This document shows, piece after piece, positions 1 to 64,000 of a stretch of DNA of 64,000 nucleotides. Within the stretch, counting starts at the first letter, position 1; the number at the start of each line of letters is the position of its first letter. Position numbers and translations under genes: made by a program. This DNA is from Rhynchopus sp. YZ270_cl-10 (taxonomy: Eukaryota; Euglenozoa; Diplonemea; Diplonemida; Diplonemidae), in the NCBI GenBank assembly GCA_964035575.1, contig OZ037876.1, positions 496,001 through 560,000 of the forward strand, given 5' to 3'. The notes under the pieces were generated by a model, which did no database searches, was not told the DNA's origin, and saw nothing but the letters and a program-made list of their open reading frames with translations.

Positions 1-667
1 TCTCAAAATAGACCGACGCAAACCCACTCGACGTTCCACATACAACACAAGCACACAACCCAACAAACCATTTATTCCCTTCAACCCCACTCCCCCTTGT
101 CTTCAACTGCGTCAACACAACACCAAAGAACAGCAACACCAACGCTGCCCATTTCTTCTTCGACAACGCCCTGCCAAGCAACACCACCGTAAAAACCGCT
201 GTGATCAACAATTTGAGTTGATAGGTCACCTGAAACAACGTAGCTTCCAAATTCTCTAAAGCGACAAACAGCAAATTATTCTGAAAGGTATAAAGAAAGG
301 AAGGCACTGCGAGGCGGAGGACCTGCTCTCGGTCCTCAACGAGAGTGGTGTGGATATCGCTGCAAAAGGTTGAGACGCTGAAGTTACATTGTGCGTAGGT
401 AATGACCAGACACATTACCATTTTGAAGACTTCTGCCATAACGACAGTGGTACTGATGTTGTACTCCTCAGCCTCCCCCGAGAGTGCGCGGGTATAGCGC
501 ATCAACAACACCGCGCCCGCATTTTGCACAACCAACACCCCCAACGAAAGGTACTTCAACGATACACACCCTATTCGCACCTCAGTGTGATCCTTCGGAG
601 AAGGTGTCTGTGGTTTCTCCTTCCTTTCATCTGTGCATTCATGAACCGAAATTTCAAGCTTACGCAT
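1..667 (-). CDS. Nucleotide-sugar transporter (SLC35A-like), 3' end beyond the window
   Basis: The minus strand from 667 to the window edge is open for 222 codons after an in-frame TGA just upstream of the ATG, so the start is well placed and the C-terminal part lies outside the window. After a hydrophilic N-terminus of about 35 residues come several membrane helices with signatures of the UDP-galactose/UDP-GlcNAc/CMP-sialate transporter family: LAVPSFLYTFQNNLLFVAL, then LEATLFQVTYQLKLLITAVF, then a GTSSGFASVYFE helix. Known family members sit in the Golgi or ER membrane and exchange nucleotide sugars for the matching nucleoside monophosphate. The substrate cannot be read from this part. It fits the secretory theme of the glycosyltransferase at 14.6-16.6 kb. 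Confidence 0.88.
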   Translation of the reverse strand, partial: MRKLEISVHECTDERKEKPQTPSPKDHTEVRIGCVSLKYLSLGVLVVQNAGAVLLMRYTRALSGEAEEYNISTTVVMAEVFKMVMCLVITYAQCNFSVSTFCSDIHTTLVEDREQVLRLAVPSFLYTFQNNLLFVALENLEATLFQVTYQLKLLITAVFTVVLLGRALSKKKWAALVLLFFGVVLTQLKTRGSGVEGNKWFVGLCACVVCGTSSGFASVYFE

Positions 668-967
668 TAAGTTAAAATAATCAAGAAGCTGCACTCATTT
701 AGAAAAAAAATTAAGGGATGAGGAAGAGAAAGAGAAAGAAGAAGGAGGAAGAAGAGGGTAATAAAAAAGACAGAAAGGATATAAAGATGAACGTCTCACA
801 GCGAGGAGGAGTTACCTTGAAGAAAAAAAAAAAGTGTTATGGGGGGTAATGGGGTTGGGATAAGCTGTAAGAGAGGTTGAGGGAGAGGGGGAGGTGTTTT
901 GAAGGAAAAATGGAGTGTTTACCGTCTTTAGGATCCCAACAAAAATAGATCAAATCAAGTGGAGCAC

Positions 968-1735
968 ACTCTAGGCAGTGTTGGCAGAGTACGTGTCCAA
1001 TTTCAAAAAGTACGTAAAAAGTACAATAGTACAATAGTACAATAGTACAAAAAGTACGTAAAGAGTACAAAAAATACACAAAAAGTACATCTGGGTTTGT
1101 GGCCGGGTTTGTGCAGCTGGTGTACCGGGGCAAAAAAAAAGGTTTGAGGGCAGTGTTGGCATAGTACGGAAAATGCTCAAAAAGTACAAATATGAGGGTG
1201 CACAGAGCTATAAACGGCTTCTCAAGAATGTGCGCGTGGTGGGCTCTGGGCGACCTTATGGTACTATGGTACTATGGTACTATGGTACTATGGTACTATG
1301 GTACTATGGTACTATGGTACTATGGTACTATGGTACTATGGGGTGGATGCTTCAATGAAGGATGCCTACATAGCCCAGAAGATGGCCACTTCCAGACTTC
1401 GGGCGGTTTTGAGCACTACCCCTTCCTTAGTGGGTGATTTTCCCGGGCAAAAACAAAACCCACTCTTAAGCAAATTATAAAATGACACCCCCCACTGTCG
1501 GGGACATGTCAAGGACCTGTCAATATGGGCCCTCTCCGAACACCATTGAATAACAAAAAAATCTTTTTTGAGTGTGATTGGGGTGAAGGGAAATACGGAT
1601 TTTGCTTCGAATTCCCAGGGTAAAATATAGGGTCATAAAGTACGGATTTGGGCGCCAAAAAGTACGTCAAAAAGTACAAAAGTACAAAGTACAAAAAGTA
1701 CAACGTACACGTACTCTGCCAACACTGACTCTAGG
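968..1735. mobile_element. Non-autonomous hAT-like MITE with 8-bp target duplication
   Basis: A perfect 21-bp terminal inverted repeat starting CAGTGTTGGCAGAGTACG lies at 976-996 and, inverted, at 1707-1727. It is bounded on both sides by the 8-bp direct repeat ACTCTAGG (968-975 and 1728-1735). A CAGTG-type terminus and an 8-bp duplication are the marks of the hAT superfamily. The 752-bp body has no transposase frame. It contains 8-bp arrays of the GTACAATA and GTACCATA types and a second, unpaired copy of the terminus at 1151, which suggests an older nested insertion. The perfect TSD and TIRs imply a fairly recent event. Confidence 0.85.
1257..1340. repeat. 8-bp microsatellite (TATGGTAC)n
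   Basis: About 10.5 perfect copies of TATGGTAC lie inside the hAT-like MITE. A shorter run of the related unit GTACAATA, in the opposite sense, lies at 1020-1045. Confidence 0.95.
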
Positions 1736-2387
1736 GTGGCTGCACTAATACAACCAAGTTTTCGAACAAAGGAGACAAAAAAATTGGGGGTAATCGGGGG
1801 TTTTGCGTTGTTAAATTCGTGTGTTTTGTGGTGTGTGTCGGTGTATTTTTAAATGAATACATCCTGTTACACCTACACCCCACCCCCAAGCTGGAAGGCT
1901 TCGTGGTAACGTTCGTTGCAAAAAAAAAACCCCCCGAGGAAGTTTTTTTAAAGCCCGCAAATCGGCCGCGGGTGTTTTTTTTAATTTAGCAAAACGAAAA
2001 GTTGAAGCTCCAAAAAAAAAATGTTATGTTGTAAAAAAAGGGAAAAGGATGCGGGAAATATCGGTGGCATAACCCGCACCCACACCCATACCCCCATCCC
2101 CAACACCCGTTAAAGAAACAACAACAAGGGGGCTATTGCATCATTTTGCAAAGCTACTTTTTTTTGGGTGTTCCACACCCACAAGGTCACATCGATCGGT
2201 AGGGAGTTTGCAGCCAGCCTCCCCCCTAGGGTCCTTCTTCCTCCCCCCCGCCCGCCCTCCCTAATTTAACCAGAAAAAAAAATTCCACGCCATTTTAAAT
2301 TTACTATACCCCCTCCCCCTCCCCTCATTTCCCATTTTAAAAAAATCTAATTTTGTTCGTTCTACCCGATTATTTCCCCCTCTCCTT

Positions 2388-3971
2388 TCATGGTTGGGAG
2401 ACGTCATCCGCAGTTGGCATTAATGGGTGGAGGGATGGGGTGCCTCCTTGACCGTAGGGGAGTGGCGTGGTGCCGAGGTAGGGGGTGCAGGAGAGGGACG
2501 GTGCAGCAGAGACGACGTGGTGTGGTTGCGAAGGGGACTGCACAGCGCTTGGGCAGGGTGCCGCTGGGGGGACGATGGCGGCGGTGTTGGTGGTGTGCGC
2601 ACGCTCCTCCCGTTCGAGGTGTTTGGTCACGAGTGTTGCGGCGCCCAGCATTCCAGCGGACATCATCAGCTTACCTGCTGGAGCGGCCCGGCTTTCTGAC
2701 AGCTCCTTCGCGATTTTCCGTACACCTCCATACAACTCTACCTGCTCATTCGTCATAACCGTCGGTGCAACCCCGCTGTCCGGATCAACAAAGACAAAGT
2801 GGCTTGGCACCTCCATCTCTGCAGGCACCGGAAGCGCTTCAATCTGCACCCCATGCGGCCTGCGTGCCCAATGAAACGACTTCGGCACCGCACCCCCCTT
2901 CGACACCAACAAAATCCCATCGCCAATCACCGACCGTACAACACCCTCCTCCCACTCCCCATCCGCGGAGGTGCTTACCTCCACAATATGCCCCTTACGC
3001 ACAGAAGGCGACGGCACGACCTGGCCAGGGGTAGGGTTGAATATGGTGCCGCCCACAGCAACTTCCAATGCGCTGTCTTCGTCTGACGTCACAACACCAA
3101 GAATTCCGGCACGGAGGGTGGTCACACCAGAGGTCGTTGCAACGTTGTTGATGGTAGTGGGAATCGTCACCCAGGTGCCTTCTTTGAAGGCCGCAGAGCG
3201 GATGTGGTCCTTTGGTACCTCATATGTGCGTCCCTCGATGTTGACAGTGTAGGTGCCATTGCCGTCACGGCTTTGGACAGCTCCGTTGGACCAATTGCCT
3301 TGTACGGAGACGCTGACTGGGTCGTTTTTGAGGAATGCGCCGTTGCGGTGGCCAGGGAGTTCGTCGTCGCTGGGTGGTGTGTCGTCCTCAAGGAGGCGTT
3401 TGTGTCGTGCACGCCGCCAATGAACCTGATGGAGGAGGAGCGCAACGGAGCAGCAGCAGACCACCGCCCCCCACACCACACCGCCGACCCAGAGCCGCCA
3501 GTAGCTTTCCTTCCCGTTGTCTCCCATGCTGTCGACGACAAAGCAGCTTCGTGTATCATCGTGGAGGTAGCAGGTTGTGGTGTCGGAGGTAAATGAAATG
3601 GTGGTTTCGACGCAAGAAGTGATGGAGCCGGCACCAAGCTTGAGGGGGCAAAAGGAGGAGGTGGTGGTGGCGGTGTCGGTGGAGGGGATGCTGCGTTCGT
3701 CGGAGTTGAGTGTGAAGGTGACGTTTGTGTAGTACGCCTCATATGCAGCGCAGCGCTCACCATTGCCGGTGTTCTCCCACTCCGCGCATTCGCAAGCGAA
3801 CACCGCAGGGTCCGTTATGCTACATACCCCCTCTCGACGGTCCTTATGCTCAGCACTCTCCCACCCCACCACCCCTACAAGGATGAACGCCAGCGCGCCA
3901 AGCAAACAGAAGAAACAAAAAGTATGCACACTCCCTAGCCTTGCCAGAGCAATCCCACCGCAGATTGCCAT
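2388..3971 (-). CDS. Two-pass membrane protein with Cys-rich loop and long cytosolic tail, unknown function
   Basis: An uninterrupted 527-codon frame. A first hydrophobic segment (about residues 14-38, signal anchor) is followed by a roughly 120-residue loop with about nine Cys and N-glycosylation sites such as NVT, then a second membrane helix (about 160-182) with a CCC cluster. The remaining 340 residues are hydrophilic and hold two short beta-rich stretches around VQGNWSNGAVQSRDGNGTY and EVSTSADGEWEEGVVRS that look like small SH3/Tudor-type barrels. The tail is Pro/Ser-rich. The loop would be lumenal or extracellular and the tail cytosolic. I do not recognise the family. A TAACAG acceptor lies 3 nt upstream of the ATG. 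Confidence 0.8.
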   Translation of the reverse strand: MAICGGIALARLGSVHTFCFFCLLGALAFILVGVVGWESAEHKDRREGVCSITDPAVFACECAEWENTGNGERCAAYEAYYTNVTFTLNSDERSIPSTDTATTTSSFCPLKLGAGSITSCVETTISFTSDTTTCYLHDDTRSCFVVDSMGDNGKESYWRLWVGGVVWGAVVCCCSVALLLHQVHWRRARHKRLLEDDTPPSDDELPGHRNGAFLKNDPVSVSVQGNWSNGAVQSRDGNGTYTVNIEGRTYEVPKDHIRSAAFKEGTWVTIPTTINNVATTSGVTTLRAGILGVVTSDEDSALEVAVGGTIFNPTPGQVVPSPSVRKGHIVEVSTSADGEWEEGVVRSVIGDGILLVSKGGAVPKSFHWARRPHGVQIEALPVPAEMEVPSHFVFVDPDSGVAPTVMTNEQVELYGGVRKIAKELSESRAAPAGKLMMSAGMLGAATLVTKHLEREERAHTTNTAAIVPPAAPCPSAVQSPSQPHHVVSAAPSLSCTPYLGTTPLPYGQGGTPSLHPLMPTADDVSQP

Positions 3972-4368
3972 ATTCTGTTATTTTTTTTTACTGAAAATAG
4001 AGGTTTTTTTAAAGGAAGGCGTATTTCAAAATAAAATGGGGGAAATGTCATTATGTTCTAGCTACATAGGGGGTAATTGGGGGTTTTAATATGGGTGGCG
4101 TGGAGGGGGGAATTGGTTGTGGGGTAGGGGGTGGTGAAACGCTTCTAAGAGGGGAAGAGATGAAAGGTGAAGTTCTTACAACAGCGGAATAATAAACAAG
4201 AAAAAAAAGATCAGTGAATAATTAAAAGAAAACGTTCGTCGCCTGATGAAGGGATGTGTCTAAAACAAAAAAAATACCCTACCCCCCTAGTATGCTCCCT
4301 TTGAAGAAGCATGTCAAGGTAGGGGGAAGGATGGTAACAATGCCTGAGCCTGACAACATGCTAGATGA
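3972..4368. other. Intergenic spacer, nothing recognised
   Basis: AT-rich spacer between two minus-strand genes. On the minus strand it should contain the 3' UTR of the SAM-domain gene and the acceptor region of the next one. No repeat family or gene is seen. Confidence 0.6.
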
Positions 4369-6573
4369 CTAAGGACGGAGCTTTCCGGAGGCATATGCAA
4401 GCAGCTTTCTCTTCGGACCTGCAAAAGAAAAACAAAATTATTACGCATCCACTCGACGTTTGGATAAAGAAAACTAGAGATAAAAGGGGGGTTTGGGGGG
4501 AGTTCAATTCTTGAATGCATCCCCACTCAGTCACACAGAATGTTTATTTTACGTTTCAAAAATATTGCTGCGAAAACTATTTTCAATTTTATGGGGAAAA
4601 CATACCAATCGGAAGATAGCTCAGTGATGCATCTGTTGCGGCGTGTAGGTCTTCAATGAGGTAGACGCCGTGCTGGTTCAGGACGTCGTAGTGCTTCTCC
4701 ATACCACGGATGATGAGCCACTGGTGCAGGTTCCCGCCTTCCACACCACCACCCCCTCTTGGCGAGACCGGGGTCACTGCGTGCTGGTAGGGCACGTCCA
4801 CCCGTGCAGGCGACTGTGGAGGTGATGCAGCGACGTAGCCATCTGGCCCTTCCAAGGATACCCCACGCGCATAGTCCAGTTGTGTATGCGCAACCGGTGC
4901 CTTGGCCATGACACGGTGTCCCGGGTCGTGTGCAGTTGCCGTGAGACGTACTAAAACATCCTTCTCCTGTGGTGTCATCTCCCGCACTACCTTTGCCTGC
5001 CGATGGAACTCCCCCTCTGGTTGGACCGACACACCGCCCAGCCTCGGCGAAGGTGGCGGCAGTGGTGGCAACCCCGGGCCTGACACTGCCGACAGTGGTG
5101 GAGACGATCTCACAGCAGCCGACCCGACAATGGGTACCGACACGCCTGCTGGGGCTCGGATGTGTGGAGGGGTGTGCGCGATGTGGTCGAACTGTGCTGA
5201 GATGGACCCATCGGGGGAGCGGCTTGCGGAGCGCACGGTGTCGCTGATATGAGAGGACACTGCCTCGTCACGTCTCTGCATCGGAGTGCGTGGCGAGCGA
5301 GGGGTCGCACCACCGCGCCTTGCAGCAGGCGACCTTGGGGACCGTGGCGACAGTGGCTGCTGCTGCATGGACCCCTTCGGCGAACGGTTTGCCTGAGGTG
5401 ACCTCCCTGTGGTAGACCGCGACCACGTGCCCCCGACGTGCAGCGCACCGCCCGAAGTATTCGTTTTCAATGATTTCGGCGGATCAACAACGACCTGCTC
5501 TGGAGATAATGACCGCGTCCGTTGCGGCGACCGCGAAACAGATCCGAGAAGTGGCGACTGCATTGGCGACACCGAACGTTGTCCCGAGGAGTGTGCATAG
5601 CTCTCAGGCGACTGCATGGAGATGGTCACTGCACGGTGTGCAGGGGACGCAGCGACCTGAGGGTTGCGAAGAGACCTGCTTCGGGTGTGCAGGAGCTGTT
5701 CCAACGCGGCAGCCTCAGCAGCACCCTTCGCCTTTGCGTTGTGGAAGTCGGACATCGAGATGCACCACTCCCTCAGGATGAGGCCACACCGCGGTACATC
5801 CACACCTAGCGGCACAATCGCAAGCATCTGCACCAAGGGCAGAATGTGTGTACGCACACCAGGCGGAACAGCACTACGCTCCACAGCACGTACCCGCATA
5901 TGAAACTCTTGCGTATCACTCAGCAGGCGCAGCCCAGGGCGAAGATAGCTCCGCTCTCCAGTACGCTTCACACGCACCGGGGACACAGCAAGCAGGACAC
6001 ACACCGTCTCCATCAGAGACTCCAGGATCCGGTACACCGTGGTGCCGTATTCATAGCGTCCTGTGGTGTGGCGTTATGTTGCAAGCAGTTGTAGGGGTTT
6101 CCTGAGCGGAACACTACCCAGCATGCTATGTGGAGGGTGAGACATACCTTCGACAAACTCCACACAGTCCTGTGGCGTCATTTCCAGAAGGTCTCGTGAC
6201 GCTGTGATCATCGCGTCAGCGCTGTGGTGAATGTTTGAAGATTTTTTTGTAGGATAACTCCAGTGTGAACCATCGCATATTGGTATATGACCACAAGGGG
6301 TTTGCTTCGGTATATATTTTTTTTGGCAATGTATCTCGTGTCAAATTGTAGGGGGGGGATAGAAACTTAACACTCACACTCACAAAATCGCACGATAAAA
6401 CCCATGGAAGAGGTTGTGGTGAAACACACACACACAAAAATCATTGAGAGAACGATGACAAGGCCTCTCGCTGTCCACATCCCCATTCTTAAAGACAATG
6501 TCACATTCTTTTTGCGGTCGTTTCCATACATTTGCTGCCCGTTCAACATGGCTTCATGAGCGAAAGCGTCCAT
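4369..6573 (-). CDS. SAM-domain protein with Ser/Pro/Arg-rich middle, four exons
   Basis: Exons on the minus strand: 6573-6530 (tentative), 6221-6148, 6060-4606 and 4418-4369, joined in phase to give 540 residues. The last exon restores the final helix of a C-terminal SAM domain (LHQWLIIRGMEKHYDVLNQ through EDLHAATDASLSYLPIG to PKRKLLAYASGKL), which is the best support for that junction. The N-terminal 130 residues are helical and not recognised. The middle (about 170-380) is Ser/Pro/Arg-rich with many SP and SPR motifs, a likely phosphorylated linker. Donors are GTATGG, GTATGT and GTATGT. If the first exon is wrong, translation would start at 6211. The 308-nt first intron contains an E-family repeat. 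SAM domains usually mediate oligomerisation; a scaffold role is inference. Confidence 0.72.
6359..6433 (+). repeat. E-family dispersed repeat, copy 1
   Basis: Shares with 48903-48969 the blocks AGAAAC.TAACACTCA, CCCATGG and GAGGTTGTGGTGAAAC in the same order and direction. It lies in the first intron of the SAM-domain gene. Confidence 0.75.
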
Positions 6574-7234
6574 ATTAAGGTCGGCACAGTGTTCCCATAC
6601 TACAGGTGGTGAGATGATGTTGTTTTAGGGGGTGGTGGATGGGGGTCGGAGGGGCTTTAAATATCAAAAAGAAAATATTTCCCCCCCCTTTTTTTTTTTC
6701 TAACTGTTACTGTACGCGCAGCAGCGTGTGTTGTGGGGGTTCAAAAGGGAAGGCTCGTTTTTCGTTTTGAAAAAAAAAAAAGAAAAGAAAAAAGAGACAG
6801 CAATCTTCTTTTTATTACTATCGTTGTGCCCCACACCCACCCGCCACCCAAGCGCTATACGTGAGATGTCGCCCTTCCCGTTCGCCCCCCCTTCGTTTTC
6901 TTTTAAGTGGTGGTGGGGAGAACTCTTCTGTTCTTGGTGAAAACAAGGTGTTCATTTTTGCCTTCTTTTTTTTGTCCTAAAAGACCTTTGCTATGTTATA
7001 GAAAAATGACAGCATCGAAAAGGATGTTCCTGTCGTCACACCTTGAAAAATTTTTTTGCCTTTTTTTTTGCATTTTGATAACAGCTTTGTTAGTTTTTTT
7101 CGTTCACACACGTCACCACCACTGTCGCCCTGTTTTTTTATGTTTTGTCCCCCCCAAAAAAAAATCGTTTTTTGCATCATTCTGCAATTTTCTGACAAGA
7201 AGCTGTTGTCAGTTTTTGAAGAACAAAAATGTGC
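6574..7234. other. Intergenic spacer, nothing recognised
   Basis: T-rich and A-rich runs dominate. It should hold the NAA50 3' UTR and the SAM gene acceptor region. No gene or repeat family is recognised. Confidence 0.55.
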
Positions 7235-7985
7235 TCACTTTTTGGTTGTGTCAAGGGTAAGCAGGTACGCGTCTTCGCCGAGCGTCTTGTAGTAACCCTG
7301 CACGGTTTCCTTGTTTGTGAAGCCGAATTTTTTGTAGAAGTCCAGCACTGCCTGGTTTTTTAATTGCACGTGGAGTGCGAGCGACTTCACGTCGGGATGT
7401 TTTTTTGCCTGTAGTGGTTTTTTTTTTTTTTTTTGGTTGCAATAGATTGACCCTCACTGGAAAAGTTGACATACGTCCTCAATAATAGTCTTAAGCAAGC
7501 ACGTTGCAATCCCTGACTGCCTGTACGGCTCCAACACCCCCAAGGTCATAATATATAAACGGTTGTCTTCTTTCTCCTCCAACCGACAGCAGATGGCGCC
7601 CACCAGCGTCTCCATGTTGTAGTGTGCCAGCCACGACCAGTCTCTGCCTTGCTGGTACAGCGAGTCGTAGAACTTCGGCTGGTAGATCACCGGGAAGGTG
7701 GCCTCGTTAAGTACCTTGATCATTTCAATACGCTTGGCGTCCATACGCAGAAGCGATATCAATTCGGGCTTGCTGACTTCAACCTCCTGCAGGTTTCAAG
7801 AAGGAAATTGAAGCGAATAGTGGGGGAAAAATGAAAGCTGTTAAGTCCAAACGCCTCTGTGGAGGCAGGCGGAAGGGGGGAAAAAAAAATGGAAATAACT
7901 GATAACGATGGTGGCCTTCAGCCACATTAGGGGTGTGTAAAAGTATTGTACATACATCAGCCAAGATATCATCATGGTCGGTCAT
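7235..7985 (-). CDS. NAA50: N-alpha-acetyltransferase 50 (NatE catalytic subunit), three exons
   Basis: Exons 7985-7956, 7786-7475 and 7408-7235 join in phase to 171 residues, the usual length of the family (about 170). The sequence follows NAA50 throughout: an early NEATFPVIYQPKFYDSLY, then VGAICCRLEEKEDNRLYIMT, the acetyl-CoA loop in LGVLEPYRQSGIATCLLK, then LHVQLKNQAVLDFYKKFGF and a Tyr-containing ETVQGYYKTL near the end. This GNAT enzyme acetylates the N-terminal Met of nascent chains at the ribosome, and in animals it is also needed for sister-chromatid cohesion. Introns are 169 and 66 nt with GTATGT donors. The first contains a C-family hairpin repeat. Confidence 0.95.
7831..7875 (+). 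repeat. C-family repeat, copy 1 (in NAA50 intron)
   Basis: Carries the family core AAACGCCTC and a perfect hairpin GCCTC-TGTG-GAGGC. It lies in intron 1 of NAA50. Confidence 0.6.
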
Positions 7986-8775
7986 CTTTTCCTTGAAAAA
8001 GCTCTCACACACGAGCTTTTTATGTATTCTTTTCCTAGAGTGGGTTGGATGGGGGTTGTTTGGGGGAAGAGTTTGGAAGGGGGGAAGAGAAAAAAAAATC
8101 AATTTTTTCAATAAATTTCCCAAAGCAAAGCAGGGTACGAAGCAAAAAAAAAAAAAAAATACACTACGGAAGTAGCACATCGCGTTTTGCTATAGGGTGC
8201 AAAAAAGAGGGGAAAGGAGGTGATGGTACGGTAAATTGATAACAGAAAGGGAACAATATTTGGAAGATCTTGACCCAGAGGAGCACAATCATCGTTGTGA
8301 AATAAATAGGCACTCTGGAAGGGCATATCCAGAGGGTGGGCAAAAATATTTTTTACACTCCGCATGAAACTGCCAATCACGGCATTTCGAAAAAAAGGGT
8401 GAAACGAAAAGGAAGGTTTTTTTCTTTCTAATTAAAGAAACAAAAGACAATCTGCACACAACATCCAAGAAGGAAATTGGAGGTGCAAATATTGCTTTAT
8501 TTTGAAATCAGTAATCAGGCGCGGTAAATAAAAACAAAAACAAAGTGCACAATTTCTAAGATGAATACACCTCTCCCATAGACACACATATTATCAAAAG
8601 AGAAGACATCAAATATATGAAATATTGTTGCACACAACACAACACAACACAACACCCACCTAAAACTCCTTTTTTTGCATTCCTTTTTTCTTCTTTTTTT
8701 TCCCTCTGTATAAACGGGTCCTTTCCCCATACGCGAACTGCCTTTCCTCGAGAAGGTCCGTTTCCTTGGTGCGGA
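7986..8775. other. Intergenic spacer
   Basis: AT-rich. It contains a short (AACAC)n run near 8635-8655 and several T runs. Open frames here are short and compositionally unlike the genes. Nothing else is recognised. Confidence 0.55.
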
Positions 8776-10428
8776 TTATTTGAGAGGTGTCATCCCTACG
8801 TCGTCCTCGAAGTCGCTGAGATTCTGTTTTAATTGCGCAACCTCCGCCTGCAGCTGCATGTTGTGCTGTGCATGCTCGCGTGCAATCTCCTTTAACATTT
8901 TAAGGGTTTTGCCTTGTGCGTGCAGCTCTTCGCGCAGTGTTGTAGCGTGCGCAGCGTTTCGTTCTGAAGCTTCTTCCGTTTTCATGAGAGACTGCACTGC
9001 AAGCTCCCAGCACTGCTCTAGGTTTGTGACGTACTCTGATACATCATGCAATGTAGGTGGTGCTGCCGACTCTGCCCGCTTTTCTATCAAAAGACTTTTT
9101 GTCAAATAATTCGTCGGGTTTTGCGTCCGAAATATCAGCCTCCTAGGGGTCGACGCTGCATGAGGTATATCCTTCTCCTGAGATTCTGAATGCTTTAAAG
9201 GAACCACCAAATGAAACGCTGCAGGATCAAACGTCACAAAATCCACCGGATACCGCGTCAACAGATACCCCAACAACGACGCCGTTGAAAAAACCGCCAT
9301 TTCATCTGCCTCCGTAAACGGAGAATACCCGCGATGTTTATTCAATAAAAGCGCTGCGCCTATGGACTGCCCCTCCGTAAAAATGGGTATCGCAAGAAGC
9401 GATGAAACACCGGTACATTTAAACCCCAAAGTTTCTCTTGCAATGTGTGAATTGATAATGTTAACTGCAGTTCGCGCGGCGCAGACAGAGCCTACCAGAG
9501 ATGCGCGCGGAGGCAAACAAAGCTGCGCCGCAGAAGGAAGGCCTGGACCTACACAGGCAACTGCCTGCATTTCGTCTCTGGAAGGGATATATTTAAATAA
9601 CACTGCACGCTCTGCTTTGACCTGCACCAAAATCGATTCCAACACCAAATATGCGGAGGCAGACAACATATGCGAGCATGTCAGTGTATTATGTGTGCCT
9701 GCATCATTGGTACTATTGAACGACGGTGTTGCTGTGATCTTTGCGAGGTACGCTGGCGAGGCTGGCTCCTTCTCCTCCTCCAGCGACTCTGCTGTAAAAT
9801 GTCCTGCAGTATTTAACGCAGGCAACCCTTTCCATGAGGACTCTCTCCTGGGTCCGGAGGATTCCGCAGGGCTTGTAGGTGCCTCTGCAACATCGCGCTT
9901 TCTAAACCGAATGGACTTCGCAGAAGCAGGCATAGAAGGACGTTTCCGCATAACCCCTTCAGGGGGGTTTGGTGCAAGTCCTTTCTCCTTCTCTTTCGTA
10001 TCATCACGCAAGCATTCCAGCCGGGCGGCCTGCATTTTTTTTGAAAATTCCAGCGCATTAGTGGTCTGTAAAACCTTTTGTACAAAATCGCGTTTTGAAG
10101 GGTCCTTCATTGGATTGCGTAGTACGTTTGCAAAGGCATCGGTGGTGTCGGTGACCAACTCATTGATGCGAATCTGCCATTGAAGAAGCTGTGCCTCAGT
10201 CGCATCGTACGGTGGTGTCCCCCCAATGTGGTCGGCGATGGTGGAGATTTCCTGCAGATGCATCCTGCTCTGGCAGACGCATTGCGCGACGTTTGTGCAC
10301 ATCTCATCGAGCTGTTCTGAAAGGACCTTGGAAAGTGCTTGTTCGGTCTCAGCATTCTCCAGCAAACTTATCTTCTTCTGTGCCTGCGGGGGAACAGATT
10401 TCGGCTTCTTTAACGCCCCTTTCTTCAT
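8776..10428 (-). CDS. GAF-domain protein with C-terminal coiled coil
   Basis: A single 550-codon exon. The N-terminal 150 residues are helical with heptad character. A charged Ser/Pro linker follows, then a GAF domain (about 255-390: LVLESILVQVKAERAVLFKY, VGPGLPSAAQLCLPPRASLV, SSLLAIPIF, GAALLLNKHRGYSPFTEADE). The last 90 residues form a coiled coil. GAF domains bind small ligands such as cyclic nucleotides or act in dimerisation. No catalytic domain is attached, so this is probably a ligand-binding scaffold; the ligand is unknown. The start is preceded on the coding strand by a long CT-rich tract, as expected of a splice acceptor. Confidence 0.85.
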   Translation of the reverse strand: MKKGALKKPKSVPPQAQKKISLLENAETEQALSKVLSEQLDEMCTNVAQCVCQSRMHLQEISTIADHIGGTPPYDATEAQLLQWQIRINELVTDTTDAFANVLRNPMKDPSKRDFVQKVLQTTNALEFSKKMQAARLECLRDDTKEKEKGLAPNPPEGVMRKRPSMPASAKSIRFRKRDVAEAPTSPAESSGPRRESSWKGLPALNTAGHFTAESLEEEKEPASPAYLAKITATPSFNSTNDAGTHNTLTCSHMLSASAYLVLESILVQVKAERAVLFKYIPSRDEMQAVACVGPGLPSAAQLCLPPRASLVGSVCAARTAVNIINSHIARETLGFKCTGVSSLLAIPIFTEGQSIGAALLLNKHRGYSPFTEADEMAVFSTASLLGYLLTRYPVDFVTFDPAAFHLVVPLKHSESQEKDIPHAASTPRRLIFRTQNPTNYLTKSLLIEKRAESAAPPTLHDVSEYVTNLEQCWELAVQSLMKTEEASERNAAHATTLREELHAQGKTLKMLKEIAREHAQHNMQLQAEVAQLKQNLSDFEDDVGMTPLK

Positions 10429-10539
10429 AGAAAGAATGGAGAGAAAAAGAATGGGGTAGACTCAAAGGAAGCTCTAAGAGAGAGAGAAATAAAAGAAACT
10501 GTGTGTGTGTGGGGGATGAAGGATTTTTTTAAAAAGGAG

Positions 10540-10784
10540 TACCGACCCTCCCCCGTGAAATTGTCCCCCCCCAAAAACCGGTATTTTGCCCCGACGGACA
10601 ATTTCAAGGCAGGGGGGGACAATTTCAAGGGAGTCGCAGGGACAACCTTTGCTCCCCCTTCTTCACACCAAAACGGCCACCCCCCCTACAGTACGAGAAA
10701 TTGTCCCCCCCTCACTTTTTCTCCCAGGGGGGGCAATTTCAAGGGGGTCGGAGGGGGGGACAATTTCACGGGGGAGGGTCGGTA
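10540..10784. mobile_element. 245-bp MITE with perfect 32-bp terminal inverted repeats and TA ends
   Basis: Arms 10540-10571 and 10753-10784 are perfect inverted copies (outer part CCGACCCTCCCCCGTG, inner part GAAATTGTCCCCCCC), each ending in TA. The interior holds four or more diverged copies of a GGGGACAATTTCAAGG-type unit in both directions. TA at both ends is compatible with a Tc1/mariner-type TA duplication. There is no coding capacity. It lies about 110 bp upstream of the GAF gene start. Confidence 0.85.
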
Positions 10785-11076
10785 ACAAAAAAAATGGGTA
10801 TCTTTTTTTTTACTTCTCTCTCGCCTCTTTTGTGGCTGGTGTTCAAAAAAGATGAGGGTTATGGGTTCCTATGTTATGGTTCATGAGGGAAGGGTGTGAA
10901 ATGGGGTAGGGGTAGGGGGGGGGTTTTTTTTTTTATTGTAGGAGTGACGACTTTCACATAAAAAAAAAAGGGGGGGGAGAACTTTCTGTTTGGGGATTCT
11001 TTTTTTGCAGAAAAATACACCTACCAAAAATATGCTACTTCTAGTATAAGGCCTGTTTGTGGAGCTACTTTAACTT

Positions 11077-11120
11077 TGTCTTGAAATACAAAGTCCTCTC
11101 GTGTGACAGTACTGTACATC
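11077..11120 (+). repeat. B-family repeat, copy 1
   Basis: Family core TTGAAATACAAAG, then CCTCTCGTG and ACAGT, ending in a GTAC palindrome. Confidence 0.75.
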
Positions 11121-11264
11121 AACTTATAGTGAGTAAGCCTAGAAATATACGGTTGAGTTGAGCAGAGTTTGGCGGTGCAAAAAAGAAACAAAACCCAAAA
11201 ATAGAGAGAATGTTGAGATGATCTGAAGAAGCTGTTTTTGGACAGAGCACATTACCCTTTTTTT

Positions 11265-11299
11265 TGAAAACTTGGTTGTATTGGTGCAGACAGCTCCAT
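11265..11299 (+). repeat. D-family repeat, copy 1 (diverged)
   Basis: Begins GAAAACTTGGTTGTATT and ends in a shortened GCAGACAGCTCCA, compared with the family GTGTAGACACCC...CTCCAC. Confidence 0.55.
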
Positions 11300-12069
11300 T
11301 ATATTTTGTCATCGGGTTTGTTGAGCTCTGTTTATAGCTGGATGTGGTGCCCCTCCGGGTACTTTTACTATGTAACAGAACGACATCCTCAAAAAAAAAA
11401 AAAAATGCGTGGAGTTTAAACGAAAAAAAAGCGAGGTGTCTACACGTTATCAAAATATTCAAAAAAAAAAAAAAACAGATCTAGGAGGAGAGAGAAGAGA
11501 GAAAACGCCTGAAAAAAAAATTCGTTTATCGCTCTGCAATACGTAGTGTATCACTTCCCGCGCGAGGGGTTTTCACTAAATGGAGTGTTTTTCCCCGAGG
11601 GCTTCGGTCATAAACATTTTTCTTTCCTTACATCAAGGACACTCTCTTTTAAATTATTTTTTTTGGTTTTGGGTGAGATACAGCAGGAAGACCATCTTAC
11701 GGGTGTGTGCTCAAATAACGTCACCGGAAAAAGAATGAGGAGGAAGCAAGGTAAGGGGGAGGAGGCACATCACCGCCCTTACAAACGAGGGGGGGTGGTA
11801 TGTAACTAATCTAAGAAAAATACCTTTACCCTTTTTCCCTCATCCCCTACTCCTCACCCTTCTCAAAATTTTGAAATAATGCCTGCATAAAAGATGGGTA
11901 ATATTTTCGAGAGAAAAGTGCAAATCAATCAGCTCCCAAGAGAAAACAATTTCTTGCAAAGAAAGCTTCTTGGCGACGCACGCAATATGTATTAGGACCT
12001 CAGGGTTCACACAGACAGTCGTTTCTCCCACAAGAGAGGTTCTTGTGGAAAAAGAAAAAAAACAAAATT

Positions 12070-12104
12070 GACTTTGAAATGCAAAACCCTCTTGACAGTG
12101 TGCC
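12070..12104 (+). repeat. B-family repeat, copy 2 (diverged)
   Basis: GACTTTGAAATGCAAAACCC followed by TCTTGACAGTGTGCC, the B core with several substitutions. Confidence 0.55.
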
Positions 12105-12251
12105 TAAAAGAGGTTGCCCCCAAAAACGCTTGGACCCTTCAAAGTTGTAGCGTAATGTGTATGGGGGGGAAAGGTTTGGTAAGATGGAAGTCTCTGCAGT
12201 GCTAAATCACACCTTGAAAAAAAAAAAAGTTTTTTTTTTTTTTTGATAAAT

Positions 12252-14147
12252 TGTTCAGCCCCTCCGCTACGTTTTCAGATTTTTTTTGAGTTCTGTTGCG
12301 GGGTTTTTTTTCACCCTGCGCCAGTGTCTTATCCAGGGATTCAGATTTCAAAATAGGGGGGTCAGCTATTTTTGTGCCCAAAAATTTTTCAGCACTGCTG
12401 ACCAGGGATGTTGCTAAACCGCGTAGTGGAATTCCAAAATCCTTGAGAGGTCGTTTTTTTTACGGGAAATTTTACGCGGGAAAATCCTTTTTTTTTCCGG
12501 GAAATTTTGAGGAGTCTTTTTTTTTTTACGGGAAAATTCTGTAGGGTTGACCCGGGAGGCTGTACCTTCAATTTTTTTTTTTGCCTGCGGCGCCATTTTT
12601 CATTTTTTGCTCCGCAAAAAGGGTTCGTTGAGTGACTGCTCTGTGGTGTAAATAGCTATATTTTTACACCGTACCCTAATTTTTTTCGCCTGCGGCGCCA
12701 TTTTATATTATTTTTTTTTTGCTTCGCAAAAAAAAAATTCAGTTCCGTATGTTCCCGATGGTACTTGTCTTCTGAAGGAAAAGTACAAAGTGAACGTGGG
12801 GGCAGTTTGCGTAGTTGCAAACTTTGCTGCATGTTGTGACCCCACCATTTGACGGACGGAGCACGTCGAACCCAATAAGGAGTGAGAAAGAAGGATATGG
12901 CCAAAGAAAAAAGTAGCGTACCGTGCGCCTGCGGCGCAAGCTTGCATTACACCCTTCTTATGACATAGTTTGGCTGCGAAAAAAGTGCAATTTTAAGCGC
13001 AATTTTGAAATGTGGCGTACCGTGGCTTCGCCAGAACGCGGTTTTTTCGAAGTTTTCTTGGAAAATGGGGACACTCTCGCACGGGTTTTGTAGGCTGCAC
13101 CGGTAGTGCACTCCCCGTCTTTGGTTGCTGTTGAACAAGGATTCTCTCTCCTGACTACATCTACGCAAAGAGACGCCACCGCCTTTCTCACAGCACTATT
13201 GAGAAGCTGATGGTTCTTCATGAACAGGCACCGAGTTTAACAACGAAAAGATGGGGAATATTCTTGAACACGCTGTTGCCTTGTTTCTCAGCACAAGCGT
13301 AACAGGTTCAAGAGAAAACGGAGGTGTTCCTGCTGATGGCGGAGGAGTTGGAAGACTTCGCTCCCCGTATTTGCTTTCGGAATTGAGCTTCTGAGGACCT
13401 TTTTCGCGCGCAGCGCGAATTTTTTTTTTCTCCAAAACTGGTGCTTTCGGAAGTCGGTCAACGACCTGTCAATATCAGGGGGTGTGTGTATAGAGTCCCT
13501 GTGTCAGCGACCTGTCAGCGACCTGTCAATATCGACCCCTCCCGGAGCACCAAAAACGAAAGAAATTGGACGTGGGGTTCTCAAAATTTTCGGGGAAAAC
13601 GGCATATTTAGCGATAAGTGTGTTCGAAACGTATCATGTGGGCAAAAAAATTATGATTTTCACCACCAGACATGGGCCAGGGTCGAAAAATGTACCTTTT
13701 TCCCGTGTAAAAAAACCCGTAAAAAAACCCGAATTCCAAGCCCAAAAAGTGCGATTTTCGTAACTGTTTAGCGTCAGGTCTGCTGCTGACCAGGGACATT
13801 GGGAACATAGGGAACTGTATTTTTTTTTGCGAAGCAAAAAAAAAATCAAACAAATGGCGCCGCAGGCGAAAAAAAAATTTAGGGTACAGTGTAAAAATCT
13901 AGCTTTTTACAGCACAGAGTCACACATCGAATCATTTTTTGCGGAGCAAAAAAGGAAAAATGGCGCCGCAGGCAAAAAAAATTGAGGTACAGCCTGGATG
14001 GTGCGGTCAGCAACCCAGTTCCCCATGGTACTCTCGTGGTTCAACCATGGTTTTTTTTTTTTTTTTTTTTTTTTTTTGAAAATTTTCAGACTTCTGTTGC
14101 GCCGCAACAGAACTTTATACGGTAGCGGAGCCCCTGAAATTGTTGGA
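12252..14147. mobile_element. Decayed foldback (inverted-repeat) element
   Basis: Outer arms at 12252-12303 and 14096-14147 share CTCCGCTAC and GTTCTGTTGCGG in inverted order. Inner arms of about 205-210 bp at 12558-12770 and 13793-13997 are inverted copies at roughly 80-85 percent by eye, each holding two GCCTGCGGCGCCA / GC(T/C)TCGCAAAAA couples. The roughly 1-kb centre includes a segment (12903-13033) that recurs inverted at 60319-60438 and a repeated GACCTGTCAATAT motif. No transposase frame and no clear target duplication were found. Confidence 0.7.
12903..13033 (+). repeat. Dispersed TE fragment, copy 1
   Basis: Blocks AAAAAAGTAGCGTACCGTGC, GTACCGTGGCTTCGCCAG and TGACATAGT recur in inverted orientation and the same order at 60319-60438. 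Confidence 0.8.
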
Positions 14148-14148
14148 G

Positions 14149-14181
14149 TAGTGTAGTTGCCTCGGTTGTGTTGCCACAGTC
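14149..14181 (+). repeat. 33-bp exact repeat, copy 1
   Basis: Identical to 55424-55456 (begins TAGTGTAGTTGCCTCGG, ends TTGCCACAGTC). It lies beside the outer arm of the foldback. Confidence 0.85.
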
Positions 14182-14339
14182 GTGCAATCTCCACTGTTTT
14201 TTTTTAGGGTTTTTTTTTTTTTTACATTTTTTTTTATACCGGTATAATATCGCAATACGTTAGAAGAGGCCTTTTTCTCGCCTTTCTTCGGAGGGTGAGT
14301 GAGTGAAAATAACCCCTCCCATGCAATACCAAAGGAATA

Positions 14340-14403
14340 GTTATTAATGCAGGCACCTCCGACTGACCTACTGTACGATGCCAGTCATCCGGATGAAAGC
14401 ACA
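14340..14403 (+). repeat. G-family repeat, copy 1
   Basis: Shares TTATTAATGCAGGCA, CTGACC and GGATGAAAGCACAA with 18699-18755. The internal stem is GACTG/CAGTC here and GCTG/CAGC in the other copy. Confidence 0.75.
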
Positions 14404-14629
14404 AAAAAAAAAAAAAAGGAAAAGCTGAACATCCATTTACCCCCACCCCAAAATCACACCCCCACCCCTATACCCCCTCCCTTTTCTTTGAAAGAAAACG
14501 TTGCGCCCCCACCCACCCATTCGTGGAGCTCTGCAACATTGTATTGTGTTGCTGTGTCTCCCTCCCCACTCTCCCCCCCCCCCCCCCCAAAAAAAAAAAA
14601 ACAAAAAAACCCCATCACCCATCATAATT

Positions 14630-16634
14630 CTACCACACAGACACACCGTCTGTCTTGAGGGCGTTCTGAAGCATGTATGCTTCCGTGATCAGTGTCGACT
14701 TCTTTTCGAATCTGTGTTGGTTATTGTGTTTTTTTTACGAAACGCGATATAGGAAGGTGACGACTGCGTGTGGAGATCACACGAAAGAAAAAAAAAAGAA
14801 AAGTTTATAAGATGAACCCCAAGCCTCTCGTGCTTAGTCACCTTAAAAGGCGAGGTGACTGCACTTCAATTTACCAATTTATCAAAAAAAAAACATGAAA
14901 CCTTCGTTGTGTCATAGCTCCGCTCCCTTTGGGTACAATGGGTGGGGACTCATACCTGCTGACAACGATCTTTTTGCTGAGGGCGCAGATGAAGGTGTCG
15001 ACAATGGTGTCGAGCGAAGCCTTTCCTGTGGGGTCTCTGCGGAGAACACGGTCTGGTTCGGAGACCTTTTCCCTGAGGTCGATCCACTCCTGCGGTGGTG
15101 ATTGGGTTGTGGGGATGTGGGGCACGTGTGCAGCATACCTCCGACGAGCAGTCTGTGGAGACGTAGATGACGGTGTTCTTGTCCTCGGCAAGACGCTTGT
15201 TCATCTGCTCAATGATGTGCTCCCAGGACGGCAGGCACTGCTCCTCCTTGCTGGTGCTCAGCTCCTGCGCAGCGCCCTTGAGGACACGGTCGTAGCAGAG
15301 CGAGGGGCGGAAGCCGTGCTCTGAAAGAAAAGATGATTTTGATAAATTAGTGTTGTATTGCAGAGGGGGAAATATGATGCGCATAAAGAGGACATACTCG
15401 CTGTGGCGTTGCAGCTCTTGCTGCGGTAGAGGGAGGAGCGTGGGATTCTGAAGGCGATGGTGTCGCTTGCCTCGACACGCGCCTCTTCAAGCCACTTCTC
15501 CGCCATGACTGCGTACTTCCCCTTGAAGCGCAGACGCGAGCGTGCGCGCCAGAAGAGCGCTGTGCCGTACATCTCTTTGTCGGTGTAGCCACGGCAGAGG
15601 AGCTTGAATTCGTTGGTGGTGTGCTGCGGGAGGCAGTCCCTGCAGAAGAGCACCACCGGCGTCTCCACGTAGTTGTGCACGTACTCTGTGTGGCAGTCCT
15701 CGCACTCCTTGTACATCGTGGGGTACATGAAGCGCGTGATGTTCAGCCCCACAGCGCATGTTGCGTAGTTGTACAGAGTGCGCATCTGCTTGTCGATGTC
15801 TGTCGTCGGGAGGTACGTCGACCCAAGGTAGGTTCCGTACCTAAGGCTCTGTGTGCCCTGCCTGCCGTTCCACCCAGGGACGACGTATTGACCGTCTTGG
15901 GTTTTCTTAGGGAAGAAGATGGTCTTTGCGTGGAGGTCCGGGTCGTAGGGTGAGGAGACTGCGACGGCACCTTGGGTGTCGTTCTCGGAGACGGGGCGGA
16001 TGCTGTCACCGACCTTCATCTGGTTGGGCGCTTTGTCGTTCCACTTCTTCACGAGTTCGTCCATGTACTCCTCACCCATGGCCACTTCCTTCAGACCGAG
16101 GTCCTTGCGCAGGCCTGCAGTCTCGCGCGAGAGACGTTTCAGGTTGCTTAGAAGCAGGACTGCGCGCATCCCGCGAGGGTTCTGCTGGTGGTCTGTGAGA
16201 AGCTTTGTGCGTCGGTTCAGCTCGACAAATATCGCCCGCTCCGCTTCAATGAGCTTCTTCATCTCCGCATCGTCTGCCTCAAGCGTCTCACGCCTCCCCT
16301 TGCACTCAAGAAGTTCCTCCTTCTTGCTCGCAATGTCCTGCTCGATGCGCTCCTGCTTGCGCTCCAGCCCCCGTTTTTCCTCCCCCAGCTGCCCAACCCC
16401 GAGGTCCTTCTGTAAATGCAACATATCAGGTGAGCTCATTGACTCCTGGCATGCCTGCGTCTTCTTCACTGTTACAGAGAGCCGCTCTCTGATGTGGTCT
16501 TCGCGAGACCGCCACTCACTCTCCAGCTGGTTCCCCCCATATCTGTAAAACGCGGCGAAAATGACAACCAACGTAACACCTGAAACAGCCAGCACTGTAT
16601 TGCCCCGATCCGCTTGCCGGTGCGGGGGGGGCAT
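14630..16634 (-). CDS. O-fucosyltransferase-like glycosyltransferase, type II membrane protein, four exons
   Basis: Exons 16634-15398, 15320-15139, 15089-14956 and 14711-14630 join in phase to 544 residues. A short cytosolic N-terminus, one membrane anchor (about residues 13-33) and a coiled-coil stem (about 35-190) precede a catalytic region with VPGWNGRQGTQSLRYG, a Cys-rich YKECEDCHTEYVHNY stretch, DTIAFRIPRSSLYRSKSC and the C-terminal family pattern VIYVSTDCSSEEWIDLREK, then DTFICALSKKIVVSRFEKKS. This resembles the GT-B fold of GDP-fucose-dependent protein O-fucosyltransferases and their relatives; donor and acceptor are not proven. It likely acts in the ER or Golgi. Donors are GTATGT, GTATGC and GTATGA. 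The 244-nt last intron contains an A-family repeat and hides the final 27-codon exon. Confidence 0.75.
14803..14844 (+). repeat. A-family hairpin repeat, copy 1 (in intron)
   Basis: Outer arms AAGATGA and TCACCTT, loop CTCTCGT and 3' inner arm GCTTAG. It lies inside the last intron of the fucosyltransferase-like gene. Confidence 0.8.
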
Positions 16635-17381
16635 AGTTTGAGATGAGGCTTTGTTTGGACTGCGAAAGGAGCTATTACTTTGGGGTGAATGGGGGGAGAA
16701 AGAAAGAGAGAGAGAGGGGGAATGTTACACTATTGCGCCTGTTTTTTATGTAAAGAAATCGGACCGATCGAACAGAGAAAAGAAAAAGGAAAAAACGGAA
16801 ACGAAAAAATAATAATAAAGTACACCACCCTCCCACCCACCCACCCCAGACCCGCATTGTCCCCTTTCCCAGATCAAAAAGACTAGTGTCCGTCTTCCTT
16901 ATAATTCCGTACGATTTTTTTATGTGCGAAATAGTGGAAATTCACTGGAGTGGAGAAGAGAGAAAAAAAAAACTCCTCAAAAGGCATCCCAAAAGATAGG
17001 GGGAAAAAAGCCCCTTGAAAGAGATACTCCTCGACAATAAAAAAACGTCGTTTCACATTTCTTTTTTTTTTTTCCTTCTCGAAAAACACCTCGATTCGAA
17101 AAGCAATTTAGACGACACATTACATTGTACTGCAATAAATTTGGACGTTTTGAATCACGGTAAAAAAAAAGCCCGACATCCCGTGGTAGTAAAAGAGAGA
17201 GAAAAACGCAAAGAATACAAAAAAAAAAAAAAAACACGAACCAGATAAGTAAACCCGCTCCCCATTGGGGAAAGACTCTGTTTATTTTAGTACCTCCCTA
17301 TTTTTTTTATAGAAGCTTCCATTGGAGATCCTTTTTAAGAAAAAGGAAACGTCCATATTTAACGATAGAGAAAGCCATGTC
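16635..17381. other. Intergenic spacer
   Basis: Contains the acceptor pyrimidine tract of the glycosyltransferase gene at 16689-16722 and the 3' flank of the 227-residue gene. No gene or repeat family is recognised. Confidence 0.55.
16689..16722 (-). promoter_or_regulatory. Pyrimidine tract upstream of the glycosyltransferase gene
   Basis: On the coding strand this is an unbroken run of about 33 C and T residues, 55-90 nt before the ATG and followed by several AG dinucleotides. That is the arrangement of a trans-splice acceptor in euglenozoans; its use is inferred. Confidence 0.55.
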
Positions 17382-18604
17382 TCACGCCTGCGCTTCTGCA
17401 GCAGATGCCTTCTTAGCTTCATATTCTTCGGCCATTTGCCTTGCCTGAGCTGCAAAATCAGGAACAGGTGTGTTGAATGTGGTACCCTCCTTCTCGATCC
17501 TCGTGGGGTCCAGATTTGTTGTGTCGGTGCTTGTGCACAGCCCAACTGCTAAGGTGTCGGACAATGTACAGCCATCCATGTTTTTGTCATTTTTGTACTG
17601 TAATGTGTGTGTGTGTGTGAAAGTAGTGTGTAACGCATTGTTACTGCATAGTGCAGAGAGGGCACTGCCCCATTTCACTTTCTCCCCACATACCAAGCGC
17701 GCGTTGGGGATCTGCATTTGGTAGTGTCCCGGTCCGAACACCTCTGCAAAGGATTGGCTTCGTTCCTCGTCGATAGTGTGCCCGAGACGCAGTTTATCCT
17801 CGTTGGACATTTCTGCGAATTCCTGCAGCAAAAAAGGACGTGAAGAGGGGGGAAGCAATACTGGAAGAATTTCCCGCGGGCGAAAATAGGGAAGAAAAGT
17901 GGGGTGTATCTGCTCAAGTTACCTTCGCGTGAGGGGATCGTTATGTTTGATGACTCTTGATGTGTATTTGTGACATATGGGCCATACCTTCAAAAAGACT
18001 GCATGCGCCTCATCAGTGTGGTACGGCAGTGGTTCAATCAGCTTGTTGTCTAAAGTGTACATTTTACGCCCCCCCTCCACGACCTCACGCTGGTACCACT
18101 CCTTGAACGCCTTGTCGTAGTCGCGCTCGTCTTGACGTGTTGCGTACCTCTTACCAGAGTTGCCAGGTTTACGGTTCCACCATCTGAAAATTGGTGTTGA
18201 AAATGAACAAAAAAGTATAAAATATTTGGTAAAATTTAAGTTAGATAGACAAAAAGCCCAATGCAGTCCTACATCCATTTCGTGGTTTTACATCTGATAT
18301 GCCCTACTCCCCGCTTCCACTCATCTGTCAGATGAAAAGATCATTAGAGACGCAGGTTAAATCTAGGTGTCATCTGCCTTGCAGGGTAGGAGAGGCCATG
18401 GTTTTTCTGTACAGACATCTGGCAAAAAAAGGAGGGCGGGATGAGAGGGTTTGCGACATACGACCACGGCATTTTGGGTGCATCCTCTGGTATCGGGTCT
18501 CTAATACGCAGCCAGTCTTTTCTCTCCTCTGCTGTCGTTCGGTGCCAATGAAAGGGACCTGCTTGGATATTGAACCATGCTGCTGTTGTTGCTGTTCTTT
18601 TCAT
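17382..18604 (-). CDS. Small hydrophilic protein of unknown function, four exons
   Basis: Exons 18604-18462, 18183-17988, 17822-17694 and 17597-17382 join in phase to 227 residues. The product starts MKRTATTAAWFNIQAGPF, has a Trp/Arg-rich first third (HWHRTTAEERKDWLRIRDP, PWSWWNRKPGNSGKRY), a charged middle and an Ala/Glu-rich helical end. There is no membrane segment. The basic N-terminus and the WWNR-type composition recall small subunits of mitochondrial complexes in this group, but I do not recognise it. Donors are GTATGT, GTATGG and GTATGT. The 278-nt first intron contains adjoining J and K repeat segments. Confidence 0.75.
18258..18300 (+). repeat. J segment (3' half of the long B repeat), intronic
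   Basis: ATGCAGTCCTACATCCATTT plus CGTGGTTTTACATCTGATAT matches the 3' halves of the long B repeats at 44695-44803 and 53213-53322. Here the 5' half is missing and a K segment follows. Confidence 0.75.
18291..18352 (+). repeat. K-family hairpin repeat, copy 1 (in intron)
   Basis: Arms CATCTGA (18291-18297) and TCAGATG (18328-18334) enclose TATGCCCTAC. The copy at 46166-46228 has CGTCTGA/TCAGACG, a compensated change. Confidence 0.8.
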
Positions 18605-18698
18605 ATTTGTTTCTTATATTTCTTTGTGGTGGGGATATGGAAAGAGAAAGCGAGAAAGCCACACACGCAGTATCCAGCTCAAAAAAAAAAAAGGTGAA

Positions 18699-18755
18699 GT
18701 TATTAATGCAGGCAACTCCCGCTGACCCACGATGCCAGCTGGATGAAAGCACAAC
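18699..18755 (+). repeat. G-family repeat, copy 2
   Basis: TTATTAATGCAGGCA, then GCTG...CAGC arms and GGATGAAAGCACAA, matching 14340-14403 in the same direction. Confidence 0.75.
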
Positions 18756-18835
18756 TACCCTGCGGCCAACAACAGAAGATGTAAAAAAAAAAAGCCTACA
18801 CCGAGGAGGGAAAAAGTCTCCCCTACTCTCGCTAA

Positions 18836-19114
18836 TCCGCAGAGAACCACCAAGCCAGGCACTACACCGAGTGGGGGGATCAGCACGGCAAGCGAAACGC
18901 CCTTCATCTTACCGGAACTCATCTATGCGATGAGTTCGCTGAAGTTGGGCAAAGCGCCGTGCTAGAGCTAGACGAAATGCGCAACGAGCTAAGGGAAGAG
19001 ATGAGAAATGTGCTTCACACGTTGTCCCCCAGAAAATGGGAATAATACTGTAACCCTCATTTGGTACGAAGACTAGCAGAATACTGCGGGGGGCAGAAGA
19101 AGTGGAGTGGCCCC
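18836..19114 (+). pseudogene. Possible broken coding segment on the plus strand, unidentified
   Basis: A frame of about 69 codons is open from 18836 and ends in LREEMRNVLHTLSPRKWE. The same frame continues afterwards as another short protein-like stretch. Composition is charged and helix-like, with GC content nearer to genes than to spacers. It is broken and not recognised. A reverse-transcriptase-type remnant was considered but no motif is secure. Confidence 0.3.
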
Positions 19115-19410
19115 TGACATAGGAGGGGCTAGAAACTGCTGACCGGACTGAAAACGGACAATGCTGATGCACCTTAAAGGAAGGACTCCTGCATGTGCGG
19201 AACCTGTCATGGGAGCAGGGACACATGGGAAAGTGGGCGCTGATAATGTTAAAAGAAAAAATGATATTGGGGATTTCTTGGTGAATCTGTTTTTATTGGA
19301 ATCAGCCTTTGAAAAAAGCGAAAAGCGAAAAAAGCGAAATCTACCGGGTCATATCTTTTTTTTGGGGGCGGGGTACAATTTTCCCCCGCTTTGGTTATTT
19401 TATATAAAAG

Positions 19411-19475
19411 AATTTCAACATATGCCATCAACAAATTGGTAGCATAGGTATAGGGATCAACAAAAATGTTCCCAA
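19411..19475 (+). repeat. H-family repeat, copy 1
   Basis: ATTTCAACATATGC, then AAATTG.TAGCATAGGTATA and AATGTTCCCA, shared with 34370-34425 in the same direction. Confidence 0.8.
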
Positions 19476-19952
19476 CTTTCTTTTTATGTGGTATGTTTTG
19501 CAAAAAGAACATAAAAAAAACACACGAAATGGCCCTGTTGACGACGCTGAATGAAGTCATGGGGAATAGGTAAACTTAAAGAACTGGATTTTTGAAATCA
19601 AACTTGGTGAACCCATTTTTTGAAGCACTTGTACAGAGGTTAATCTAGGTTGTCACCCAACACCTCCTTTCAACGTTTTTTTCCTCAAAAACTGGGTTTT
19701 ACCCTCTTTATCTGTAATTTGTCATTAAAACGGCGATGCTTTTTGATGGGGCGAGATTGGCACGGTACAACAACGAGACATTACACTCAAAACAGTAAAA
19801 TACATAAATATGGGTATCCTACCTGCACTACGTTCCCTATCAAAGAAGGCATCGAAAATAGAAAAAGAAAAGGGAAAAAAGAGCTGGTCAAAGATGACCT
19901 AAGTTGCTCACCATTCAGAACCGGGGGGGAAAAGCAAGAAAAAAAAAGAAAC

Positions 19953-19993
19953 GTTTGTAAGATGAACCTAAGACTCACAGTGCTAAGTCATCT
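19953..19993 (+). repeat. A-family hairpin repeat, copy 2
   Basis: GTTTGTAAGATGAACCTAAG with outer arms AGATGA and TCATCT. The outer stem is fully Watson-Crick here, unlike the more common AAGATGA/TCACCTT. Confidence 0.8.
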
Positions 19994-20264
19994 GTATTAC
20001 ATTCGTTTTAAAAAAAAGTGGTAAGGTGACACAGACATGAAAATCGCATTGAAATTATCCTATTTTTCTCATAGGAATTTCGGCACACTATCTAGAAACG
20101 TTATATTCGGAACACTTCCACCTTTAGTGTTAGCAGTTCACATTGCGAATGGAGGTAACATCAAAAAAAAATCAAAAAAAATGTGAGGATTTTGTGAAAA
20201 CGCAAAGACGTGACAAGAAAATCAGTGGCCATCCTTGCATTGCAGCACAATCTCGTTTGTTGTA

Positions 20265-22736
20265 CTACTGGTGCTTCTCATCCTTCAGGAGGGCTTTCGC
20301 CCATTCAATCACCTGGGACACTGGGGGTGCTTCGTTCACGGTTGTTCCCTTGTCGTGGCCTGCAGCGAGGAGCTGGTCGTGTGTGATCTGAGACTTGCCG
20401 CAGGTGATGAGAAGCTTTGCACCTTTGTTGTAGATCTTGTTGTCGTGCATGATGGGGATGCCTGTTGATGCGGTGATGTTCGTGGGGTCGCACATCACCA
20501 GGTTGTACGCAACCAGGTTCGGCAGGTCCTGTGTGCACGTGTTGTTGTAGTACCCATCCGTTGCGTTCTTGAAGTTCACAGCATTCATCTGAAGGCACAG
20601 CCCGTTAGAATAGACGCGTGCATTCGCATTGATGTTGTTGTATGAGTATTTGTCGTGTCCACCAAAGTTGCTCTTATGTCCGCCACGCACAAGAAAGTTG
20701 TGGTGAATGTTGTACCACGAAGAGCCGTCGTCGTTGTCCACAGTGTTCACGGCACCGTAGTTGCCAAGAAGGAAGTTGTGTGAAATGTCGTTGAAGGCAG
20801 GGGTAAAAGAGTAGGTGCTGCCGTCCAGGACGTCCGAGAGGAACGGCTGTCTGTCCCAGCTGTTGAAGTTCGCGTGGTCGCTGCTCTCCCTGCATGTGTT
20901 GTAGAGAATGTTCTTCGTGATGCTGTTGCCGCCTCCGAAGCCGTCGTTGAAGTTGATCCCTGCACGTGGCATGTTGAAGGCGACGTTGCCTGAGATGGTC
21001 GTCAGTGCTGTCTTGGCCTGGAAATAGAAGCTCGCCTGCTTCTCCCAGTGTCCCAGCTCGTGCACGTAGTTGTCCGTCACCGTAGTGTAGCGAGGGTGCT
21101 CGTTGTCTGTGCTGCTGACACCGCTCTTGTACTGTCCAAGGATCGTGTCGTTGGACGTGCTCGAGTAGGGGTTCGTGTATCCCCACGACGCGATGGCGCT
21201 GCCCCCGATCCATGTGAGCTCGTTCTTGTTGATTGTCGTGTTCCTGTTGTAGCCACTGATCATAATACCGTTACCGTCGAGACGCGTGAGAAGAGAGCTT
21301 TCGACCTTGCACAACTCTGTGTTCTCGAAGAAGATCGCGCCCATTCTCTGGAGTGCCCAGTCACCTCCCGAGGGGACGCCGTGGGGGGACATGTACGTGG
21401 GTGCACTGTCGCGAATGGTGACCCCTACGATCTCCACGTTTTTGATGGGTGCTGCTGGCGACGCCCCTACTTTGCTGATGAGGGTGTCTTCATTCACCAC
21501 GGCGAAGACAAGGGAAGGGTCCGGCTTGCCATCTGAGGTGTTGAACATGTAGTAGAGGCGCTGTGTGTTCTCGTCAAAGAAGTACTCGTTGGGGGCGTCC
21601 AGCTCCTCGATCAGGTTCTCGAGGAACCAGTCCGAGCCGTTGTCATCTCCGCGCGCACCCTGGAAGCCTCCGTACGTCCACTCAAAGGACTGCGTTGCTG
21701 CGTTGTACGACTCGATCTGGAACATCCACACTGCCCAATGCGCAGGGCGCCACGTCGTCAATATCCCTGTGGAAGCGTTGGCATATGCAGGCAGCTTTGC
21801 GACAGACTCATTCACAGTCAGACCCGACGGCACCCTGAAGCGGAAGGCCCCACCTCCACTCACCTTCTCTGAACACCAGTACGAAACCGGAGGGGTAAAG
21901 ATCTCGCACGTTCCGTTGATACCAACGGTGTAGGTTGTGAACAGTGTCTTGTCCGTCAGCTTCGGGCTATCCACCTCAACGAAGACGGGGGCAGTCTTGG
22001 GTGTCTTTGGTTTGTGCCAGACGTCGCCATTGTTCTTGCGCACCCAGCCCTCAGGGAAGATGGCGGTTTCGGGGTTTCTGTTGGGGAAGGATGCACGGAA
22101 GCCACGCTTGTCGCCGACACGGAGTGCACGGATCTCTGCCACATTCTGCGAGGAGAGGTCTGTGTAGTAGACACCCTTTGCCGACGCCGCCACCCAGTTC
22201 GTCGTGATGGGCACCGCACCCGACATGTCGGCAGCCTCCCCGGGTTGGTTCTGGATGGTCAGGTCACTGTCCGCCTCTGTCAGCTTCAACGTCTCGCGGA
22301 GCACGTGGACACCCTCTCTGAGCACGACACTCGTCTTCTCACCAGGGGTCTTCACGAGGCGGAGGTGCTGAACGGCGTGCTGCACTGTACCGAAGGGGGC
22401 GTCCTTTGTGCCTGCAGCCGCGTCGCTGCCAGAAGGGTGTACGAAGACAGTGCGGTCCGCGGCAGCAAGCACCTTGCTGTCGGGGTGTTGCGTGGACCCT
22501 GCCTTGTGGCGGAGCGTCTGGTTGCACAGTGTCGTCAGCTGCAGTGCATCCCACGTCTCCGCCTCAAACGCACGCCCCCGCCACCCCTGCGACTCGACAC
22601 CGTACTGGTAGGCGTACTCCCGCACGGCACAGTCGAACTCACTCCCAGGGGTTTCGTCAAAGGAGGCGGACAACGGGTACTGCGTAGCCGCAGCAGCTCC
22701 GCACATAAGCGCTGCACACAACATCGTTTTACGCAT
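20265..22736 (-). CDS. Secreted right-handed parallel beta-helix protein (carbohydrate-active enzyme type)
   Basis: 823 residues with a signal peptide (MRKTMLCAALMCGAAAATQ). The start at 22736 is chosen because the signal peptide begins there and a splice acceptor (TTTCATAG) lies 8 nt upstream. The pattern FVHPSGSDAAAGTKDAPFGT with TVQHAVQHLR marks the N-cap of bacterial-type beta-helix polysaccharide lyases and glycosidases (GH141-like and pectate-lyase-like folds). Repeated N-rich turns follow (GNGIMISGYNRNTTINKNEL, TISGNVAFNMPRAGINFNDG, NNINANARVY). Many NxT sites suggest glycosylation. The substrate is unknown; a role in degrading external polysaccharide is inference. The upstream gene ends only 143 nt away. 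Confidence 0.85.
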   Translation of the reverse strand: MRKTMLCAALMCGAAAATQYPLSASFDETPGSEFDCAVREYAYQYGVESQGWRGRAFEAETWDALQLTTLCNQTLRHKAGSTQHPDSKVLAAADRTVFVHPSGSDAAAGTKDAPFGTVQHAVQHLRLVKTPGEKTSVVLREGVHVLRETLKLTEADSDLTIQNQPGEAADMSGAVPITTNWVAASAKGVYYTDLSSQNVAEIRALRVGDKRGFRASFPNRNPETAIFPEGWVRKNNGDVWHKPKTPKTAPVFVEVDSPKLTDKTLFTTYTVGINGTCEIFTPPVSYWCSEKVSGGGAFRFRVPSGLTVNESVAKLPAYANASTGILTTWRPAHWAVWMFQIESYNAATQSFEWTYGGFQGARGDDNGSDWFLENLIEELDAPNEYFFDENTQRLYYMFNTSDGKPDPSLVFAVVNEDTLISKVGASPAAPIKNVEIVGVTIRDSAPTYMSPHGVPSGGDWALQRMGAIFFENTELCKVESSLLTRLDGNGIMISGYNRNTTINKNELTWIGGSAIASWGYTNPYSSTSNDTILGQYKSGVSSTDNEHPRYTTVTDNYVHELGHWEKQASFYFQAKTALTTISGNVAFNMPRAGINFNDGFGGGNSITKNILYNTCRESSDHANFNSWDRQPFLSDVLDGSTYSFTPAFNDISHNFLLGNYGAVNTVDNDDGSSWYNIHHNFLVRGGHKSNFGGHDKYSYNNINANARVYSNGLCLQMNAVNFKNATDGYYNNTCTQDLPNLVAYNLVMCDPTNITASTGIPIMHDNKIYNKGAKLLITCGKSQITHDQLLAAGHDKGTTVNEAPPVSQVIEWAKALLKDEKHQ

Positions 22737-22744
22737 ATGTATTG

Positions 22745-22780
22745 CTATGAAAGGAAATGTGAGATGAAGAGAGAGGGAGA
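22745..22780 (-). promoter_or_regulatory. Predicted splice acceptor of the beta-helix gene
   Basis: On the coding strand, TTCTCCCTCTCTCTTCATC leads through TTTCCTTTCATAG to the AG at 22745, leaving an 8-nt leader before the ATG. Between two tightly packed genes this is the expected site of spliced-leader addition. Confidence 0.65.
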
Positions 22781-22879
22781 ATGTATCAAAAAAGTACCCT
22801 TTTTTTTTTTCCAATATTTTATAATCTACACGTACAAGTACAACATAATATGGTTTTTTTGAAAAGAGAAAAAAAAAAA

Positions 22880-24718
22880 TTATACGGCGCGCTGGTAGAG
22901 GATTTCCTGTTGTTCTTCTCTTCTTACTTTGCGTCTTTCGTCGCGCGATTTTGTGTCTTTGAGGAATGCGATGGTGTGGCTGTGGTCTGTTATGGGCGTG
23001 GCGCCGTTGAGAAGCTGGGAGGGGCCGACGAGGACTTGGGCATCGCCGTTGGGGAGGGTGAAGGATTCTGTGAAGCCGTCGGGCATGGTGAGCCACAGCT
23101 TTTCGAAGTCGAGCAGCTTGGGGGCCTGCCCGCGGAGCACGGAGAGCTTCCTGAAGTCTGCTGTGTGGATATACCCACGCCGATGCAGCTGCTGCAACTC
23201 CGGCAGCATCAGCACCACCTTCCTCGTCCACCCCTTCCCATCCGACCGCTTCATCCCACACAGCAACGGCGGCGCCGCCGCCTTCCTAAAGTCCCTATAC
23301 GTATCCTGGTCCAACATCCGCTCCCCCACTTCGTCAAACACCATCCGCATATGACTCGCCGTCCCCACATCACCACTACCCCCCATATCCTGGCTGTTAA
23401 CCACAAGAACCTTTCCACACCAATTACATTGGACATATTCGCAGGAATAGTTCCGCCGAGGGTTTCCCTTTTTGCGGGTAATATGGGGTTTGGAGGTGTG
23501 GGTGCAGGCGTCGACGAGGGAGAGGCATTTTGAGGTGACCTCGATGAGTTCTGTTTCGAGGGCGTAGTTTTGGCTGAGAATGGCTTCTGCCTCGGATGCG
23601 GTGACGGAGCGAACATCTGCGGCGGAGATGGTGAAGATCTTTTCTGCGGGGGGGTGGATGAGACGGGATTTTCTCTGTGCTCGTTCGTCGGCAACGATTT
23701 CAACAAGATATTCATCCTTGGGGCCGTCCTTAAGGTCTTCGGTGTCCTGCTGTGCGATGTCGTGCGCGACGTCGAGAAGATCTTTGTATTGATGCAGCAT
23801 TTTTGCGGTGTTACGCTGTTGCGTGGAGCGGAGCTGTTTGCTTCGCAACAAAATCGAATCGCGTGCACGAAGCTTCGCATCTTGCTCCTCATTCTGCAGC
23901 ACCTTAGCGATATGCAGCCACCCTGACCGAAACAAACACACCAACTGCCCCTCCTTCACAATATCCGTATCCCCCCCACGCCCTACCACGTCATCTCCAC
24001 GCAGCACCCATTTCCGTGCAAGAGGTCCTCCAGGGTTTCCTGGACCACCTCCTAATACAGCGCGCGGGTCGATTGCAGAAAGAATTGCGGGTTTCGGTTT
24101 GGTTTCCATTCCCAACATCTTTACCGCTGCGTCAGCGCATGGTGGTACTGCTTCTGCGGTTTGTGGGATTAGCACTCCATTTTCTATTGGCGGTGCAAAA
24201 ATTTGTGCTGGATAGCGTGAAAATTGGAGGGTCTCCGCGGCAAGCTGTGCTGCGCCTGAGGCAGCTTTGATGGCACCGTGTTTACGATCAGGGAGTCGAG
24301 GGTATTCTAGACCATGTGGCGCAACCTTTTCTGCAACCGCCGGAGGAGGTGGCGGAGGCAGACACATCACCCCCGGTGGGGTACAGTTCCGCAGACATCG
24401 AAAGCACACCGCATAGCCACAGTCGATGCAGTATGCGTAGCCTTCCTTCTGCTCGGTCAGGTCCTTACTAAAACACCGTCTACAGTCCGCAGCCACATGC
24501 GACCCCTTTTTCTCTAGCTTCACAAACAACAGAATCTTCCCTTCCGGGCAGGTGTCCATCCCCTCCTCCACCGCCTCATCCCTCGGGTCCTCCCGATTGT
24601 ACACAGGGTGCCGCGGGTCGAATAACACCGTAGACTTCCACGCAGGAAGTCTCCTTGGGGAGACGTACGATTCATTCACTACCGCATCCATGGGTATGTT
24701 GTCCATGGGTACCGCCAT
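22880..24718 (-). CDS. Cys-rich (zinc-binding) protein of unknown function
   Basis: A 612-residue single exon. Near residues 78-110 a cluster CRRCFSKDLTEQ / YCIDCGYAVCFRCLRNC resembles a treble-clef or B-box-like zinc site. A second pair, VQCNWCGKVLVV, lies near 460, and an isolated ACTHTS/CEY pattern precedes it. Between them are a Pro/Ala-rich linker, a Gly-rich loop and a helical region (ILLRSKQLRSTQQRNTAK). The C-terminus is basic and helical. No family is recognised; the zinc sites suggest a protein- or nucleic-acid-binding adaptor. Confidence 0.78.
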   Translation of the reverse strand: MAVPMDNIPMDAVVNESYVSPRRLPAWKSTVLFDPRHPVYNREDPRDEAVEEGMDTCPEGKILLFVKLEKKGSHVAADCRRCFSKDLTEQKEGYAYCIDCGYAVCFRCLRNCTPPGVMCLPPPPPPAVAEKVAPHGLEYPRLPDRKHGAIKAASGAAQLAAETLQFSRYPAQIFAPPIENGVLIPQTAEAVPPCADAAVKMLGMETKPKPAILSAIDPRAVLGGGPGNPGGPLARKWVLRGDDVVGRGGDTDIVKEGQLVCLFRSGWLHIAKVLQNEEQDAKLRARDSILLRSKQLRSTQQRNTAKMLHQYKDLLDVAHDIAQQDTEDLKDGPKDEYLVEIVADERAQRKSRLIHPPAEKIFTISAADVRSVTASEAEAILSQNYALETELIEVTSKCLSLVDACTHTSKPHITRKKGNPRRNYSCEYVQCNWCGKVLVVNSQDMGGSGDVGTASHMRMVFDEVGERMLDQDTYRDFRKAAAPPLLCGMKRSDGKGWTRKVVLMLPELQQLHRRGYIHTADFRKLSVLRGQAPKLLDFEKLWLTMPDGFTESFTLPNGDAQVLVGPSQLLNGATPITDHSHTIAFLKDTKSRDERRKVRREEQQEILYQRAV

Positions 24719-24872
24719 TGTGACGGTTTGTGCTGGGTAGTGTTGGAGTGTGTGTGTGGGTGGGGGGGTGGAAATGGAAGGGGAAAAAATGAGAATGTGG
24801 GTGTTTTTTTTGTAGTGTTAGAAAAAGAAAAACTGTTATTCTACATCCCCAAAAGAGAAAAAAAAGGTGAGG

Positions 24873-26093
24873 CTAGTCAGCCTTGACAGGCCGTTCTTTT
24901 CGTAATACGGAGACGACAACTAGGAGGACGATCGCGGCTAGTATGGCGACACACACCATGGCTGTGATGTTGAGCAGCGATGAAAAGGCGGTTCTGTGTT
25001 TTGTGTGGGTTTTTGTAAATTTGAGTTTGTATTTTTGATGGACTGCTCGATGCAAATATTCAGAAAAAACAAAGCTACCCAGTGTGGAGTATGGGGATTT
25101 TACGTTGACATACCTTGTTGAGGTGTTCATCCGTTTCAGGTCAAACCCGCCCTGCATATGAGTCTCCACCCACCTCTCATCCCCGGTCCACACCCCCAGG
25201 TAGTCCGTGCTGTTCGCGACGCAGGTGTTTTCCCAGAAGGTGTTGTCGTCGGGCCAGCCTGCGCAGCTTTGCGCGCCTTCGTACCACGCCTTGCTGAGGG
25301 TGATCGAGTCGTGTTCACATACGAGGCATCGTGCGTGCCCTGCAGGCCACTTCAGGTCATAATGTGTTGCGTTGTGCGAATTGTACACAAACAACATTAC
25401 AACGACAGCATCGTTGTACACTATATACGGTGTTCTGCCTGCACCAGCAAACACCTCGTTGTCAGTCAGGGCAACACGAAGCAGGGAGTCTGTGACCAAC
25501 GATTTGTCCATATCCTCTCGCAAAAACCGAGCCACATGCGCATAGGTTTCTGCATGCACTCCCAACGCTAACGGCGACGTTGGTCTCTCTATTGAGGTGC
25601 GCCCTTTGGTGATGTAGTGCATCATCAACCCTCCATCAAGCCATGCAGCGCAGGAGGGGTGCTCTGCACCATCGAGAGGGATGGTCGCATATTTATCGCA
25701 TGCATGCTGCACTATGGCGTGCATCTGATTGGCCGCCCTCTCAGCGGAGACGGTGTTGCTGAAGGCCCCGTCTTCTTCGTTGTCGTGCACCTCGCTTAAG
25801 GTGAAGTTTTCCCCAAAGATATCAATATGCCTCCCCTCCCGAGAAAATGGAAGTCCCAACGTCCGATTCCCCAAATGCCTTGATGCACGGTTCGCAGCCT
25901 TTCGATTCCGTACATTTGCAAGCATGCGATCCGTTCCGTACCCCGTAGTAAGCATTACAATAGGAACAACAAAAAGAAGAAGAAGTGCCGTGCAAAGACA
26001 CCGTGACACCCACGCCTGCTTTGGTGATCGGCGTCCCAAAAAGGCGGCAAAATCCTTTGTGTCCTGCAGTGCATATCCGGATGGGTTAGACAT
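24873..26093 (-). CDS. Two-pass surface-type glycoprotein, unknown
   Basis: 406 residues from the Met at 26093 (MSNPSGYALQDTKDFAAFLG). An N-terminal cytosolic stretch of about 30 residues, a membrane helix (CLCTALLLLFVVPIVML), a roughly 320-residue ectodomain with about seven N-glycosylation sites and paired Cys, a second helix (ITAMVCVAILAAIVLLVVV) and a short basic tail. Both ends are therefore cytosolic. The ectodomain has a CLVCEHDSITLSKAWYEGA region and Trp-rich segments but matches no family I know. It may belong to an expanded surface-protein family. Confidence 0.78.
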   Translation of the reverse strand: MSNPSGYALQDTKDFAAFLGRRSPKQAWVSRCLCTALLLLFVVPIVMLTTGYGTDRMLANVRNRKAANRASRHLGNRTLGLPFSREGRHIDIFGENFTLSEVHDNEEDGAFSNTVSAERAANQMHAIVQHACDKYATIPLDGAEHPSCAAWLDGGLMMHYITKGRTSIERPTSPLALGVHAETYAHVARFLREDMDKSLVTDSLLRVALTDNEVFAGAGRTPYIVYNDAVVVMLFVYNSHNATHYDLKWPAGHARCLVCEHDSITLSKAWYEGAQSCAGWPDDNTFWENTCVANSTDYLGVWTGDERWVETHMQGGFDLKRMNTSTRYVNVKSPYSTLGSFVFSEYLHRAVHQKYKLKFTKTHTKHRTAFSSLLNITAMVCVAILAAIVLLVVVSVLRKERPVKAD

Positions 26094-26584
26094 TCTATCT
26101 TTTGTGTAAATGAAAAAAAGGATGTGCAAAAGAAAAAAAAATATACCCACCCCTCCTAATGGTTGTGGAGAAATAAAGGGGCGGCACCGTGTGATTATTT
26201 AGTAAAATATTGAAAGATTGTTGCTTTTCTGTAACGCTGAAAGAAAGAGAAAAAAAAGATAAAATTTTGAAGAAAATAGAGAGGGGAAGGAGGGAGGTAG
26301 TGCCGCTGTTAACGCAGTCTTCAAAAAAAAAATTTTTTTTTTTTGAACGCAATTCGATGTACCCCCCAGAGAAGCAAAACCGGAATTAAGAAAAATGCAA
26401 AGAGGCAATGCAACAAAATAACGACACCAACGGAAGTTGGGTGCATTATTTTGTAAAAAACAAAGAAAAGTTTATAAGATGAACCCAAGACTCTTCCAGC
26501 CACCTTAAAAACAAAACATCAGCAATGTTAGATAAACCGGCAAATAAAAGACCTTTTTTACACATTTTAACCAAATCATTCCCA
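26094..26584. other. Intergenic spacer with one A repeat
   Basis: AT-rich. It holds a run of A followed by T at about 26323-26343 and a diverged A-family repeat at 26470-26506, about 80-115 nt downstream of the kinase stop codon. Confidence 0.55.
26470..26506 (+). repeat. A-family repeat, copy 3 (diverged)
   Basis: GTTTATAAGATGAACCCAAG, then ACTCTTCCAGCCACCTT. The 5' half is well kept and the inner 3' arm is lost. Confidence 0.65.
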
Positions 26585-28390
26585 TCAGTTCTTCCGCGCC
26601 AGGTGGATTGCCAGGAAGGTTTCTTCCCCTGCCCAGAATGCTTCTGTTGCATGAACCATATCTGCCTCTGTGAGAATAGACACTTTGTCGCCGTCTGAGT
26701 CTACCCAACGCATGGCGAAGGGGGAGGAACCTTCCCCTTCGTTCCCTTCCTTCCCTGTTACCAATGCGTCTGCTGCGGAACGCACCTGCTGAAATTCAGC
26801 CCCTTCCGCTATGTTATATACCGCGACCGTTTGCGCATCGAACAGCAGCTTTACCTGGAGCAGATCTGGGTCCACAAAGGGCACCGCTTCCATAGCTGTT
26901 GTGCACTCTGCGTGCGTCTCCTCCTCCTCCTCCTCATCCTCTTCTGCCTCTTCCTCCTCTTCGTCTGAAGAAGATTCAGAGTCGCTTACGATGCCTAGCT
27001 CACGACGCCGTTTGACAGTTTCTTCCATAACCTTTTGAATGCTGCGAATACATGCCTTAGAAGCAGTGCCTTGGAACATATGAGTTGCGTCATCAAGCAT
27101 CGGGCTTGCTTCGTGCTCATCGTCAGAAACGATGTTGTCAAGGAGAACTTCGTCATTGAACTGTACATTGTTTTCCTTCGCCTTCCGGGCACACACTGAG
27201 GTAAGAAAACGTGCTTTGATACGCCCAGGGGGGCTAATGAATTGTGGAGAAATGGATAGTTCAGCCTCCGCAGAGAGGGCTGCTTCGGACAGTTGTTTGA
27301 CTGTTTTGTTGGTTTTGTTTTTGTTGAACAGAAGCAGTCGTTTCCGTTGTAAGGCTTCCGCCTTGGCGCGAATTTTTTGCTCCAATTCAGAGTCAGCTTC
27401 GGACCATCCATCACCACGACGGCGGTCCAACCATTTCAACGCTGGTGGAGAAGCTTCTGATAGACTTTCAAGGTCTTCTTCTGTTCTGTCCATCTCATTT
27501 TCTCCGAATGTTGTGAACGAAGCGGGTTGGTAACTGTGTAGGTCCGGCTCGCTGTCGCTTGCAGCAACCCCAGCCTCTGCAGGAAAGTATTCCCCAAGCA
27601 GTTCTGCTGCAGACAAACGCTCCGTCGGGTCTGGCGTCAACATCGCCGCAATCAGCTGCACACAATGCCCCGACCTCCCCAACACCGGTTTATAAATCCC
27701 ATCCGTTATCGCATTCACTATGGCAAGCAAATTGGTTCCTTTAAACGGATGTTCTAAAGTCGCCATTTCATATAATGTTACACCGAGAGACCACATATCG
27801 GCCCCAAAGCTGTAAGGTTCACCAAGACAGAGTTCTGGGGAGATGTAAAAAGGGGTTCCAGTGAAGGTATTGGCCCCTTGGTCGATGTCGAGCAGGCGGG
27901 ACACCCCGAAGTCGCTGAGACGGAGCAATCCGTCGCCTGCGACCAGAATGTTGTCGGGTTTGACATCTCTGTGCATTACCCTGCGGGTACGGAGATAGGC
28001 TAGCGCATTAAGAAGCTGTCGTCCTGAATCGAATATGACGTCGTCAGGAATGCTGCCGTTCCGATAGCGCTCATCTTTGACCAGCTGTCCTAGGTCTCCT
28101 CCGCTTGCATATTCCATGGCCATACAAAGCAGTCCTTCCGGATCAATAAAATACTCATAGTACTGTACAATGTTTGGATGCGAAAGACTGCCTAAAATGC
28201 TGACTTCCATCATAGCCTTAGCGACGTCGGCGTCGGAGTGATCACGTATAAAGACTGTTTTGACCACAACATCTTCGTTAGGGTTCAACGCAGTAGGCTT
28301 CTGCTTGCAATGATACGCGCTACCATGTGCACCGCGTCCAAGACACTCTATCATCTTGTACTTCTCCCATTCTCCACCTTCGCAACTCAT
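26585..28390 (-). CDS. NEK-like Ser/Thr protein kinase with C-terminal PB1 domain
   Basis: A 601-residue single exon. The kinase domain (about 10-265) has the Gly loop LGRGAHGS, K44 in VVVKT, HRDVKPDN (140-147), DFG (160-162) and SPE in the activation segment (TFTGTPFYISPELCLGEPY), so all catalytic residues are present. The overall pattern (IVQYYEYF, GGDLGQLV) is that of NEK kinases, which act in cilia, centrosomes and mitosis. A long acidic Ser-rich linker follows. The last 100 residues form a PB1-like domain with the acidic OPCA-type motif RWVDSDGDKVSILTEADM. PB1 domains pair heterotypically, so a dedicated partner is likely. The start lies 2 nt after a TTTTCCAG acceptor. Confidence 0.9.
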   Translation of the reverse strand: MSCEGGEWEKYKMIECLGRGAHGSAYHCKQKPTALNPNEDVVVKTVFIRDHSDADVAKAMMEVSILGSLSHPNIVQYYEYFIDPEGLLCMAMEYASGGDLGQLVKDERYRNGSIPDDVIFDSGRQLLNALAYLRTRRVMHRDVKPDNILVAGDGLLRLSDFGVSRLLDIDQGANTFTGTPFYISPELCLGEPYSFGADMWSLGVTLYEMATLEHPFKGTNLLAIVNAITDGIYKPVLGRSGHCVQLIAAMLTPDPTERLSAAELLGEYFPAEAGVAASDSEPDLHSYQPASFTTFGENEMDRTEEDLESLSEASPPALKWLDRRRGDGWSEADSELEQKIRAKAEALQRKRLLLFNKNKTNKTVKQLSEAALSAEAELSISPQFISPPGRIKARFLTSVCARKAKENNVQFNDEVLLDNIVSDDEHEASPMLDDATHMFQGTASKACIRSIQKVMEETVKRRRELGIVSDSESSSDEEEEEAEEDEEEEEETHAECTTAMEAVPFVDPDLLQVKLLFDAQTVAVYNIAEGAEFQQVRSAADALVTGKEGNEGEGSSPFAMRWVDSDGDKVSILTEADMVHATEAFWAGEETFLAIHLARKN

Positions 28391-28392
28391 TT

Positions 28393-28500
28393 CTGGAAAA
28401 AAAATACAAAGAGAGAGATGGTCTGTCTGTAGTGGTTGGGGGGAGAAGGAGAAGGGGAGAAGGGGGGGAGGGGGGAGAAGGGGGGGAGGGAAGTTATGGG
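28393..28500 (-). promoter_or_regulatory. Predicted splice acceptor of the kinase gene
   Basis: On the coding strand a CT-rich region (28437-28500) and then TATTTTTTTTCCAG end at 28393, only 2 nt before the ATG. If used, the leader would consist almost entirely of added spliced-leader sequence. Confidence 0.6.
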
Positions 28501-28631
28501 AAAGGAGGACCTATTTTTGTTGTTTTCCCAAGAAAAAATGTCCCACCCAATCCCATCATTTTCTTTGACGAATTGAAAACTCGTAAATACCCCCCTCCCC
28601 ATTTGGAGACTTTTTTTTTGTACAAAATTCT

Positions 28632-31199
28632 TTAGTCAATATCCATTTCTTCTGGAGCCGGTGATGATTCCTCCGTTTTCCTCCTTTTTGGTGCTGCTGC
28701 TTCGTGGAGGACGTCACGAATGGAGTCGACTGGTGTCCATCCGGTGGTACGTTGCACATGCATCAGCGACGCCTCAAAGCAGATACGCAACACCCCTAGG
28801 GCATACACCTGCTTGCCTTCGTGGAACACATTTGGACGCGGGGCGAAGTCGATTCCTTCTTCGGACGAATATTCCTCGATGAGCTCTTTGAACGTTTTCC
28901 CCTCTGTCGTGACACGGTCGCGGGTCACGGTGACAGAAGAGGCAGATGGATGTGCCATCCTCCGTGCAGCGTGTCCCACCTTCAGCAACGCTGCTGCCTC
29001 TCTCGCGGTGTCCACCACACTGAAGGCAGGGTACTCCGCAGTGTCCTCTGCAATCTTCCCCGCCCACCACGCCTTCGCAGCAAGGAGCAGCGTGGCGATC
29101 GAGAAGAGACCCTCCCGGATCGGTTTTTGGAGTGACTGTGGTGCGTCGTCTGTGAAGACTGTTGTTCTCCACATGCTGTAGTACGCTGTGGCCTGCGCAA
29201 CCCGCGTCGGAGCGGACCGTGCAAAGCATGCAATTGTGAACAGCATTTTTGGAAAAAAGACTTCCTCCAAAAGCCCCGCAACCTTGCCATGCACACCACG
29301 CTCTTGAGACCATAGGAAGACCCCAGCGAAGTTTCTTTGCATGGTTTCGGTGACGTCATCTTCGGGAGAAAACGCAAAATTTGTCAAAAAATCGGACACC
29401 CTCTTCAACACATTGCGCGAAACCAGATGCGTATATACCTTCCCAGGAAGCACCGTTGCGAATGGCGTCAACTGTGTGTGCACATCGTCCAACAACATCG
29501 ATGGAAGCGCCACTGTGAGTTGTGTCTGAATCTCCACCAGAATACCGCTACGATCTAGCATTTCAAGCCCCCCCTTCAGACACGTCCACGACAGCACAAA
29601 GGCAACATTACTGGAAGGGGCGGATTTCAGTTTGCTCATTAGCTTTGGAGCAATACAGTTGATGAGGAGGTGCTCCATCGCAGACGGGGAAAGCACGCCA
29701 GCCCACTCCGCTAACAGCAGGGCCAACCCTTTAGAATCCTTGCGTGCGTTCCATCCACGATTGACAAAGGTGGCAAGCTTTGTGCCAACAAGGTCCCAGG
29801 TCAATTCGTAGAAGAGCTTGAGGCCATCCCCTTTCTTCATGAGCTCTCGCCAGACTAAAAATGTCTCGAGGAGAAAGGTCGGAGCGGCGATAGGGTTTTC
29901 GTGCCATTCCTGCTTGTGTTCGTCTAGGTGTTTTTCGTAGGAGACATGAAAGAGTGGAAGTGCGGTAGTCACCATAAGCTCGTTGATCTCTTTGTTGACG
30001 AACTCTGTCTGGTGGAACGTTGCTCTCTCAGAGCGGAATTTAGAGTAAAAGCTTTTCCCAAGAAGCAGCGCGCAGTTCTCCTTTTGAAAAAAATCCTGGA
30101 TTTTTGCGTTCAGCTTTTCAAAGAAGTCTGCAAGCTCTCCTACCTGCTCGATGCTTTCCCCTTGCGCCTTTTTGCGTTGCTCTATCTCTGCCACCTCACT
30201 TTTCAGTGTCGTCACTTGATGCTTTTGCGCGGTTATCTCACTGTCGATGTTGCGAAGGTTTGACTCAATTGAGTCCATTTTCTTCGAAATACCTACCCTA
30301 AGGTCATATAGGTAGTACTTCTTATGATCAGCTGAGGTTTTTTTTTCTTCTTCAAAAAGATCAACAATTTTGACTTCTGTGTCGCGAACCGAAGCAGTAA
30401 GATCACCAATGGAACGAAGCAGATTGTCCGTCTCCTCCTTCTTCTTTTTCCGCCATGCATCCTTTTCCAGCTTCCGCTTCGAAATCGTGATGTGTTGCAA
30501 ATCTGTGACATCAGGTTCTGTGTCCACAAAGGCATCTTCAGGCGCGTCGTCCTCTGGTAAAGGAACCCCCGCAACTTTGCGTTCCTTTCTCTTCTGTTGT
30601 TCCGTCTTTTCATCGATGGTTCCTACTCCCGCTCCTTTTGGCCGAACTTTTACCGTAATCGCCTCGGACATTCCTTGTTCATGCTTTCCCATACCATATC
30701 CGGGATTCCATCCTGCCTTCTTCATCATCCCCATCAACCGTTTGGATTTCCCTTTTGAAGCCGATGCGAGAAATCCGAGGGATTCCTTTTCTTCTGCCTT
30801 CGAGACCTTTCGTGGAGCGAGAGGGGTTTCATCTTTTGCGTCTGCCATGTGGATGGTAGCGTGCGCATGAGTTTTAGGTGGGAGGCCGTCAGGGGTTGGT
30901 GTAGGTGTAGGAGATGTGGGGGTGGGTGTAGGCGGTGGGGAAGGCTTTGGAGGACCGGTGGAGACTGCTGCAACGAAGGAGGGGGTGGCGGATGAGGAAG
31001 GTGGAGGGGTGCGGGCACCCCCGCGTGGCTTGAAGGAGGTTTTGTTGCGGGGCTCGTCGCTGTCGCTGTCGGACCCGAGCCAGCGTTTTTCTGCCTGCTT
31101 TGCACGGCGTGATGAAGCCTGTTTGCGTGTCATCTTTGCATTGGCCATATCAGAGTCATTGCTAGACACCGCATCACTGCTATCATAATCAAGATCCAT
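28632..31199 (-). CDS. TFIP11: TFIP11/Ntr1 (Spp382)-type G-patch spliceosome-disassembly factor
   Basis: An 855-residue single exon. It has the acidic N-terminus typical of the family (MDLDYDSSDAVSSNDSD), a Pro-rich linker and a G-patch at about 150-196 (GMMKKAGWNPGYGMGKHEQG). A coiled-coil region (about 255-345) is followed by a long alpha-helical GCFC/TIP domain (about 380-800; ITVALPSMLLDDVHTQL-type repeats). Human TFIP11 has 837 residues, so the length fits. The G-patch activates the DEAH helicase DHX15/Prp43 to release the lariat spliceosome. Its presence agrees with active cis-splicing in this genome. The acceptor ATTTTTCAG lies 20 nt upstream of the ATG. Confidence 0.93.
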   Translation of the reverse strand: MDLDYDSSDAVSSNDSDMANAKMTRKQASSRRAKQAEKRWLGSDSDSDEPRNKTSFKPRGGARTPPPSSSATPSFVAAVSTGPPKPSPPPTPTPTSPTPTPTPDGLPPKTHAHATIHMADAKDETPLAPRKVSKAEEKESLGFLASASKGKSKRLMGMMKKAGWNPGYGMGKHEQGMSEAITVKVRPKGAGVGTIDEKTEQQKRKERKVAGVPLPEDDAPEDAFVDTEPDVTDLQHITISKRKLEKDAWRKKKKEETDNLLRSIGDLTASVRDTEVKIVDLFEEEKKTSADHKKYYLYDLRVGISKKMDSIESNLRNIDSEITAQKHQVTTLKSEVAEIEQRKKAQGESIEQVGELADFFEKLNAKIQDFFQKENCALLLGKSFYSKFRSERATFHQTEFVNKEINELMVTTALPLFHVSYEKHLDEHKQEWHENPIAAPTFLLETFLVWRELMKKGDGLKLFYELTWDLVGTKLATFVNRGWNARKDSKGLALLLAEWAGVLSPSAMEHLLINCIAPKLMSKLKSAPSSNVAFVLSWTCLKGGLEMLDRSGILVEIQTQLTVALPSMLLDDVHTQLTPFATVLPGKVYTHLVSRNVLKRVSDFLTNFAFSPEDDVTETMQRNFAGVFLWSQERGVHGKVAGLLEEVFFPKMLFTIACFARSAPTRVAQATAYYSMWRTTVFTDDAPQSLQKPIREGLFSIATLLLAAKAWWAGKIAEDTAEYPAFSVVDTAREAAALLKVGHAARRMAHPSASSVTVTRDRVTTEGKTFKELIEEYSSEEGIDFAPRPNVFHEGKQVYALGVLRICFEASLMHVQRTTGWTPVDSIRDVLHEAAAPKRRKTEESSPAPEEMDID

Positions 31200-31219
31200 T
31201 TTTTTTTAAAAATTACTTC

Positions 31220-31295
31220 CTGAAAAATGTTAAAGAGGAGGAGGAAGAGGAGGAGGAGAAGGGAGGGGGGGAGAGGAGAAGGGAGAGAGAGAAGG
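31220..31295 (-). promoter_or_regulatory. Predicted splice acceptor and pyrimidine tract of TFIP11
   Basis: On the coding strand about 55 nt of almost pure C/T (CTCC and CTTCC repeats) lead to TTTAACATTTTTCAG with the AG at 31220, leaving a 20-nt leader. Confidence 0.65.
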
Positions 31296-31892
31296 GAATA
31301 AGGAAAAAAAAGGGTTTTTTTTTTGTATTTTTTTGTTTTGTTGTGCATGATTTTTTTTTCTTTTTTTTTCATGTTGCGCTTTTTTTGTTTTCTCCCCCTC
31401 CCGATACGCTCCTAATTAGTTTTGGATTTTTTTTTTGTTTTTTCTTTTTTTTTTTTTGCAAATTCAGCCGTTTTTTTGTTTATTTTTCCTCTTGGGCTGA
31501 GGGGATCTGCAAAAAAATAATAATAATAATATGGGGGTAGATGGAGAAGGAAAGAGAAATAAACACACTTTGGAGGAAAAAAAAGAGAGAAAGAAAAATA
31601 AAAAAAGGTAAGAAACGCAATCCCGGCGAATATTAATGATTTCCTTTTTCAATGGTATTTTTCGCCTAATCACCCACAAAGAGGGCGATGTATCCCCTCT
31701 CACTTTGTTATGTCGATCCAAATCACCTAAAGAACCTCTTGGGGAACCTAGGGTCTGTACTCAATGGTGGCCGAAGCCTTTTGTACTACGGAATCTTTGT
31801 TTTTTTCTTTCTTCCTTTTCAGGCGCTATAATCGCCTATTGTGTTCATAGATGGTGCTACCTCCTCTAAAGGGCGTAACAGAAATGTGAAAT

Positions 31893-31994
31893 ACCGTAAT
31901 CGAAATAATGTTCGACCATAAAAAAAGATCGAACTTCCAAAAAAAATCCTGAAAAGATCGAACATATTTACGGATAATTTTTCCGATTACGGTA
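31893..31994. repeat. I-family TA-ended palindromic element, copy 1
   Basis: Termini TACCGTAATCG (31893-31903) and CGATTACGGTA (31984-31994) are perfect inverted repeats ending in TA. The core GATCGAACTTCCAA...CTGAAAAGATCGAAC is shared with 42615-42730, whose termini differ in sequence but are also self-complementary. Confidence 0.8.
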
Positions 31995-32002
31995 ATAAGA
32001 GG

Positions 32003-32050
32003 TTGACTTGAAATACAAAGTCGCTCTCTCGACAGGGTACCTTAGTACAT
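32003..32050 (+). repeat. B-family repeat, copy 3
   Basis: TTGACTTGAAATACAAAG, then CTCTCTCGACAGG and GTACCTTAGTACAT. Confidence 0.8.
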
Positions 32051-32620
32051 AACCTGTATACCGTGGTTTGCCGTTGGAAAGTGTCGTCAGAAACACTGTC
32101 TGACACACCTTATTGATGTTCCCGACCCCGCTGTTTCGTAGCTTTTTGGAGTAAAATCACGAACACCGCAGGCTTATTGCATTTGAGGGTGTTTTCCCCC
32201 CTTTTTTGGAATCACCCCAGAGTACCTTCCTATCAGCATTCCTTTTTTTATCAAAAATCTTGTGTAAACACAGAACGAAAAAAAATTTTGGGGATAATCC
32301 TGTTTTTGCTCCCACAGCAACCTCATTTAGGAATATTCTTTTTGTTCTTTCTGCGATTTCACAAAAATAAAAAAATGAGAGGGAAAAGAAACTCTAACGA
32401 AAAAATGTGCAGTATACGTTACGGGAAATACCCTATAGCATAAAAAGATAAATGTGACTATCGTGTATACACATATAAAAACGATGATCCCACGCTATGA
32501 ATAAGCACACACCTCTGCAGTAGCGCGTATCAATGGGGTGGTGAACGGGTATGTGGGGGTAAGGTGATTCGCACAAGATCAAGAATTGTTGAGAAAAATT
32601 TTAAAAATAAAATAAAACGA

Positions 32621-32658
32621 GAAGTTGAAAGTGCAAACGCAAAATAGCTGCACTTTTG
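32621..32658 (+). repeat. C-family repeat, copy 2
   Basis: GAAGTTGAAAGTGCAAACGC followed by a perfect complementary arm TGCACTTTT. Confidence 0.7.
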
Positions 32659-33372
32659 TTTAAGACCCCGGGAGTTGCTATAACAAAAAACTTATAGGGG
32701 GAAAGGGGGGGATGATATTATTATTTCTTTTGCTGTAAAATTGGGCTCAAGGTTGTAGTGTTTGCTACATTTTTTTATAAAAAATTTCACCCCCTTTTTT
32801 GACAAGGTACTGCGTGATTGCACCTGTCGCATCATAAGTCATTACTTTTTTTAATTTTATGTTTTGCCTTTTTAAAAAAGTTTTTTAAGAACTTTAATAT
32901 CGCCACAATACACCCCTCAGGTGGGTGTGTCGAAAGAACATCTTCTCTGATACACATTTACTTTTTGGTTTTGAGATCGCAAACGAAACTGACAGAACTA
33001 AAGAAAACTTGAAGAAAAAAAGCACACAAAAATACGTCTCCTCACTGAGACACACATACACACACACACGATACACATTTTTCAAGCAAAGACTTAAAAA
33101 AACCCTTCCAAGTAAACGGTAAATGAAAACATCGCTGATTCACCTTTTTTTTTGAACTGCGTTGGCGAAATGTGAAACTCTGTGTCACTAGTTTACGTTG
33201 TAATGACCTAGGTCATGTGGTGTTTTGCGCAACCTTGCGGGTAAACCACTACCCCTCGCCACGCTGTGCGGTAGTTCTATTCTTTTCCCTTAGATTTAAA
33301 GTCACCCCAGAGTCTTGCAAAGATAGGAAAATAGCTGTTGTGTGTTCTCATGTGATTTTAATCACCACAACC

Positions 33373-33398
33373 CATCACAACACAGCTGTGTTGTGATG
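33373..33398. repeat. Perfect 26-bp palindrome
   Basis: CATCACAACACAG at 33373-33385 meets its exact reverse complement at 33386-33398 with no spacer. A 14-bp perfect palindrome, ATGACCTAGGTCAT, lies 160 bp to the left (33203-33216). Confidence 0.85.
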
Positions 33399-34369
33399 TG
33401 ATCATGATGCAAAAAAAATGCAGCAAAAGAGGCAAAAAAAAATGGCAGCTACCCCTTTCCTATAGGGTACAGACAATCAAAGGTTACATTGCTGCTCTGT
33501 TGTTGATATATATCGTGGGAGAGCGGCAAGTTAATGAAGAAAAAAAAGAGGGAGGTGGTTTTATCTTTATTTTAAGTTTGTTTGTCCGCCAAAACAGCCG
33601 AACCAAAAAACCCTGAAGGTAATTGTGCTTTTAGGCTTAGATTTTTGTTTTTGAACTAAAAAGCTGCTCCAAATCGTAAGAGATCCATGCACAGAGAGGT
33701 TGGTGTGCTGGTTTTTCAGTGAAAAAAAAACAAATGTACACTACACCTAAAGAAAGAACGTATGGGTATGTAGCAATGCAGAACTACACATTTCCAACAA
33801 TTTATCAAAAAAAAAACGGAACAAACCATGTTGCCACTGATTTTGTCCTCACTAATCTACTACTGGGGGCATATCCTAAATATTGGGGTCGAAAATTTGG
33901 AAAACGGGTACAAAAAATAAATGCGCTGCATGTAAACCCGTAAACATACCGTAAACAAACAACCCGTGAAAAAATTTTTTTTGGTGCCAATGAGACCTGC
34001 AGTCTCTTCATTCTTGTATGCTACAGAAAAATATGACAACTCTAGCCACCACTGCCTCGGCAGAGCGAGGGGGGTCCCAAACGGTTCACTACGAGGGGTC
34101 CTCAGAGATAAAGAAAACAAAACAACAACAAGAAAGGAAGGATACCGGAAAAAAGAACTCAATAAAGTCATGATATGACTGTTTTTGACAATGGATGGAA
34201 AGAGCAAACGGGGAGGTGTGTCTTTGTTGAAAAAAAAATACCGCAGTCCACACAAAAAAAAGGTCGACGAGGGAGTGAAACAACTTCAACGAGTGGTATC
34301 AATTGTAAATTGTACAGTAATGTATTTTCTGATGCTGTTTTTTTTCGTAATATTGCGTGGCAAAAAAAG

Positions 34370-34425
34370 TATTTCAACATATGCGTTCGATAAATTGATA
34401 GCATAGGTATAGGGGCAATGTTCCC
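34370..34425 (+). repeat. H-family repeat, copy 2
   Basis: ATTTCAACATATGCG, ATAGCATAGGTATAGGGG and CAATGTTCCCATC, matching 19411-19475. Confidence 0.8.
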
Positions 34426-34956
34426 ATCAAAAGTGGGTAGGTGTATAGATACCCTAACAGAGGGTCGCATAATATACGTACCAAAAAAGAGAATAACAAA
34501 ATGGTTTGTCAACTTGCAGACACCAATGAGGTCTTCTGCTCCAGTTTGAAGAGAAAAATGATACAAATTTGCGATCAAACGTTAACATGACTGCGCAAAC
34601 GTGCATCAGGTGTGAAGATACACCTTGTGTTTTTATTTAAAATTCGACCATCACTATACGCCCTACTAGGCAAAAAACGTGCACTGAAATATCGGCAAAC
34701 GCTGATGTACCTCAACTCCTTTGTTTTAAAGCCAATCTTCATGTACACCGGTGCATAGTATGACTGGGACAATCAGTCCAGCCTGAAATACGAAGCTATT
34801 ACCCTGCCCTTGGCCCAGAGAAGGGGAGGGGAAAAGCAAAATGGTTAAAAGTTAAGATGAAAAAGAGAGAGAGAGAGTGCAACGAAGGTTGCAAAAATCA
34901 TTGGGTTGTATGTGTTCTTTTGCTTCTGTGGGAGGAAGGACGCTTGTAAAAGAAAA

Positions 34957-34997
34957 GTTTGTAAGATGATCCTAAGCCTCTCGAGCCTAGCAACTTT
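34957..34997 (+). repeat. A-family hairpin repeat, copy 4
   Basis: GTTTGTAAGATGATCCTAAG, then CCTCTCGAGCCTAG. One mismatch in the inner stem. Confidence 0.8.
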
Positions 34998-35100
34998 TTA
35001 AGGGTGTCAGATGTTTAGTGGGGGGGGAAATAATTCTCTCCGATACGCAGTGCTGTGTGTTCCTGTGTACCTCTTCTAAAAATAACTTTTTTTAAAAATT

Positions 35101-35147
35101 GAAAACTTGGTTTGCATTAGTGTAGACACCCGAGGATGAACTCCACT
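35101..35147 (+). repeat. D-family repeat, copy 2
   Basis: GAAAACTTGGTTTGCATTAG, then TGTAGACACCCGAGG and ATGAACTCCACT. Confidence 0.85.
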
Positions 35148-36152
35148 ATTTAATTGTTCGCTGGACCCTTGGTTAAGTGTCCTTTCATATGATTGAACCC
35201 TTTTCTGTAGATTTTCTGAATAAAGAAAAAAAATGTGAAACTCTAAGGGCCCACCTTCACAGGAAGGGGAACACACATTGCACACACATCAAAAAGAAAT
35301 GTTCTGTTCTGTATTATGGTTGAGGGGGGGGTTTTTTTTTTTTTGTATATTTTTTTTTTGCTATTCTGTTGGTTTAGTACAGCTGCCAATTCATACAGTA
35401 TTTTTTCCTTGTAAACTACAATGCTTAAAAAAAGGGGGATGGTTTCACTTTCTCACCATAGGTGTTACCCAAATCGTCCTGCCCTCGCCACTCTAAAAAG
35501 AACTAACGAAGCAAGAAAACAACAAAATTGGCCCTGTGCTATAGAGAAAATGGATTGACAGTGGGATGTGCAGACGAATTAAAGTGAATTAACTCAGGTG
35601 CAAATCCATGGGGGGAAAGGTGCCGGAGCGGGTGTCCGAGTCAATGCTCCATTCAAAACCAAAACTAATTTCAAAAAAAATATGGGGTGATTTGAGGTGC
35701 TTTTACGGTCACAAAAAAAAAGGTTACTTTAAAAAAAAACAATGGCACACTGAGTGAAAGAAGCTCCCGACTAAAACAATGCCCACCATCTGTAAAAGTC
35801 ACGCCTGAATAAAAAGGAACATATATTTTTTATTTGTGGAAAGAAGTTTTTTTTTCCCCCTGACAAAAGAAAAGGAACTAAAACGATTTTTTTTTTTCTT
35901 CTCGGAAAAAAAAATAAGGCAATTTAGCACAAAAAAAGAAGAAGAAATACACCTGGTATCCCTGAGGTGGAACGTTACCTGAAGAAAAGAGTGGCTTCTT
36001 GAGTAAAAAAAAACGACATCATGCGATAAAGGAAAAACCCCTGACCCAAAAAATGAAGAAAAAAAAATAAGATCATTTTTTTTTACTACAGAATGGATCT
36101 TGCCCAACGTTGTCTCCTTGAAAAAAAAGGAAAAAAAAAGACACAGGTAGTT

Positions 36153-36183
36153 GAAAGATGAATGGGAGACACGTCATCTTTTC
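36153..36183 (+). repeat. A-type hairpin with perfect outer stem
   Basis: AAAGATGA (36154-36161) and TCATCTTT (36174-36181) are perfectly complementary around a 12-nt loop. The inner A-family stem is absent. Confidence 0.65.
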
Positions 36184-36405
36184 ATAAATTGCAAAAAAAA
36201 AAAAAAAAAACAAAAATCCGCATATTTAAACCAAAAATCATATCACAGACGATGTCGCACCGCTACCACTTTGAGGCACCTCACCGTTACACCGGTGGAA
36301 TAGACACAACGCAGTCTGTTTAGTGTGGAGATAAAAAAAAAAATGCGCAAATAAATTCTAAGTTTTGTAAAATATAAACGCCGGGGATGTTGAGAAAATC
36401 CGTCT

Positions 36406-39400
36406 CTAGGATGAACGCACGCAACCACCTCCAGCATCAATCTATTGTCAAAATGTATGACGAAATATTGAGTCCTTTTTTGACATATTGCATACCTCGT
36501 TGTGCGGGTCAAGAAGCAAAGCCATGGCGAGGTAGTCTTGCGCCTTTTTGGTGAGTCTGAAGTGGTGGAGCAGCTCCCCACGCATCACAAGCGCTTGTGT
36601 ACCGAGGGTGAGCTCGATACCTTCATCGAGCTCCTCTAGGCTGGCCTCCATCATGCCAGTGTCCCACATCACGGCAGCGCCGAAGCGGTAGGTAAACTCG
36701 TTGTAGGGGTCGAGCGCCTTAATCTGCGAGCAAAGGTCGAAAAAGCCGTCCACATTCTTGAACTTCCCCTTCGTCAATAGCTCCTCAAGCATGCTCGGAC
36801 GAACCTCTATCGCAATGTTCAACCCTGCGTGGATCTCCTCCACAGCACGCTGCTGGTCGTCCATCATGAAGTAGATCTCGCTTGCATTCGAGAACGGGTT
36901 GAAGAACGTATAATGCAGGAACGGGATGTACTCTTTGCTCTTTTCGAAGTACCCTAGCGCAGTATGGTACATTTTGACACAACGGTAGTTAAACCTGATG
37001 GGTTTATTGACATTGAATCGAAATATTGCGAAGAAAAAAAAATATACATACCCAATGTTATTGTAAATGATAGAACACTGCGAGGGATGCGTCGCCAGGT
37101 GCACTGCACATTTTAGCACTTTGGTGCTTTCTTCGTATCGCTTGAGAGAGACAAGCGTGTATGCCAGCATGAGGTGACACTCGTACTCGAGAGGCTGGTT
37201 CCGCACCGCTTCTTTGAAGAGGTCCGCTGCCAGGTCGTAGTCACTGAAGCTTTCTGCAAGCAGCCCTTGGAATAGAGGCGCCCACTCCGAACCACATGCC
37301 TCAAGCGCCTGAGTGCACCAGTAGTCATGCACAGACCGCTTCGACCCAAGACGAAAGAAGAACTGCGAGATCCTGCAGTACACATGCGGGTTGCTCGGCT
37401 CGGAGTGCACCCATTTGTACAAACACGCCGCCTTCTTGACATACCCCGAGCGAGAAAAGAAGTCATTAAACAACACCTTCGGGTGGTTCTTCAACTGCAC
37501 ACCATGCCTCCGTAACAGCGCCTTTGCCTTAGGGTTGGACGGCTGGAAGAGAAGGCATGCACAGAGGTCCTCCACTGCGTCTTCAAGCTTTCCGAGTTTG
37601 ATAGAAAGCGACGCACGCTGCAGCAGATCCGCCGCTTGGTATGTAAAGCCTATCGACACCCCAAGGGTTTCGACTGCAGCAACGGCGTCACCCATATCCG
37701 CTTGCATCGCAGCTTTGAGTTGATGCAGAACTGGACGCTTTGGGGACTTCACCAACGCCACATTGATATCCTCTATGCTATAGTACATTGTGGCCCGCGC
37801 CTCCGTTAACCGCGCAAAGTCGAGATAAAAGAGCGACGGAGTGTTCGAGTCTGCAGGTGAATTCCACATCTTATAGAGCTCATGGCTTAGAAGCATGCGA
37901 CCCCTTTGGCGGCCACCTGGCTGGCGTAGCTCCAGCTTTGCGAGCCATGCGGTTGCTAGGGTGGAGCCGGTCATGGAGTGTGCAGCCTGAAAGGCTTTGA
38001 CAACCTTTTGGACGTCTTCTTCGCGCCGGAGGTGGACACCCTTTGCGACGTAGTAGATGCCGAGGAGGAGGTTCACCATGCCGTTGGTGAATTCGCAGGA
38101 GTTTGAGTAGTTTGGTGTTGAGTAGAGGGACGTTGTGTCGGGTGGAGGGGACGTTGCGGTACGTGGTCGTGGAGGAGGGGTGCTGCCGAGCCGTCCTCGC
38201 ATCACGTCATGCTCATTCTGGTACAACTTCTCCGCCTTCTCCAGCAGCTGTATCCCATCCTCCAACCCAACACACAACGCAGTGTGGTACAAACAGAAGC
38301 AACAGTTGCAGTCCAGGTCCTCATCCTCCAGAGGCGCAACGTCACGCACAGCGCTTCTCTCCCTCTCCCACTCCCCACCGCCCCCCGACTCTGCCACAGA
38401 ACGCAACACCTTCACAAACACATTCTGTGCCCCAACGTTATCCCCGCAGGTGCATTCCTCCACGCAGTATGTGTCGGTGCTGGCAGGCGAGGCTGCCGTA
38501 GGGGAGTGCACTGCTGAATGAATGGGAAGGGAGTGCGGTGACAGCTCTTCGTCTGCAGAGGAGGAGGCTGAGGAGGCGCCGGAGGGGAATTGGTACGGCG
38601 CGAAGCTGAGAGACTCATCGGAGCCGGTTGGGGAGAATTGCAGTTCAGTGTCGTCCGCTCCTTCGGCAACTTGGTCGAGAAAAGGAAATGGTGGGGGTGA
38701 GACCTGCACACTGCCGGACAGAGCGTCGCCCACCCCGCTATCCTCAAAGCAGCAGTTTTTGTTTTGCGCGAGAGAACCGAACAGAAGGGAGACGTACTGA
38801 TTCGGCTTGGGCGCCACCTCGAAGGTTTCCGCTACCTTCTCGGGGTCGGTGTGGTGGCAGGTCATTGCGGTTTTGAAATGCCGTTTTGCGTCGACATATT
38901 CCTTCTGCATCAATGAGACGCATCCTTCCATAATGCTTTTGTCGTGCACCGTGGTGACCCGCTCGATTGCTTGGGAGTAGACGTCTGTTCCCAAGCCAAG
39001 CCCTTCGTCTTCGTCTTGTGGTTGGTGGATTTGCTGTAGTCTTGACTTCAAAGCTGCCAACGTCGCAACTGGAATGAGATATTCGCTGATGTGCTGTCGC
39101 AGCTCCGTAGGTATGCGCTTCGTTTCCGCCCCCTGACGTAGCACCCAGTTGCACGCCATAAACGGCGATAACTGTTGTTCATCGCCAACCTGCCGTACCA
39201 TGCGTACTGTCGTTGCATCCTCCGGCGCGAAGTCCGCTCCCAGCAAGGCCTTGATGTCTAGCCTCAGCAACGCCTCCTTCGCCCCTGCCCAATGCGCAGA
39301 ACGTTCCCACAGCGCAGGAGTGCACCCCACCACCGCCAGGAGGTGGTGGTGGTACGAAGATGGCAACGCACTCTCCCCACACCGCTCCATCGCTTGAATC

Positions 39401-40413
39401 AGAAGGGGTGCCTGGATTAACCGGTCATGCTGGCGTTCCATGTACAACAATGCGTGCAGTGCGACGTACATATACGTTGGCGGCGCCTGAAACGCACGCG
39501 ACATAGGCGAACTGCACGCACTCAGCTTCCGTTGCGACTGCAGCTTCGCAGTGGCCTCCAACATACGCTGCCGGTCATGCCAGGTAAATGCTTCTGTCGC
39601 ACACCCTTCTGCGTCGTCCAACGCACGCACCACCGTTCTCAATGATTCAAGGGTCAACCGTTTGTTCCCACGCCCCTCGACCAGAAGAGAGAGAAGGGTG
39701 TCTGGGGCTTCAAGGCCTAGCTCTTCTATGGTCGTGAGCGCATCCTCTAGCACAGTGTCGACGACGATTTTGCATACGGAGACTGGCCAGCACATTACGG
39801 TGTTGTCTGCGTGGAGAAGTGTCACCATGTGCCGCTCTGTGTCCACAGAGACGACCTTCGCGAGCTCTCCACAGTAGTAGTACATGCGCGGCTGCCACGG
39901 GGTGGCAGAGGGGAACAGTACTGCCACGTTGCTGACCTTTGCCGCATCTGCCGCGACTTCCACCTCCTCACCTTCTTGCAAAGAGGTCAGGCATGTGCTT
40001 GAGTTGCGTGCAACCGCCAGACAATCCGGGGTAATATTATGCGAAACATTGCAGTTAGTCAAAATAAACGCCAACCGTGGGAGCAAACAAAGCTGGTGTG
40101 CGTCGACAACAAACGCCGCCCCGGTTTGGTCAGCTAGAAGGCGGGTTTCGGTGTCGTAACGCACTGCAGTGAGCATGGTGGCTGCGCCGGAGGAAAGGCA
40201 TTTTTTGCGTACCTGCGGGCCCTGCTGCACATAGGTCACAAACTGGTCGCAGTCTCCCTCTCTATACAAAAAGGCCACTGCCGGGCTGTGCGCTGCAGGC
40301 GTTGCAGGGAGGACCGTGTGGCTTACCCCCATACCCCCTTGCATGCAACGCAGCTCTCGTGTACGTGGCACCACACATGCCGGGGGTGGGGGGTCATCAT
40401 TCTCGCCATACAT
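36406..40413 (-). CDS. Large TPR-repeat protein, three exons
   Basis: Exons 40413-37052, 36994-36496 and 36441-36406 give 1298 residues. The N-terminal third holds several short beta-rich segments and no named domain. The middle (about 590-720) is acidic and Ser/Pro-rich with a CNCCFCLYHTALC cluster. From about residue 800 to the end there are many TPR-like helix pairs, for example ALEACGSEWAPLFQGLLAES, DYDLAADLFKEAVRNQPLEY, ALGYFEKSKEYIP and YLAMALLLDPHNE. TPR arrays are peptide-binding scaffolds. No partner can be named. The 57-nt intron is a multiple of three and has no stop, so the unspliced form would add 19 hydrophobic-basic residues. The final exon encodes only 11 residues and is less certain. 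Confidence 0.82.
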
Positions 40414-40588
40414 TTCCCCCCCTCAGCCTGGTGGATAGGGTGTGGATGGGGTGGATGGAGGTTGGTAGAGAAAAAAAAAAAGGTTAGAGTTGATCTGTTG
40501 ACGAAAAAACCCAAAAAAAAAATGACGAAAAAAGAAGGATAGGGAAGAGAAAAAAAAAGAGAAAATGCATAAAAAAACGTAATGATTT

Positions 40589-41725
40589 CTAGTACGGCCC
40601 GGATCTTGCTTTCGAAGACGCCTTTCTCCCCTTATGCGTTGCAAGGGAGCTTACCTTCACTGCACCGATCCCTGCGGAGATGACGTCCTCTGTGTCCATC
40701 GGGGGCGCGCCGGAGGGGATTTCATCCTCGCTTACTTCTACGTCTTTTACGGTTTTGCGGCTTTCTGAGGGGAGACCTTCTCTGCCTTGGTGGCCCCATT
40801 TGGTGATGAAGCCATCCTCTCCACCGGTGAAGACGACATGAGGGTTGGAGGGAAGGGTAAGCGCAAAGCGGACAACGTCTTCGTGCCCCCCTGTCATGAC
40901 CGGCCATCCATCGATATTTTCTGCGACACCAATTTGCGCGCAACGGATTTCGCCTGCTCTGGATTCGTAACCTTCTCCGTTTACTCCCCACATCATCATG
41001 CCTTCGATAGCGCCGATTGCGTAGAGGTATTCAGTAGGGCGTTCGAAGATGCCCATAGTGTCTCCCGTATCAAGGCATCCTACGCAGACGGAATCCATGG
41101 ATGTGATGGCAACAACTTTGCTGTCATTGTAGGAGATTTGGTTCACAGCGTTCTCGGTGTTGAAAATCCAGAGGATCGCATCGTCTTCGTTCGCCGCAGT
41201 GGCGTCAGAGGCAATGAGAAGACCGTCCTCACTCCCTGTGCACACAATATTCGCCTGAGTAGGATGGAACCGCACCTTAGTAATGTCGTCCGAATGGAAC
41301 TCCTTCAGATTGTACACAGACTGCCCCATATTCCTGCTGTCATAAATGGTGATGTCTACCCCATCGCCTACTGCGAGGTACGTTCCGTCGCATGATAGAT
41401 CTCCTGATGCACGCACACTATATTGTCCGAGGGGAAGAGGGAGGCTCGTGTGCTTCATGGATCGGACGTCCCAGAGGTTGACACTCCCTGAGTCGCCGAA
41501 GGTCATCAATGCGTTGGGGTCCGCTTTGTTGAACACAATGTCTTTGATATGGTCGGTGTGTCCCTTAAGCTCGCCGACAAACTCGAGGGAATCGGTGGAG
41601 TAAAGCTTGACAGTCTGCAGGGAGTTGGAGGCAGCGATGACATTCGGTGAGCACGCCCCATCCAGAAGATAGCTCCCTTCTTCATAAGCTGTTTTCGCGC
41701 GGTGTTGGAGCTTCATGGCGGACAT
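40589..41725 (-). CDS. WD40-repeat protein, WDR89-like
   Basis: 378 residues from MSAMKLQHRAKTAYEEGSYL. The start follows an A-rich leader, and the open frame upstream is homopolymer-derived. WD repeats are visible: VKLYSTDSLEFVGELKGHTD, DPNALMTFGDSGSVNLWDVR, ANIVCTGSEDGLLIASD, WPVMTGGHEDVVRFALTLPS and HVVFTGGEDGFITKWG. The order, the length (human WDR89 has 387 residues) and the EDDAILWIFNTENAVNQI segment fit the WDR89 group, whose function is poorly known. A seven-bladed propeller used as a protein-binding platform is expected. Confidence 0.85.
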   Translation of the reverse strand: MSAMKLQHRAKTAYEEGSYLLDGACSPNVIAASNSLQTVKLYSTDSLEFVGELKGHTDHIKDIVFNKADPNALMTFGDSGSVNLWDVRSMKHTSLPLPLGQYSVRASGDLSCDGTYLAVGDGVDITIYDSRNMGQSVYNLKEFHSDDITKVRFHPTQANIVCTGSEDGLLIASDATAANEDDAILWIFNTENAVNQISYNDSKVVAITSMDSVCVGCLDTGDTMGIFERPTEYLYAIGAIEGMMMWGVNGEGYESRAGEIRCAQIGVAENIDGWPVMTGGHEDVVRFALTLPSNPHVVFTGGEDGFITKWGHQGREGLPSESRKTVKDVEVSEDEIPSGAPPMDTEDVISAGIGAVKVSSLATHKGRKASSKARSGPY

Positions 41726-42030
41726 TTTTTTTTTTTTTTTGATTTTTTTTGTGTGATTCTGAAGGGGGTTTGTAGATGGGATAGCAGCTACAAAATTTTG
41801 CATTTTACAGAATCTTGAAGGATTTTGAGGGATAAGTAAAGTGGAAAAAAGCAGCATAACGCAGAGGATGACGGATAAGGATAAAGGTGAAAATTAAAGA
41901 GAAAAAAAGAGGGGGTGACTGGGATAGGAACATTGTTTGTTGAAAATTGAAGTGCGTTTTTCGAACAAAAAAACACAAAGGAGACATTCATATAAGGGAG
42001 AGAGAGGTTGTTGTTGTTGCTTTTATTTTT

Positions 42031-42080
42031 GAAAAGTTGTCATTGTGTTAGTGTAGACACCCAGGGGGGATGAGCTCCAC
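42031..42080 (+). repeat. D-family repeat, copy 3
   Basis: GAAAAGTTGTCATTGTG, then TTAGTGTAGACACCC and GGATGAGCTCCAC. Confidence 0.85.
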
Positions 42081-42262
42081 TTTTTTACTTTTTTTTCACT
42101 GTAACCTACCGGGGTAGGCGTGACAAATTTTTTTTTTTTGAAAATTCTGGAGTCAGGCAACAAAGTTGGACACAGAACCCCCCTCCCGCTCCCTGCAGCT
42201 ATACCCCGTCATTTAGATCTAATATATTTTTTTTGAAAAAAGGGGGGGATGGGAACAGAAAA

Positions 42263-42310
42263 TTTGAAAGATGATACGGGATTCAACTTTGAAACAATGC
42301 ATCTTTCAAA
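42263..42310 (+). repeat. A-type hairpin with perfect 11-bp stem
   Basis: TTTGAAAGATG (42263-42273) and CATCTTTCAAA (42300-42310) pair perfectly around a 26-nt loop. It contains the AAGATG motif of family A. Confidence 0.7.
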
Positions 42311-42458
42311 AAAAATAGTGAAGTTGGTAAAAATATGCATACACTCTTGTGAGCATGATACACGTGAAATATCACAAGAAAACTAAAGAGAGAATTCCTT
42401 CTATGTTGAATGTGCCTCTCGTGTGCACAGACCGTTAAAGAAACTTCGTATTCGAAAG

Positions 42459-42506
42459 GTTGGTAATCAGATGACACTAAGCCGCTCTGTGCTTGGTCAC
42501 CCTTTT
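42459..42506 (+). repeat. A-family hairpin repeat, copy 5
   Basis: TTGGTAATCAGATGACACTA, then AGCCGCTCTGTGCTTGGTCACCC. Inner stem CTAAGC/GCTTGG. Confidence 0.75.
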
Positions 42507-42614
42507 AAAAAAAAACCTTGAAAAAAAAAATTGACGAACCTGAAAACTAACCAAATCACACAAATCAACCAAAATAATATCATAAACGCAAAGTTGGGCT
42601 CTGTCTCTTCGGCT

Positions 42615-42730
42615 TACCGTATTTGTACAAATTATCGTAAAAAAAGGTCGAACTTCCAAGAAAAATACTGAAAAGGTCGAGACATTACTACAGTCGAACA
42701 ACAGTATTGATAATTTGTACTAATACAGTA
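42615..42730. repeat. I-family TA-ended palindromic element, copy 2
   Basis: Termini TACCGTATTTGTACAAATTA (from 42615) and TAATTTGTACTAATACAGTA (to 42730) are inverted copies with two mismatches, TA at both ends. The core GGTCGAACTTCCAAG...CTGAAAAGGTCGA matches copy 1 at 31893-31994. Confidence 0.8.
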
Positions 42731-42978
42731 CTCTTCTTCTTGGTAAAAACAAAAAAATGATTCATCCGCAGAGAGAAAATAAAAACGGTATGAAATTGAG
42801 CAGAGGAAGAGGAAGGGGGGGGTGGACGTAGATGGACCTCACACAGCTGCAGTGCTGGTTGAAGACAAGCGTGCCCTTTTGCTCTCCTTTCCTTTCCCCT
42901 CCCCCACTCCCTCCTCCGATTTTTCATAGAGACTTTTGTGCACGGTGGACTCTTTTCTGGAAAAGGGCAACATAAAAG

Positions 42979-43030
42979 TGAAGTTGATAGTGCAAAACGC
43001 CTCTAGGGGACGCAGGCATCTGACACTCCA
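42979..43030 (+). repeat. C-family repeat, copy 3
   Basis: GAAGTTGATAGTGCAAAACG, then CCTCTAGGGGACGCAGGC. Nested arms AGTG/CACT and GCCT/AGGC. Confidence 0.75.
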
Positions 43031-43687
43031 CTTAAAAAGAGGAGTCGAAAACCGGAGAGAGTACCAACTCCCCCCTTTTTCGCAACTCCGGAATAAAGTT
43101 GCCTTTTCCCCAGAAAGAGTCCACTGTGTGCATCGCAACCCTTTGCTACCTGCTTCTACCCCATCTGTACCCGCGTACATCTCCTTTTACCCAATGAAGG
43201 GGAGGCAATCGTATTTTCGGTCCATTTGTTTTTGCATAAAACCAACCTCCAGTCTGGGCGTGTCGTTAGAAGAAAAAAATTCAAAAAAAAAAAAATTGAA
43301 GAAGGGGGGGGAAAAAAAGGTTGGTAAGATGACCTTGAGATATCTTCAAATAAATTGATAAGATGTGTCCCTGCACATCATCTTATGAAAAAAAAAGAGC
43401 TCTGGGTATTTTGCCTTTGCACAGCCAGAGATTTATCTATCGGAAAAGGAAACAGTATGTGATCAACACGTTTTATTTTGAAGGTGTGCGCGGTATTTCC
43501 TTGCAACACCATGCAAAAACATTAAAAAAAAACGAGTGTCCGGCTTAAAGGGGGTGTTTTGCGTGCAACCCCCTTCACCCACACAACAAAAAAAAAGAGG
43601 AAACATTGCAAACATAACAAAACTAGCTTTGATAGGGTACAAACCTTGCAAAACACAACGAGAAAAAAGAAAAAAGAGAAAAAAAGA

Positions 43688-43775
43688 GAAGTAGAAAGTG
43701 CAAACGCCTCACCGTACACCGGCGGACTCGGGCACTGGTTCTCCGCGGGTTATCGAACCCCAAGAGAGCAAAATA
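43688..43775 (+). repeat. C-family repeat, copy 4 (long form)
   Basis: GAAGTAGAAAGTGCAAACGC leads to a 3' hairpin GGGTT-ATCG-AACCC at 43747-43760, aligned with GGGCT-ATCA-AGCCC in copy 6. Confidence 0.8.
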
Positions 43776-44254
43776 CGAGGTGTCACATGCTGTCCATAAG
43801 GGCAGAGCGAAAGCGAACAGCAAAAACGACAATAAAAGGGGCGTGAGGGAAAATGAAAAACACTGTGAGACTGCGTAACGGCGTGACACCAGGGGCTTAT
43901 ATAGGGGTAAATCCCAGGATTCGACCAGGATTCAACAAAAATCCCCAAAACCAAAATAAGCCCCTGGCTAACACCATTTTCAACAAAAAATATAGAAAAA
44001 AAGGGGGGGAGAAAGTTGTCTCAAATGAAAGAGGGGAGAGGGAACAGTAGACTCTTCACTTCGAGAAAAGGCAAACTTAGCATACTTTGAAAAAAAAAGG
44101 GTGTAGTGCAGTTTCTTCGATACAAAGAATAATACGGTGTTTTGCCGCAAAATTTCCCTCTCATCCCCTATAAGAGATCAACATCAACATCAACATCACG
44201 CAATGGGGTTTTTTTTGTCAAAAAAGATAAGATAAGAAGAAAAGAAAAGCTGCT

Positions 44255-44290
44255 CAGATGGACTTAAGCCTCGCGTGCTTAGTCACTTTT
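44255..44290 (+). repeat. A-family hairpin repeat, copy 6
   Basis: CAGATGGACTTAAGCCTCGC then GTGCTTAGTCACTTTT. Inner stem TAAGC/GCTTA. Confidence 0.75.
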
Positions 44291-44694
44291 ATTGTTTCAT
44301 ATACATTCTTTTTCTAATGAAAAGAAGGTACAGAGGGTGCTAAAGAAGTACCCTTGCTTTTTTTTGTTTGTGTTTGTTGTGGTTATGATAACAAAGTGGA
44401 CTCGTTTATTTTTTTTTTTCTCTTTAGCAAATAATGCAGTGCTTAGTCACTTTTAAAAAAATGCATTTTCTGCCTTTCCCTCAAAAAAAAATCACGCAAA
44501 ATATGGTTTTTCTCCCATTCTGCAATCGGTCCCTCTTTTTTTGCCACAAATCACCACAGTATTCGTTTTCCTTTTCTCCACATCTTTGAAGTACAAAGCC
44601 ATATCGTGACAATGTACCAAGTCTGTTCCCAGATCACGGGGGGTTTTTTTTTTGAAAAAAAATAATATGACCACAGATCACGTGGAAACAAAAG

Positions 44695-44803
44695 TTGACT
44701 TGAAATACAAAGCCCTCTCGTGAACAGTGTACCTTGGTACATGAGTGTCGCACCGTCCCAACCATGCGGTCCTACATCCATTTCGCGATTGACCACCTGA
44801 TAT
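44695..44803 (+). repeat. Long B repeat, copy 4
   Basis: The 5' part is TTGACTTGAAATACAAAGCC, then CTCTCGTGAACAGTG and the palindrome GTACCTTGGTAC. The 3' part (J segment) is ATGCGGTCCTACATCCATTT with a CATCTGATAT-like end. The full unit aligns over about 110 bp with 53213-53322. Confidence 0.85.
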
Positions 44804-45010
44804 TTATAAAAAATAATGCCAGCAAATGCAAACACCCACCCACCTCACCCCTTATAGAATACTGTGAGGTAGATGGCACTTCTCTTTTTCTCATCCCTTC
44901 CTCTGTTCTCTCTCCTTTTACCGACTATATCACTTGACTTCTACACAAACATGCCGTCTCCACGGAGGCTTTTTCGACACTTTTTTTTTAACCTTTTTTT
45001 GCTTCAATAA

Positions 45011-45850
45011 TCACTGCACTGTCGCTTCGCTTACGCTGGGGGAAGGTGGGGATACTGCGAATCGTTTAGGTGTTTCGTCGTCTGCGAATTTCTTCAACGC
45101 GAAGGCTGTCACACTTGTAGAGGCTTTGTACGAAGGAGGGGGTGGTTGACCTTGCGACATCGACCGAAGCGACGACACCGGGATCGCCATATGCTGGGGC
45201 GATTTTGTACGCACCCCAGCACCACCCGCCCCACGCGCACCAACACCCTTAGCCTTCCCACCCCTCTGCCCCACCGAAAAGCTATTATTCGACAACACAA
45301 ACTTCCCACTCCCAAACAACGGCACCGAGACCGGGGTGCCCTGCCCTGCCTTTTCCCTTTCCATCGCCCGCACCTCTTCCGCTTCTTTCTTAGCAAGTTG
45401 TTTCTCCAGCTGTTCTACCGTTGCATGCCGAGATGAAGTAGGGAGTGACTCCACTGTCAGAACGTTTGGTGGAAGTGGGCAGGAAGGGAGCATTTCAACG
45501 ATCATAGGACTGTGCGATCTGGTTCGGGTCTCGCTTTTGCGTGGAGGGGCGACTCTTGGCGGCGGCTGCCGAAGTACCTTACAGGCAAGCCCACGGAGTT
45601 CCCGATCCACCAGCTGGCGTTGTTCGGTTGCAACCATCTCCAACAGCATTGTCCTTGCATTCCACTCACGGTCTTCTGAACGTTTCCTCCGCACCACCTC
45701 CTCCTGCGTGAGGCTCTGCACCGTGGGTGCCACAACCTCTGTCCGAGGCTGCGGCTGTGTGGCAGCAAAGCGTGCCCCCGACCCATTGCTCCTCGCTGTC
45801 CCCGAGTGCGACGCGCTTCTCTGATACGCAGGGCCGAAGTCGAGACGCAT
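45011..45850 (-). CDS. Basic coiled-coil protein of unknown function
   Basis: 279 residues from MRLDFGPAYQRSASHSGTAR, with the start chosen at the first Met of compositionally normal sequence. It is rich in Arg, Ser and Pro. A helix with heptad features (EEVVRRKRSEDREWNARTML, then LLEMVATEQRQLVDRELRGL) and a second one (ATVEQLEKQLAKKEAEEVRA) flank Pro/Arg linkers. The C-terminal 90 residues are Gly/Ser-rich. There is no membrane segment or known domain. Such low-complexity coiled-coil proteins are often cytoskeletal in euglenozoans; that is inference. Confidence 0.72.
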   Translation of the reverse strand: MRLDFGPAYQRSASHSGTARSNGSGARFAATQPQPRTEVVAPTVQSLTQEEVVRRKRSEDREWNARTMLLEMVATEQRQLVDRELRGLACKVLRQPPPRVAPPRKSETRTRSHSPMIVEMLPSCPLPPNVLTVESLPTSSRHATVEQLEKQLAKKEAEEVRAMEREKAGQGTPVSVPLFGSGKFVLSNNSFSVGQRGGKAKGVGARGAGGAGVRTKSPQHMAIPVSSLRSMSQGQPPPPSYKASTSVTAFALKKFADDETPKRFAVSPPSPSVSEATVQ

Positions 45851-46165
45851 GGTAAAGTGTGTATCTTTGTTTTTTTTTGTCAAAAATGTTTTGTTTCCCC
45901 ACCCCCCCGCCTTGGTTGTAAAATGGGGGAAGAAAGGGGGGAAAGGGGGGGGGGAGAAATACTCAGTTGGAGGTAGATGTGTTTTGGGTAGGTGAAAGAG
46001 AGAGAGAAAAGAGAAGATGGTTCAGAGTAACTATGACTATTTTCGTGAATTAAGACCCTTCATCACAAAGTTAAAAGGAACGAATTGGTTATCATCAGAA
46101 CTCGGGTGTTGTGCGGTGTTACATTCTAAGGCATTACATCGTGCGGCAGGTTGATGCTGTAGGCT

Positions 46166-46228
46166 CACGTCTGATATGCCCTACCCCACTTCCTCTCATC
46201 GGTCAGACGAACGGGATCATTGCAGGCA
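46166..46228 (+). repeat. K-family hairpin repeat, copy 2
   Basis: CGTCTGA (46168-46174) and TCAGACG (46203-46209) enclose TATGCCCTACCCCACTTCC, aligned with 18291-18352. Confidence 0.8.
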
Positions 46229-46254
46229 CAGGGTCATCCAACAGTAAGAAAAAG

Positions 46255-46307
46255 AGTTGAAAGTGCAAACGTCTCAACGGGATCATTGCATGTCTAGTAC
46301 ATGCACC
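46255..46307 (+). repeat. C-family repeat, copy 5
   Basis: AGTTGAAAGTGCAAACGTCT, then a perfect hairpin TGCATGT-CTAGT-ACATGCA. Confidence 0.7.
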
Positions 46308-46720
46308 AAAGTCTTTACAAAGTACAATGTGACCTTCGACCACACCAAAAACTCTTGTGGAGATTGATCACGGCAAGAAGACGACGGACCGCAGAATATG
46401 GTCTACATAAATAACAAAGGGGGATGGGGGCATGTGAAACTTTTTATGAAGTGAAACAAAAAATGCCTCGTCTGATTGTAGGCGAAGCGAGAGCTAATGT
46501 GGGGAGTAACAGAAACCATGACTTCTGTTTTGAGAATGCATGTGTTTTGAAAGGAGGGAAACATCCTGTTTGGAGTGTCTGGGAGTTGTCTATTGAGACG
46601 TACTTTGCACACAGATGACGTGCAGAAAGCTTCCCAAGAGAGACTGCGACAAATGCCACTTTGAATAATAAAACGCAATGATAAATAGTAACACGAACGG
46701 GAAAATTGCATACATTTTAC

Positions 46721-46775
46721 AGATGAATGCAATTCAGGCGTGCACATACGAAAAACTAATGTGCGCAATTCATCT
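46721..46775 (+). repeat. Two-tier hairpin with AGATGA-type outer stem
   Basis: Outer arms AGATGAAT (46721-46728) and ATTCATCT (46768-46775); inner arms GCACAT (46742-46747) and ATGTGC (46759-46764). Confidence 0.65.
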
Positions 46776-46987
46776 GCACGCACTATAAAAGAAATTGAGC
46801 AAAACCCCGTTCATATGAACGAAGCAGACAAACCAAAAGAGGGTTTGCAAACGGGGCCGAAAAGACAAGAAAACAAAGTTGAACTATGCACAGAGATCAT
46901 TTCAGAAATCAACAGCATAAAAGGCTCGAGTTGCTGCAATAGCGGAGTCACCATGTGAACCCCTGAACACCATTCCCTTGCGCATCT

Positions 46988-47653
46988 TTACTGCTTCCAC
47001 GAGAAGCCGTTCGCAGTGAAGGAGTTGCCAACAGAGTCGTCCGTGACAATGCACTGGAAGTTCTGGCCAGTTGACACAATGTCTAAGGAAGAAGAAATCT
47101 TGGAGGAGGCCCTGAACTGGAGGGATCCTGCAGCAGACATGGCAGTAGCAGTGTCGCTGCTGATGGAGATGCTCGAGTTGTAGAACACCTTTGCTGTCTG
47201 TCCTCCGAAGTCGGCCACTCCAGAATAGTAGATGGAGGTGACTGCGTCAAGCAAGGCTCCTGCTGTGAACTGGAAGGTGCCGAACACTAACATCCTAGGC
47301 GTGGTCAGTGCAGCAACTTCGCTGCTCAGCTCAAGGGTTCCCGACGCACTAACCTGGACAGCAGCTGACACAATCAGCGAGTTGAACACACGAAGATGCG
47401 ACTTGTAGGTATCTTTAGAAAGGGCTCCGATAATCAACACCCTAACGTGTGTCGGCTGCACAATCACAATGGTCTCGTCCACCCCCGCATCCCAGTCCTG
47501 GTAAATCGACACATCGTCGTCTGCTCCCGGCACACCTGCGGGGTGCCAGTTGCTCGCTGTCGCCCACTGGTTGTCTTTCGCAAGCCCAGTCCACGTCACT
47601 TCAGCACAGTGGGTCGCGACAACGACAGACAGAAGTGCAAGTGTGCGCATCAT
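46988..47653 (-). CDS. Small secreted beta-rich protein with bacterial-adhesin-like N-terminal motif
   Basis: 221 residues. The signal peptide MMRTLALLSVVVATHC is followed by VTWTGLAKDNQWATASNW with HPAGVPGADDDVSIY, the WTG...ASNW..GVPG..DDV pattern found at the start of many bacterial autotransporter and secreted beta-helix repeats. The rest is Ser/Thr/Ala/Val-rich with short beta-strand periodicity (LRVFNSLIVSAAVQVSASGT) and Asn-linked glycosylation sites (YNSSIS). The protein is short for the bacterial families, so it may be a single small solenoid. It is secreted or surface-bound. A bacterial origin by transfer is possible but unproven. Confidence 0.78.
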   Translation of the reverse strand: MMRTLALLSVVVATHCAEVTWTGLAKDNQWATASNWHPAGVPGADDDVSIYQDWDAGVDETIVIVQPTHVRVLIIGALSKDTYKSHLRVFNSLIVSAAVQVSASGTLELSSEVAALTTPRMLVFGTFQFTAGALLDAVTSIYYSGVADFGGQTAKVFYNSSISISSDTATAMSAAGSLQFRASSKISSSLDIVSTGQNFQCIVTDDSVGNSFTANGFSWKQ

Positions 47654-48079
47654 TTTGAAAGTGTTGTGGAGTGTTGAGGAAGAGGACAAATTCTGAAGAT
47701 GTCAGAGGGTGTGTGGAGAAGGTGAGGAGGAGGGTGGAGTGGAGAGGTGGAGGTGCAAAGCAACACTGCAACGTTGCTTGGATGTATCTCAGAGGGGACA
47801 CGTCGACCTCTGGGGCATGGGAGAGGGGTAAGAAAGAGTACATAATATGAGGGCTGGAGAGATTGATGAGATTCTTTTTTTTTTTTAAAAGCTAGGCATG
47901 CCTAGCTAGCATCCAAACACCCTCTCAAGAAGAAAAGAAAAACAAGAAAAGTTACCCCAAAAAAATAGGGTAAAAAAAAAAAAGAGAAAGGGAGGGTGAC
48001 CCAACAAGGAAGATAAAACGCATGTATTTATGTTGAAGGCGCTCATTTTTTTGTTCTTTTTCGGACCAGCACAACTATG

Positions 48080-48120
48080 TGACTTGAAATACAACGCCTT
48101 CTTGACAGTTGTACCAAATA
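48080..48120 (+). repeat. B-family repeat, copy 5
   Basis: TGACTTGAAATACAACGCC, then TTCTTGACAGTTGTACCAAAT. Confidence 0.75.
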
Positions 48121-48214
48121 CAAAAGGGAATGCTCTGGAAACGTTTTCTTTAAATGATCACAAACCCTTGGGGTGAGGGATTGCACCCCCTATGGTGGTG
48201 AAGAAAAAAAACTT

Positions 48215-48253
48215 GGTTAATATGAACCTAAGCCTCACGTAATTGATCACCTT
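48215..48253 (+). repeat. A-family repeat, copy 7
   Basis: GGTTAATATGAACCTAAGCC, then TCACGTAATTGATCACCTT. The inner stem is degraded and the outer 3' arm is kept. Confidence 0.7.
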
Positions 48254-48423
48254 ACCCACCCTTGAGGAAAAGGTAAAACCAGAAAAAATATGGATTTTGT
48301 AAAAAAACACCAAACTTCGAAGGGGGCTGTATGCTGTATCGATGTGGGCTGAAATATGATTTAGGTATTCTTTGATGGAGTTTTCCATCAGCGCTCCTTT
48401 TTTTTTTGTTGCATTATTTTTTT

Positions 48424-48470
48424 TGAAAACTTGGTTGTTTTTAGTGTAGACACCCGAAGATGAACTCCAC
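48424..48470 (+). repeat. D-family repeat, copy 4
   Basis: TGAAAACTTGGTTGTTTTT, then AGTGTAGACACCCGAAG and ATGAACTCCAC. On the coding strand the arms CATC and GGTG enclose a UUCG loop. Confidence 0.85.
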
Positions 48471-48902
48471 GGTATATTTTTCTTTAGAGGGCAATGAGGT
48501 GGTCTAGTGGGGTTGGGGGAGAAAAAAAAAAGAGAGAAAAGTTTATTTAGGCGGTGTCCTTTGTGTTGGTTTTTTGTATCCCTTCATTTTTGCCCTCAAA
48601 AAACAAACGCTGGAATGGCTTCTGAGAAAGAAGGCCTACTTCTTCCAGCGGAATAAGGTGCAATACTGCGAGAGACAATAAAAAAAATCACCGGACTGAC
48701 CTAAGAAAATGTAAGTAAAAAACAACAACAACAACAAGAAAGCTTTTTTGAGTCTGCTGAACCACGTAGGTGTAATCCAAGCTACCCCTTTGCTTTAAGT
48801 CGTCCAACTGATATCTTGAGAAACACAACCAGGAAAGAGAGAAAAGAAAAAGAATAGCTGTCTTTGTCGTTGAAACACAGCCAAAAAAAATAGTGAGGGA
48901 AA

Positions 48903-48969
48903 TAGAAACATAACACTCATCACACGAAAAAACCCCATGGGAGAGAGGTTGTGGTGAAACGCACACACC
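48903..48969 (+). repeat. E-family repeat, copy 2
   Basis: TAGAAACATAACACTCATCA, then CCCCATGGGAGAGAGG and TTGTGGTGAAACGCACACAC. Confidence 0.75.
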
Positions 48970-49740
48970 TCGACCTGTTTTGGTGAGGCATGGCTCTGCA
49001 GCGCGGTTTATCCCTAGAACCGCAAAAGTGTGTTCAAAATGTTTTGCTTCTATTTCCTCCTTCATTTCATGAGGCGACATATAAAAAAAAAACACAAAAA
49101 AGCTAGTATAGCGCAGGAAGAGGAAAGCTACGCTTATTTTTTTTTTTTCTTTCATTTTTTTTTTTTATTCAAAAGTACAGAAAACCGTTGTAACATAAAA
49201 CAAAACAAAGCCGTTAGCCAGGCTTTGGTACGACACTGGAACCCTTTACCCTTTTCCCTTTGAACAGAATTTGTGTATTCTGCACGTTCAGTGAATGCGT
49301 TCTGGGAAAGGCTCCAGGGCTACGTTGAAAAAAACAAAAAACTAAAAAACAAAAAAAAGGCTTATTAAAAGGGTGTATATGACCCTCGTACACACATACA
49401 TCTTTTAAAGAAACCGTAAAGAGCTCACTTCTTTAACCTTTGCCTTCAAAATAGAGTATGCAGGCACAACTCTTTAAAGTAAAACAAAGGAAATTACACT
49501 CAAGAGAGCTGAACTATAAAAATATAAAAGCAAAATGCAGTGAAGGCAAGGGATGTTAGGCAAGGTGTATAGTCGTAGTGTACGTTCAAAAAAAAAATTG
49601 GGGAAATACAAAAAAAGGCTTGAAAAAGTGAATATGCCTCTCACACACATTTTATCAATACATTCTTTATTTTGGGACAGAAGGTTGCACAGATACTGTA
49701 CATTAAGCAGAGAAAGGAAAAAGGGGGGGGAAAGAGAATA

Positions 49741-49781
49741 GTTTGTAAGATGAACTTAAGTCTCTTGTGCTCAGTCACCTT
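49741..49781 (+). repeat. A-family repeat, copy 8
   Basis: GTTTGTAAGATGAACTTAAG, then TCTCTTGTGCTCAGTCACCTT. Confidence 0.8.
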
Positions 49782-50331
49782 GAAAAAAATGGGGAGTAGG
49801 GGAAGGAAAAGATTTGGCTTACACGAGGCACGCCACATCCCTTGAAGACAGAAGCACACAGGGCAATGCACGCGACCATGAATAGAGGAGAAAAAAAGCT
49901 GGTATCAATGTCAATTCGAAATCAGCTTTTGTCATTCCTCTTTGAGGGTCGCAGTGCTTCGAAGCCCTTCCATACTACAAAGCTTAACAGTTTTTTTTTT
50001 TCTCTAAATGCACACATCCTTTATTTTCCAAAATCAAGAAATATTTTGAAGTAAAAACAAAAATCTGATGACATGAACTGCACTAAGAGGTGAATCTACG
50101 CATCGATTTTTTTAAATTCAAAGCTTCAAGTAATGAACGAAGGATCGATGCAAAGAGAAAAAAAAACAAACAAACAAAACAAAAGCCATAAAAAAAAACT
50201 GACAAGAAAGATATTGCTTACAGGGGGAGTGAAAAAAAAAATGCGTCAAAGACGACTTAACCGGGCACACATCTTACAAAAGGGGTTTATGGTTTTGCAA
50301 AACGAAAAAAAAAAAAAAATGATAAAATATT

Positions 50332-50366
50332 GGAAAGATGAAAAAGCCTCTCATGCTTAGTCATTT
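50332..50366 (+). repeat. A-family repeat, copy 9 (diverged)
   Basis: GGAAAGATGAAAAAGCCTC, then TCATGCTTAGTCATTT. The loop region and 3' inner arm are kept. Confidence 0.7.
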
Positions 50367-50431
50367 AGTAACCAAACAACGTACACAGAAGAATAAAAAA
50401 ACCCCACACCACAAAGTTGAAGAAAGAGAAG

Positions 50432-50513
50432 GTGAAATGAAAAAACGCCTCTGGGACACAAGCACTGATGCTTCCGTGGGCTATCAAGCCCCGAAGTGCA
50501 CTGTACGGAGTTT
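50432..50513 (+). repeat. C-family repeat, copy 6 (long form)
   Basis: GTGAAATGAAAAAACGCCTC leads to GCACTGATGCTTCCGT and the hairpin GGGCT-ATCA-AGCCC (50478-50491). Confidence 0.8.
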
Positions 50514-50623
50514 GCTTTCTAATTAAAAAAAAAACTCACTTCTTCAGTTTGGGACAGAAATAGAGAGAAAGCTTGCAATACTAAATAAGATCTCTAATAT
50601 TCGTTTTCGAATCTTCCCCCAAC

Positions 50624-51538
50624 TCAAACCACGCAGTTATCAGAGTAAATCGACACTTCGGTGATAAGGAGGGAGGATTTTTCGAATGATACAAACCCTG
50701 CCCCGGTAATGTCATTCTTTGTTGTCGTAAATGAAACATGGCGTCCGGAGCTGTGCAGGTTTGTCCACACCTGGTCAGCAAGGTGAGCTGCGGTCGCGTT
50801 GATGGTAGCGGCTTGGATGACACAGTGCACCTTTGCGCCTTCTGTGAAGATCCCTTCAGTATCATGGCCGTGGTTGATCTTGTTTGCAAGCGCCTTGCCT
50901 TCGGGTCCTACATTCCCAACAGACAGTGCAGTGACATAGTGCACAACCCCTGCCACCCCAGTATAACCCCAAATGTCAACCAACGACAAAATCGATCCCA
51001 CAAAGAACCTCGGAATATCAGCCGCACCGCCATACCCAGCGCTCACCACAGGAACGCTCTCGGAGGGGTCCCAGAACGACCGCAGTGCGGAGAGCGCAAA
51101 CTGCGACTCCGTTGTGTTGCGTGAAAACTGCAAATGAACGTGCATAGGCACGGTGTGTCTCGCCCCGCTCACAGCAGTCGAAGTGATCTGCAGTGTCTTC
51201 ACCACAAAGAATGCGTCTTTGTGCACTACATCCGGGTGTGTCTGCGCAACGTCCATGCTCTTATGCTTCAAAAACATTTTCCAGAAACGCGCCCTTTCGC
51301 TTGCCCCCGACAGCACCTCTGCGCCCACAGGGTCCTCAATAGTTCCTTGGTCTGTAAACAAAGAGTTCCACTCCCCCTCGCTTCCATTTTCTAGAGCAGA
51401 GATGTAACGGCATCCAGCACGCTCCAACGTGTCTTCTGTCGAACCTTCCACATTAGATGAACAGAACGTTGCGGTCTCCGTGGTAGACTGTACAACCGAC
51501 ACACACAATGCGACAATGATTGCAGAGTAAACAGACAT
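50624..51538 (-). CDS. Secreted protein with two SnoaL/NTF2-like domains
   Basis: 304 residues with a signal peptide (MSVYSAIIVALCVSVVQS). The start at 51538 is set by it. RYISALENGSEGEWNSLFTD with GTIEDPVGAEVLSG and the Phe/Trp pattern after it has the look of a SnoaL/NTF2-like cone fold. A second similar unit starts near YTGVAGVVHYVTALSVGNVG and runs through HCVIQAATINATAAHLADQV. Members of this superfamily range from isomerases to ligand binders, so no reaction can be assigned. NTT and NAT sites fit passage through the secretory route. Confidence 0.7.
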   Translation of the reverse strand: MSVYSAIIVALCVSVVQSTTETATFCSSNVEGSTEDTLERAGCRYISALENGSEGEWNSLFTDQGTIEDPVGAEVLSGASERARFWKMFLKHKSMDVAQTHPDVVHKDAFFVVKTLQITSTAVSGARHTVPMHVHLQFSRNTTESQFALSALRSFWDPSESVPVVSAGYGGAADIPRFFVGSILSLVDIWGYTGVAGVVHYVTALSVGNVGPEGKALANKINHGHDTEGIFTEGAKVHCVIQAATINATAAHLADQVWTNLHSSGRHVSFTTTKNDITGAGFVSFEKSSLLITEVSIYSDNCVV

Positions 51539-51731
51539 TTGATGTGTAGGGGAGGGAGAAAAAAATATCTGGGTTGGGAGGGGGGGTTTTGAAAAATGAT
51601 GGGAAAAAAAACAAAATGTTAATTTGATTCTTTTAAAACCCTTTTGTCGAATCGTTTTTTTTTTCCGCCTGTTTTTCAGATACATCATCAATGTACCAAA
51701 AAACACCCATTTTTTTCGAATTTTTTTTTCA

Positions 51732-53694
51732 TCAGCGCCTCGAACCATCTTCCGCAGGACCGCTGTAGGAGGCAGGGTTCGGGTTGGTATGGTACTTGCC
51801 GGTTCTGGTGAAGTGAGATTGGAAGAAGCCATCGACAGAGCGGAACTGCCCTGCGTAGTTTTTGGCGTGTTGCTGCCAGGGGGCTTGCGTGGCCTTGGGG
51901 AGGAAGGCACGCTCGGATTTATCCTGTGGCGCACGGTGGCTGTAGCTGAAGTCAGGTCTCTGGTAGGTATGCTCCTCGAAGTCGTACCAGTGGTCGATTT
52001 CACTTTTCTTCGCGGTTCTCATTGACCCGTCGGGTTGTCTCACAATGAAACGCCTCCTCTTTGGGTTCTCCGGTCGAAGGTCGTGTGTCCAATGTTTGTG
52101 TCCAACGTTGTTGCTCATTTCCGCAAAAACCCAGTTTGTGTCGGTTTTGGTGCTCTTAGTGTAGGCCTCGCTGAGCCAGCTTCTGTCGTCGTCTATTTGA
52201 TACACCGGCTGCAGGTGTTTGGACATATCCTGGAGGTCCGGGTATGCGTCGTTGAAGTATTCGTAGTTGTCGCCCCAGAAGTCCTTTCTGTCCTCCTCCG
52301 TCTCGAGGAAGCGGTACGGATCGTCCACCTCGTTGATGTGGGTGTACGATGCCTCGCGCCTCTTCAGGTACTCTTTGAACAACGCCTTGTCGCCCATGAA
52401 GGAGGTACGCGGTTTCTGCATGCCCTGGGGGATCATCGCACCGAGGGAACGGTTCATTTCGAGGTTTTCGTGCATGAAGAGACGGTTGCGGAGGTTTCTG
52501 TCTGGCTCAATGCCTTGTTCGTATGCTGCCAGCTCTGCTTGCCGGCAGATGGTTTCCTTGCAGTCCTGAAGCGTGAGACCGTACATTCGCGCAAGACGCT
52601 CTGGTGGCCAGCGTTCAGGGGATCTTGAGTAGAGCTGGTAGATTTCTGGGCCACATTTCTGTGCAACCATCTTGTCGGCAAGGATGCGGTCCTGCAGCTC
52701 CTCCTTCGCAAGGTAGGCAAGCTTGGGCGGCAGGTCGCGGAAGGGGTCCATGAGGTCACGCACATTGGAGGCCTCCTTGCTGAAGCGGGCAAGGCGGTTC
52801 ATAACAGCAATCTCTTTGAAAATGGCCTCGCGCTCGCCCTCCTCACGGATGCGGTCAATCAGCCCCTGTGGGTCCTCACGGTACCAGTACAGCATGTGCA
52901 GGTAGTAGTCGTCCTTGCTGAAGTCTGCACCCTTCGCAACGTCCCCAATGGTAACGTTCAGCACCTTGTCAAGAAGTCTGTCCTTGATTGTCGCCTGCTC
53001 GTCCGCGTCGAGCAGTTTGCTTCCTGTGGTGTTGGGGGTGAGAGGGGAGGGGGGGAGAGGGTGGTCATACCTTTCCACGTCAACCGCAGCATGTCAACGA
53101 TGTCCTTGTCATCGGAGGAGAGGGATGGGTGGTTGGGTTGCAGGACACGGTCGTCGTAGCGGGGTTGGCTGTGTGGTGTGAGGTTTTACTTTAATTCCAG
53201 CATTCAAAAAAAGTTGGTTTGTAATACAAAGCCCTCTTGTGACAGTGTGCCTTGGTACAGACCGGTTGTACGAGGTGGACACCCAACCATGCAGTCCTAC
53301 ATCTATTTCGTGGTTTACATCTGAAAAAAAGGTCAATAACATACGACGCATATTCGTGGGATTTGTGTACCCATCGTGCGTAGGAATTCATCCAGTAAGG
53401 CTTCACGCTGACAAGCTTGCGCAGCTGCCCCGCGTCGACGGGGAAGAGAAGCTCCCACAGGTCGTCGCTCTCGCCCGCACGCCATTCCTCATTCTGCAAG
53501 CGCCAGAGACGCGTGTCGTACTTGCTGCGCTCCACCTCCGCGTCCCCAGGAATACCAAACTCGTCCGTGCTCCTCCGCTCGTGCGGGATGAAGTTCCCGT
53601 ATGGCTCCCGCCCACCACGTGCCCCAGGCGACGCTACAGTCTGGCACCATCTTCTCGATACAGTGCTCAGACGTGTCGCATTGTTGACACTCAT
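51732..53694 (-). CDS. Putative mitochondrial protein (mitoribosome-associated type), three exons
   Basis: Exons 53694-53345, 53168-53071 and 53023-51732 join in phase to 579 residues. The N-terminus (MSVNNATRLSTVSRRWCQTV) is basic and amphipathic, as in a mitochondrial presequence. The segment YSRSPERWPPERLARMYGLT, with LQDCKETICRQAELAAYEQG after it, has the helix-turn-helix pattern seen in several mitochondrial ribosome and ribosome-assembly proteins (the mS35/Bot1-like group). The rest is charged and Trp/Tyr-rich with no membrane helix. A mitoribosomal subunit is my best guess. Introns are 176 and 47 nt (donors GTATGT, GTATGA); the first contains a complete long B repeat. Confidence 0.75.
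53213..53322 (+). repeat. Long B repeat, copy 6 (in intron)
   Basis: TTGGTTTGTAATACAAAGCC, CTCTTGTGACAGTGTGCC, TTGGTAC, then the J segment ATGCAGTCCTACATCTATTT. It lies in the first intron of the putative mitochondrial protein gene, aligned with 44695-44803. Confidence 0.85.
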
Positions 53695-54855
53695 TGCCAC
53701 AAATGGCAAAAAAAAAAACGGTCTTCTGATAGAATGAATGATTTGGGGAGGATGAGGATGAAGAGGATTAAAAGGATGGTGCAAAATGTAATCTTTTTGT
53801 TTACTGTGCTTAGAACTTTGTTTTTTTTTAGTACCCCCCCTAATTGTTTTTTTTTTTTGTGTGTGTGGGAGGGGAATGGGGTTATACAAGAGAAAAAAAA
53901 AGAAAAACGGATGAAAAAAAAAAAAATAAAAAACTGAAATTGAAAGTGTTGCAATCCCCAATTCCCGCCCCCTTTGTGTCAGTGGTTGTTTTTTGATTTG
54001 GTTTGTTTCATTGTGTCCCCTCAAGTCAACGCACTCTATATACTGCGATGATCGGTGGTGTGGTTTATTTTGCGTGTGGCAAAAAAAAGGGGGAGAGAAA
54101 CAGGAGAAAGGTGGAATATTCAATATGATTGAAAAGAGGAAAAAGATGAAAAAAGACGAACGGGGGGGGGTCACTTGACGGGACAACACATTTTTAAAAA
54201 AATATTTTTAAAAAGATGGGAATGTGCCTTGTTGCACGCTTCGCTTCAAAAAAATAATAATAATAAACTCATCCACAATACACGCAACATCACGCAAAGA
54301 GAAAATAACTGTTTTCATTGAAATCACACGAAACAGATGTTTTCTTCTTCGGGTCGCATGTCCACACACCTCCCCTTTGTCCTAGTGTCAGTGCTTCTTT
54401 TGTAAACCCTTTTTTTTTACCCAATTTTTCTCAATATTTTGCGGTGAAATAATCGCCCGTATCGTAAAAAAAAAATGAAGGAAAGATGGTAGATGAGTGT
54501 ACCCTACGTGCATACACACCTAATCAAATAAACGGGGGGGGAAGTGGATAAGTAGGTGTCGTTACAAATTATTCCCTCTTTTTCATCTTTTGTCAATAAT
54601 CACTCAAGATCCCATGGGTTCGGGCGACGTGCTTTCAACAGCACCCGATTGAATTTCTGAAAACGGAATTCAAAAAAAAATCCAGTAATACGGCTCCGGA
54701 TGCCAGAAAATAATGAGGAAAAAAAACTTGAAAGATGAATGAGTGAGGACACTAATTACACACATCTAAATACAGAGGAAGAACCAAGGTGCAAAAAAAA
54801 ACCCTTTCTCTCCGCGGAACCAACCCCAAATTGGCACCATAAAAACAAAAGAAAA

Positions 54856-54896
54856 GTTTGTAAGATGATCCTAAGCCTCTCGTGCTTAGTCACCTT
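54856..54896 (+). repeat. A-family hairpin repeat, copy 10 (best-preserved)
   Basis: Outer arms AAGATGA (54862-54868) and TCACCTT (54890-54896), inner arms CTAAGC (54871-54876) and GCTTAG (54884-54889), loop CTCTCGT. Confidence 0.9.
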
Positions 54897-55164
54897 GAAA
54901 CAAAAGACCATGTCGACACCCAAACACACATCCCAAAACCAACCACCACCACCCAAAAACTACCCCCCACTTAAAATTGTTCTATAAAAACCCCCCCTTC
55001 CCCAGATTAACAAAAAGAGCCCCCCCTTACCCCATACCCCCTTCAACCCCAATTATTTGTATGATGAACCATCTCTCGCCCCAGGCACGGGTTGGTACGT
55101 TCTGTGATGTAATTTTTAATTTTTTTTTGACAAATTGTTGGAGTAAAGGGGGGTGAGGGATAAA

Positions 55165-55415
55165 ACAATTATCCCCCGTTTTTTCTCCCCCATTTTATTT
55201 TATTTTATCCCCCACTACAGTTATCCCCCATTTCCCACACCGCGTTTTTGGTGTGGATTTTCCTTGGGGATGGAGATATTCAGGTGGGAAAAAAGAGAGA
55301 TATATTTTTTTATCCCCCACTACAACTATCCCCCATTTTTTGAGAAGAAATAACTGGCGATATTTTTTATTTTATCCGCCATTCTACAGTTATCCCCCAC
55401 TACAATTATCCCTCC
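55165..55415. repeat. Imperfect tandem of TTATCCCCC units
   Basis: TTATCCCCCACTACA followed by TTATCCCCCATTT recurs about three times with variation, separated by AT-rich fillers. Confidence 0.6.
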
Positions 55416-55423
55416 CCCCCCTT

Positions 55424-55456
55424 TAGTGTAGTTGCCTCGGTTGTGTTGCCACAGTC
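55424..55456 (+). repeat. 33-bp exact repeat, copy 2
   Basis: Identical to 14149-14181, which flanks the outer arm of the foldback at 12-14 kb. Confidence 0.85.
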
Positions 55457-55590
55457 CAAAAAGTTCACTCACTTTTTTGAAATATTTAGAGTAGTGTTAG
55501 CCACGGTATCAAAAAAAAATACCGACTTTTCTTTTTAAACACCCTCATGGCAACACCCTGCGTTATGTTGTTGTTTGTTGGATATTATTT

Positions 55591-56286
55591 ATTTGAAGGT
55601 GCAAAAAAGGCTCAGATCGCTTCAAAACGTGCGTTTTGAACCGAACGACAACCCTCTCTGAATTCACGACATTTTTTCTCGACCCGATTAGTGGAGTAGA
55701 TATTTGTTATTACCCCCTGGTTACCCTACTGACACATTTTCAAAAGAATGGGCGTTATATATTTTGTATTTTTCTTTGGGGGTTTTTCGCCGTTTTGTGA
55801 CATTTCCGAGCCAATCCCGGGCTGTGGTGGGGGATATACGGAAAAATGGACAAAATTTTAGTGCTTTAAATTTTCACGTTTTTTTTTAATAACAGAGTAT
55901 TTTTCCCTGTTTCCAGGTGTATTTTTGGGTGTCTTGCAGGGTGCATCTAAAAAATTAGAAAATTTAAAAACGAAAACGAAAACGCCTTATTTGGGCTTTT
56001 TCGCGACCGCTCTTTCCAATCCGAAAATTATCGACCCTATTTTTTTACAACCTGGTATAGTCATATCACACCCTCAGTCAACATCAGCCAAAAAGTCACT
56101 TTTTCAAAAACGGATTCTCGCATTTGAAGGTGCAAAAAAGGCTCAGATCGCTTCAAAACGTGCGTTTTGAACCGAACGACAACCCTCTCTGAATTCACGA
56201 CATTTTTTCTCGACCCGATTAGTGGAGTAGATATTTGTTATTACCCCCTGGTTACCCTACTGACACATTTTCAAAAGAATGGGCGT
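55591..56286 (+). repeat. Exact 165-bp direct repeats flanking 366 bp
   Basis: 55591-55755 and 56122-56286 are identical over 165 bp and lie in the same direction around a 366-bp AT-rich centre without coding capacity. Either this is a recent 531-bp tandem duplication or a very small terminal-repeat element of TRIM type. The ends are not TG/CA and no target duplication is evident, so the second reading is weak. Confidence 0.8.
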
Positions 56287-56906
56287 AAAAAAAGCTAGAA
56301 TGCTGGAGACGGCGCGCGAGGATATGAAGACTGCCAGGCACATGAAAGCTCAGGTTCAGACTGAGGTTGGCACAATGGTATCATATTTAAGCGTTGCCTC
56401 AACCGCACATTTTTTTTCCCATTCAATTCAGGTCCCATCAGGGAGCCCGCAGTATCGAAGAATAGGAGAAGTACTACAAGCTCAGTCAAGTCGATAAACC
56501 TCGAATGGGGAGTGGTGGAACCAAAGAACAGCGGACTGGTGCTCCAATCCCATTTTTTTGAGGTGGGTATACCATAAGGAATGGAAAGGGGAAGAAAAAC
56601 AGTGCAAATCAGTTTTGGAGAAGGAAATTAGGAAATAGAAATGAATGACTGCATCTTGAAGAAGGAGCTCACTTTGGCGGGCGAGAGAATTGTCGTGCCA
56701 CAAAAATAAAGATCAAAAATTATTGTCATATAATTACCGTTTAATACCACAACAGAAACTTTGTTAGCGCTAAGGTTGCACCCTCGGCACATCTGCATCT
56801 TTTGCAGGATTGGTGTTTCCATCAGGTGGGCCAATAGCCTCATTATGTGCATTTTCTCCAGGAACAACAGAGGTGGGGAGCACATTGTGGTCCACACCTG
56901 GAGGTT

Positions 56907-58277
56907 CTAAAAATCATACCCTGTGGTATTCGAACGGCTGAAGGAGGTGGTGTGGTACTTGCGAGAGGCGACTGCAGCTGCGGAGGGGGAGGGATGCATT
57001 CTGTTCGCAGCACGGAGGCCTGGCCAGTCTGCGTCGCGGGTTGCGCCCCGTGTGGGAGAGACGCGCCGGGTGGCGCCTGAGCCGTACGTTGGAGAGCGTG
57101 TCACGGTGCGTGGTGAGCGTGTGCGTACGGGGGCAGCGCCACCCAGGGAGGATGTTGTAGAGCGTATGCTTTCCTGCCGCCGTACGCGTCTGTCCAGAGG
57201 CGACGGTAGGTTCTGCCTTGGTGCTGCCGGCGTTGCTGCCGCAGTCTTCGTCACCCCACCTGTACCACGCCGTGCCGGCGGGGTCGATGCACGCCGTACA
57301 CCACCCACCCCAGACATTCGTGCAGGAGGCGTCACACTCCTCTGCCCACGGTCCTTAATCGGCAGCGATATGTTCGAATACGCAGGCGTCGTCACCGGAG
57401 TAGAAGGAGTGCTGTTCAACGGCGTCGGCGACGGAGGGTTCGGCCGCTCCGAGTTGACCCCACCTATTGTCACGGATTTGAACTCCGACAGCGACGGAAT
57501 CGAGACACGCTTCTCAGACGTCGTCGGCGAAGGGTACCCTGTAGAGATATCACCCTTCCGCAGCTTCTTCTCAAGCCCCTCGCACTTCTGACTGAGGATG
57601 CTGTACTCCCGGGTGTGGTGGGACTTCAGTTCCTCTGCGGAGCGGACCTGCATTTTGAGTTCTTCGTTTTCGGTTTGCAATTGGGAGAGCGCTTCTTGGG
57701 CAGATTCATGGGTGTTGGAGGCAATCTTTTCTGACACACTTGATTCACGTGTATCTTGCATTCGCGCGACCAATGCCTGCGAGGAAGCAAGCTCCCGCTC
57801 CAACTCTTTGACACGATGCAGCTGCGCTGTTGCGGGGGTGGTGCGGGAGGCAAGGTGTTTGAGGGAGTGTGCGAAGAGGAGACACCACTCCTCGTTTTCG
57901 CTGACGTCGCGGCGTGCGGAGGACATTGTTTCCTCGACAGCGTCGACGACGGTGGGGCCGAGCTCCTGGTGCACGATGCTTGTCATCTTTGCTATTATCT
58001 GCTCATTTGTGTAGCGCGTCTTTATGCTGCTCTTGAGGTCCGGCAGCGTACTGCTCACAGCCTTCGAAGGATACCAATATTTATGCCCATCAGGAAAGCT
58101 CAGCTGCACACAACCCAAGTCCGACCGCTCGTCAATGATCTCCCCCGTCGCCCCACAGTGCTCCTCGTACACCTCATCCCAGTCCGGAAGCGGGCCACCC
58201 TTAGAGTAACACAGCGAGTCAACCAGCTTCCTCACCAACGCTGTATCAGACAGCACCGTCCGCAGCTTCTCTTTCAT
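56907..58277 (-). CDS. Coiled-coil, Ser/Pro/Arg-rich protein with N-terminal beta-barrel-like domain
   Basis: 456 residues. The first about 75 residues include GATGEIIDERSDLGCVQLSF and PDGHKYWYPSKAV, a pattern like the small MIB/HERC2 SH3-type barrel. A coiled coil (about 145-245: AQLHRVKELERELASSQALV, QEALSQLQTENEELKMQVRS) is followed by 200 residues of Ser/Pro/Thr/Arg with RSVTPPARM and RTRSPRTVTRSP motifs, typical of phosphorylated microtubule-associated tails. A cytoskeletal role is inference. On the coding strand a long CT-rich tract runs right up to the ATG with no AG between, and the next AG is inside codon 2. A CTCAG about 100 nt upstream is the likelier acceptor. Confidence 0.78.
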   Translation of the reverse strand: MKEKLRTVLSDTALVRKLVDSLCYSKGGPLPDWDEVYEEHCGATGEIIDERSDLGCVQLSFPDGHKYWYPSKAVSSTLPDLKSSIKTRYTNEQIIAKMTSIVHQELGPTVVDAVEETMSSARRDVSENEEWCLLFAHSLKHLASRTTPATAQLHRVKELERELASSQALVARMQDTRESSVSEKIASNTHESAQEALSQLQTENEELKMQVRSAEELKSHHTREYSILSQKCEGLEKKLRKGDISTGYPSPTTSEKRVSIPSLSEFKSVTIGGVNSERPNPPSPTPLNSTPSTPVTTPAYSNISLPIKDRGQRSVTPPARMSGVGGVRRASTPPARRGTGGVTKTAAATPAAPRQNLPSPLDRRVRRQESIRSTTSSLGGAAPVRTRSPRTVTRSPTYGSGATRRVSPTRGATRDADWPGLRAANRMHPSPSAAAVASRKYHTTSFSRSNTTGYDF

Positions 58278-58417
58278 TGTAAAGAGAAAAGAAAAAAGAA
58301 AAGAAAAAGGGGGAAAGCAAAAGGGTTAAGAAAAAATTCGGGTCGCGAGTTGTGGTGTGGAAGCTACAGTAATACCTGAGGGGGGATGTGGGTCTAGGGA
58401 GGGTCAAAAGGGGGTAA

Positions 58418-58920
58418 CAAATTGAAAAAAAATCGAGTTTTCGTTTCTCAAAACCAGAAAATTCCACAGCGGATAACGCCGCTGAGAAGTACATGCGACG
58501 AAAACTTGGGAACAAGCGGAGGTTGCGTGGGGTCACGTGGGATTTGGTCCTGAAGGACAGGCTTGCTGACGCGGAAGTGTCCGCCCTCCCCGAAGAGAGT
58601 TTAAAGATGGGACTGATACGGACAGGGTGCGTTTCCTGTGCGAAGCGAAGAGGCCAGGGGTGAAGAGTGGTCTGGTGCATGAACTGCAACCACGTGCGCA
58701 AAATACGGAAGGTACTCCTCTCGAAGAAGGTGGCTGCTGCACCGAGGGATGTGCCCGATGAAGCGTGTGACGCCGTGGAGGAAGACACCGATGGCGATGG
58801 TTTCAGTGAAGGGGGAGATACTACGACACCGATGACGGTGCTGATGAGGACAGTGATGACGAAGCCAGTGAAGCCCGGGATGTGGGTGGGGGTGTTCGAA
58901 ATAAAAAAGACGTTCTGTAA
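58418..58920 (+). pseudogene. Broken plus-strand gene with CxxC...CxxC pattern, unidentified
   Basis: Plus-strand sequence reads NAAEKYMRRKLGNKRRLRGV, then LPEESLKMGLIRTGCVSCAK, then VWCMNCNHVRKIRKVLLSKK, and ends with an acidic DTDDGADEDSDDEASEARDV tail before a stop. The two CxxC pairs would form a zinc ribbon. The stretch is interrupted about twice, so it looks like a dead gene or an exon set I cannot resolve. It is one of only two coding-like segments on the plus strand. The minus-strand reading is hydrophobic and compositionally poor. Confidence 0.5.
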
Positions 58921-58933
58921 TTTTTTGTTTTTT

Positions 58934-58979
58934 GTGAAATTTTGGTTTTAGTGTAGACACCCCCCTGAGGAGCTCCACC
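58934..58979 (+). repeat. D-family repeat, copy 5
   Basis: GTGAAATTTTGGTTTTAGTG, then TAGACACCCCCCTGAGGAG and CTCCACCA. Confidence 0.8.
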
Positions 58980-59047
58980 ACGTTTTGTTGTGTATTCTAA
59001 GGAAGCTATTCTTTCCAATTTTTTAAAAAAGGATCAAAAAATTTTTT

Positions 59048-59782
59048 TTAAAGCTTTGCATGAACGACACGGAGCATTTGCTGGATTGTCTCTTTGGAAG
59101 CACTGTTGTAGCCTTCTCCTGCATCTGCGGATCCCATTGAGAGAGATGAGGCAGATTTTATGCGGGTTTTCGCGCTGAAATGGAGTGCGGTTACACCGGT
59201 GGAGAGAAGAGCTTGAGCGTTGGTTGGGTTGACCCCGGATCCAGGCATGATCTGAATTTTGTTGCCATATATGGATACGGCACGCTGGATGGCATTGACT
59301 CCTTCCAAGGCTTTGGCACGACCCCCCGATGTGAGGACACAGTCACATCCGAGAGAGACGACCTGTTGAAATGCTTTGTCGTAATCTGCTGCGACATCGA
59401 CTGCTCGGTGAAACGTAATCGCGTAGGGTCTTGCCGCAGAGACCAATCTCCTCATCGACGTCATATCGACGCACCCATCTGCAGTGAGGCATCCAAACAC
59501 AAAGCCCTTCACAGAAGGGAGGTTGAGGGATTTGATGCTCAGTATGTCGTTCTCCATGATATCAATTTCATCAGAGGAATAGACAAAGTCGCCTGCGCGA
59601 GGACGGATCATGACAAACTGACGTGCACCCATACGCCACGAATCAATCTGCTTAACCAAACCAACAGAAGGTGTCAACCCACCATCACTCAATCCTGCGC
59701 ACGTCTCCAAACGGGTAACACCACCTGACAACGCAGAGTTTGCGCCATGAGCGGAATCAATACAGACCTCAATGTCTGGCAT
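59048..59782 (-). CDS. cutC: CutC family copper-homeostasis protein
   Basis: 244 residues, a single exon starting MPDIEVCIDSAHGANSALSG. The whole family signature is present: TRLETCAGLSDGGLTPSVGL, FVMIRPRAGDFVYSSDEIDI, GFVFGCLTADGCVDM, AITFHRAVDVAADYDKAF, CDCVLTSGGRAKALEGVNAI and IQIMPGSGVNPTNAQALLST. The length matches E. coli CutC (248). The fold is a TIM barrel. The protein is cytosolic and linked to copper tolerance in bacteria and animals, though its biochemical activity remains disputed. Only 18 nt separate its ATG from the target duplication of a 1.7-kb transposon, which sits exactly at the probable splice acceptor. Confidence 0.95.
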   Translation of the reverse strand: MPDIEVCIDSAHGANSALSGGVTRLETCAGLSDGGLTPSVGLVKQIDSWRMGARQFVMIRPRAGDFVYSSDEIDIMENDILSIKSLNLPSVKGFVFGCLTADGCVDMTSMRRLVSAARPYAITFHRAVDVAADYDKAFQQVVSLGCDCVLTSGGRAKALEGVNAIQRAVSIYGNKIQIMPGSGVNPTNAQALLSTGVTALHFSAKTRIKSASSLSMGSADAGEGYNSASKETIQQMLRVVHAKL

Positions 59783-59906
59783 TATTACTTTTTTTTTATT
59801 TTCTGTGGGCAGGGCTATCGGTAAGAAGGGGTTTTGGGGGGCATCATATATCATATTTCATATTTCAAAATCATATTTCAAAAAAAAAAAAAAAACACGA
59901 GGTTAC

Positions 59907-59970
59907 GGGCAAAAACCCATTCCGAGCTTTCGGCCCCGCACGTTGGCGGGGCATCTCCCCTCATATGTGG
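59907..59970 (+). repeat. CCCATTCCGAGC repeat, copy 1
   Basis: Contains CCCATTCCGAGCTTTCGGC and CGTTGGCGGGGCATCTC with an ATATGTGG end, as in the tandem pair at 61306-61438. Confidence 0.85.
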
Positions 59971-60038
59971 ATATGTCCGGAAAATTTTCAGGAAAGTGCC
60001 GGGCAAAAACACATCAAAATGGGTCCGGACATATCCAC
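59967..60038. repeat. Hairpin with perfect 14-bp stem
   Basis: GTGGATATGTCCGG (59967-59980) and CCGGACATATCCAC (60025-60038) are exact inverse copies. A related pair GTGCATATGTCCG / CGGACATATACAC lies at about 61230-61274, near the other end of the transposon. Confidence 0.8.
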
Positions 60039-60318
60039 GGGGGGGATAGGTACTTAAAAAATGGAATTGAAAGCCGTGTTCAAAATCTTTCAATTGCGGC
60101 TAGGTACGATCAAAAATTTGCATCTGGGGTCCCTTTACCGGTTGGAAAGCCCCAAAAACCAAAACTCAAAAGTGGGTCCAGGTATTACGCAGCTCCCCCA
60201 AAAATAAAAAGGTACGTATGGATTTTCAACACGTACAATTCTAAGCAAAAACAATTCGCGCTTTGGTTGAGAAGGGCTGTGAAAGTTCGAAGAACTGGAG
60301 AAATCATCAGTCATGGCA

Positions 60319-60438
60319 CTGGCGAAGCCACGGTACGCAACATTTCTAAAAATTGCGATTAAAATTGCCTACTATGTCACGGGAAGGGTGTACTGCAATC
60401 TAGCGCCGCAGGCGCACGGTACGCTACTTTTTTTCTTT
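60319..60438 (-). repeat. Dispersed TE fragment, copy 2 (inverted)
   Basis: Reverse complement of 12903-13033, sharing GCACGGTACGCTACTTTTTT and CTGGCGAAGCCACGGTACGC blocks. Confidence 0.8.
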
Positions 60439-60503
60439 CGCCATGCTGCATGCTCCTTTTCCGGTAAAATAGAAAATTGTCTCCTACAAATAGGATTCTG
60501 TAG

Positions 60504-60549
60504 GGGGTAGGTGAGAGGTGGGGGCGGAGCCCCACCCCTCACCTACCCC
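60504..60549. repeat. GC-rich hairpin, 20-bp arms
   Basis: GGGGTAGGTGAGAGGTGGGG (60504-60523) pairs with 60530-60549 with one mismatch around a 6-nt loop GCGGAG. Confidence 0.85.
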
Positions 60550-60709
60550 ACCCCAGCCCCAATCCAAAACCCAAATCACCTAAGTATGGACACGTATGGA
60601 TTCCACCTTTTCAAAAACAATTCACGTATGGATTTCCATACGTTCCACACGTGGAGCGTAATCTCTGAGTGGGTCCAAAAAACGGCTTGGGGTAAGGGGT
60701 TAACAAAAA

Positions 60710-61107
60710 TTTAAAGTTTAAGGTGTACCTCTGCGAGCGTAGCGAGCGGAAAATTTTTAAGGTGTACTTCCGCGAGCGAAGCGAGCGGGAAAAAAAAATT
60801 GAAGGTGTACCTCCGCGAGCGTAGCGAGCGGAAAATTTTTTGAAGGTGTACCGCCGCGAGCGCAGCGAGCGGGAAAATTTTTAAGGTGTACTTCCGCGAG
60901 CGAAGCGAGCGGGGAAAAAATTGAAGGTGTACCTCCGCGAGCGTAGCGAGCGGAAAATTTTTTGAAGGTGTACCACCGCGAGCGCAGCGAGCGGGAAAAT
61001 ATTTTAAGGTGTACCTCCGCGAGCGTAGCGAGCGGAAAATTTTTAAGGTGTACTTCCGCGAGCGAAGCGAGCGGGGAAAAAATTGAAGGTGTACATTAAA
61101 CTTTAAA
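60710..61107. repeat. Minisatellite of 35-45 bp units enclosed by 12-bp inverted repeats
   Basis: Nine units of the form AAGGTGTACNTCCGCGAGCG followed by AGCGAGCGG and an A/T filler run from 60720 to about 61083, with a last partial unit. The array is bounded by TTTAAAGTTTAA (60710-60721) and TTAAACTTTAAA (61096-61107). Units alternate between GCGTAGCGAG, GCGAAGCGAG and GCGCAGCGAG types in a regular higher-order pattern. Confidence 0.9.
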
Positions 61108-61305
61108 CAAAGGGGTACGCCCACTTTTGTCGTCATCCTAAAATACCCGAAATTGAGCCCAATTGCATTTCCGGATCGATTGCGGAAAGTGGTAGGGTAA
61201 ATGAACAACACCAAATACCTACGCCCCCCCGTGCATATGTCCGTGTTGGTCGAGGCTCGGACATATACACATACTCAGTTCAGGTAGTATACTACAGTGT
61301 ACAGC

Positions 61306-61438
61306 GGCAAAAACCCATTCCGAGCTTTCGGCTCCGCACGTTGGCGGGGCATCTCCGTTCATATGTGGCCTGGTAAACCCATTCCGAGCTTTCGGCTCCG
61401 CACGTTGGCGGGGCATCTCTGATCATATTTGGCCTGGT
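61306..61438 (+). repeat. Tandem pair of CCCATTCCGAGC repeats, 64-bp period
   Basis: Two adjacent copies of the unit at 59907-59970 (CCCATTCCGAGCTTTCGGC, GTTGGCGGGGCATCTC), both ending GGCCTGGTAAA. Confidence 0.85.
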
Positions 61439-61605
61439 AAAAAAAAAAAAAAAAAAAAAAAAAATTTAAAAAAGGCGATCATATTTCATATCTCTTACCG
61501 ATAGCCCTGTTCTGTGGGTGAGTGAAAAATCGAAAAGAAAAACGTTAAAAAAAATGCCTTTTTTCATATTATCTTATATGATATGCGTCTAAGAGAGAGT
61601 TTTTT

Positions 61606-63132
61606 TCATCTTTCACCAATGTTTCCACCCCGGTCTTTGTCACCCCATGCCACAGCGCTGCCGTCTCGTTTGACAGCAACGACGGCGAAGTCGCCGATGT
61701 GCAGTGTTTTGGTGTTCTGCGTGACGCCTTCCTCAGGAGAAGCGCCCCCGCGAGCCTCCTGTCCCCATGTCACAGCCGTGCGCGTCTCGGGCCCAGCAGC
61801 ACCCTCACACACAACACCAAAAACCCTCTCCCCAGCGAACAACTCCACCGCATCCCTCCCAATGGCCTCAGCCTTCATTGCACTGATGGTACCCCCAAGC
61901 TCTGGGTCTCCCCACGCTGCAACAGTACCGTCCTGTTATAAAAAGGGGTTAAAAAACATGATAGTCTCCCTTTAAGACATTCAAATCAAATCCAAAAAAA
62001 AATTACACACCTCACACAGCGCTGCAAACGCAAACCCTGTTGCCTTTACCAGCTTAACCCGCTTTCCGGAGAGCGCTCTGTCAGCTGCACCTTGGTCACC
62101 ACCGAAGTTTGGTGCACCCCATACCACTACACGACCCCCTTCTGCTATAGCCGCAAAGGCACTGCGGGTTGCGGCAACGCTTGAGACGTTGTTGCCAAGA
62201 CGGGCTTGGGCTTCTGCACTGAGGGCACCACCCTTCGCTGGATTGCCCCATGCATGCAGTGCGCCTGACACAGTCACCGCTGCAAATGCCTGCGACGTGG
62301 CGTACACATCTACAACATCTGAAACATCCGGTGCACCTCCGCCACCTGCCCCTTCTGCACCCCACGCAACCACCTTCCCATCCTGCCCTACTGCCGCAAA
62401 GGCTTGAGCCGTTGAATACACCTTATCCGTCATTGCCGTATGATACGGCGGTTTAGACCCATACGAGGCTTCACCCAAAGCAAAGAAGCTGTCCTTCAGC
62501 TCCATATAAGCAACATCCGCGTACTCTGTGCTACGCAAACCACGAAGACGCAGTGCGTCGTACCGTACCACACCCCAGGCACCAAATAGTATTCCATCTC
62601 CCGCCGCATTTTCAACACAGACACTCCGTTCGGTGGAGGCGATGTGGGTAGGGTGCGATGGGACCTCTCTGAGGATGTCTTCGCGGTGAACGGAAAGATC
62701 GCCCCAAATAATGAGTTTTGGGACGTCGTTCGGGGTGCTGTCGGTAGTGGTTAGGGCGGCAAATCCGTCGCGTGTTGCGACAACCGTTTCAAGGGGCGGG
62801 CAGTCTCTCGGGGCCTCGCCTCCACTGTGTTTGCTTCCCCAGCAGTGGAGGGTTCTGCAAGGATGTGCCAGCATGGCGAAGGCACCATACCCAGAAACAA
62901 TGGAATGAACCCGAGGAGGCTCCTCTGCGCCATCCAACAGCGAAGGTGGTCCGTCCGGTGTCGTGGGGGTGGCGTGGCTCATGCTCTGTTCCATCACTCT
63001 CTCCAGGGTGGGAGAAGTGGTACTGTCCGCATCGTTATTGCCTTTGCAGCAAAAGTACAGCACACTACCACCCACAACCGCACCTAAAGCCCCAGAAGTG
63101 CTTGCAATGGCAACAGTTGCCGCGTGGCCCAT
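61606..63132 (-). CDS. RCC1-like beta-propeller protein with N-terminal membrane anchor, two exons
   Basis: Exons 63132-62011 and 61932-61606 join in phase to 482 residues. A hydrophobic helix (ATVAIASTSGALGAVVGGSV, about residues 5-28) is followed by a short linker and about eight repeats of the RCC1/BNR type. Each contains an AFAA core and a V.AWG or IWG strand with a following GG, for example YSTAQAFAAVGQDGKVVAWG, YATSQAFAAVTVSGALHAWG and TRSAFAAIAEGGRVVVWGAP. Such propellers bind proteins. Nothing links this one to Ran exchange, and the RCC1 catalytic loop is not seen. The donor is GTGTGT, the only one in the window that is not GTATG. Confidence 0.85.
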
Positions 63133-63340
63133 TTTTTTATTATTGTTTCGCCTTTTTTTGGAGTGATGCAAAAAGAAAAGGGGGTGAGGAGGAGAAGAAG
63201 AGGGGGTGGGTGAAGTTTGTAATGAAATGGTGTTCTCAAAAAGCCTTTTTTTTTTGGGATGAAAAAAAAAATCTCAAGTTATCGACCTCTCTCTTTGTTT
63301 CCCCTGGGGGAGGTGGGGGAGAGGAGAAAAAGAAGAAAAT

Positions 63341-63374
63341 CTGCAAGATGAATGTGCCTCTCGTGCACGCATCT
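63341..63374 (+). repeat. A-family hairpin repeat, copy 11 (re-paired stem)
   Basis: Outer arms AGATG (63346-63350) and CATCT (63370-63374), inner arms GTGC (63354-63357) and GCAC (63365-63368), loop CTCTCGT identical to copy 10 although both inner arms differ. Confidence 0.85.
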
Positions 63375-63562
63375 ATGTATAAAGAAACCTCGTTTTTTTT
63401 TTCTTTTGATTTTTTGCGAAGAGTCGGGAAGAAAAGGAAAAGAAAAAACAAAAATACGTCAAAAAAAAAAAGCACGAACAGTCTCGCGCAGGGCGTTTTA
63501 TTCTTATTCTGTGGAAACAGAATGGATGAAAGGCCGGGCAAAAAGAAATAAAGAAAAATAAG

Positions 63563-63605
63563 TGAAAGATGAACCTAAGTTCCATGTATTTCGTCACCTC
63601 ACCTG
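63563..63605 (+). repeat. A-family repeat, copy 12 (diverged)
   Basis: GTGAAAGATGAACCTAAG at the 5' end and CGTCACCTCACC at the 3' end; the inner stem is lost. Confidence 0.65.
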
Positions 63606-63683
63606 ATCGCAAAGAAAAGAGATAAGACGATCTCGGGGCACGTTCTGCACAAATTCTCATCTAGGGGTCTGCATAAGAAACAA

Positions 63684-63725
63684 GGTTGGTAAGATAAACC
63701 TATGGCCTCTATATGCTGTCAGCTT
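63684..63725 (+). repeat. A-family repeat, copy 13 (diverged)
   Basis: GGTTGGTAAGATAAACCTAT, then GGCCTCTATATGCTGTCAGCTT. Confidence 0.6.
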
Positions 63726-64000
63726 TCTCTTTTAAAGTGATAAGCAGCCTCATGGCAGCTAACACTGAATCAAAACATCTTAAAATCTGTATTTTCTGCA
63801 CACCCGGGTGAGATAGTGTGTCCTGGTGCAAAAAAAAAGGGGTGGAGAGGAAGGATGAAGTTGACAAAGAAACGCCCCCGATACAACTGTCTGAAAAAAA
63901 AAATACCCCAAGAAGTGACCTTCACAATTAGCGTACAAAAAACAGGCCTTTTGCTAACTTTGGGATTTTCCCCAGGAATGGCATGATGGTCAAAAAAAAA

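Follow-up and report, generated by a model that had tools for sequence, protein, structure and literature searches.

The short dispersed repeats in a 64,000-nt stretch of the genome of the single-celled diplonemid flagellate Rhynchopus sp. YZ270_cl-10 (the window; GCA_964035575.1, contig OZ037876.1, positions 496,001-560,000) are probably retroposon tails in a genome with long one-way gene arrays, inserted by reverse transcription primed on the transcription template strand. Family A among them is not novel, being the 59-nt 3′ UTR of LINE-A, an APE-type LINE. The unusual feature of the repeats is their polarity. When retrotransposons prefer one orientation relative to genes, the cause is usually hard to separate from selection. 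In this genome one LINE, together with its tail copies and likely partners, is almost perfectly one-way, and other LINEs are not. The genome thereby offers an internally controlled test of transcription or replication as strand selector for target-primed reverse transcription. Annotators of such genomes should be aware that motifs of 35-60 bp occurring in large numbers can be LINE tails; these tails also provide a sequence marker of transcription direction.

Repeat families and their copies in the window

Profile HMMs (E<=0.1) were used to scan 264 kb, consisting of the window and the contiguous next 200 kb of the same contig. Family letters (A, B, C, D, Dq, E, F, G, K and X4) are our own and differ from those of the initial annotation. 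The window contains 37 distinct T-flanked sites (A, B, C, E, F, G and K), all on one strand and including five weak ones (E 0.01-0.1), together with nine A-flanked copies (D, Dq and X4), eight parallel to the T-flanked sites and one inverted. Reversed-sequence controls returned no matches with ten models and one with the K model. The copies are as follows (strand and HMM E-value given).

14795..14843, -, family A (E=7e-15; 93.9% to LINE-A 3′ end)
19945..19993, -, family A (E=4e-12)
26462..26505, -, family A, in 515-bp spacer (E=1e-07)
34949..34993, -, family A (E=4e-12)
42454..42501, -, family A (E=4e-08)
43313..43336, -, family A fragment, weak (E=0.03)
44241..44286, -, family A (E=5e-11)
48205..48252, -, family A (E=8e-08)
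49733..49780, -, family A (E=7e-13)
50326..50363, -, family A (E=6e-07)
54848..54895, -, family A, truncated LINE-A 3′ UTR, among the window's best (E=2e-17; 97.9% to the 3′ end of LINE copy L089)
63564..63599, -, family A (E=7e-05)
63680..63702, -, family A fragment, weak (E=0.06)
32445..32472, -, family B, weak (E=0.09)
42407..42429, -, family B (E=6e-05)
49629..49642, -, family B fragment, weak (E=0.07)
63345..63371, -, family B (E=1e-08)
6354..6433, -, family C (E=1e-18)
48897..49059, -, family C, long (models C and C2, E=6e-22 and 1e-33)
14340..14405, -, family E (E=4e-18)
18699..18754, -, family E (E=5e-15)
11073..11117, -, family F, short form (E=8e-07)
12065..12106, -, family F, short form (E=3e-06)
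18258..18292, -, family F fragment without 3′ part (E=4e-06, model 76-109)
32000..32068, -, family F (E=3e-12)
44586..44640, -, family F (E=9e-06)
44691..44793, -, family F, long (E=2e-28)
48080..48115, -, family F, short form (E=1e-04)
53210..53321, -, family F, long, within apparent intron (E=2e-28; exon reading)
7835..7870, -, family G, within apparent intron (E=4e-06; exon reading)
32621..32640, -, family G fragment (E=6e-04)
42978..43019, -, family G (E=1e-11)
43688..43737, -, family G, longer variant (E=6e-08)
46255..46282, -, family G fragment (E=2e-04)
50443..50467, -, family G (E=3e-05)
19413..19506, -, family K, 3′ part of longer repeat (E=2e-25; longer form in L069-L070)
34372..34428, -, family K, truncated (E=1e-11)
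1728..1781, +, family D, the window's sole inverted copy (E=2e-10)
11263..11309 (end approximate), -, family D, A-flanked, LINE group 88 tail (E=4e-07)
35099..35146 (end approximate), -, family D (E=2e-14)
42028..42081 (end approximate), -, family D (E=4e-11)
48422..48470 (end approximate), -, family D (E=6e-15)
58935..58978 (end approximate), -, family D (E=1e-08)
14137..14196, -, family Dq, A-flanked (E=1e-21)
55424..55478 (end approximate), -, family Dq (E=3e-11)
31705..31793, -, family X4, A-flanked (E=3e-24)

Judged by its edges against 10 other genome copies, the long family C copy lies within a ~200-bp unit whose edge is sharp and follows a T-run. Predicted coding segments make up 42.6% of bases and contain the midpoints of none of 189 model matches (E<1e-3, some mutually overlapping), so an identity as spliceosomal or noncanonical introns, or introners, was rejected; two copies, of families F and G, sit within apparent introns by exon reading. 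Repeat density rises with spacer length, the shortest class having 0.44 per kb and the longest 1.5, and the repeats show no one-per-gene placement and are not tied to single genes.

LINE tails as probable sources of the repeats

The family A sequence follows the ORF stop codon in 19 of 19 fetched copies of LINE-A, from a group of 27 rows. The 1462-aa ORF encodes an endonuclease/reverse transcriptase (PF03372 at 98-299, PF00078 at 682-891) with LINE-1 ORF2p as its best solved relative, and the presence of an AP-like endonuclease and a reverse transcriptase on one ORF identifies LINE-A as an APE-type non-LTR retrotransposon. When one LINE-A copy was searched against the 264 kb with blastn, all 28 matches were in sense and ended <=24 nt from the LINE 3′ end, starting 33-76 nt from it (27 reach back <=63 nt, and 21 of the 28 reach back 46-51 nt). 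Family A hence has a constant 3′ end and 5′ truncation of varying extent: in most dispersed copies the cut falls at the 5′ base of a hairpin, at ~48 nt, and some young ones extend back into the LINE-A ORF. Flanks consist of T-rich tracts, and short target-site duplications in 16 young copies score 6.44 on average, a mean that drops to 4.41 when flanks are re-paired and that none of 2000 shuffles equals; two of the 16 score 0. LINE-A itself is represented by intact-looking ORFs and near-identical copies, and family A is high-copy, with 661 exact 35-mers.

Family D belongs to a second LINE, group 88, whose tail it forms, as seen in one copy of the eight group-88 rows: in L112, the stop codon is followed 16 nt on by D and then by a poly(A) run. 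This LINE is poly(A)-tailed and A-flanked, and has the same sense preference as LINE-A in less strict form. With A and D placed in this way, the latter through that single copy, the initial assessment that no such element set had been described does not stand. The initial annotation had also read a core shared by A and B as a hint of common origin. The core of A, CCTCTCGTG, sits in the loop region of the LINE-A 3′-UTR hairpin, with a CACGAGAGG-like loop common to A, B and F; this may reflect either common descent or a signal recognized by the same enzyme.

The remaining T-flanked families (F, G, E, C, K and B) probably represent non-autonomous RNAs, or else tails from relatives not seen here, copied by the same or a sister enzyme. 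Tails of F, G, E, C and K were not found at 12 other reverse-transcriptase loci, one per group, several of which were covered no further than the ORF end, so that the enzyme behind these five families is putative. In folding, single copies of F (z +0.6) and E (z -0.5) do not surpass shuffles. Dq (12:1) and X4 (10:0) are A-flanked yet almost as one-way as A, which indicates that T-targeting is not the whole rule.

Orientation relative to genes

The original observation that all copies within 6359..63725 share one orientation, parallel to the genes, holds, with the inverted family D copy lying outside this range. Over the 264 kb, where 55 of 59 long ORFs are on the minus strand, 168 T-flanked sites face the same way against a single weak contrary match. 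Families A (74/74), B (21/21), C (4/4), E (8/8), F (24/24), G (34/34) and X4 (10/10) occur on one strand only, whereas D divides 18 to 6 and Dq 12 to 1. Family K has nine sites on the majority strand; nine of its ten opposite-strand matches are the same palindromic sites, and the contrary match outside them, at 118153, is weak (E=0.024).

On other contigs repeat orientation tracks gene direction and flips with it, so that the testable rows do not show the equal frequency of both orientations that had been named as refuting the initial claim. All 32 kinase rows located up to 100 kb from a listed element agree with its orientation, and DEAD rows give 5:0; many contigs carry + elements in their left arm and - elements in their right, and contig C2 has three orientation blocks, each matching its genes. 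In such counts, local gene direction was assigned partly via the elements themselves. Where both flanking markers agree, sense:antisense counts are 66:1 for A, 20:0 for K, 11:0 for F and 20:4 for C. LINE-A rows comprise 17 sense and 0 antisense (17 orientable of 27), compared with 38 sense and 26 antisense among the 64 other reverse-transcriptase rows (Fisher p 0.0008); a stricter rule gives 10:0 versus 14:11 (p 0.015). The best 40 K copies, 98-100% identical, yield 20:0 in sense among 20 orientable, a count that reflects fewer independent events because these rows include tandem neighbours. One-way polarity is not universal, failing for family D beyond the window (genome rows 81-88% sense; antisense 8/64 or 16/85) and for some genome copies of C (4 discordant among 24 testable).

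Away from elements, T-runs and A-runs in sense number 1132:856, and an oriented AG signal is absent at insertions (0.17, versus 0.19 in sense and 0.17 in antisense at other T-runs); T-run supply and an AG motif thus do not account for the polarity. An insertion enzyme reading a longer gene-oriented motif, for example a splice acceptor with its pyrimidine tract and AG, would suit the pyrimidine-rich flanks and the roughly twofold excess of pyrimidine-rich 15-mers in sense (811:424), but the 74:0 polarity of A is beyond the reach of such an excess, AG after the tract is not enriched and the elements are not placed one per gene, making this explanation very unlikely.

Explanations of the polarity and related systems

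Of the three options raised in the initial annotation, insertion coupled to transcription fits best. Dispersed A copies are LINE-A insertions whose truncation point lies at the 5′ base of the 3′-UTR hairpin or close to it. The U-rich RNA end (..AACUUUUCUUU) would anneal to an A-run of the transcription template strand, from which reverse transcription would be primed almost solely, with transcription itself as the directional cue: a polymerase reading the A-run would form a weak rU:dA hybrid and pause, so that this part of the template would stay accessible to both the LINE endonuclease and the U-rich tail. A more specific form of this proposal, which we advance tentatively, is that target-primed reverse transcription by the LINE takes place essentially only on the template strand of the elongating polymerase, the U-rich RNA end replacing the nascent U-run at A-runs, such that transcription direction would set the insertion strand genome-wide and the typical event would be a ~48-nt hairpin tail.

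We infer transcription rather than replication as the cue, although priming of cDNA at nascent 3′ ends of forks running outward with transcription from a central chromosome zone, a somewhat unlikely course, would predict the + left and - right arms seen on many contigs if a single central divergent zone existed. Fork-directed insertion polarity is described for Tn7 and IS200/IS605, and LINE-1 ORF2p is described as binding PCNA (PMC5371812); forks would nevertheless have to run one way along whole arms, and the three gene-following blocks of C2 would demand more than one replication start there. Random insertion with later loss of antisense copies, for instance through pairing of antisense RNA with thousands of sense copies, is improbable: the arrays that hold the copies are transcribed and A is numerous enough that antisense would probably pair widely, but young material (the best K copies and LINE-A rows) is as strict as old, and the persistence of D and of 26 of 64 other LINE rows in antisense weakens this second option.

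The third option assigns the copies a role in RNA, as processing or stability hairpins that selection would keep in sense, and is the hardest to credit. The LINE-A 3′-UTR hairpin folds well (-16.5 kcal/mol, z -3.5), and the consensus fold of six E copies beats 200 of 200 shuffles; SIDER tails, moreover, are described as affecting mRNA levels in Leishmania (PMC11520807). Against this, no covariation was found in the A hairpin across 38 distinct A copies (cells paired 90.0% versus 90.1% shuffled; score 0.128 versus 0.125, with 160 of 500 shuffles as high), which gives no sign of compensatory change, RNAalifold returned no sense consensus for A or G, Rfam had nothing above gathering scores in the window, and copy density climbs with spacer length. 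With no covariation in A and no tie to single genes, RNA function of the copies is unsupported.

SIDERs, which are defined by a 79-nt 5′ signature and an ingi-clade reverse transcriptase, are at ~550 bp far longer than the present copies. Like these L1Tc/ingi clade relatives, the repeats are degenerate retroposon copies across one-way gene clusters with a sense excess. In the accounts given for Leishmania, SIDER1/2 show a ~4-fold sense excess overall (PMC2689281) and are 82% sense in 3′ UTRs (PMC11520807), with antisense copies outnumbering sense ones ~3-fold between polyadenylation and splice sites (PMC2689281/PMC11520807). Polarity there is thus described as partial, unlike the 74:0 of family A, whose copies are hairpin-length 3′ ends.

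To our knowledge, strict polarity to host transcription is not in the definition of stringent-type LINEs. Such LINEs are described as encoding a protein that recognizes the 3′ tail (PMC4176376), and the 3′-UTR hairpin near the RNA end and the loop sequence common to A, B and F would resemble stringent-type LINE/SINE pairs; the hairpins score z -3.5 for A, -1.9 for G and +0.6 for F. As in the account of human LINE-1 (PMC5717806), orientation relative to transcription would be set at insertion, but transcription-coupled repair is reported there to act against and deplete sense insertions, the reverse of the almost exclusive sense seen here. Noncanonical introns of hemistasiid diplonemids, from the same protist group, are likewise described as short elements with inverted repeats (PMC12621601); they interrupt genes, in contrast to the present repeats, with 0/189 in coding segments and A a LINE 3′ UTR. 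Diplonema papillatum is reported to have one-way gene clusters and many non-LTR elements, and the part of that report available to us holds no account of element orientation or hairpin-length tails (PMC10161547). Its non-LTR elements are reverse-transcriptase relatives of those found here, mostly 44-48% identical.

Orientation of the repeats relative to genes

Self-comparison of 264 kb of contiguous DNA, comprising the window (bases 496001-560000 of contig C44, 1.45 Mb) and the next 200 kb of that contig, returned 656 same-strand against 103 opposite-strand distant repeat pairs. Clustering assigned 111 loci to one repeat superfamily, 108 oriented one way and 3 the other, and both listed members of the contrary loci belong to family D. 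Profile searches of the same DNA at E<=0.1 placed T-flanked families A (74:0), B (21:0), C (4:0), E (8:0), F (24:0) and G (34:0) exclusively in one direction, together with the nine sites of family K, for which nine of ten opposite-strand matches are a palindrome read twice and the remaining one is weak. The A-flanked families gave 10:0 (X4), 18:6 (D) and 12:1 (Dq). The initial annotation had described every oriented copy it found as reading the same way; this is right within its stated range, and apart from the weak K hit it applies to all distinct T-flanked sites counted at E<=0.1, 168 in the 264 kb and 37 of these in the window, but not to family D beyond the window. As an internal control, this DNA also holds two repeat groups that are unrelated to the superfamily, and these are of mixed orientation (8:7 and 10:3).

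Large ORFs in the 264 kb lie predominantly on the minus strand (55 of 59). The protein encoded at 51735-53093 is 76-87% identical to seven database records, one of them with the prefix Hpha, which we take to denote Hemistasia phaeocysticola. Together with the Diplonema papillatum relatives of the reverse transcriptase described below, these matches identify the organism as a diplonemid. Diplonemid gene clusters are described as one-way, and their mRNAs as trans-spliced (PMC10161547).

The genome searched comprises 152 Mb in 126 contigs. An exact 35-base family A pattern occurs 661 times (316 forward, 345 reverse; backward control 0), its strands being balanced overall, yet grouped in long runs. 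For comparison with gene direction, elements were represented by the first 100 of the 661 A places, 79 C places and 39 F places, excluding overlapping C places and the window's own C copies and F copy; kinase rows (131, some being pieces of one gene) and DEAD rows marked gene direction. All 32 kinase rows with a listed element within 100 kb show the same relation as the window, as do 56 of those within 200 kb, with 2 contrary, and all five DEAD rows. In the rows that could be compared, the alignment of copies with genes first noted in the window thus recurs on other contigs, the two orientations not being equally frequent. When both flanking markers were required to agree, concordance was 66/67 for A, 20/20 for K, 11/11 for F, 48/48 for kinases and 20/24 for C, with 33, 20, 28, 83 and 55 rows, respectively, receiving no direction call. 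The sole discordant A place, on contig C6, neighbors an inverted C copy; the discordant C copies are two adjacent ones on contig C1, one on C6 and one on C22. Among the first 100 of 3262 family D places, the strict rule yielded 56 sense and 8 antisense, and a looser rule 69 and 16.

On contigs C3, C5, C10, C13, C23 and others, elements are on the plus strand in the left arm and on the minus strand in the right, with gene strands reversed, a layout that a single divergent zone in the middle of each chromosome would produce. Contig C2 shows three orientation blocks.

LINE-A as the source of family A

Searching the genome for reverse transcriptases returned 150 rows, of which 27, near 91 bits, with ORFs of up to 1462 aa and none antisense, form the LINE-A group. 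The copy at locus L089 contains endonuclease and reverse transcriptase domains, and the best solved relative of its ORF is LINE-1 ORF2p; protein matches to this type of reverse transcriptase include many named Diplonema papillatum relatives. Immediately upstream, positions 1-471 of the locus hold an open frame with a cysteine-rich end that, judged by its sequence, is probably the LINE-A ORF1.

Family A follows the LINE-A stop codon in all 19 fetched copies (of the 27 rows), constituting a 59-nt 3' UTR. All 28 blastn matches of the L089 LINE in the 264 kb are sense and have their 3' end within 24 nt of the LINE 3' end; 27 reach no further back than 63 nt, and 21 extend back 46-51 nt, a reach that coincides with the 5' base of the computed 3'-UTR hairpin. 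Longer young A copies extend into the LINE-A ORF. Short duplications in the flanks of 16 young A copies score 6.44, versus 4.41 when flanks are re-paired (0 of 2000 as high). Family A has thus spread by target-primed retroposition, its copies being extremely truncated at the 5' end. Recognition of a 3' stem-loop is an established trait of one type of LINE (PMC4176376).

A copies are cut at the 5' base of the stem and not at its 3' base, which suggests that the RNA itself, and not the enzyme, ends there. Were the RNA cleaved at the hairpin base, it would be about 48-60 nt long and begin with AAGGUGAC; the alternative is an early stop of the enzyme.

Several other readings were discarded. Trans-splice acceptor or branch-point modules were prompted by the T-tracts and AAC-like ends, but AG is not enriched and the elements do not occur once per gene. 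Introns or recursive splice sites were dropped, the AG/GT that borders A being where its hairpin stem closes. Small RNA genes were dropped, the window having no Rfam match above gathering scores; E-value scans of 13 kb of the window and 10 loci gave sub-threshold matches only. A T-run preceding C raised the idea of antisense poly(A) retroposons, which is rejected for A, as the LINE-A ORF reads sense; for C, whose RNA direction is putative, the idea may still apply. Selection on RNA structure in A was rejected in the absence of covariation; E, alone among five families, has a sense consensus better than 200 of 200 shuffles, and that of K exceeds 193 of 200, yet its antisense consensus is stronger.

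Other families and the possible basis of polarity

The 3' end of family F is kept in 23 of 24 profile matches and its 5' end is variable, with nine matches of 41-46 nt and eight of 107-111. In the 11 family C copies compared, the unit measures about 200 bp and a T-run precedes its sharp edge. Family K represents the 3' portion of a longer repeat that also forms tandem arrays with a repeat period of about 1.69 kb (loci L069 and L070) and contains no long ORF on either strand in these two stretches; the best 39 other K copies match the query at 98-100% identity, several being tandem neighbors. A second LINE, group 88, carries family D and a poly(A) run after its stop codon (one copy, locus L112). 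For 12 reverse-transcriptase loci, each representing a different group, the 2.4 kb behind the match contained none of the F, G, E, C and K tails; in several of these stretches the ORF extended to the stretch end or nearly so. Shared T-rich flanks, U-rich ends and polarity point to a putative enzyme behind these five families. The initial annotation had taken a core shared by two families as a hint of common origin; the core of A lies in the loop region of the LINE-A hairpin, and this loop sequence, shared by A, B and F, in addition suggests a common enzyme for these three, common descent being the alternative.

Single A copies look neutral, because copies of the profiled families lie outside coding DNA (0 of 189 hit midpoints fall inside coding segments), their density depends on spacer length (1.0-1.5 per kb in spacers of at least 1 kb, 0.4-0.8 in shorter ones) and the A hairpin shows no covariation across copies. 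Insertion sites carry no AG signal, and away from elements sense T-runs are just 1.3 times as frequent as sense A-runs (1132 vs 856). LINE-A rows are 17 sense, 0 antisense and 10 without direction call, against 38, 26 and 59 for other reverse-transcriptase rows; a stricter rule gives 10:0 versus 14:11. Since D and these other rows include antisense copies, this genome tolerates antisense LINE DNA, and a general purge is therefore less likely. Near-identical K copies also show the polarity, and it reaches beyond T-tracts, because A-flanked Dq (12:1) and X4 (10:0) follow it. Common to all families is that the element RNA strand is the gene sense strand, which means that the first cDNA strand is built onto the template strand of transcription. 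In the T-flanked class, weak rU:dA hybrids at A-runs may provide the opening for insertion; replication running outward, parallel to transcription, would give the same orientation picture.

Transcription-coupled repair opposes sense insertions of human L1 (PMC5717806), the reverse of the polarity seen here, where sense is near-exclusive. Leishmania SIDERs are sense about 4:1 overall, antisense copies being in excess from polyadenylation site to splice site (PMC2689281), and 82% sense in 3' UTRs (PMC11520807); like the diplonemid copies, they are degenerate retroposons that lie in gene arrays of one direction and are more often sense than antisense. For one-way LINE insertion in polycistronic genomes, the accessible open-licence literature offered SIDERs and human L1 and no equal, which is weak evidence of absence. 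As far as this literature shows, the near-absolute polarity of a LINE lineage across contigs, beside LINEs of the same genome without it, is new, as are LINE copies of hairpin length.

Additional repeats

The DNA contains the following further repeats (window coordinates, running on beyond its end).

64026, 102480, 137919, 177240, 230089 and 259498: GC-rich repeat with GCGCGCTTCGCGCGC cores, six copies in one orientation, from clustering
12557-12769 with 13788-13995: inverted repeat pair, 85% identity, transposon-like
12897-13034 with 60319-60444: inverted repeat pair, 81% identity, transposon-like
60706-61094: tandem array of ~40-bp units with CGCGAGCGWAGCGAGCGG cores, with an inverted relative ~150 kb off, from self-comparison
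55591-55755 and 56122-56286: direct repeat of 165 bp, identical
1241-1360: tandem TATGGTAC repeat in GTAC-rich surroundings (about 1000 to 1720)

Another reverse-transcriptase group, of about 117 bits and with an ORF near 1860 aa, lies near contig ends (C44:10323 and 32707; C67:12322 and 35720) and is possibly subtelomeric.
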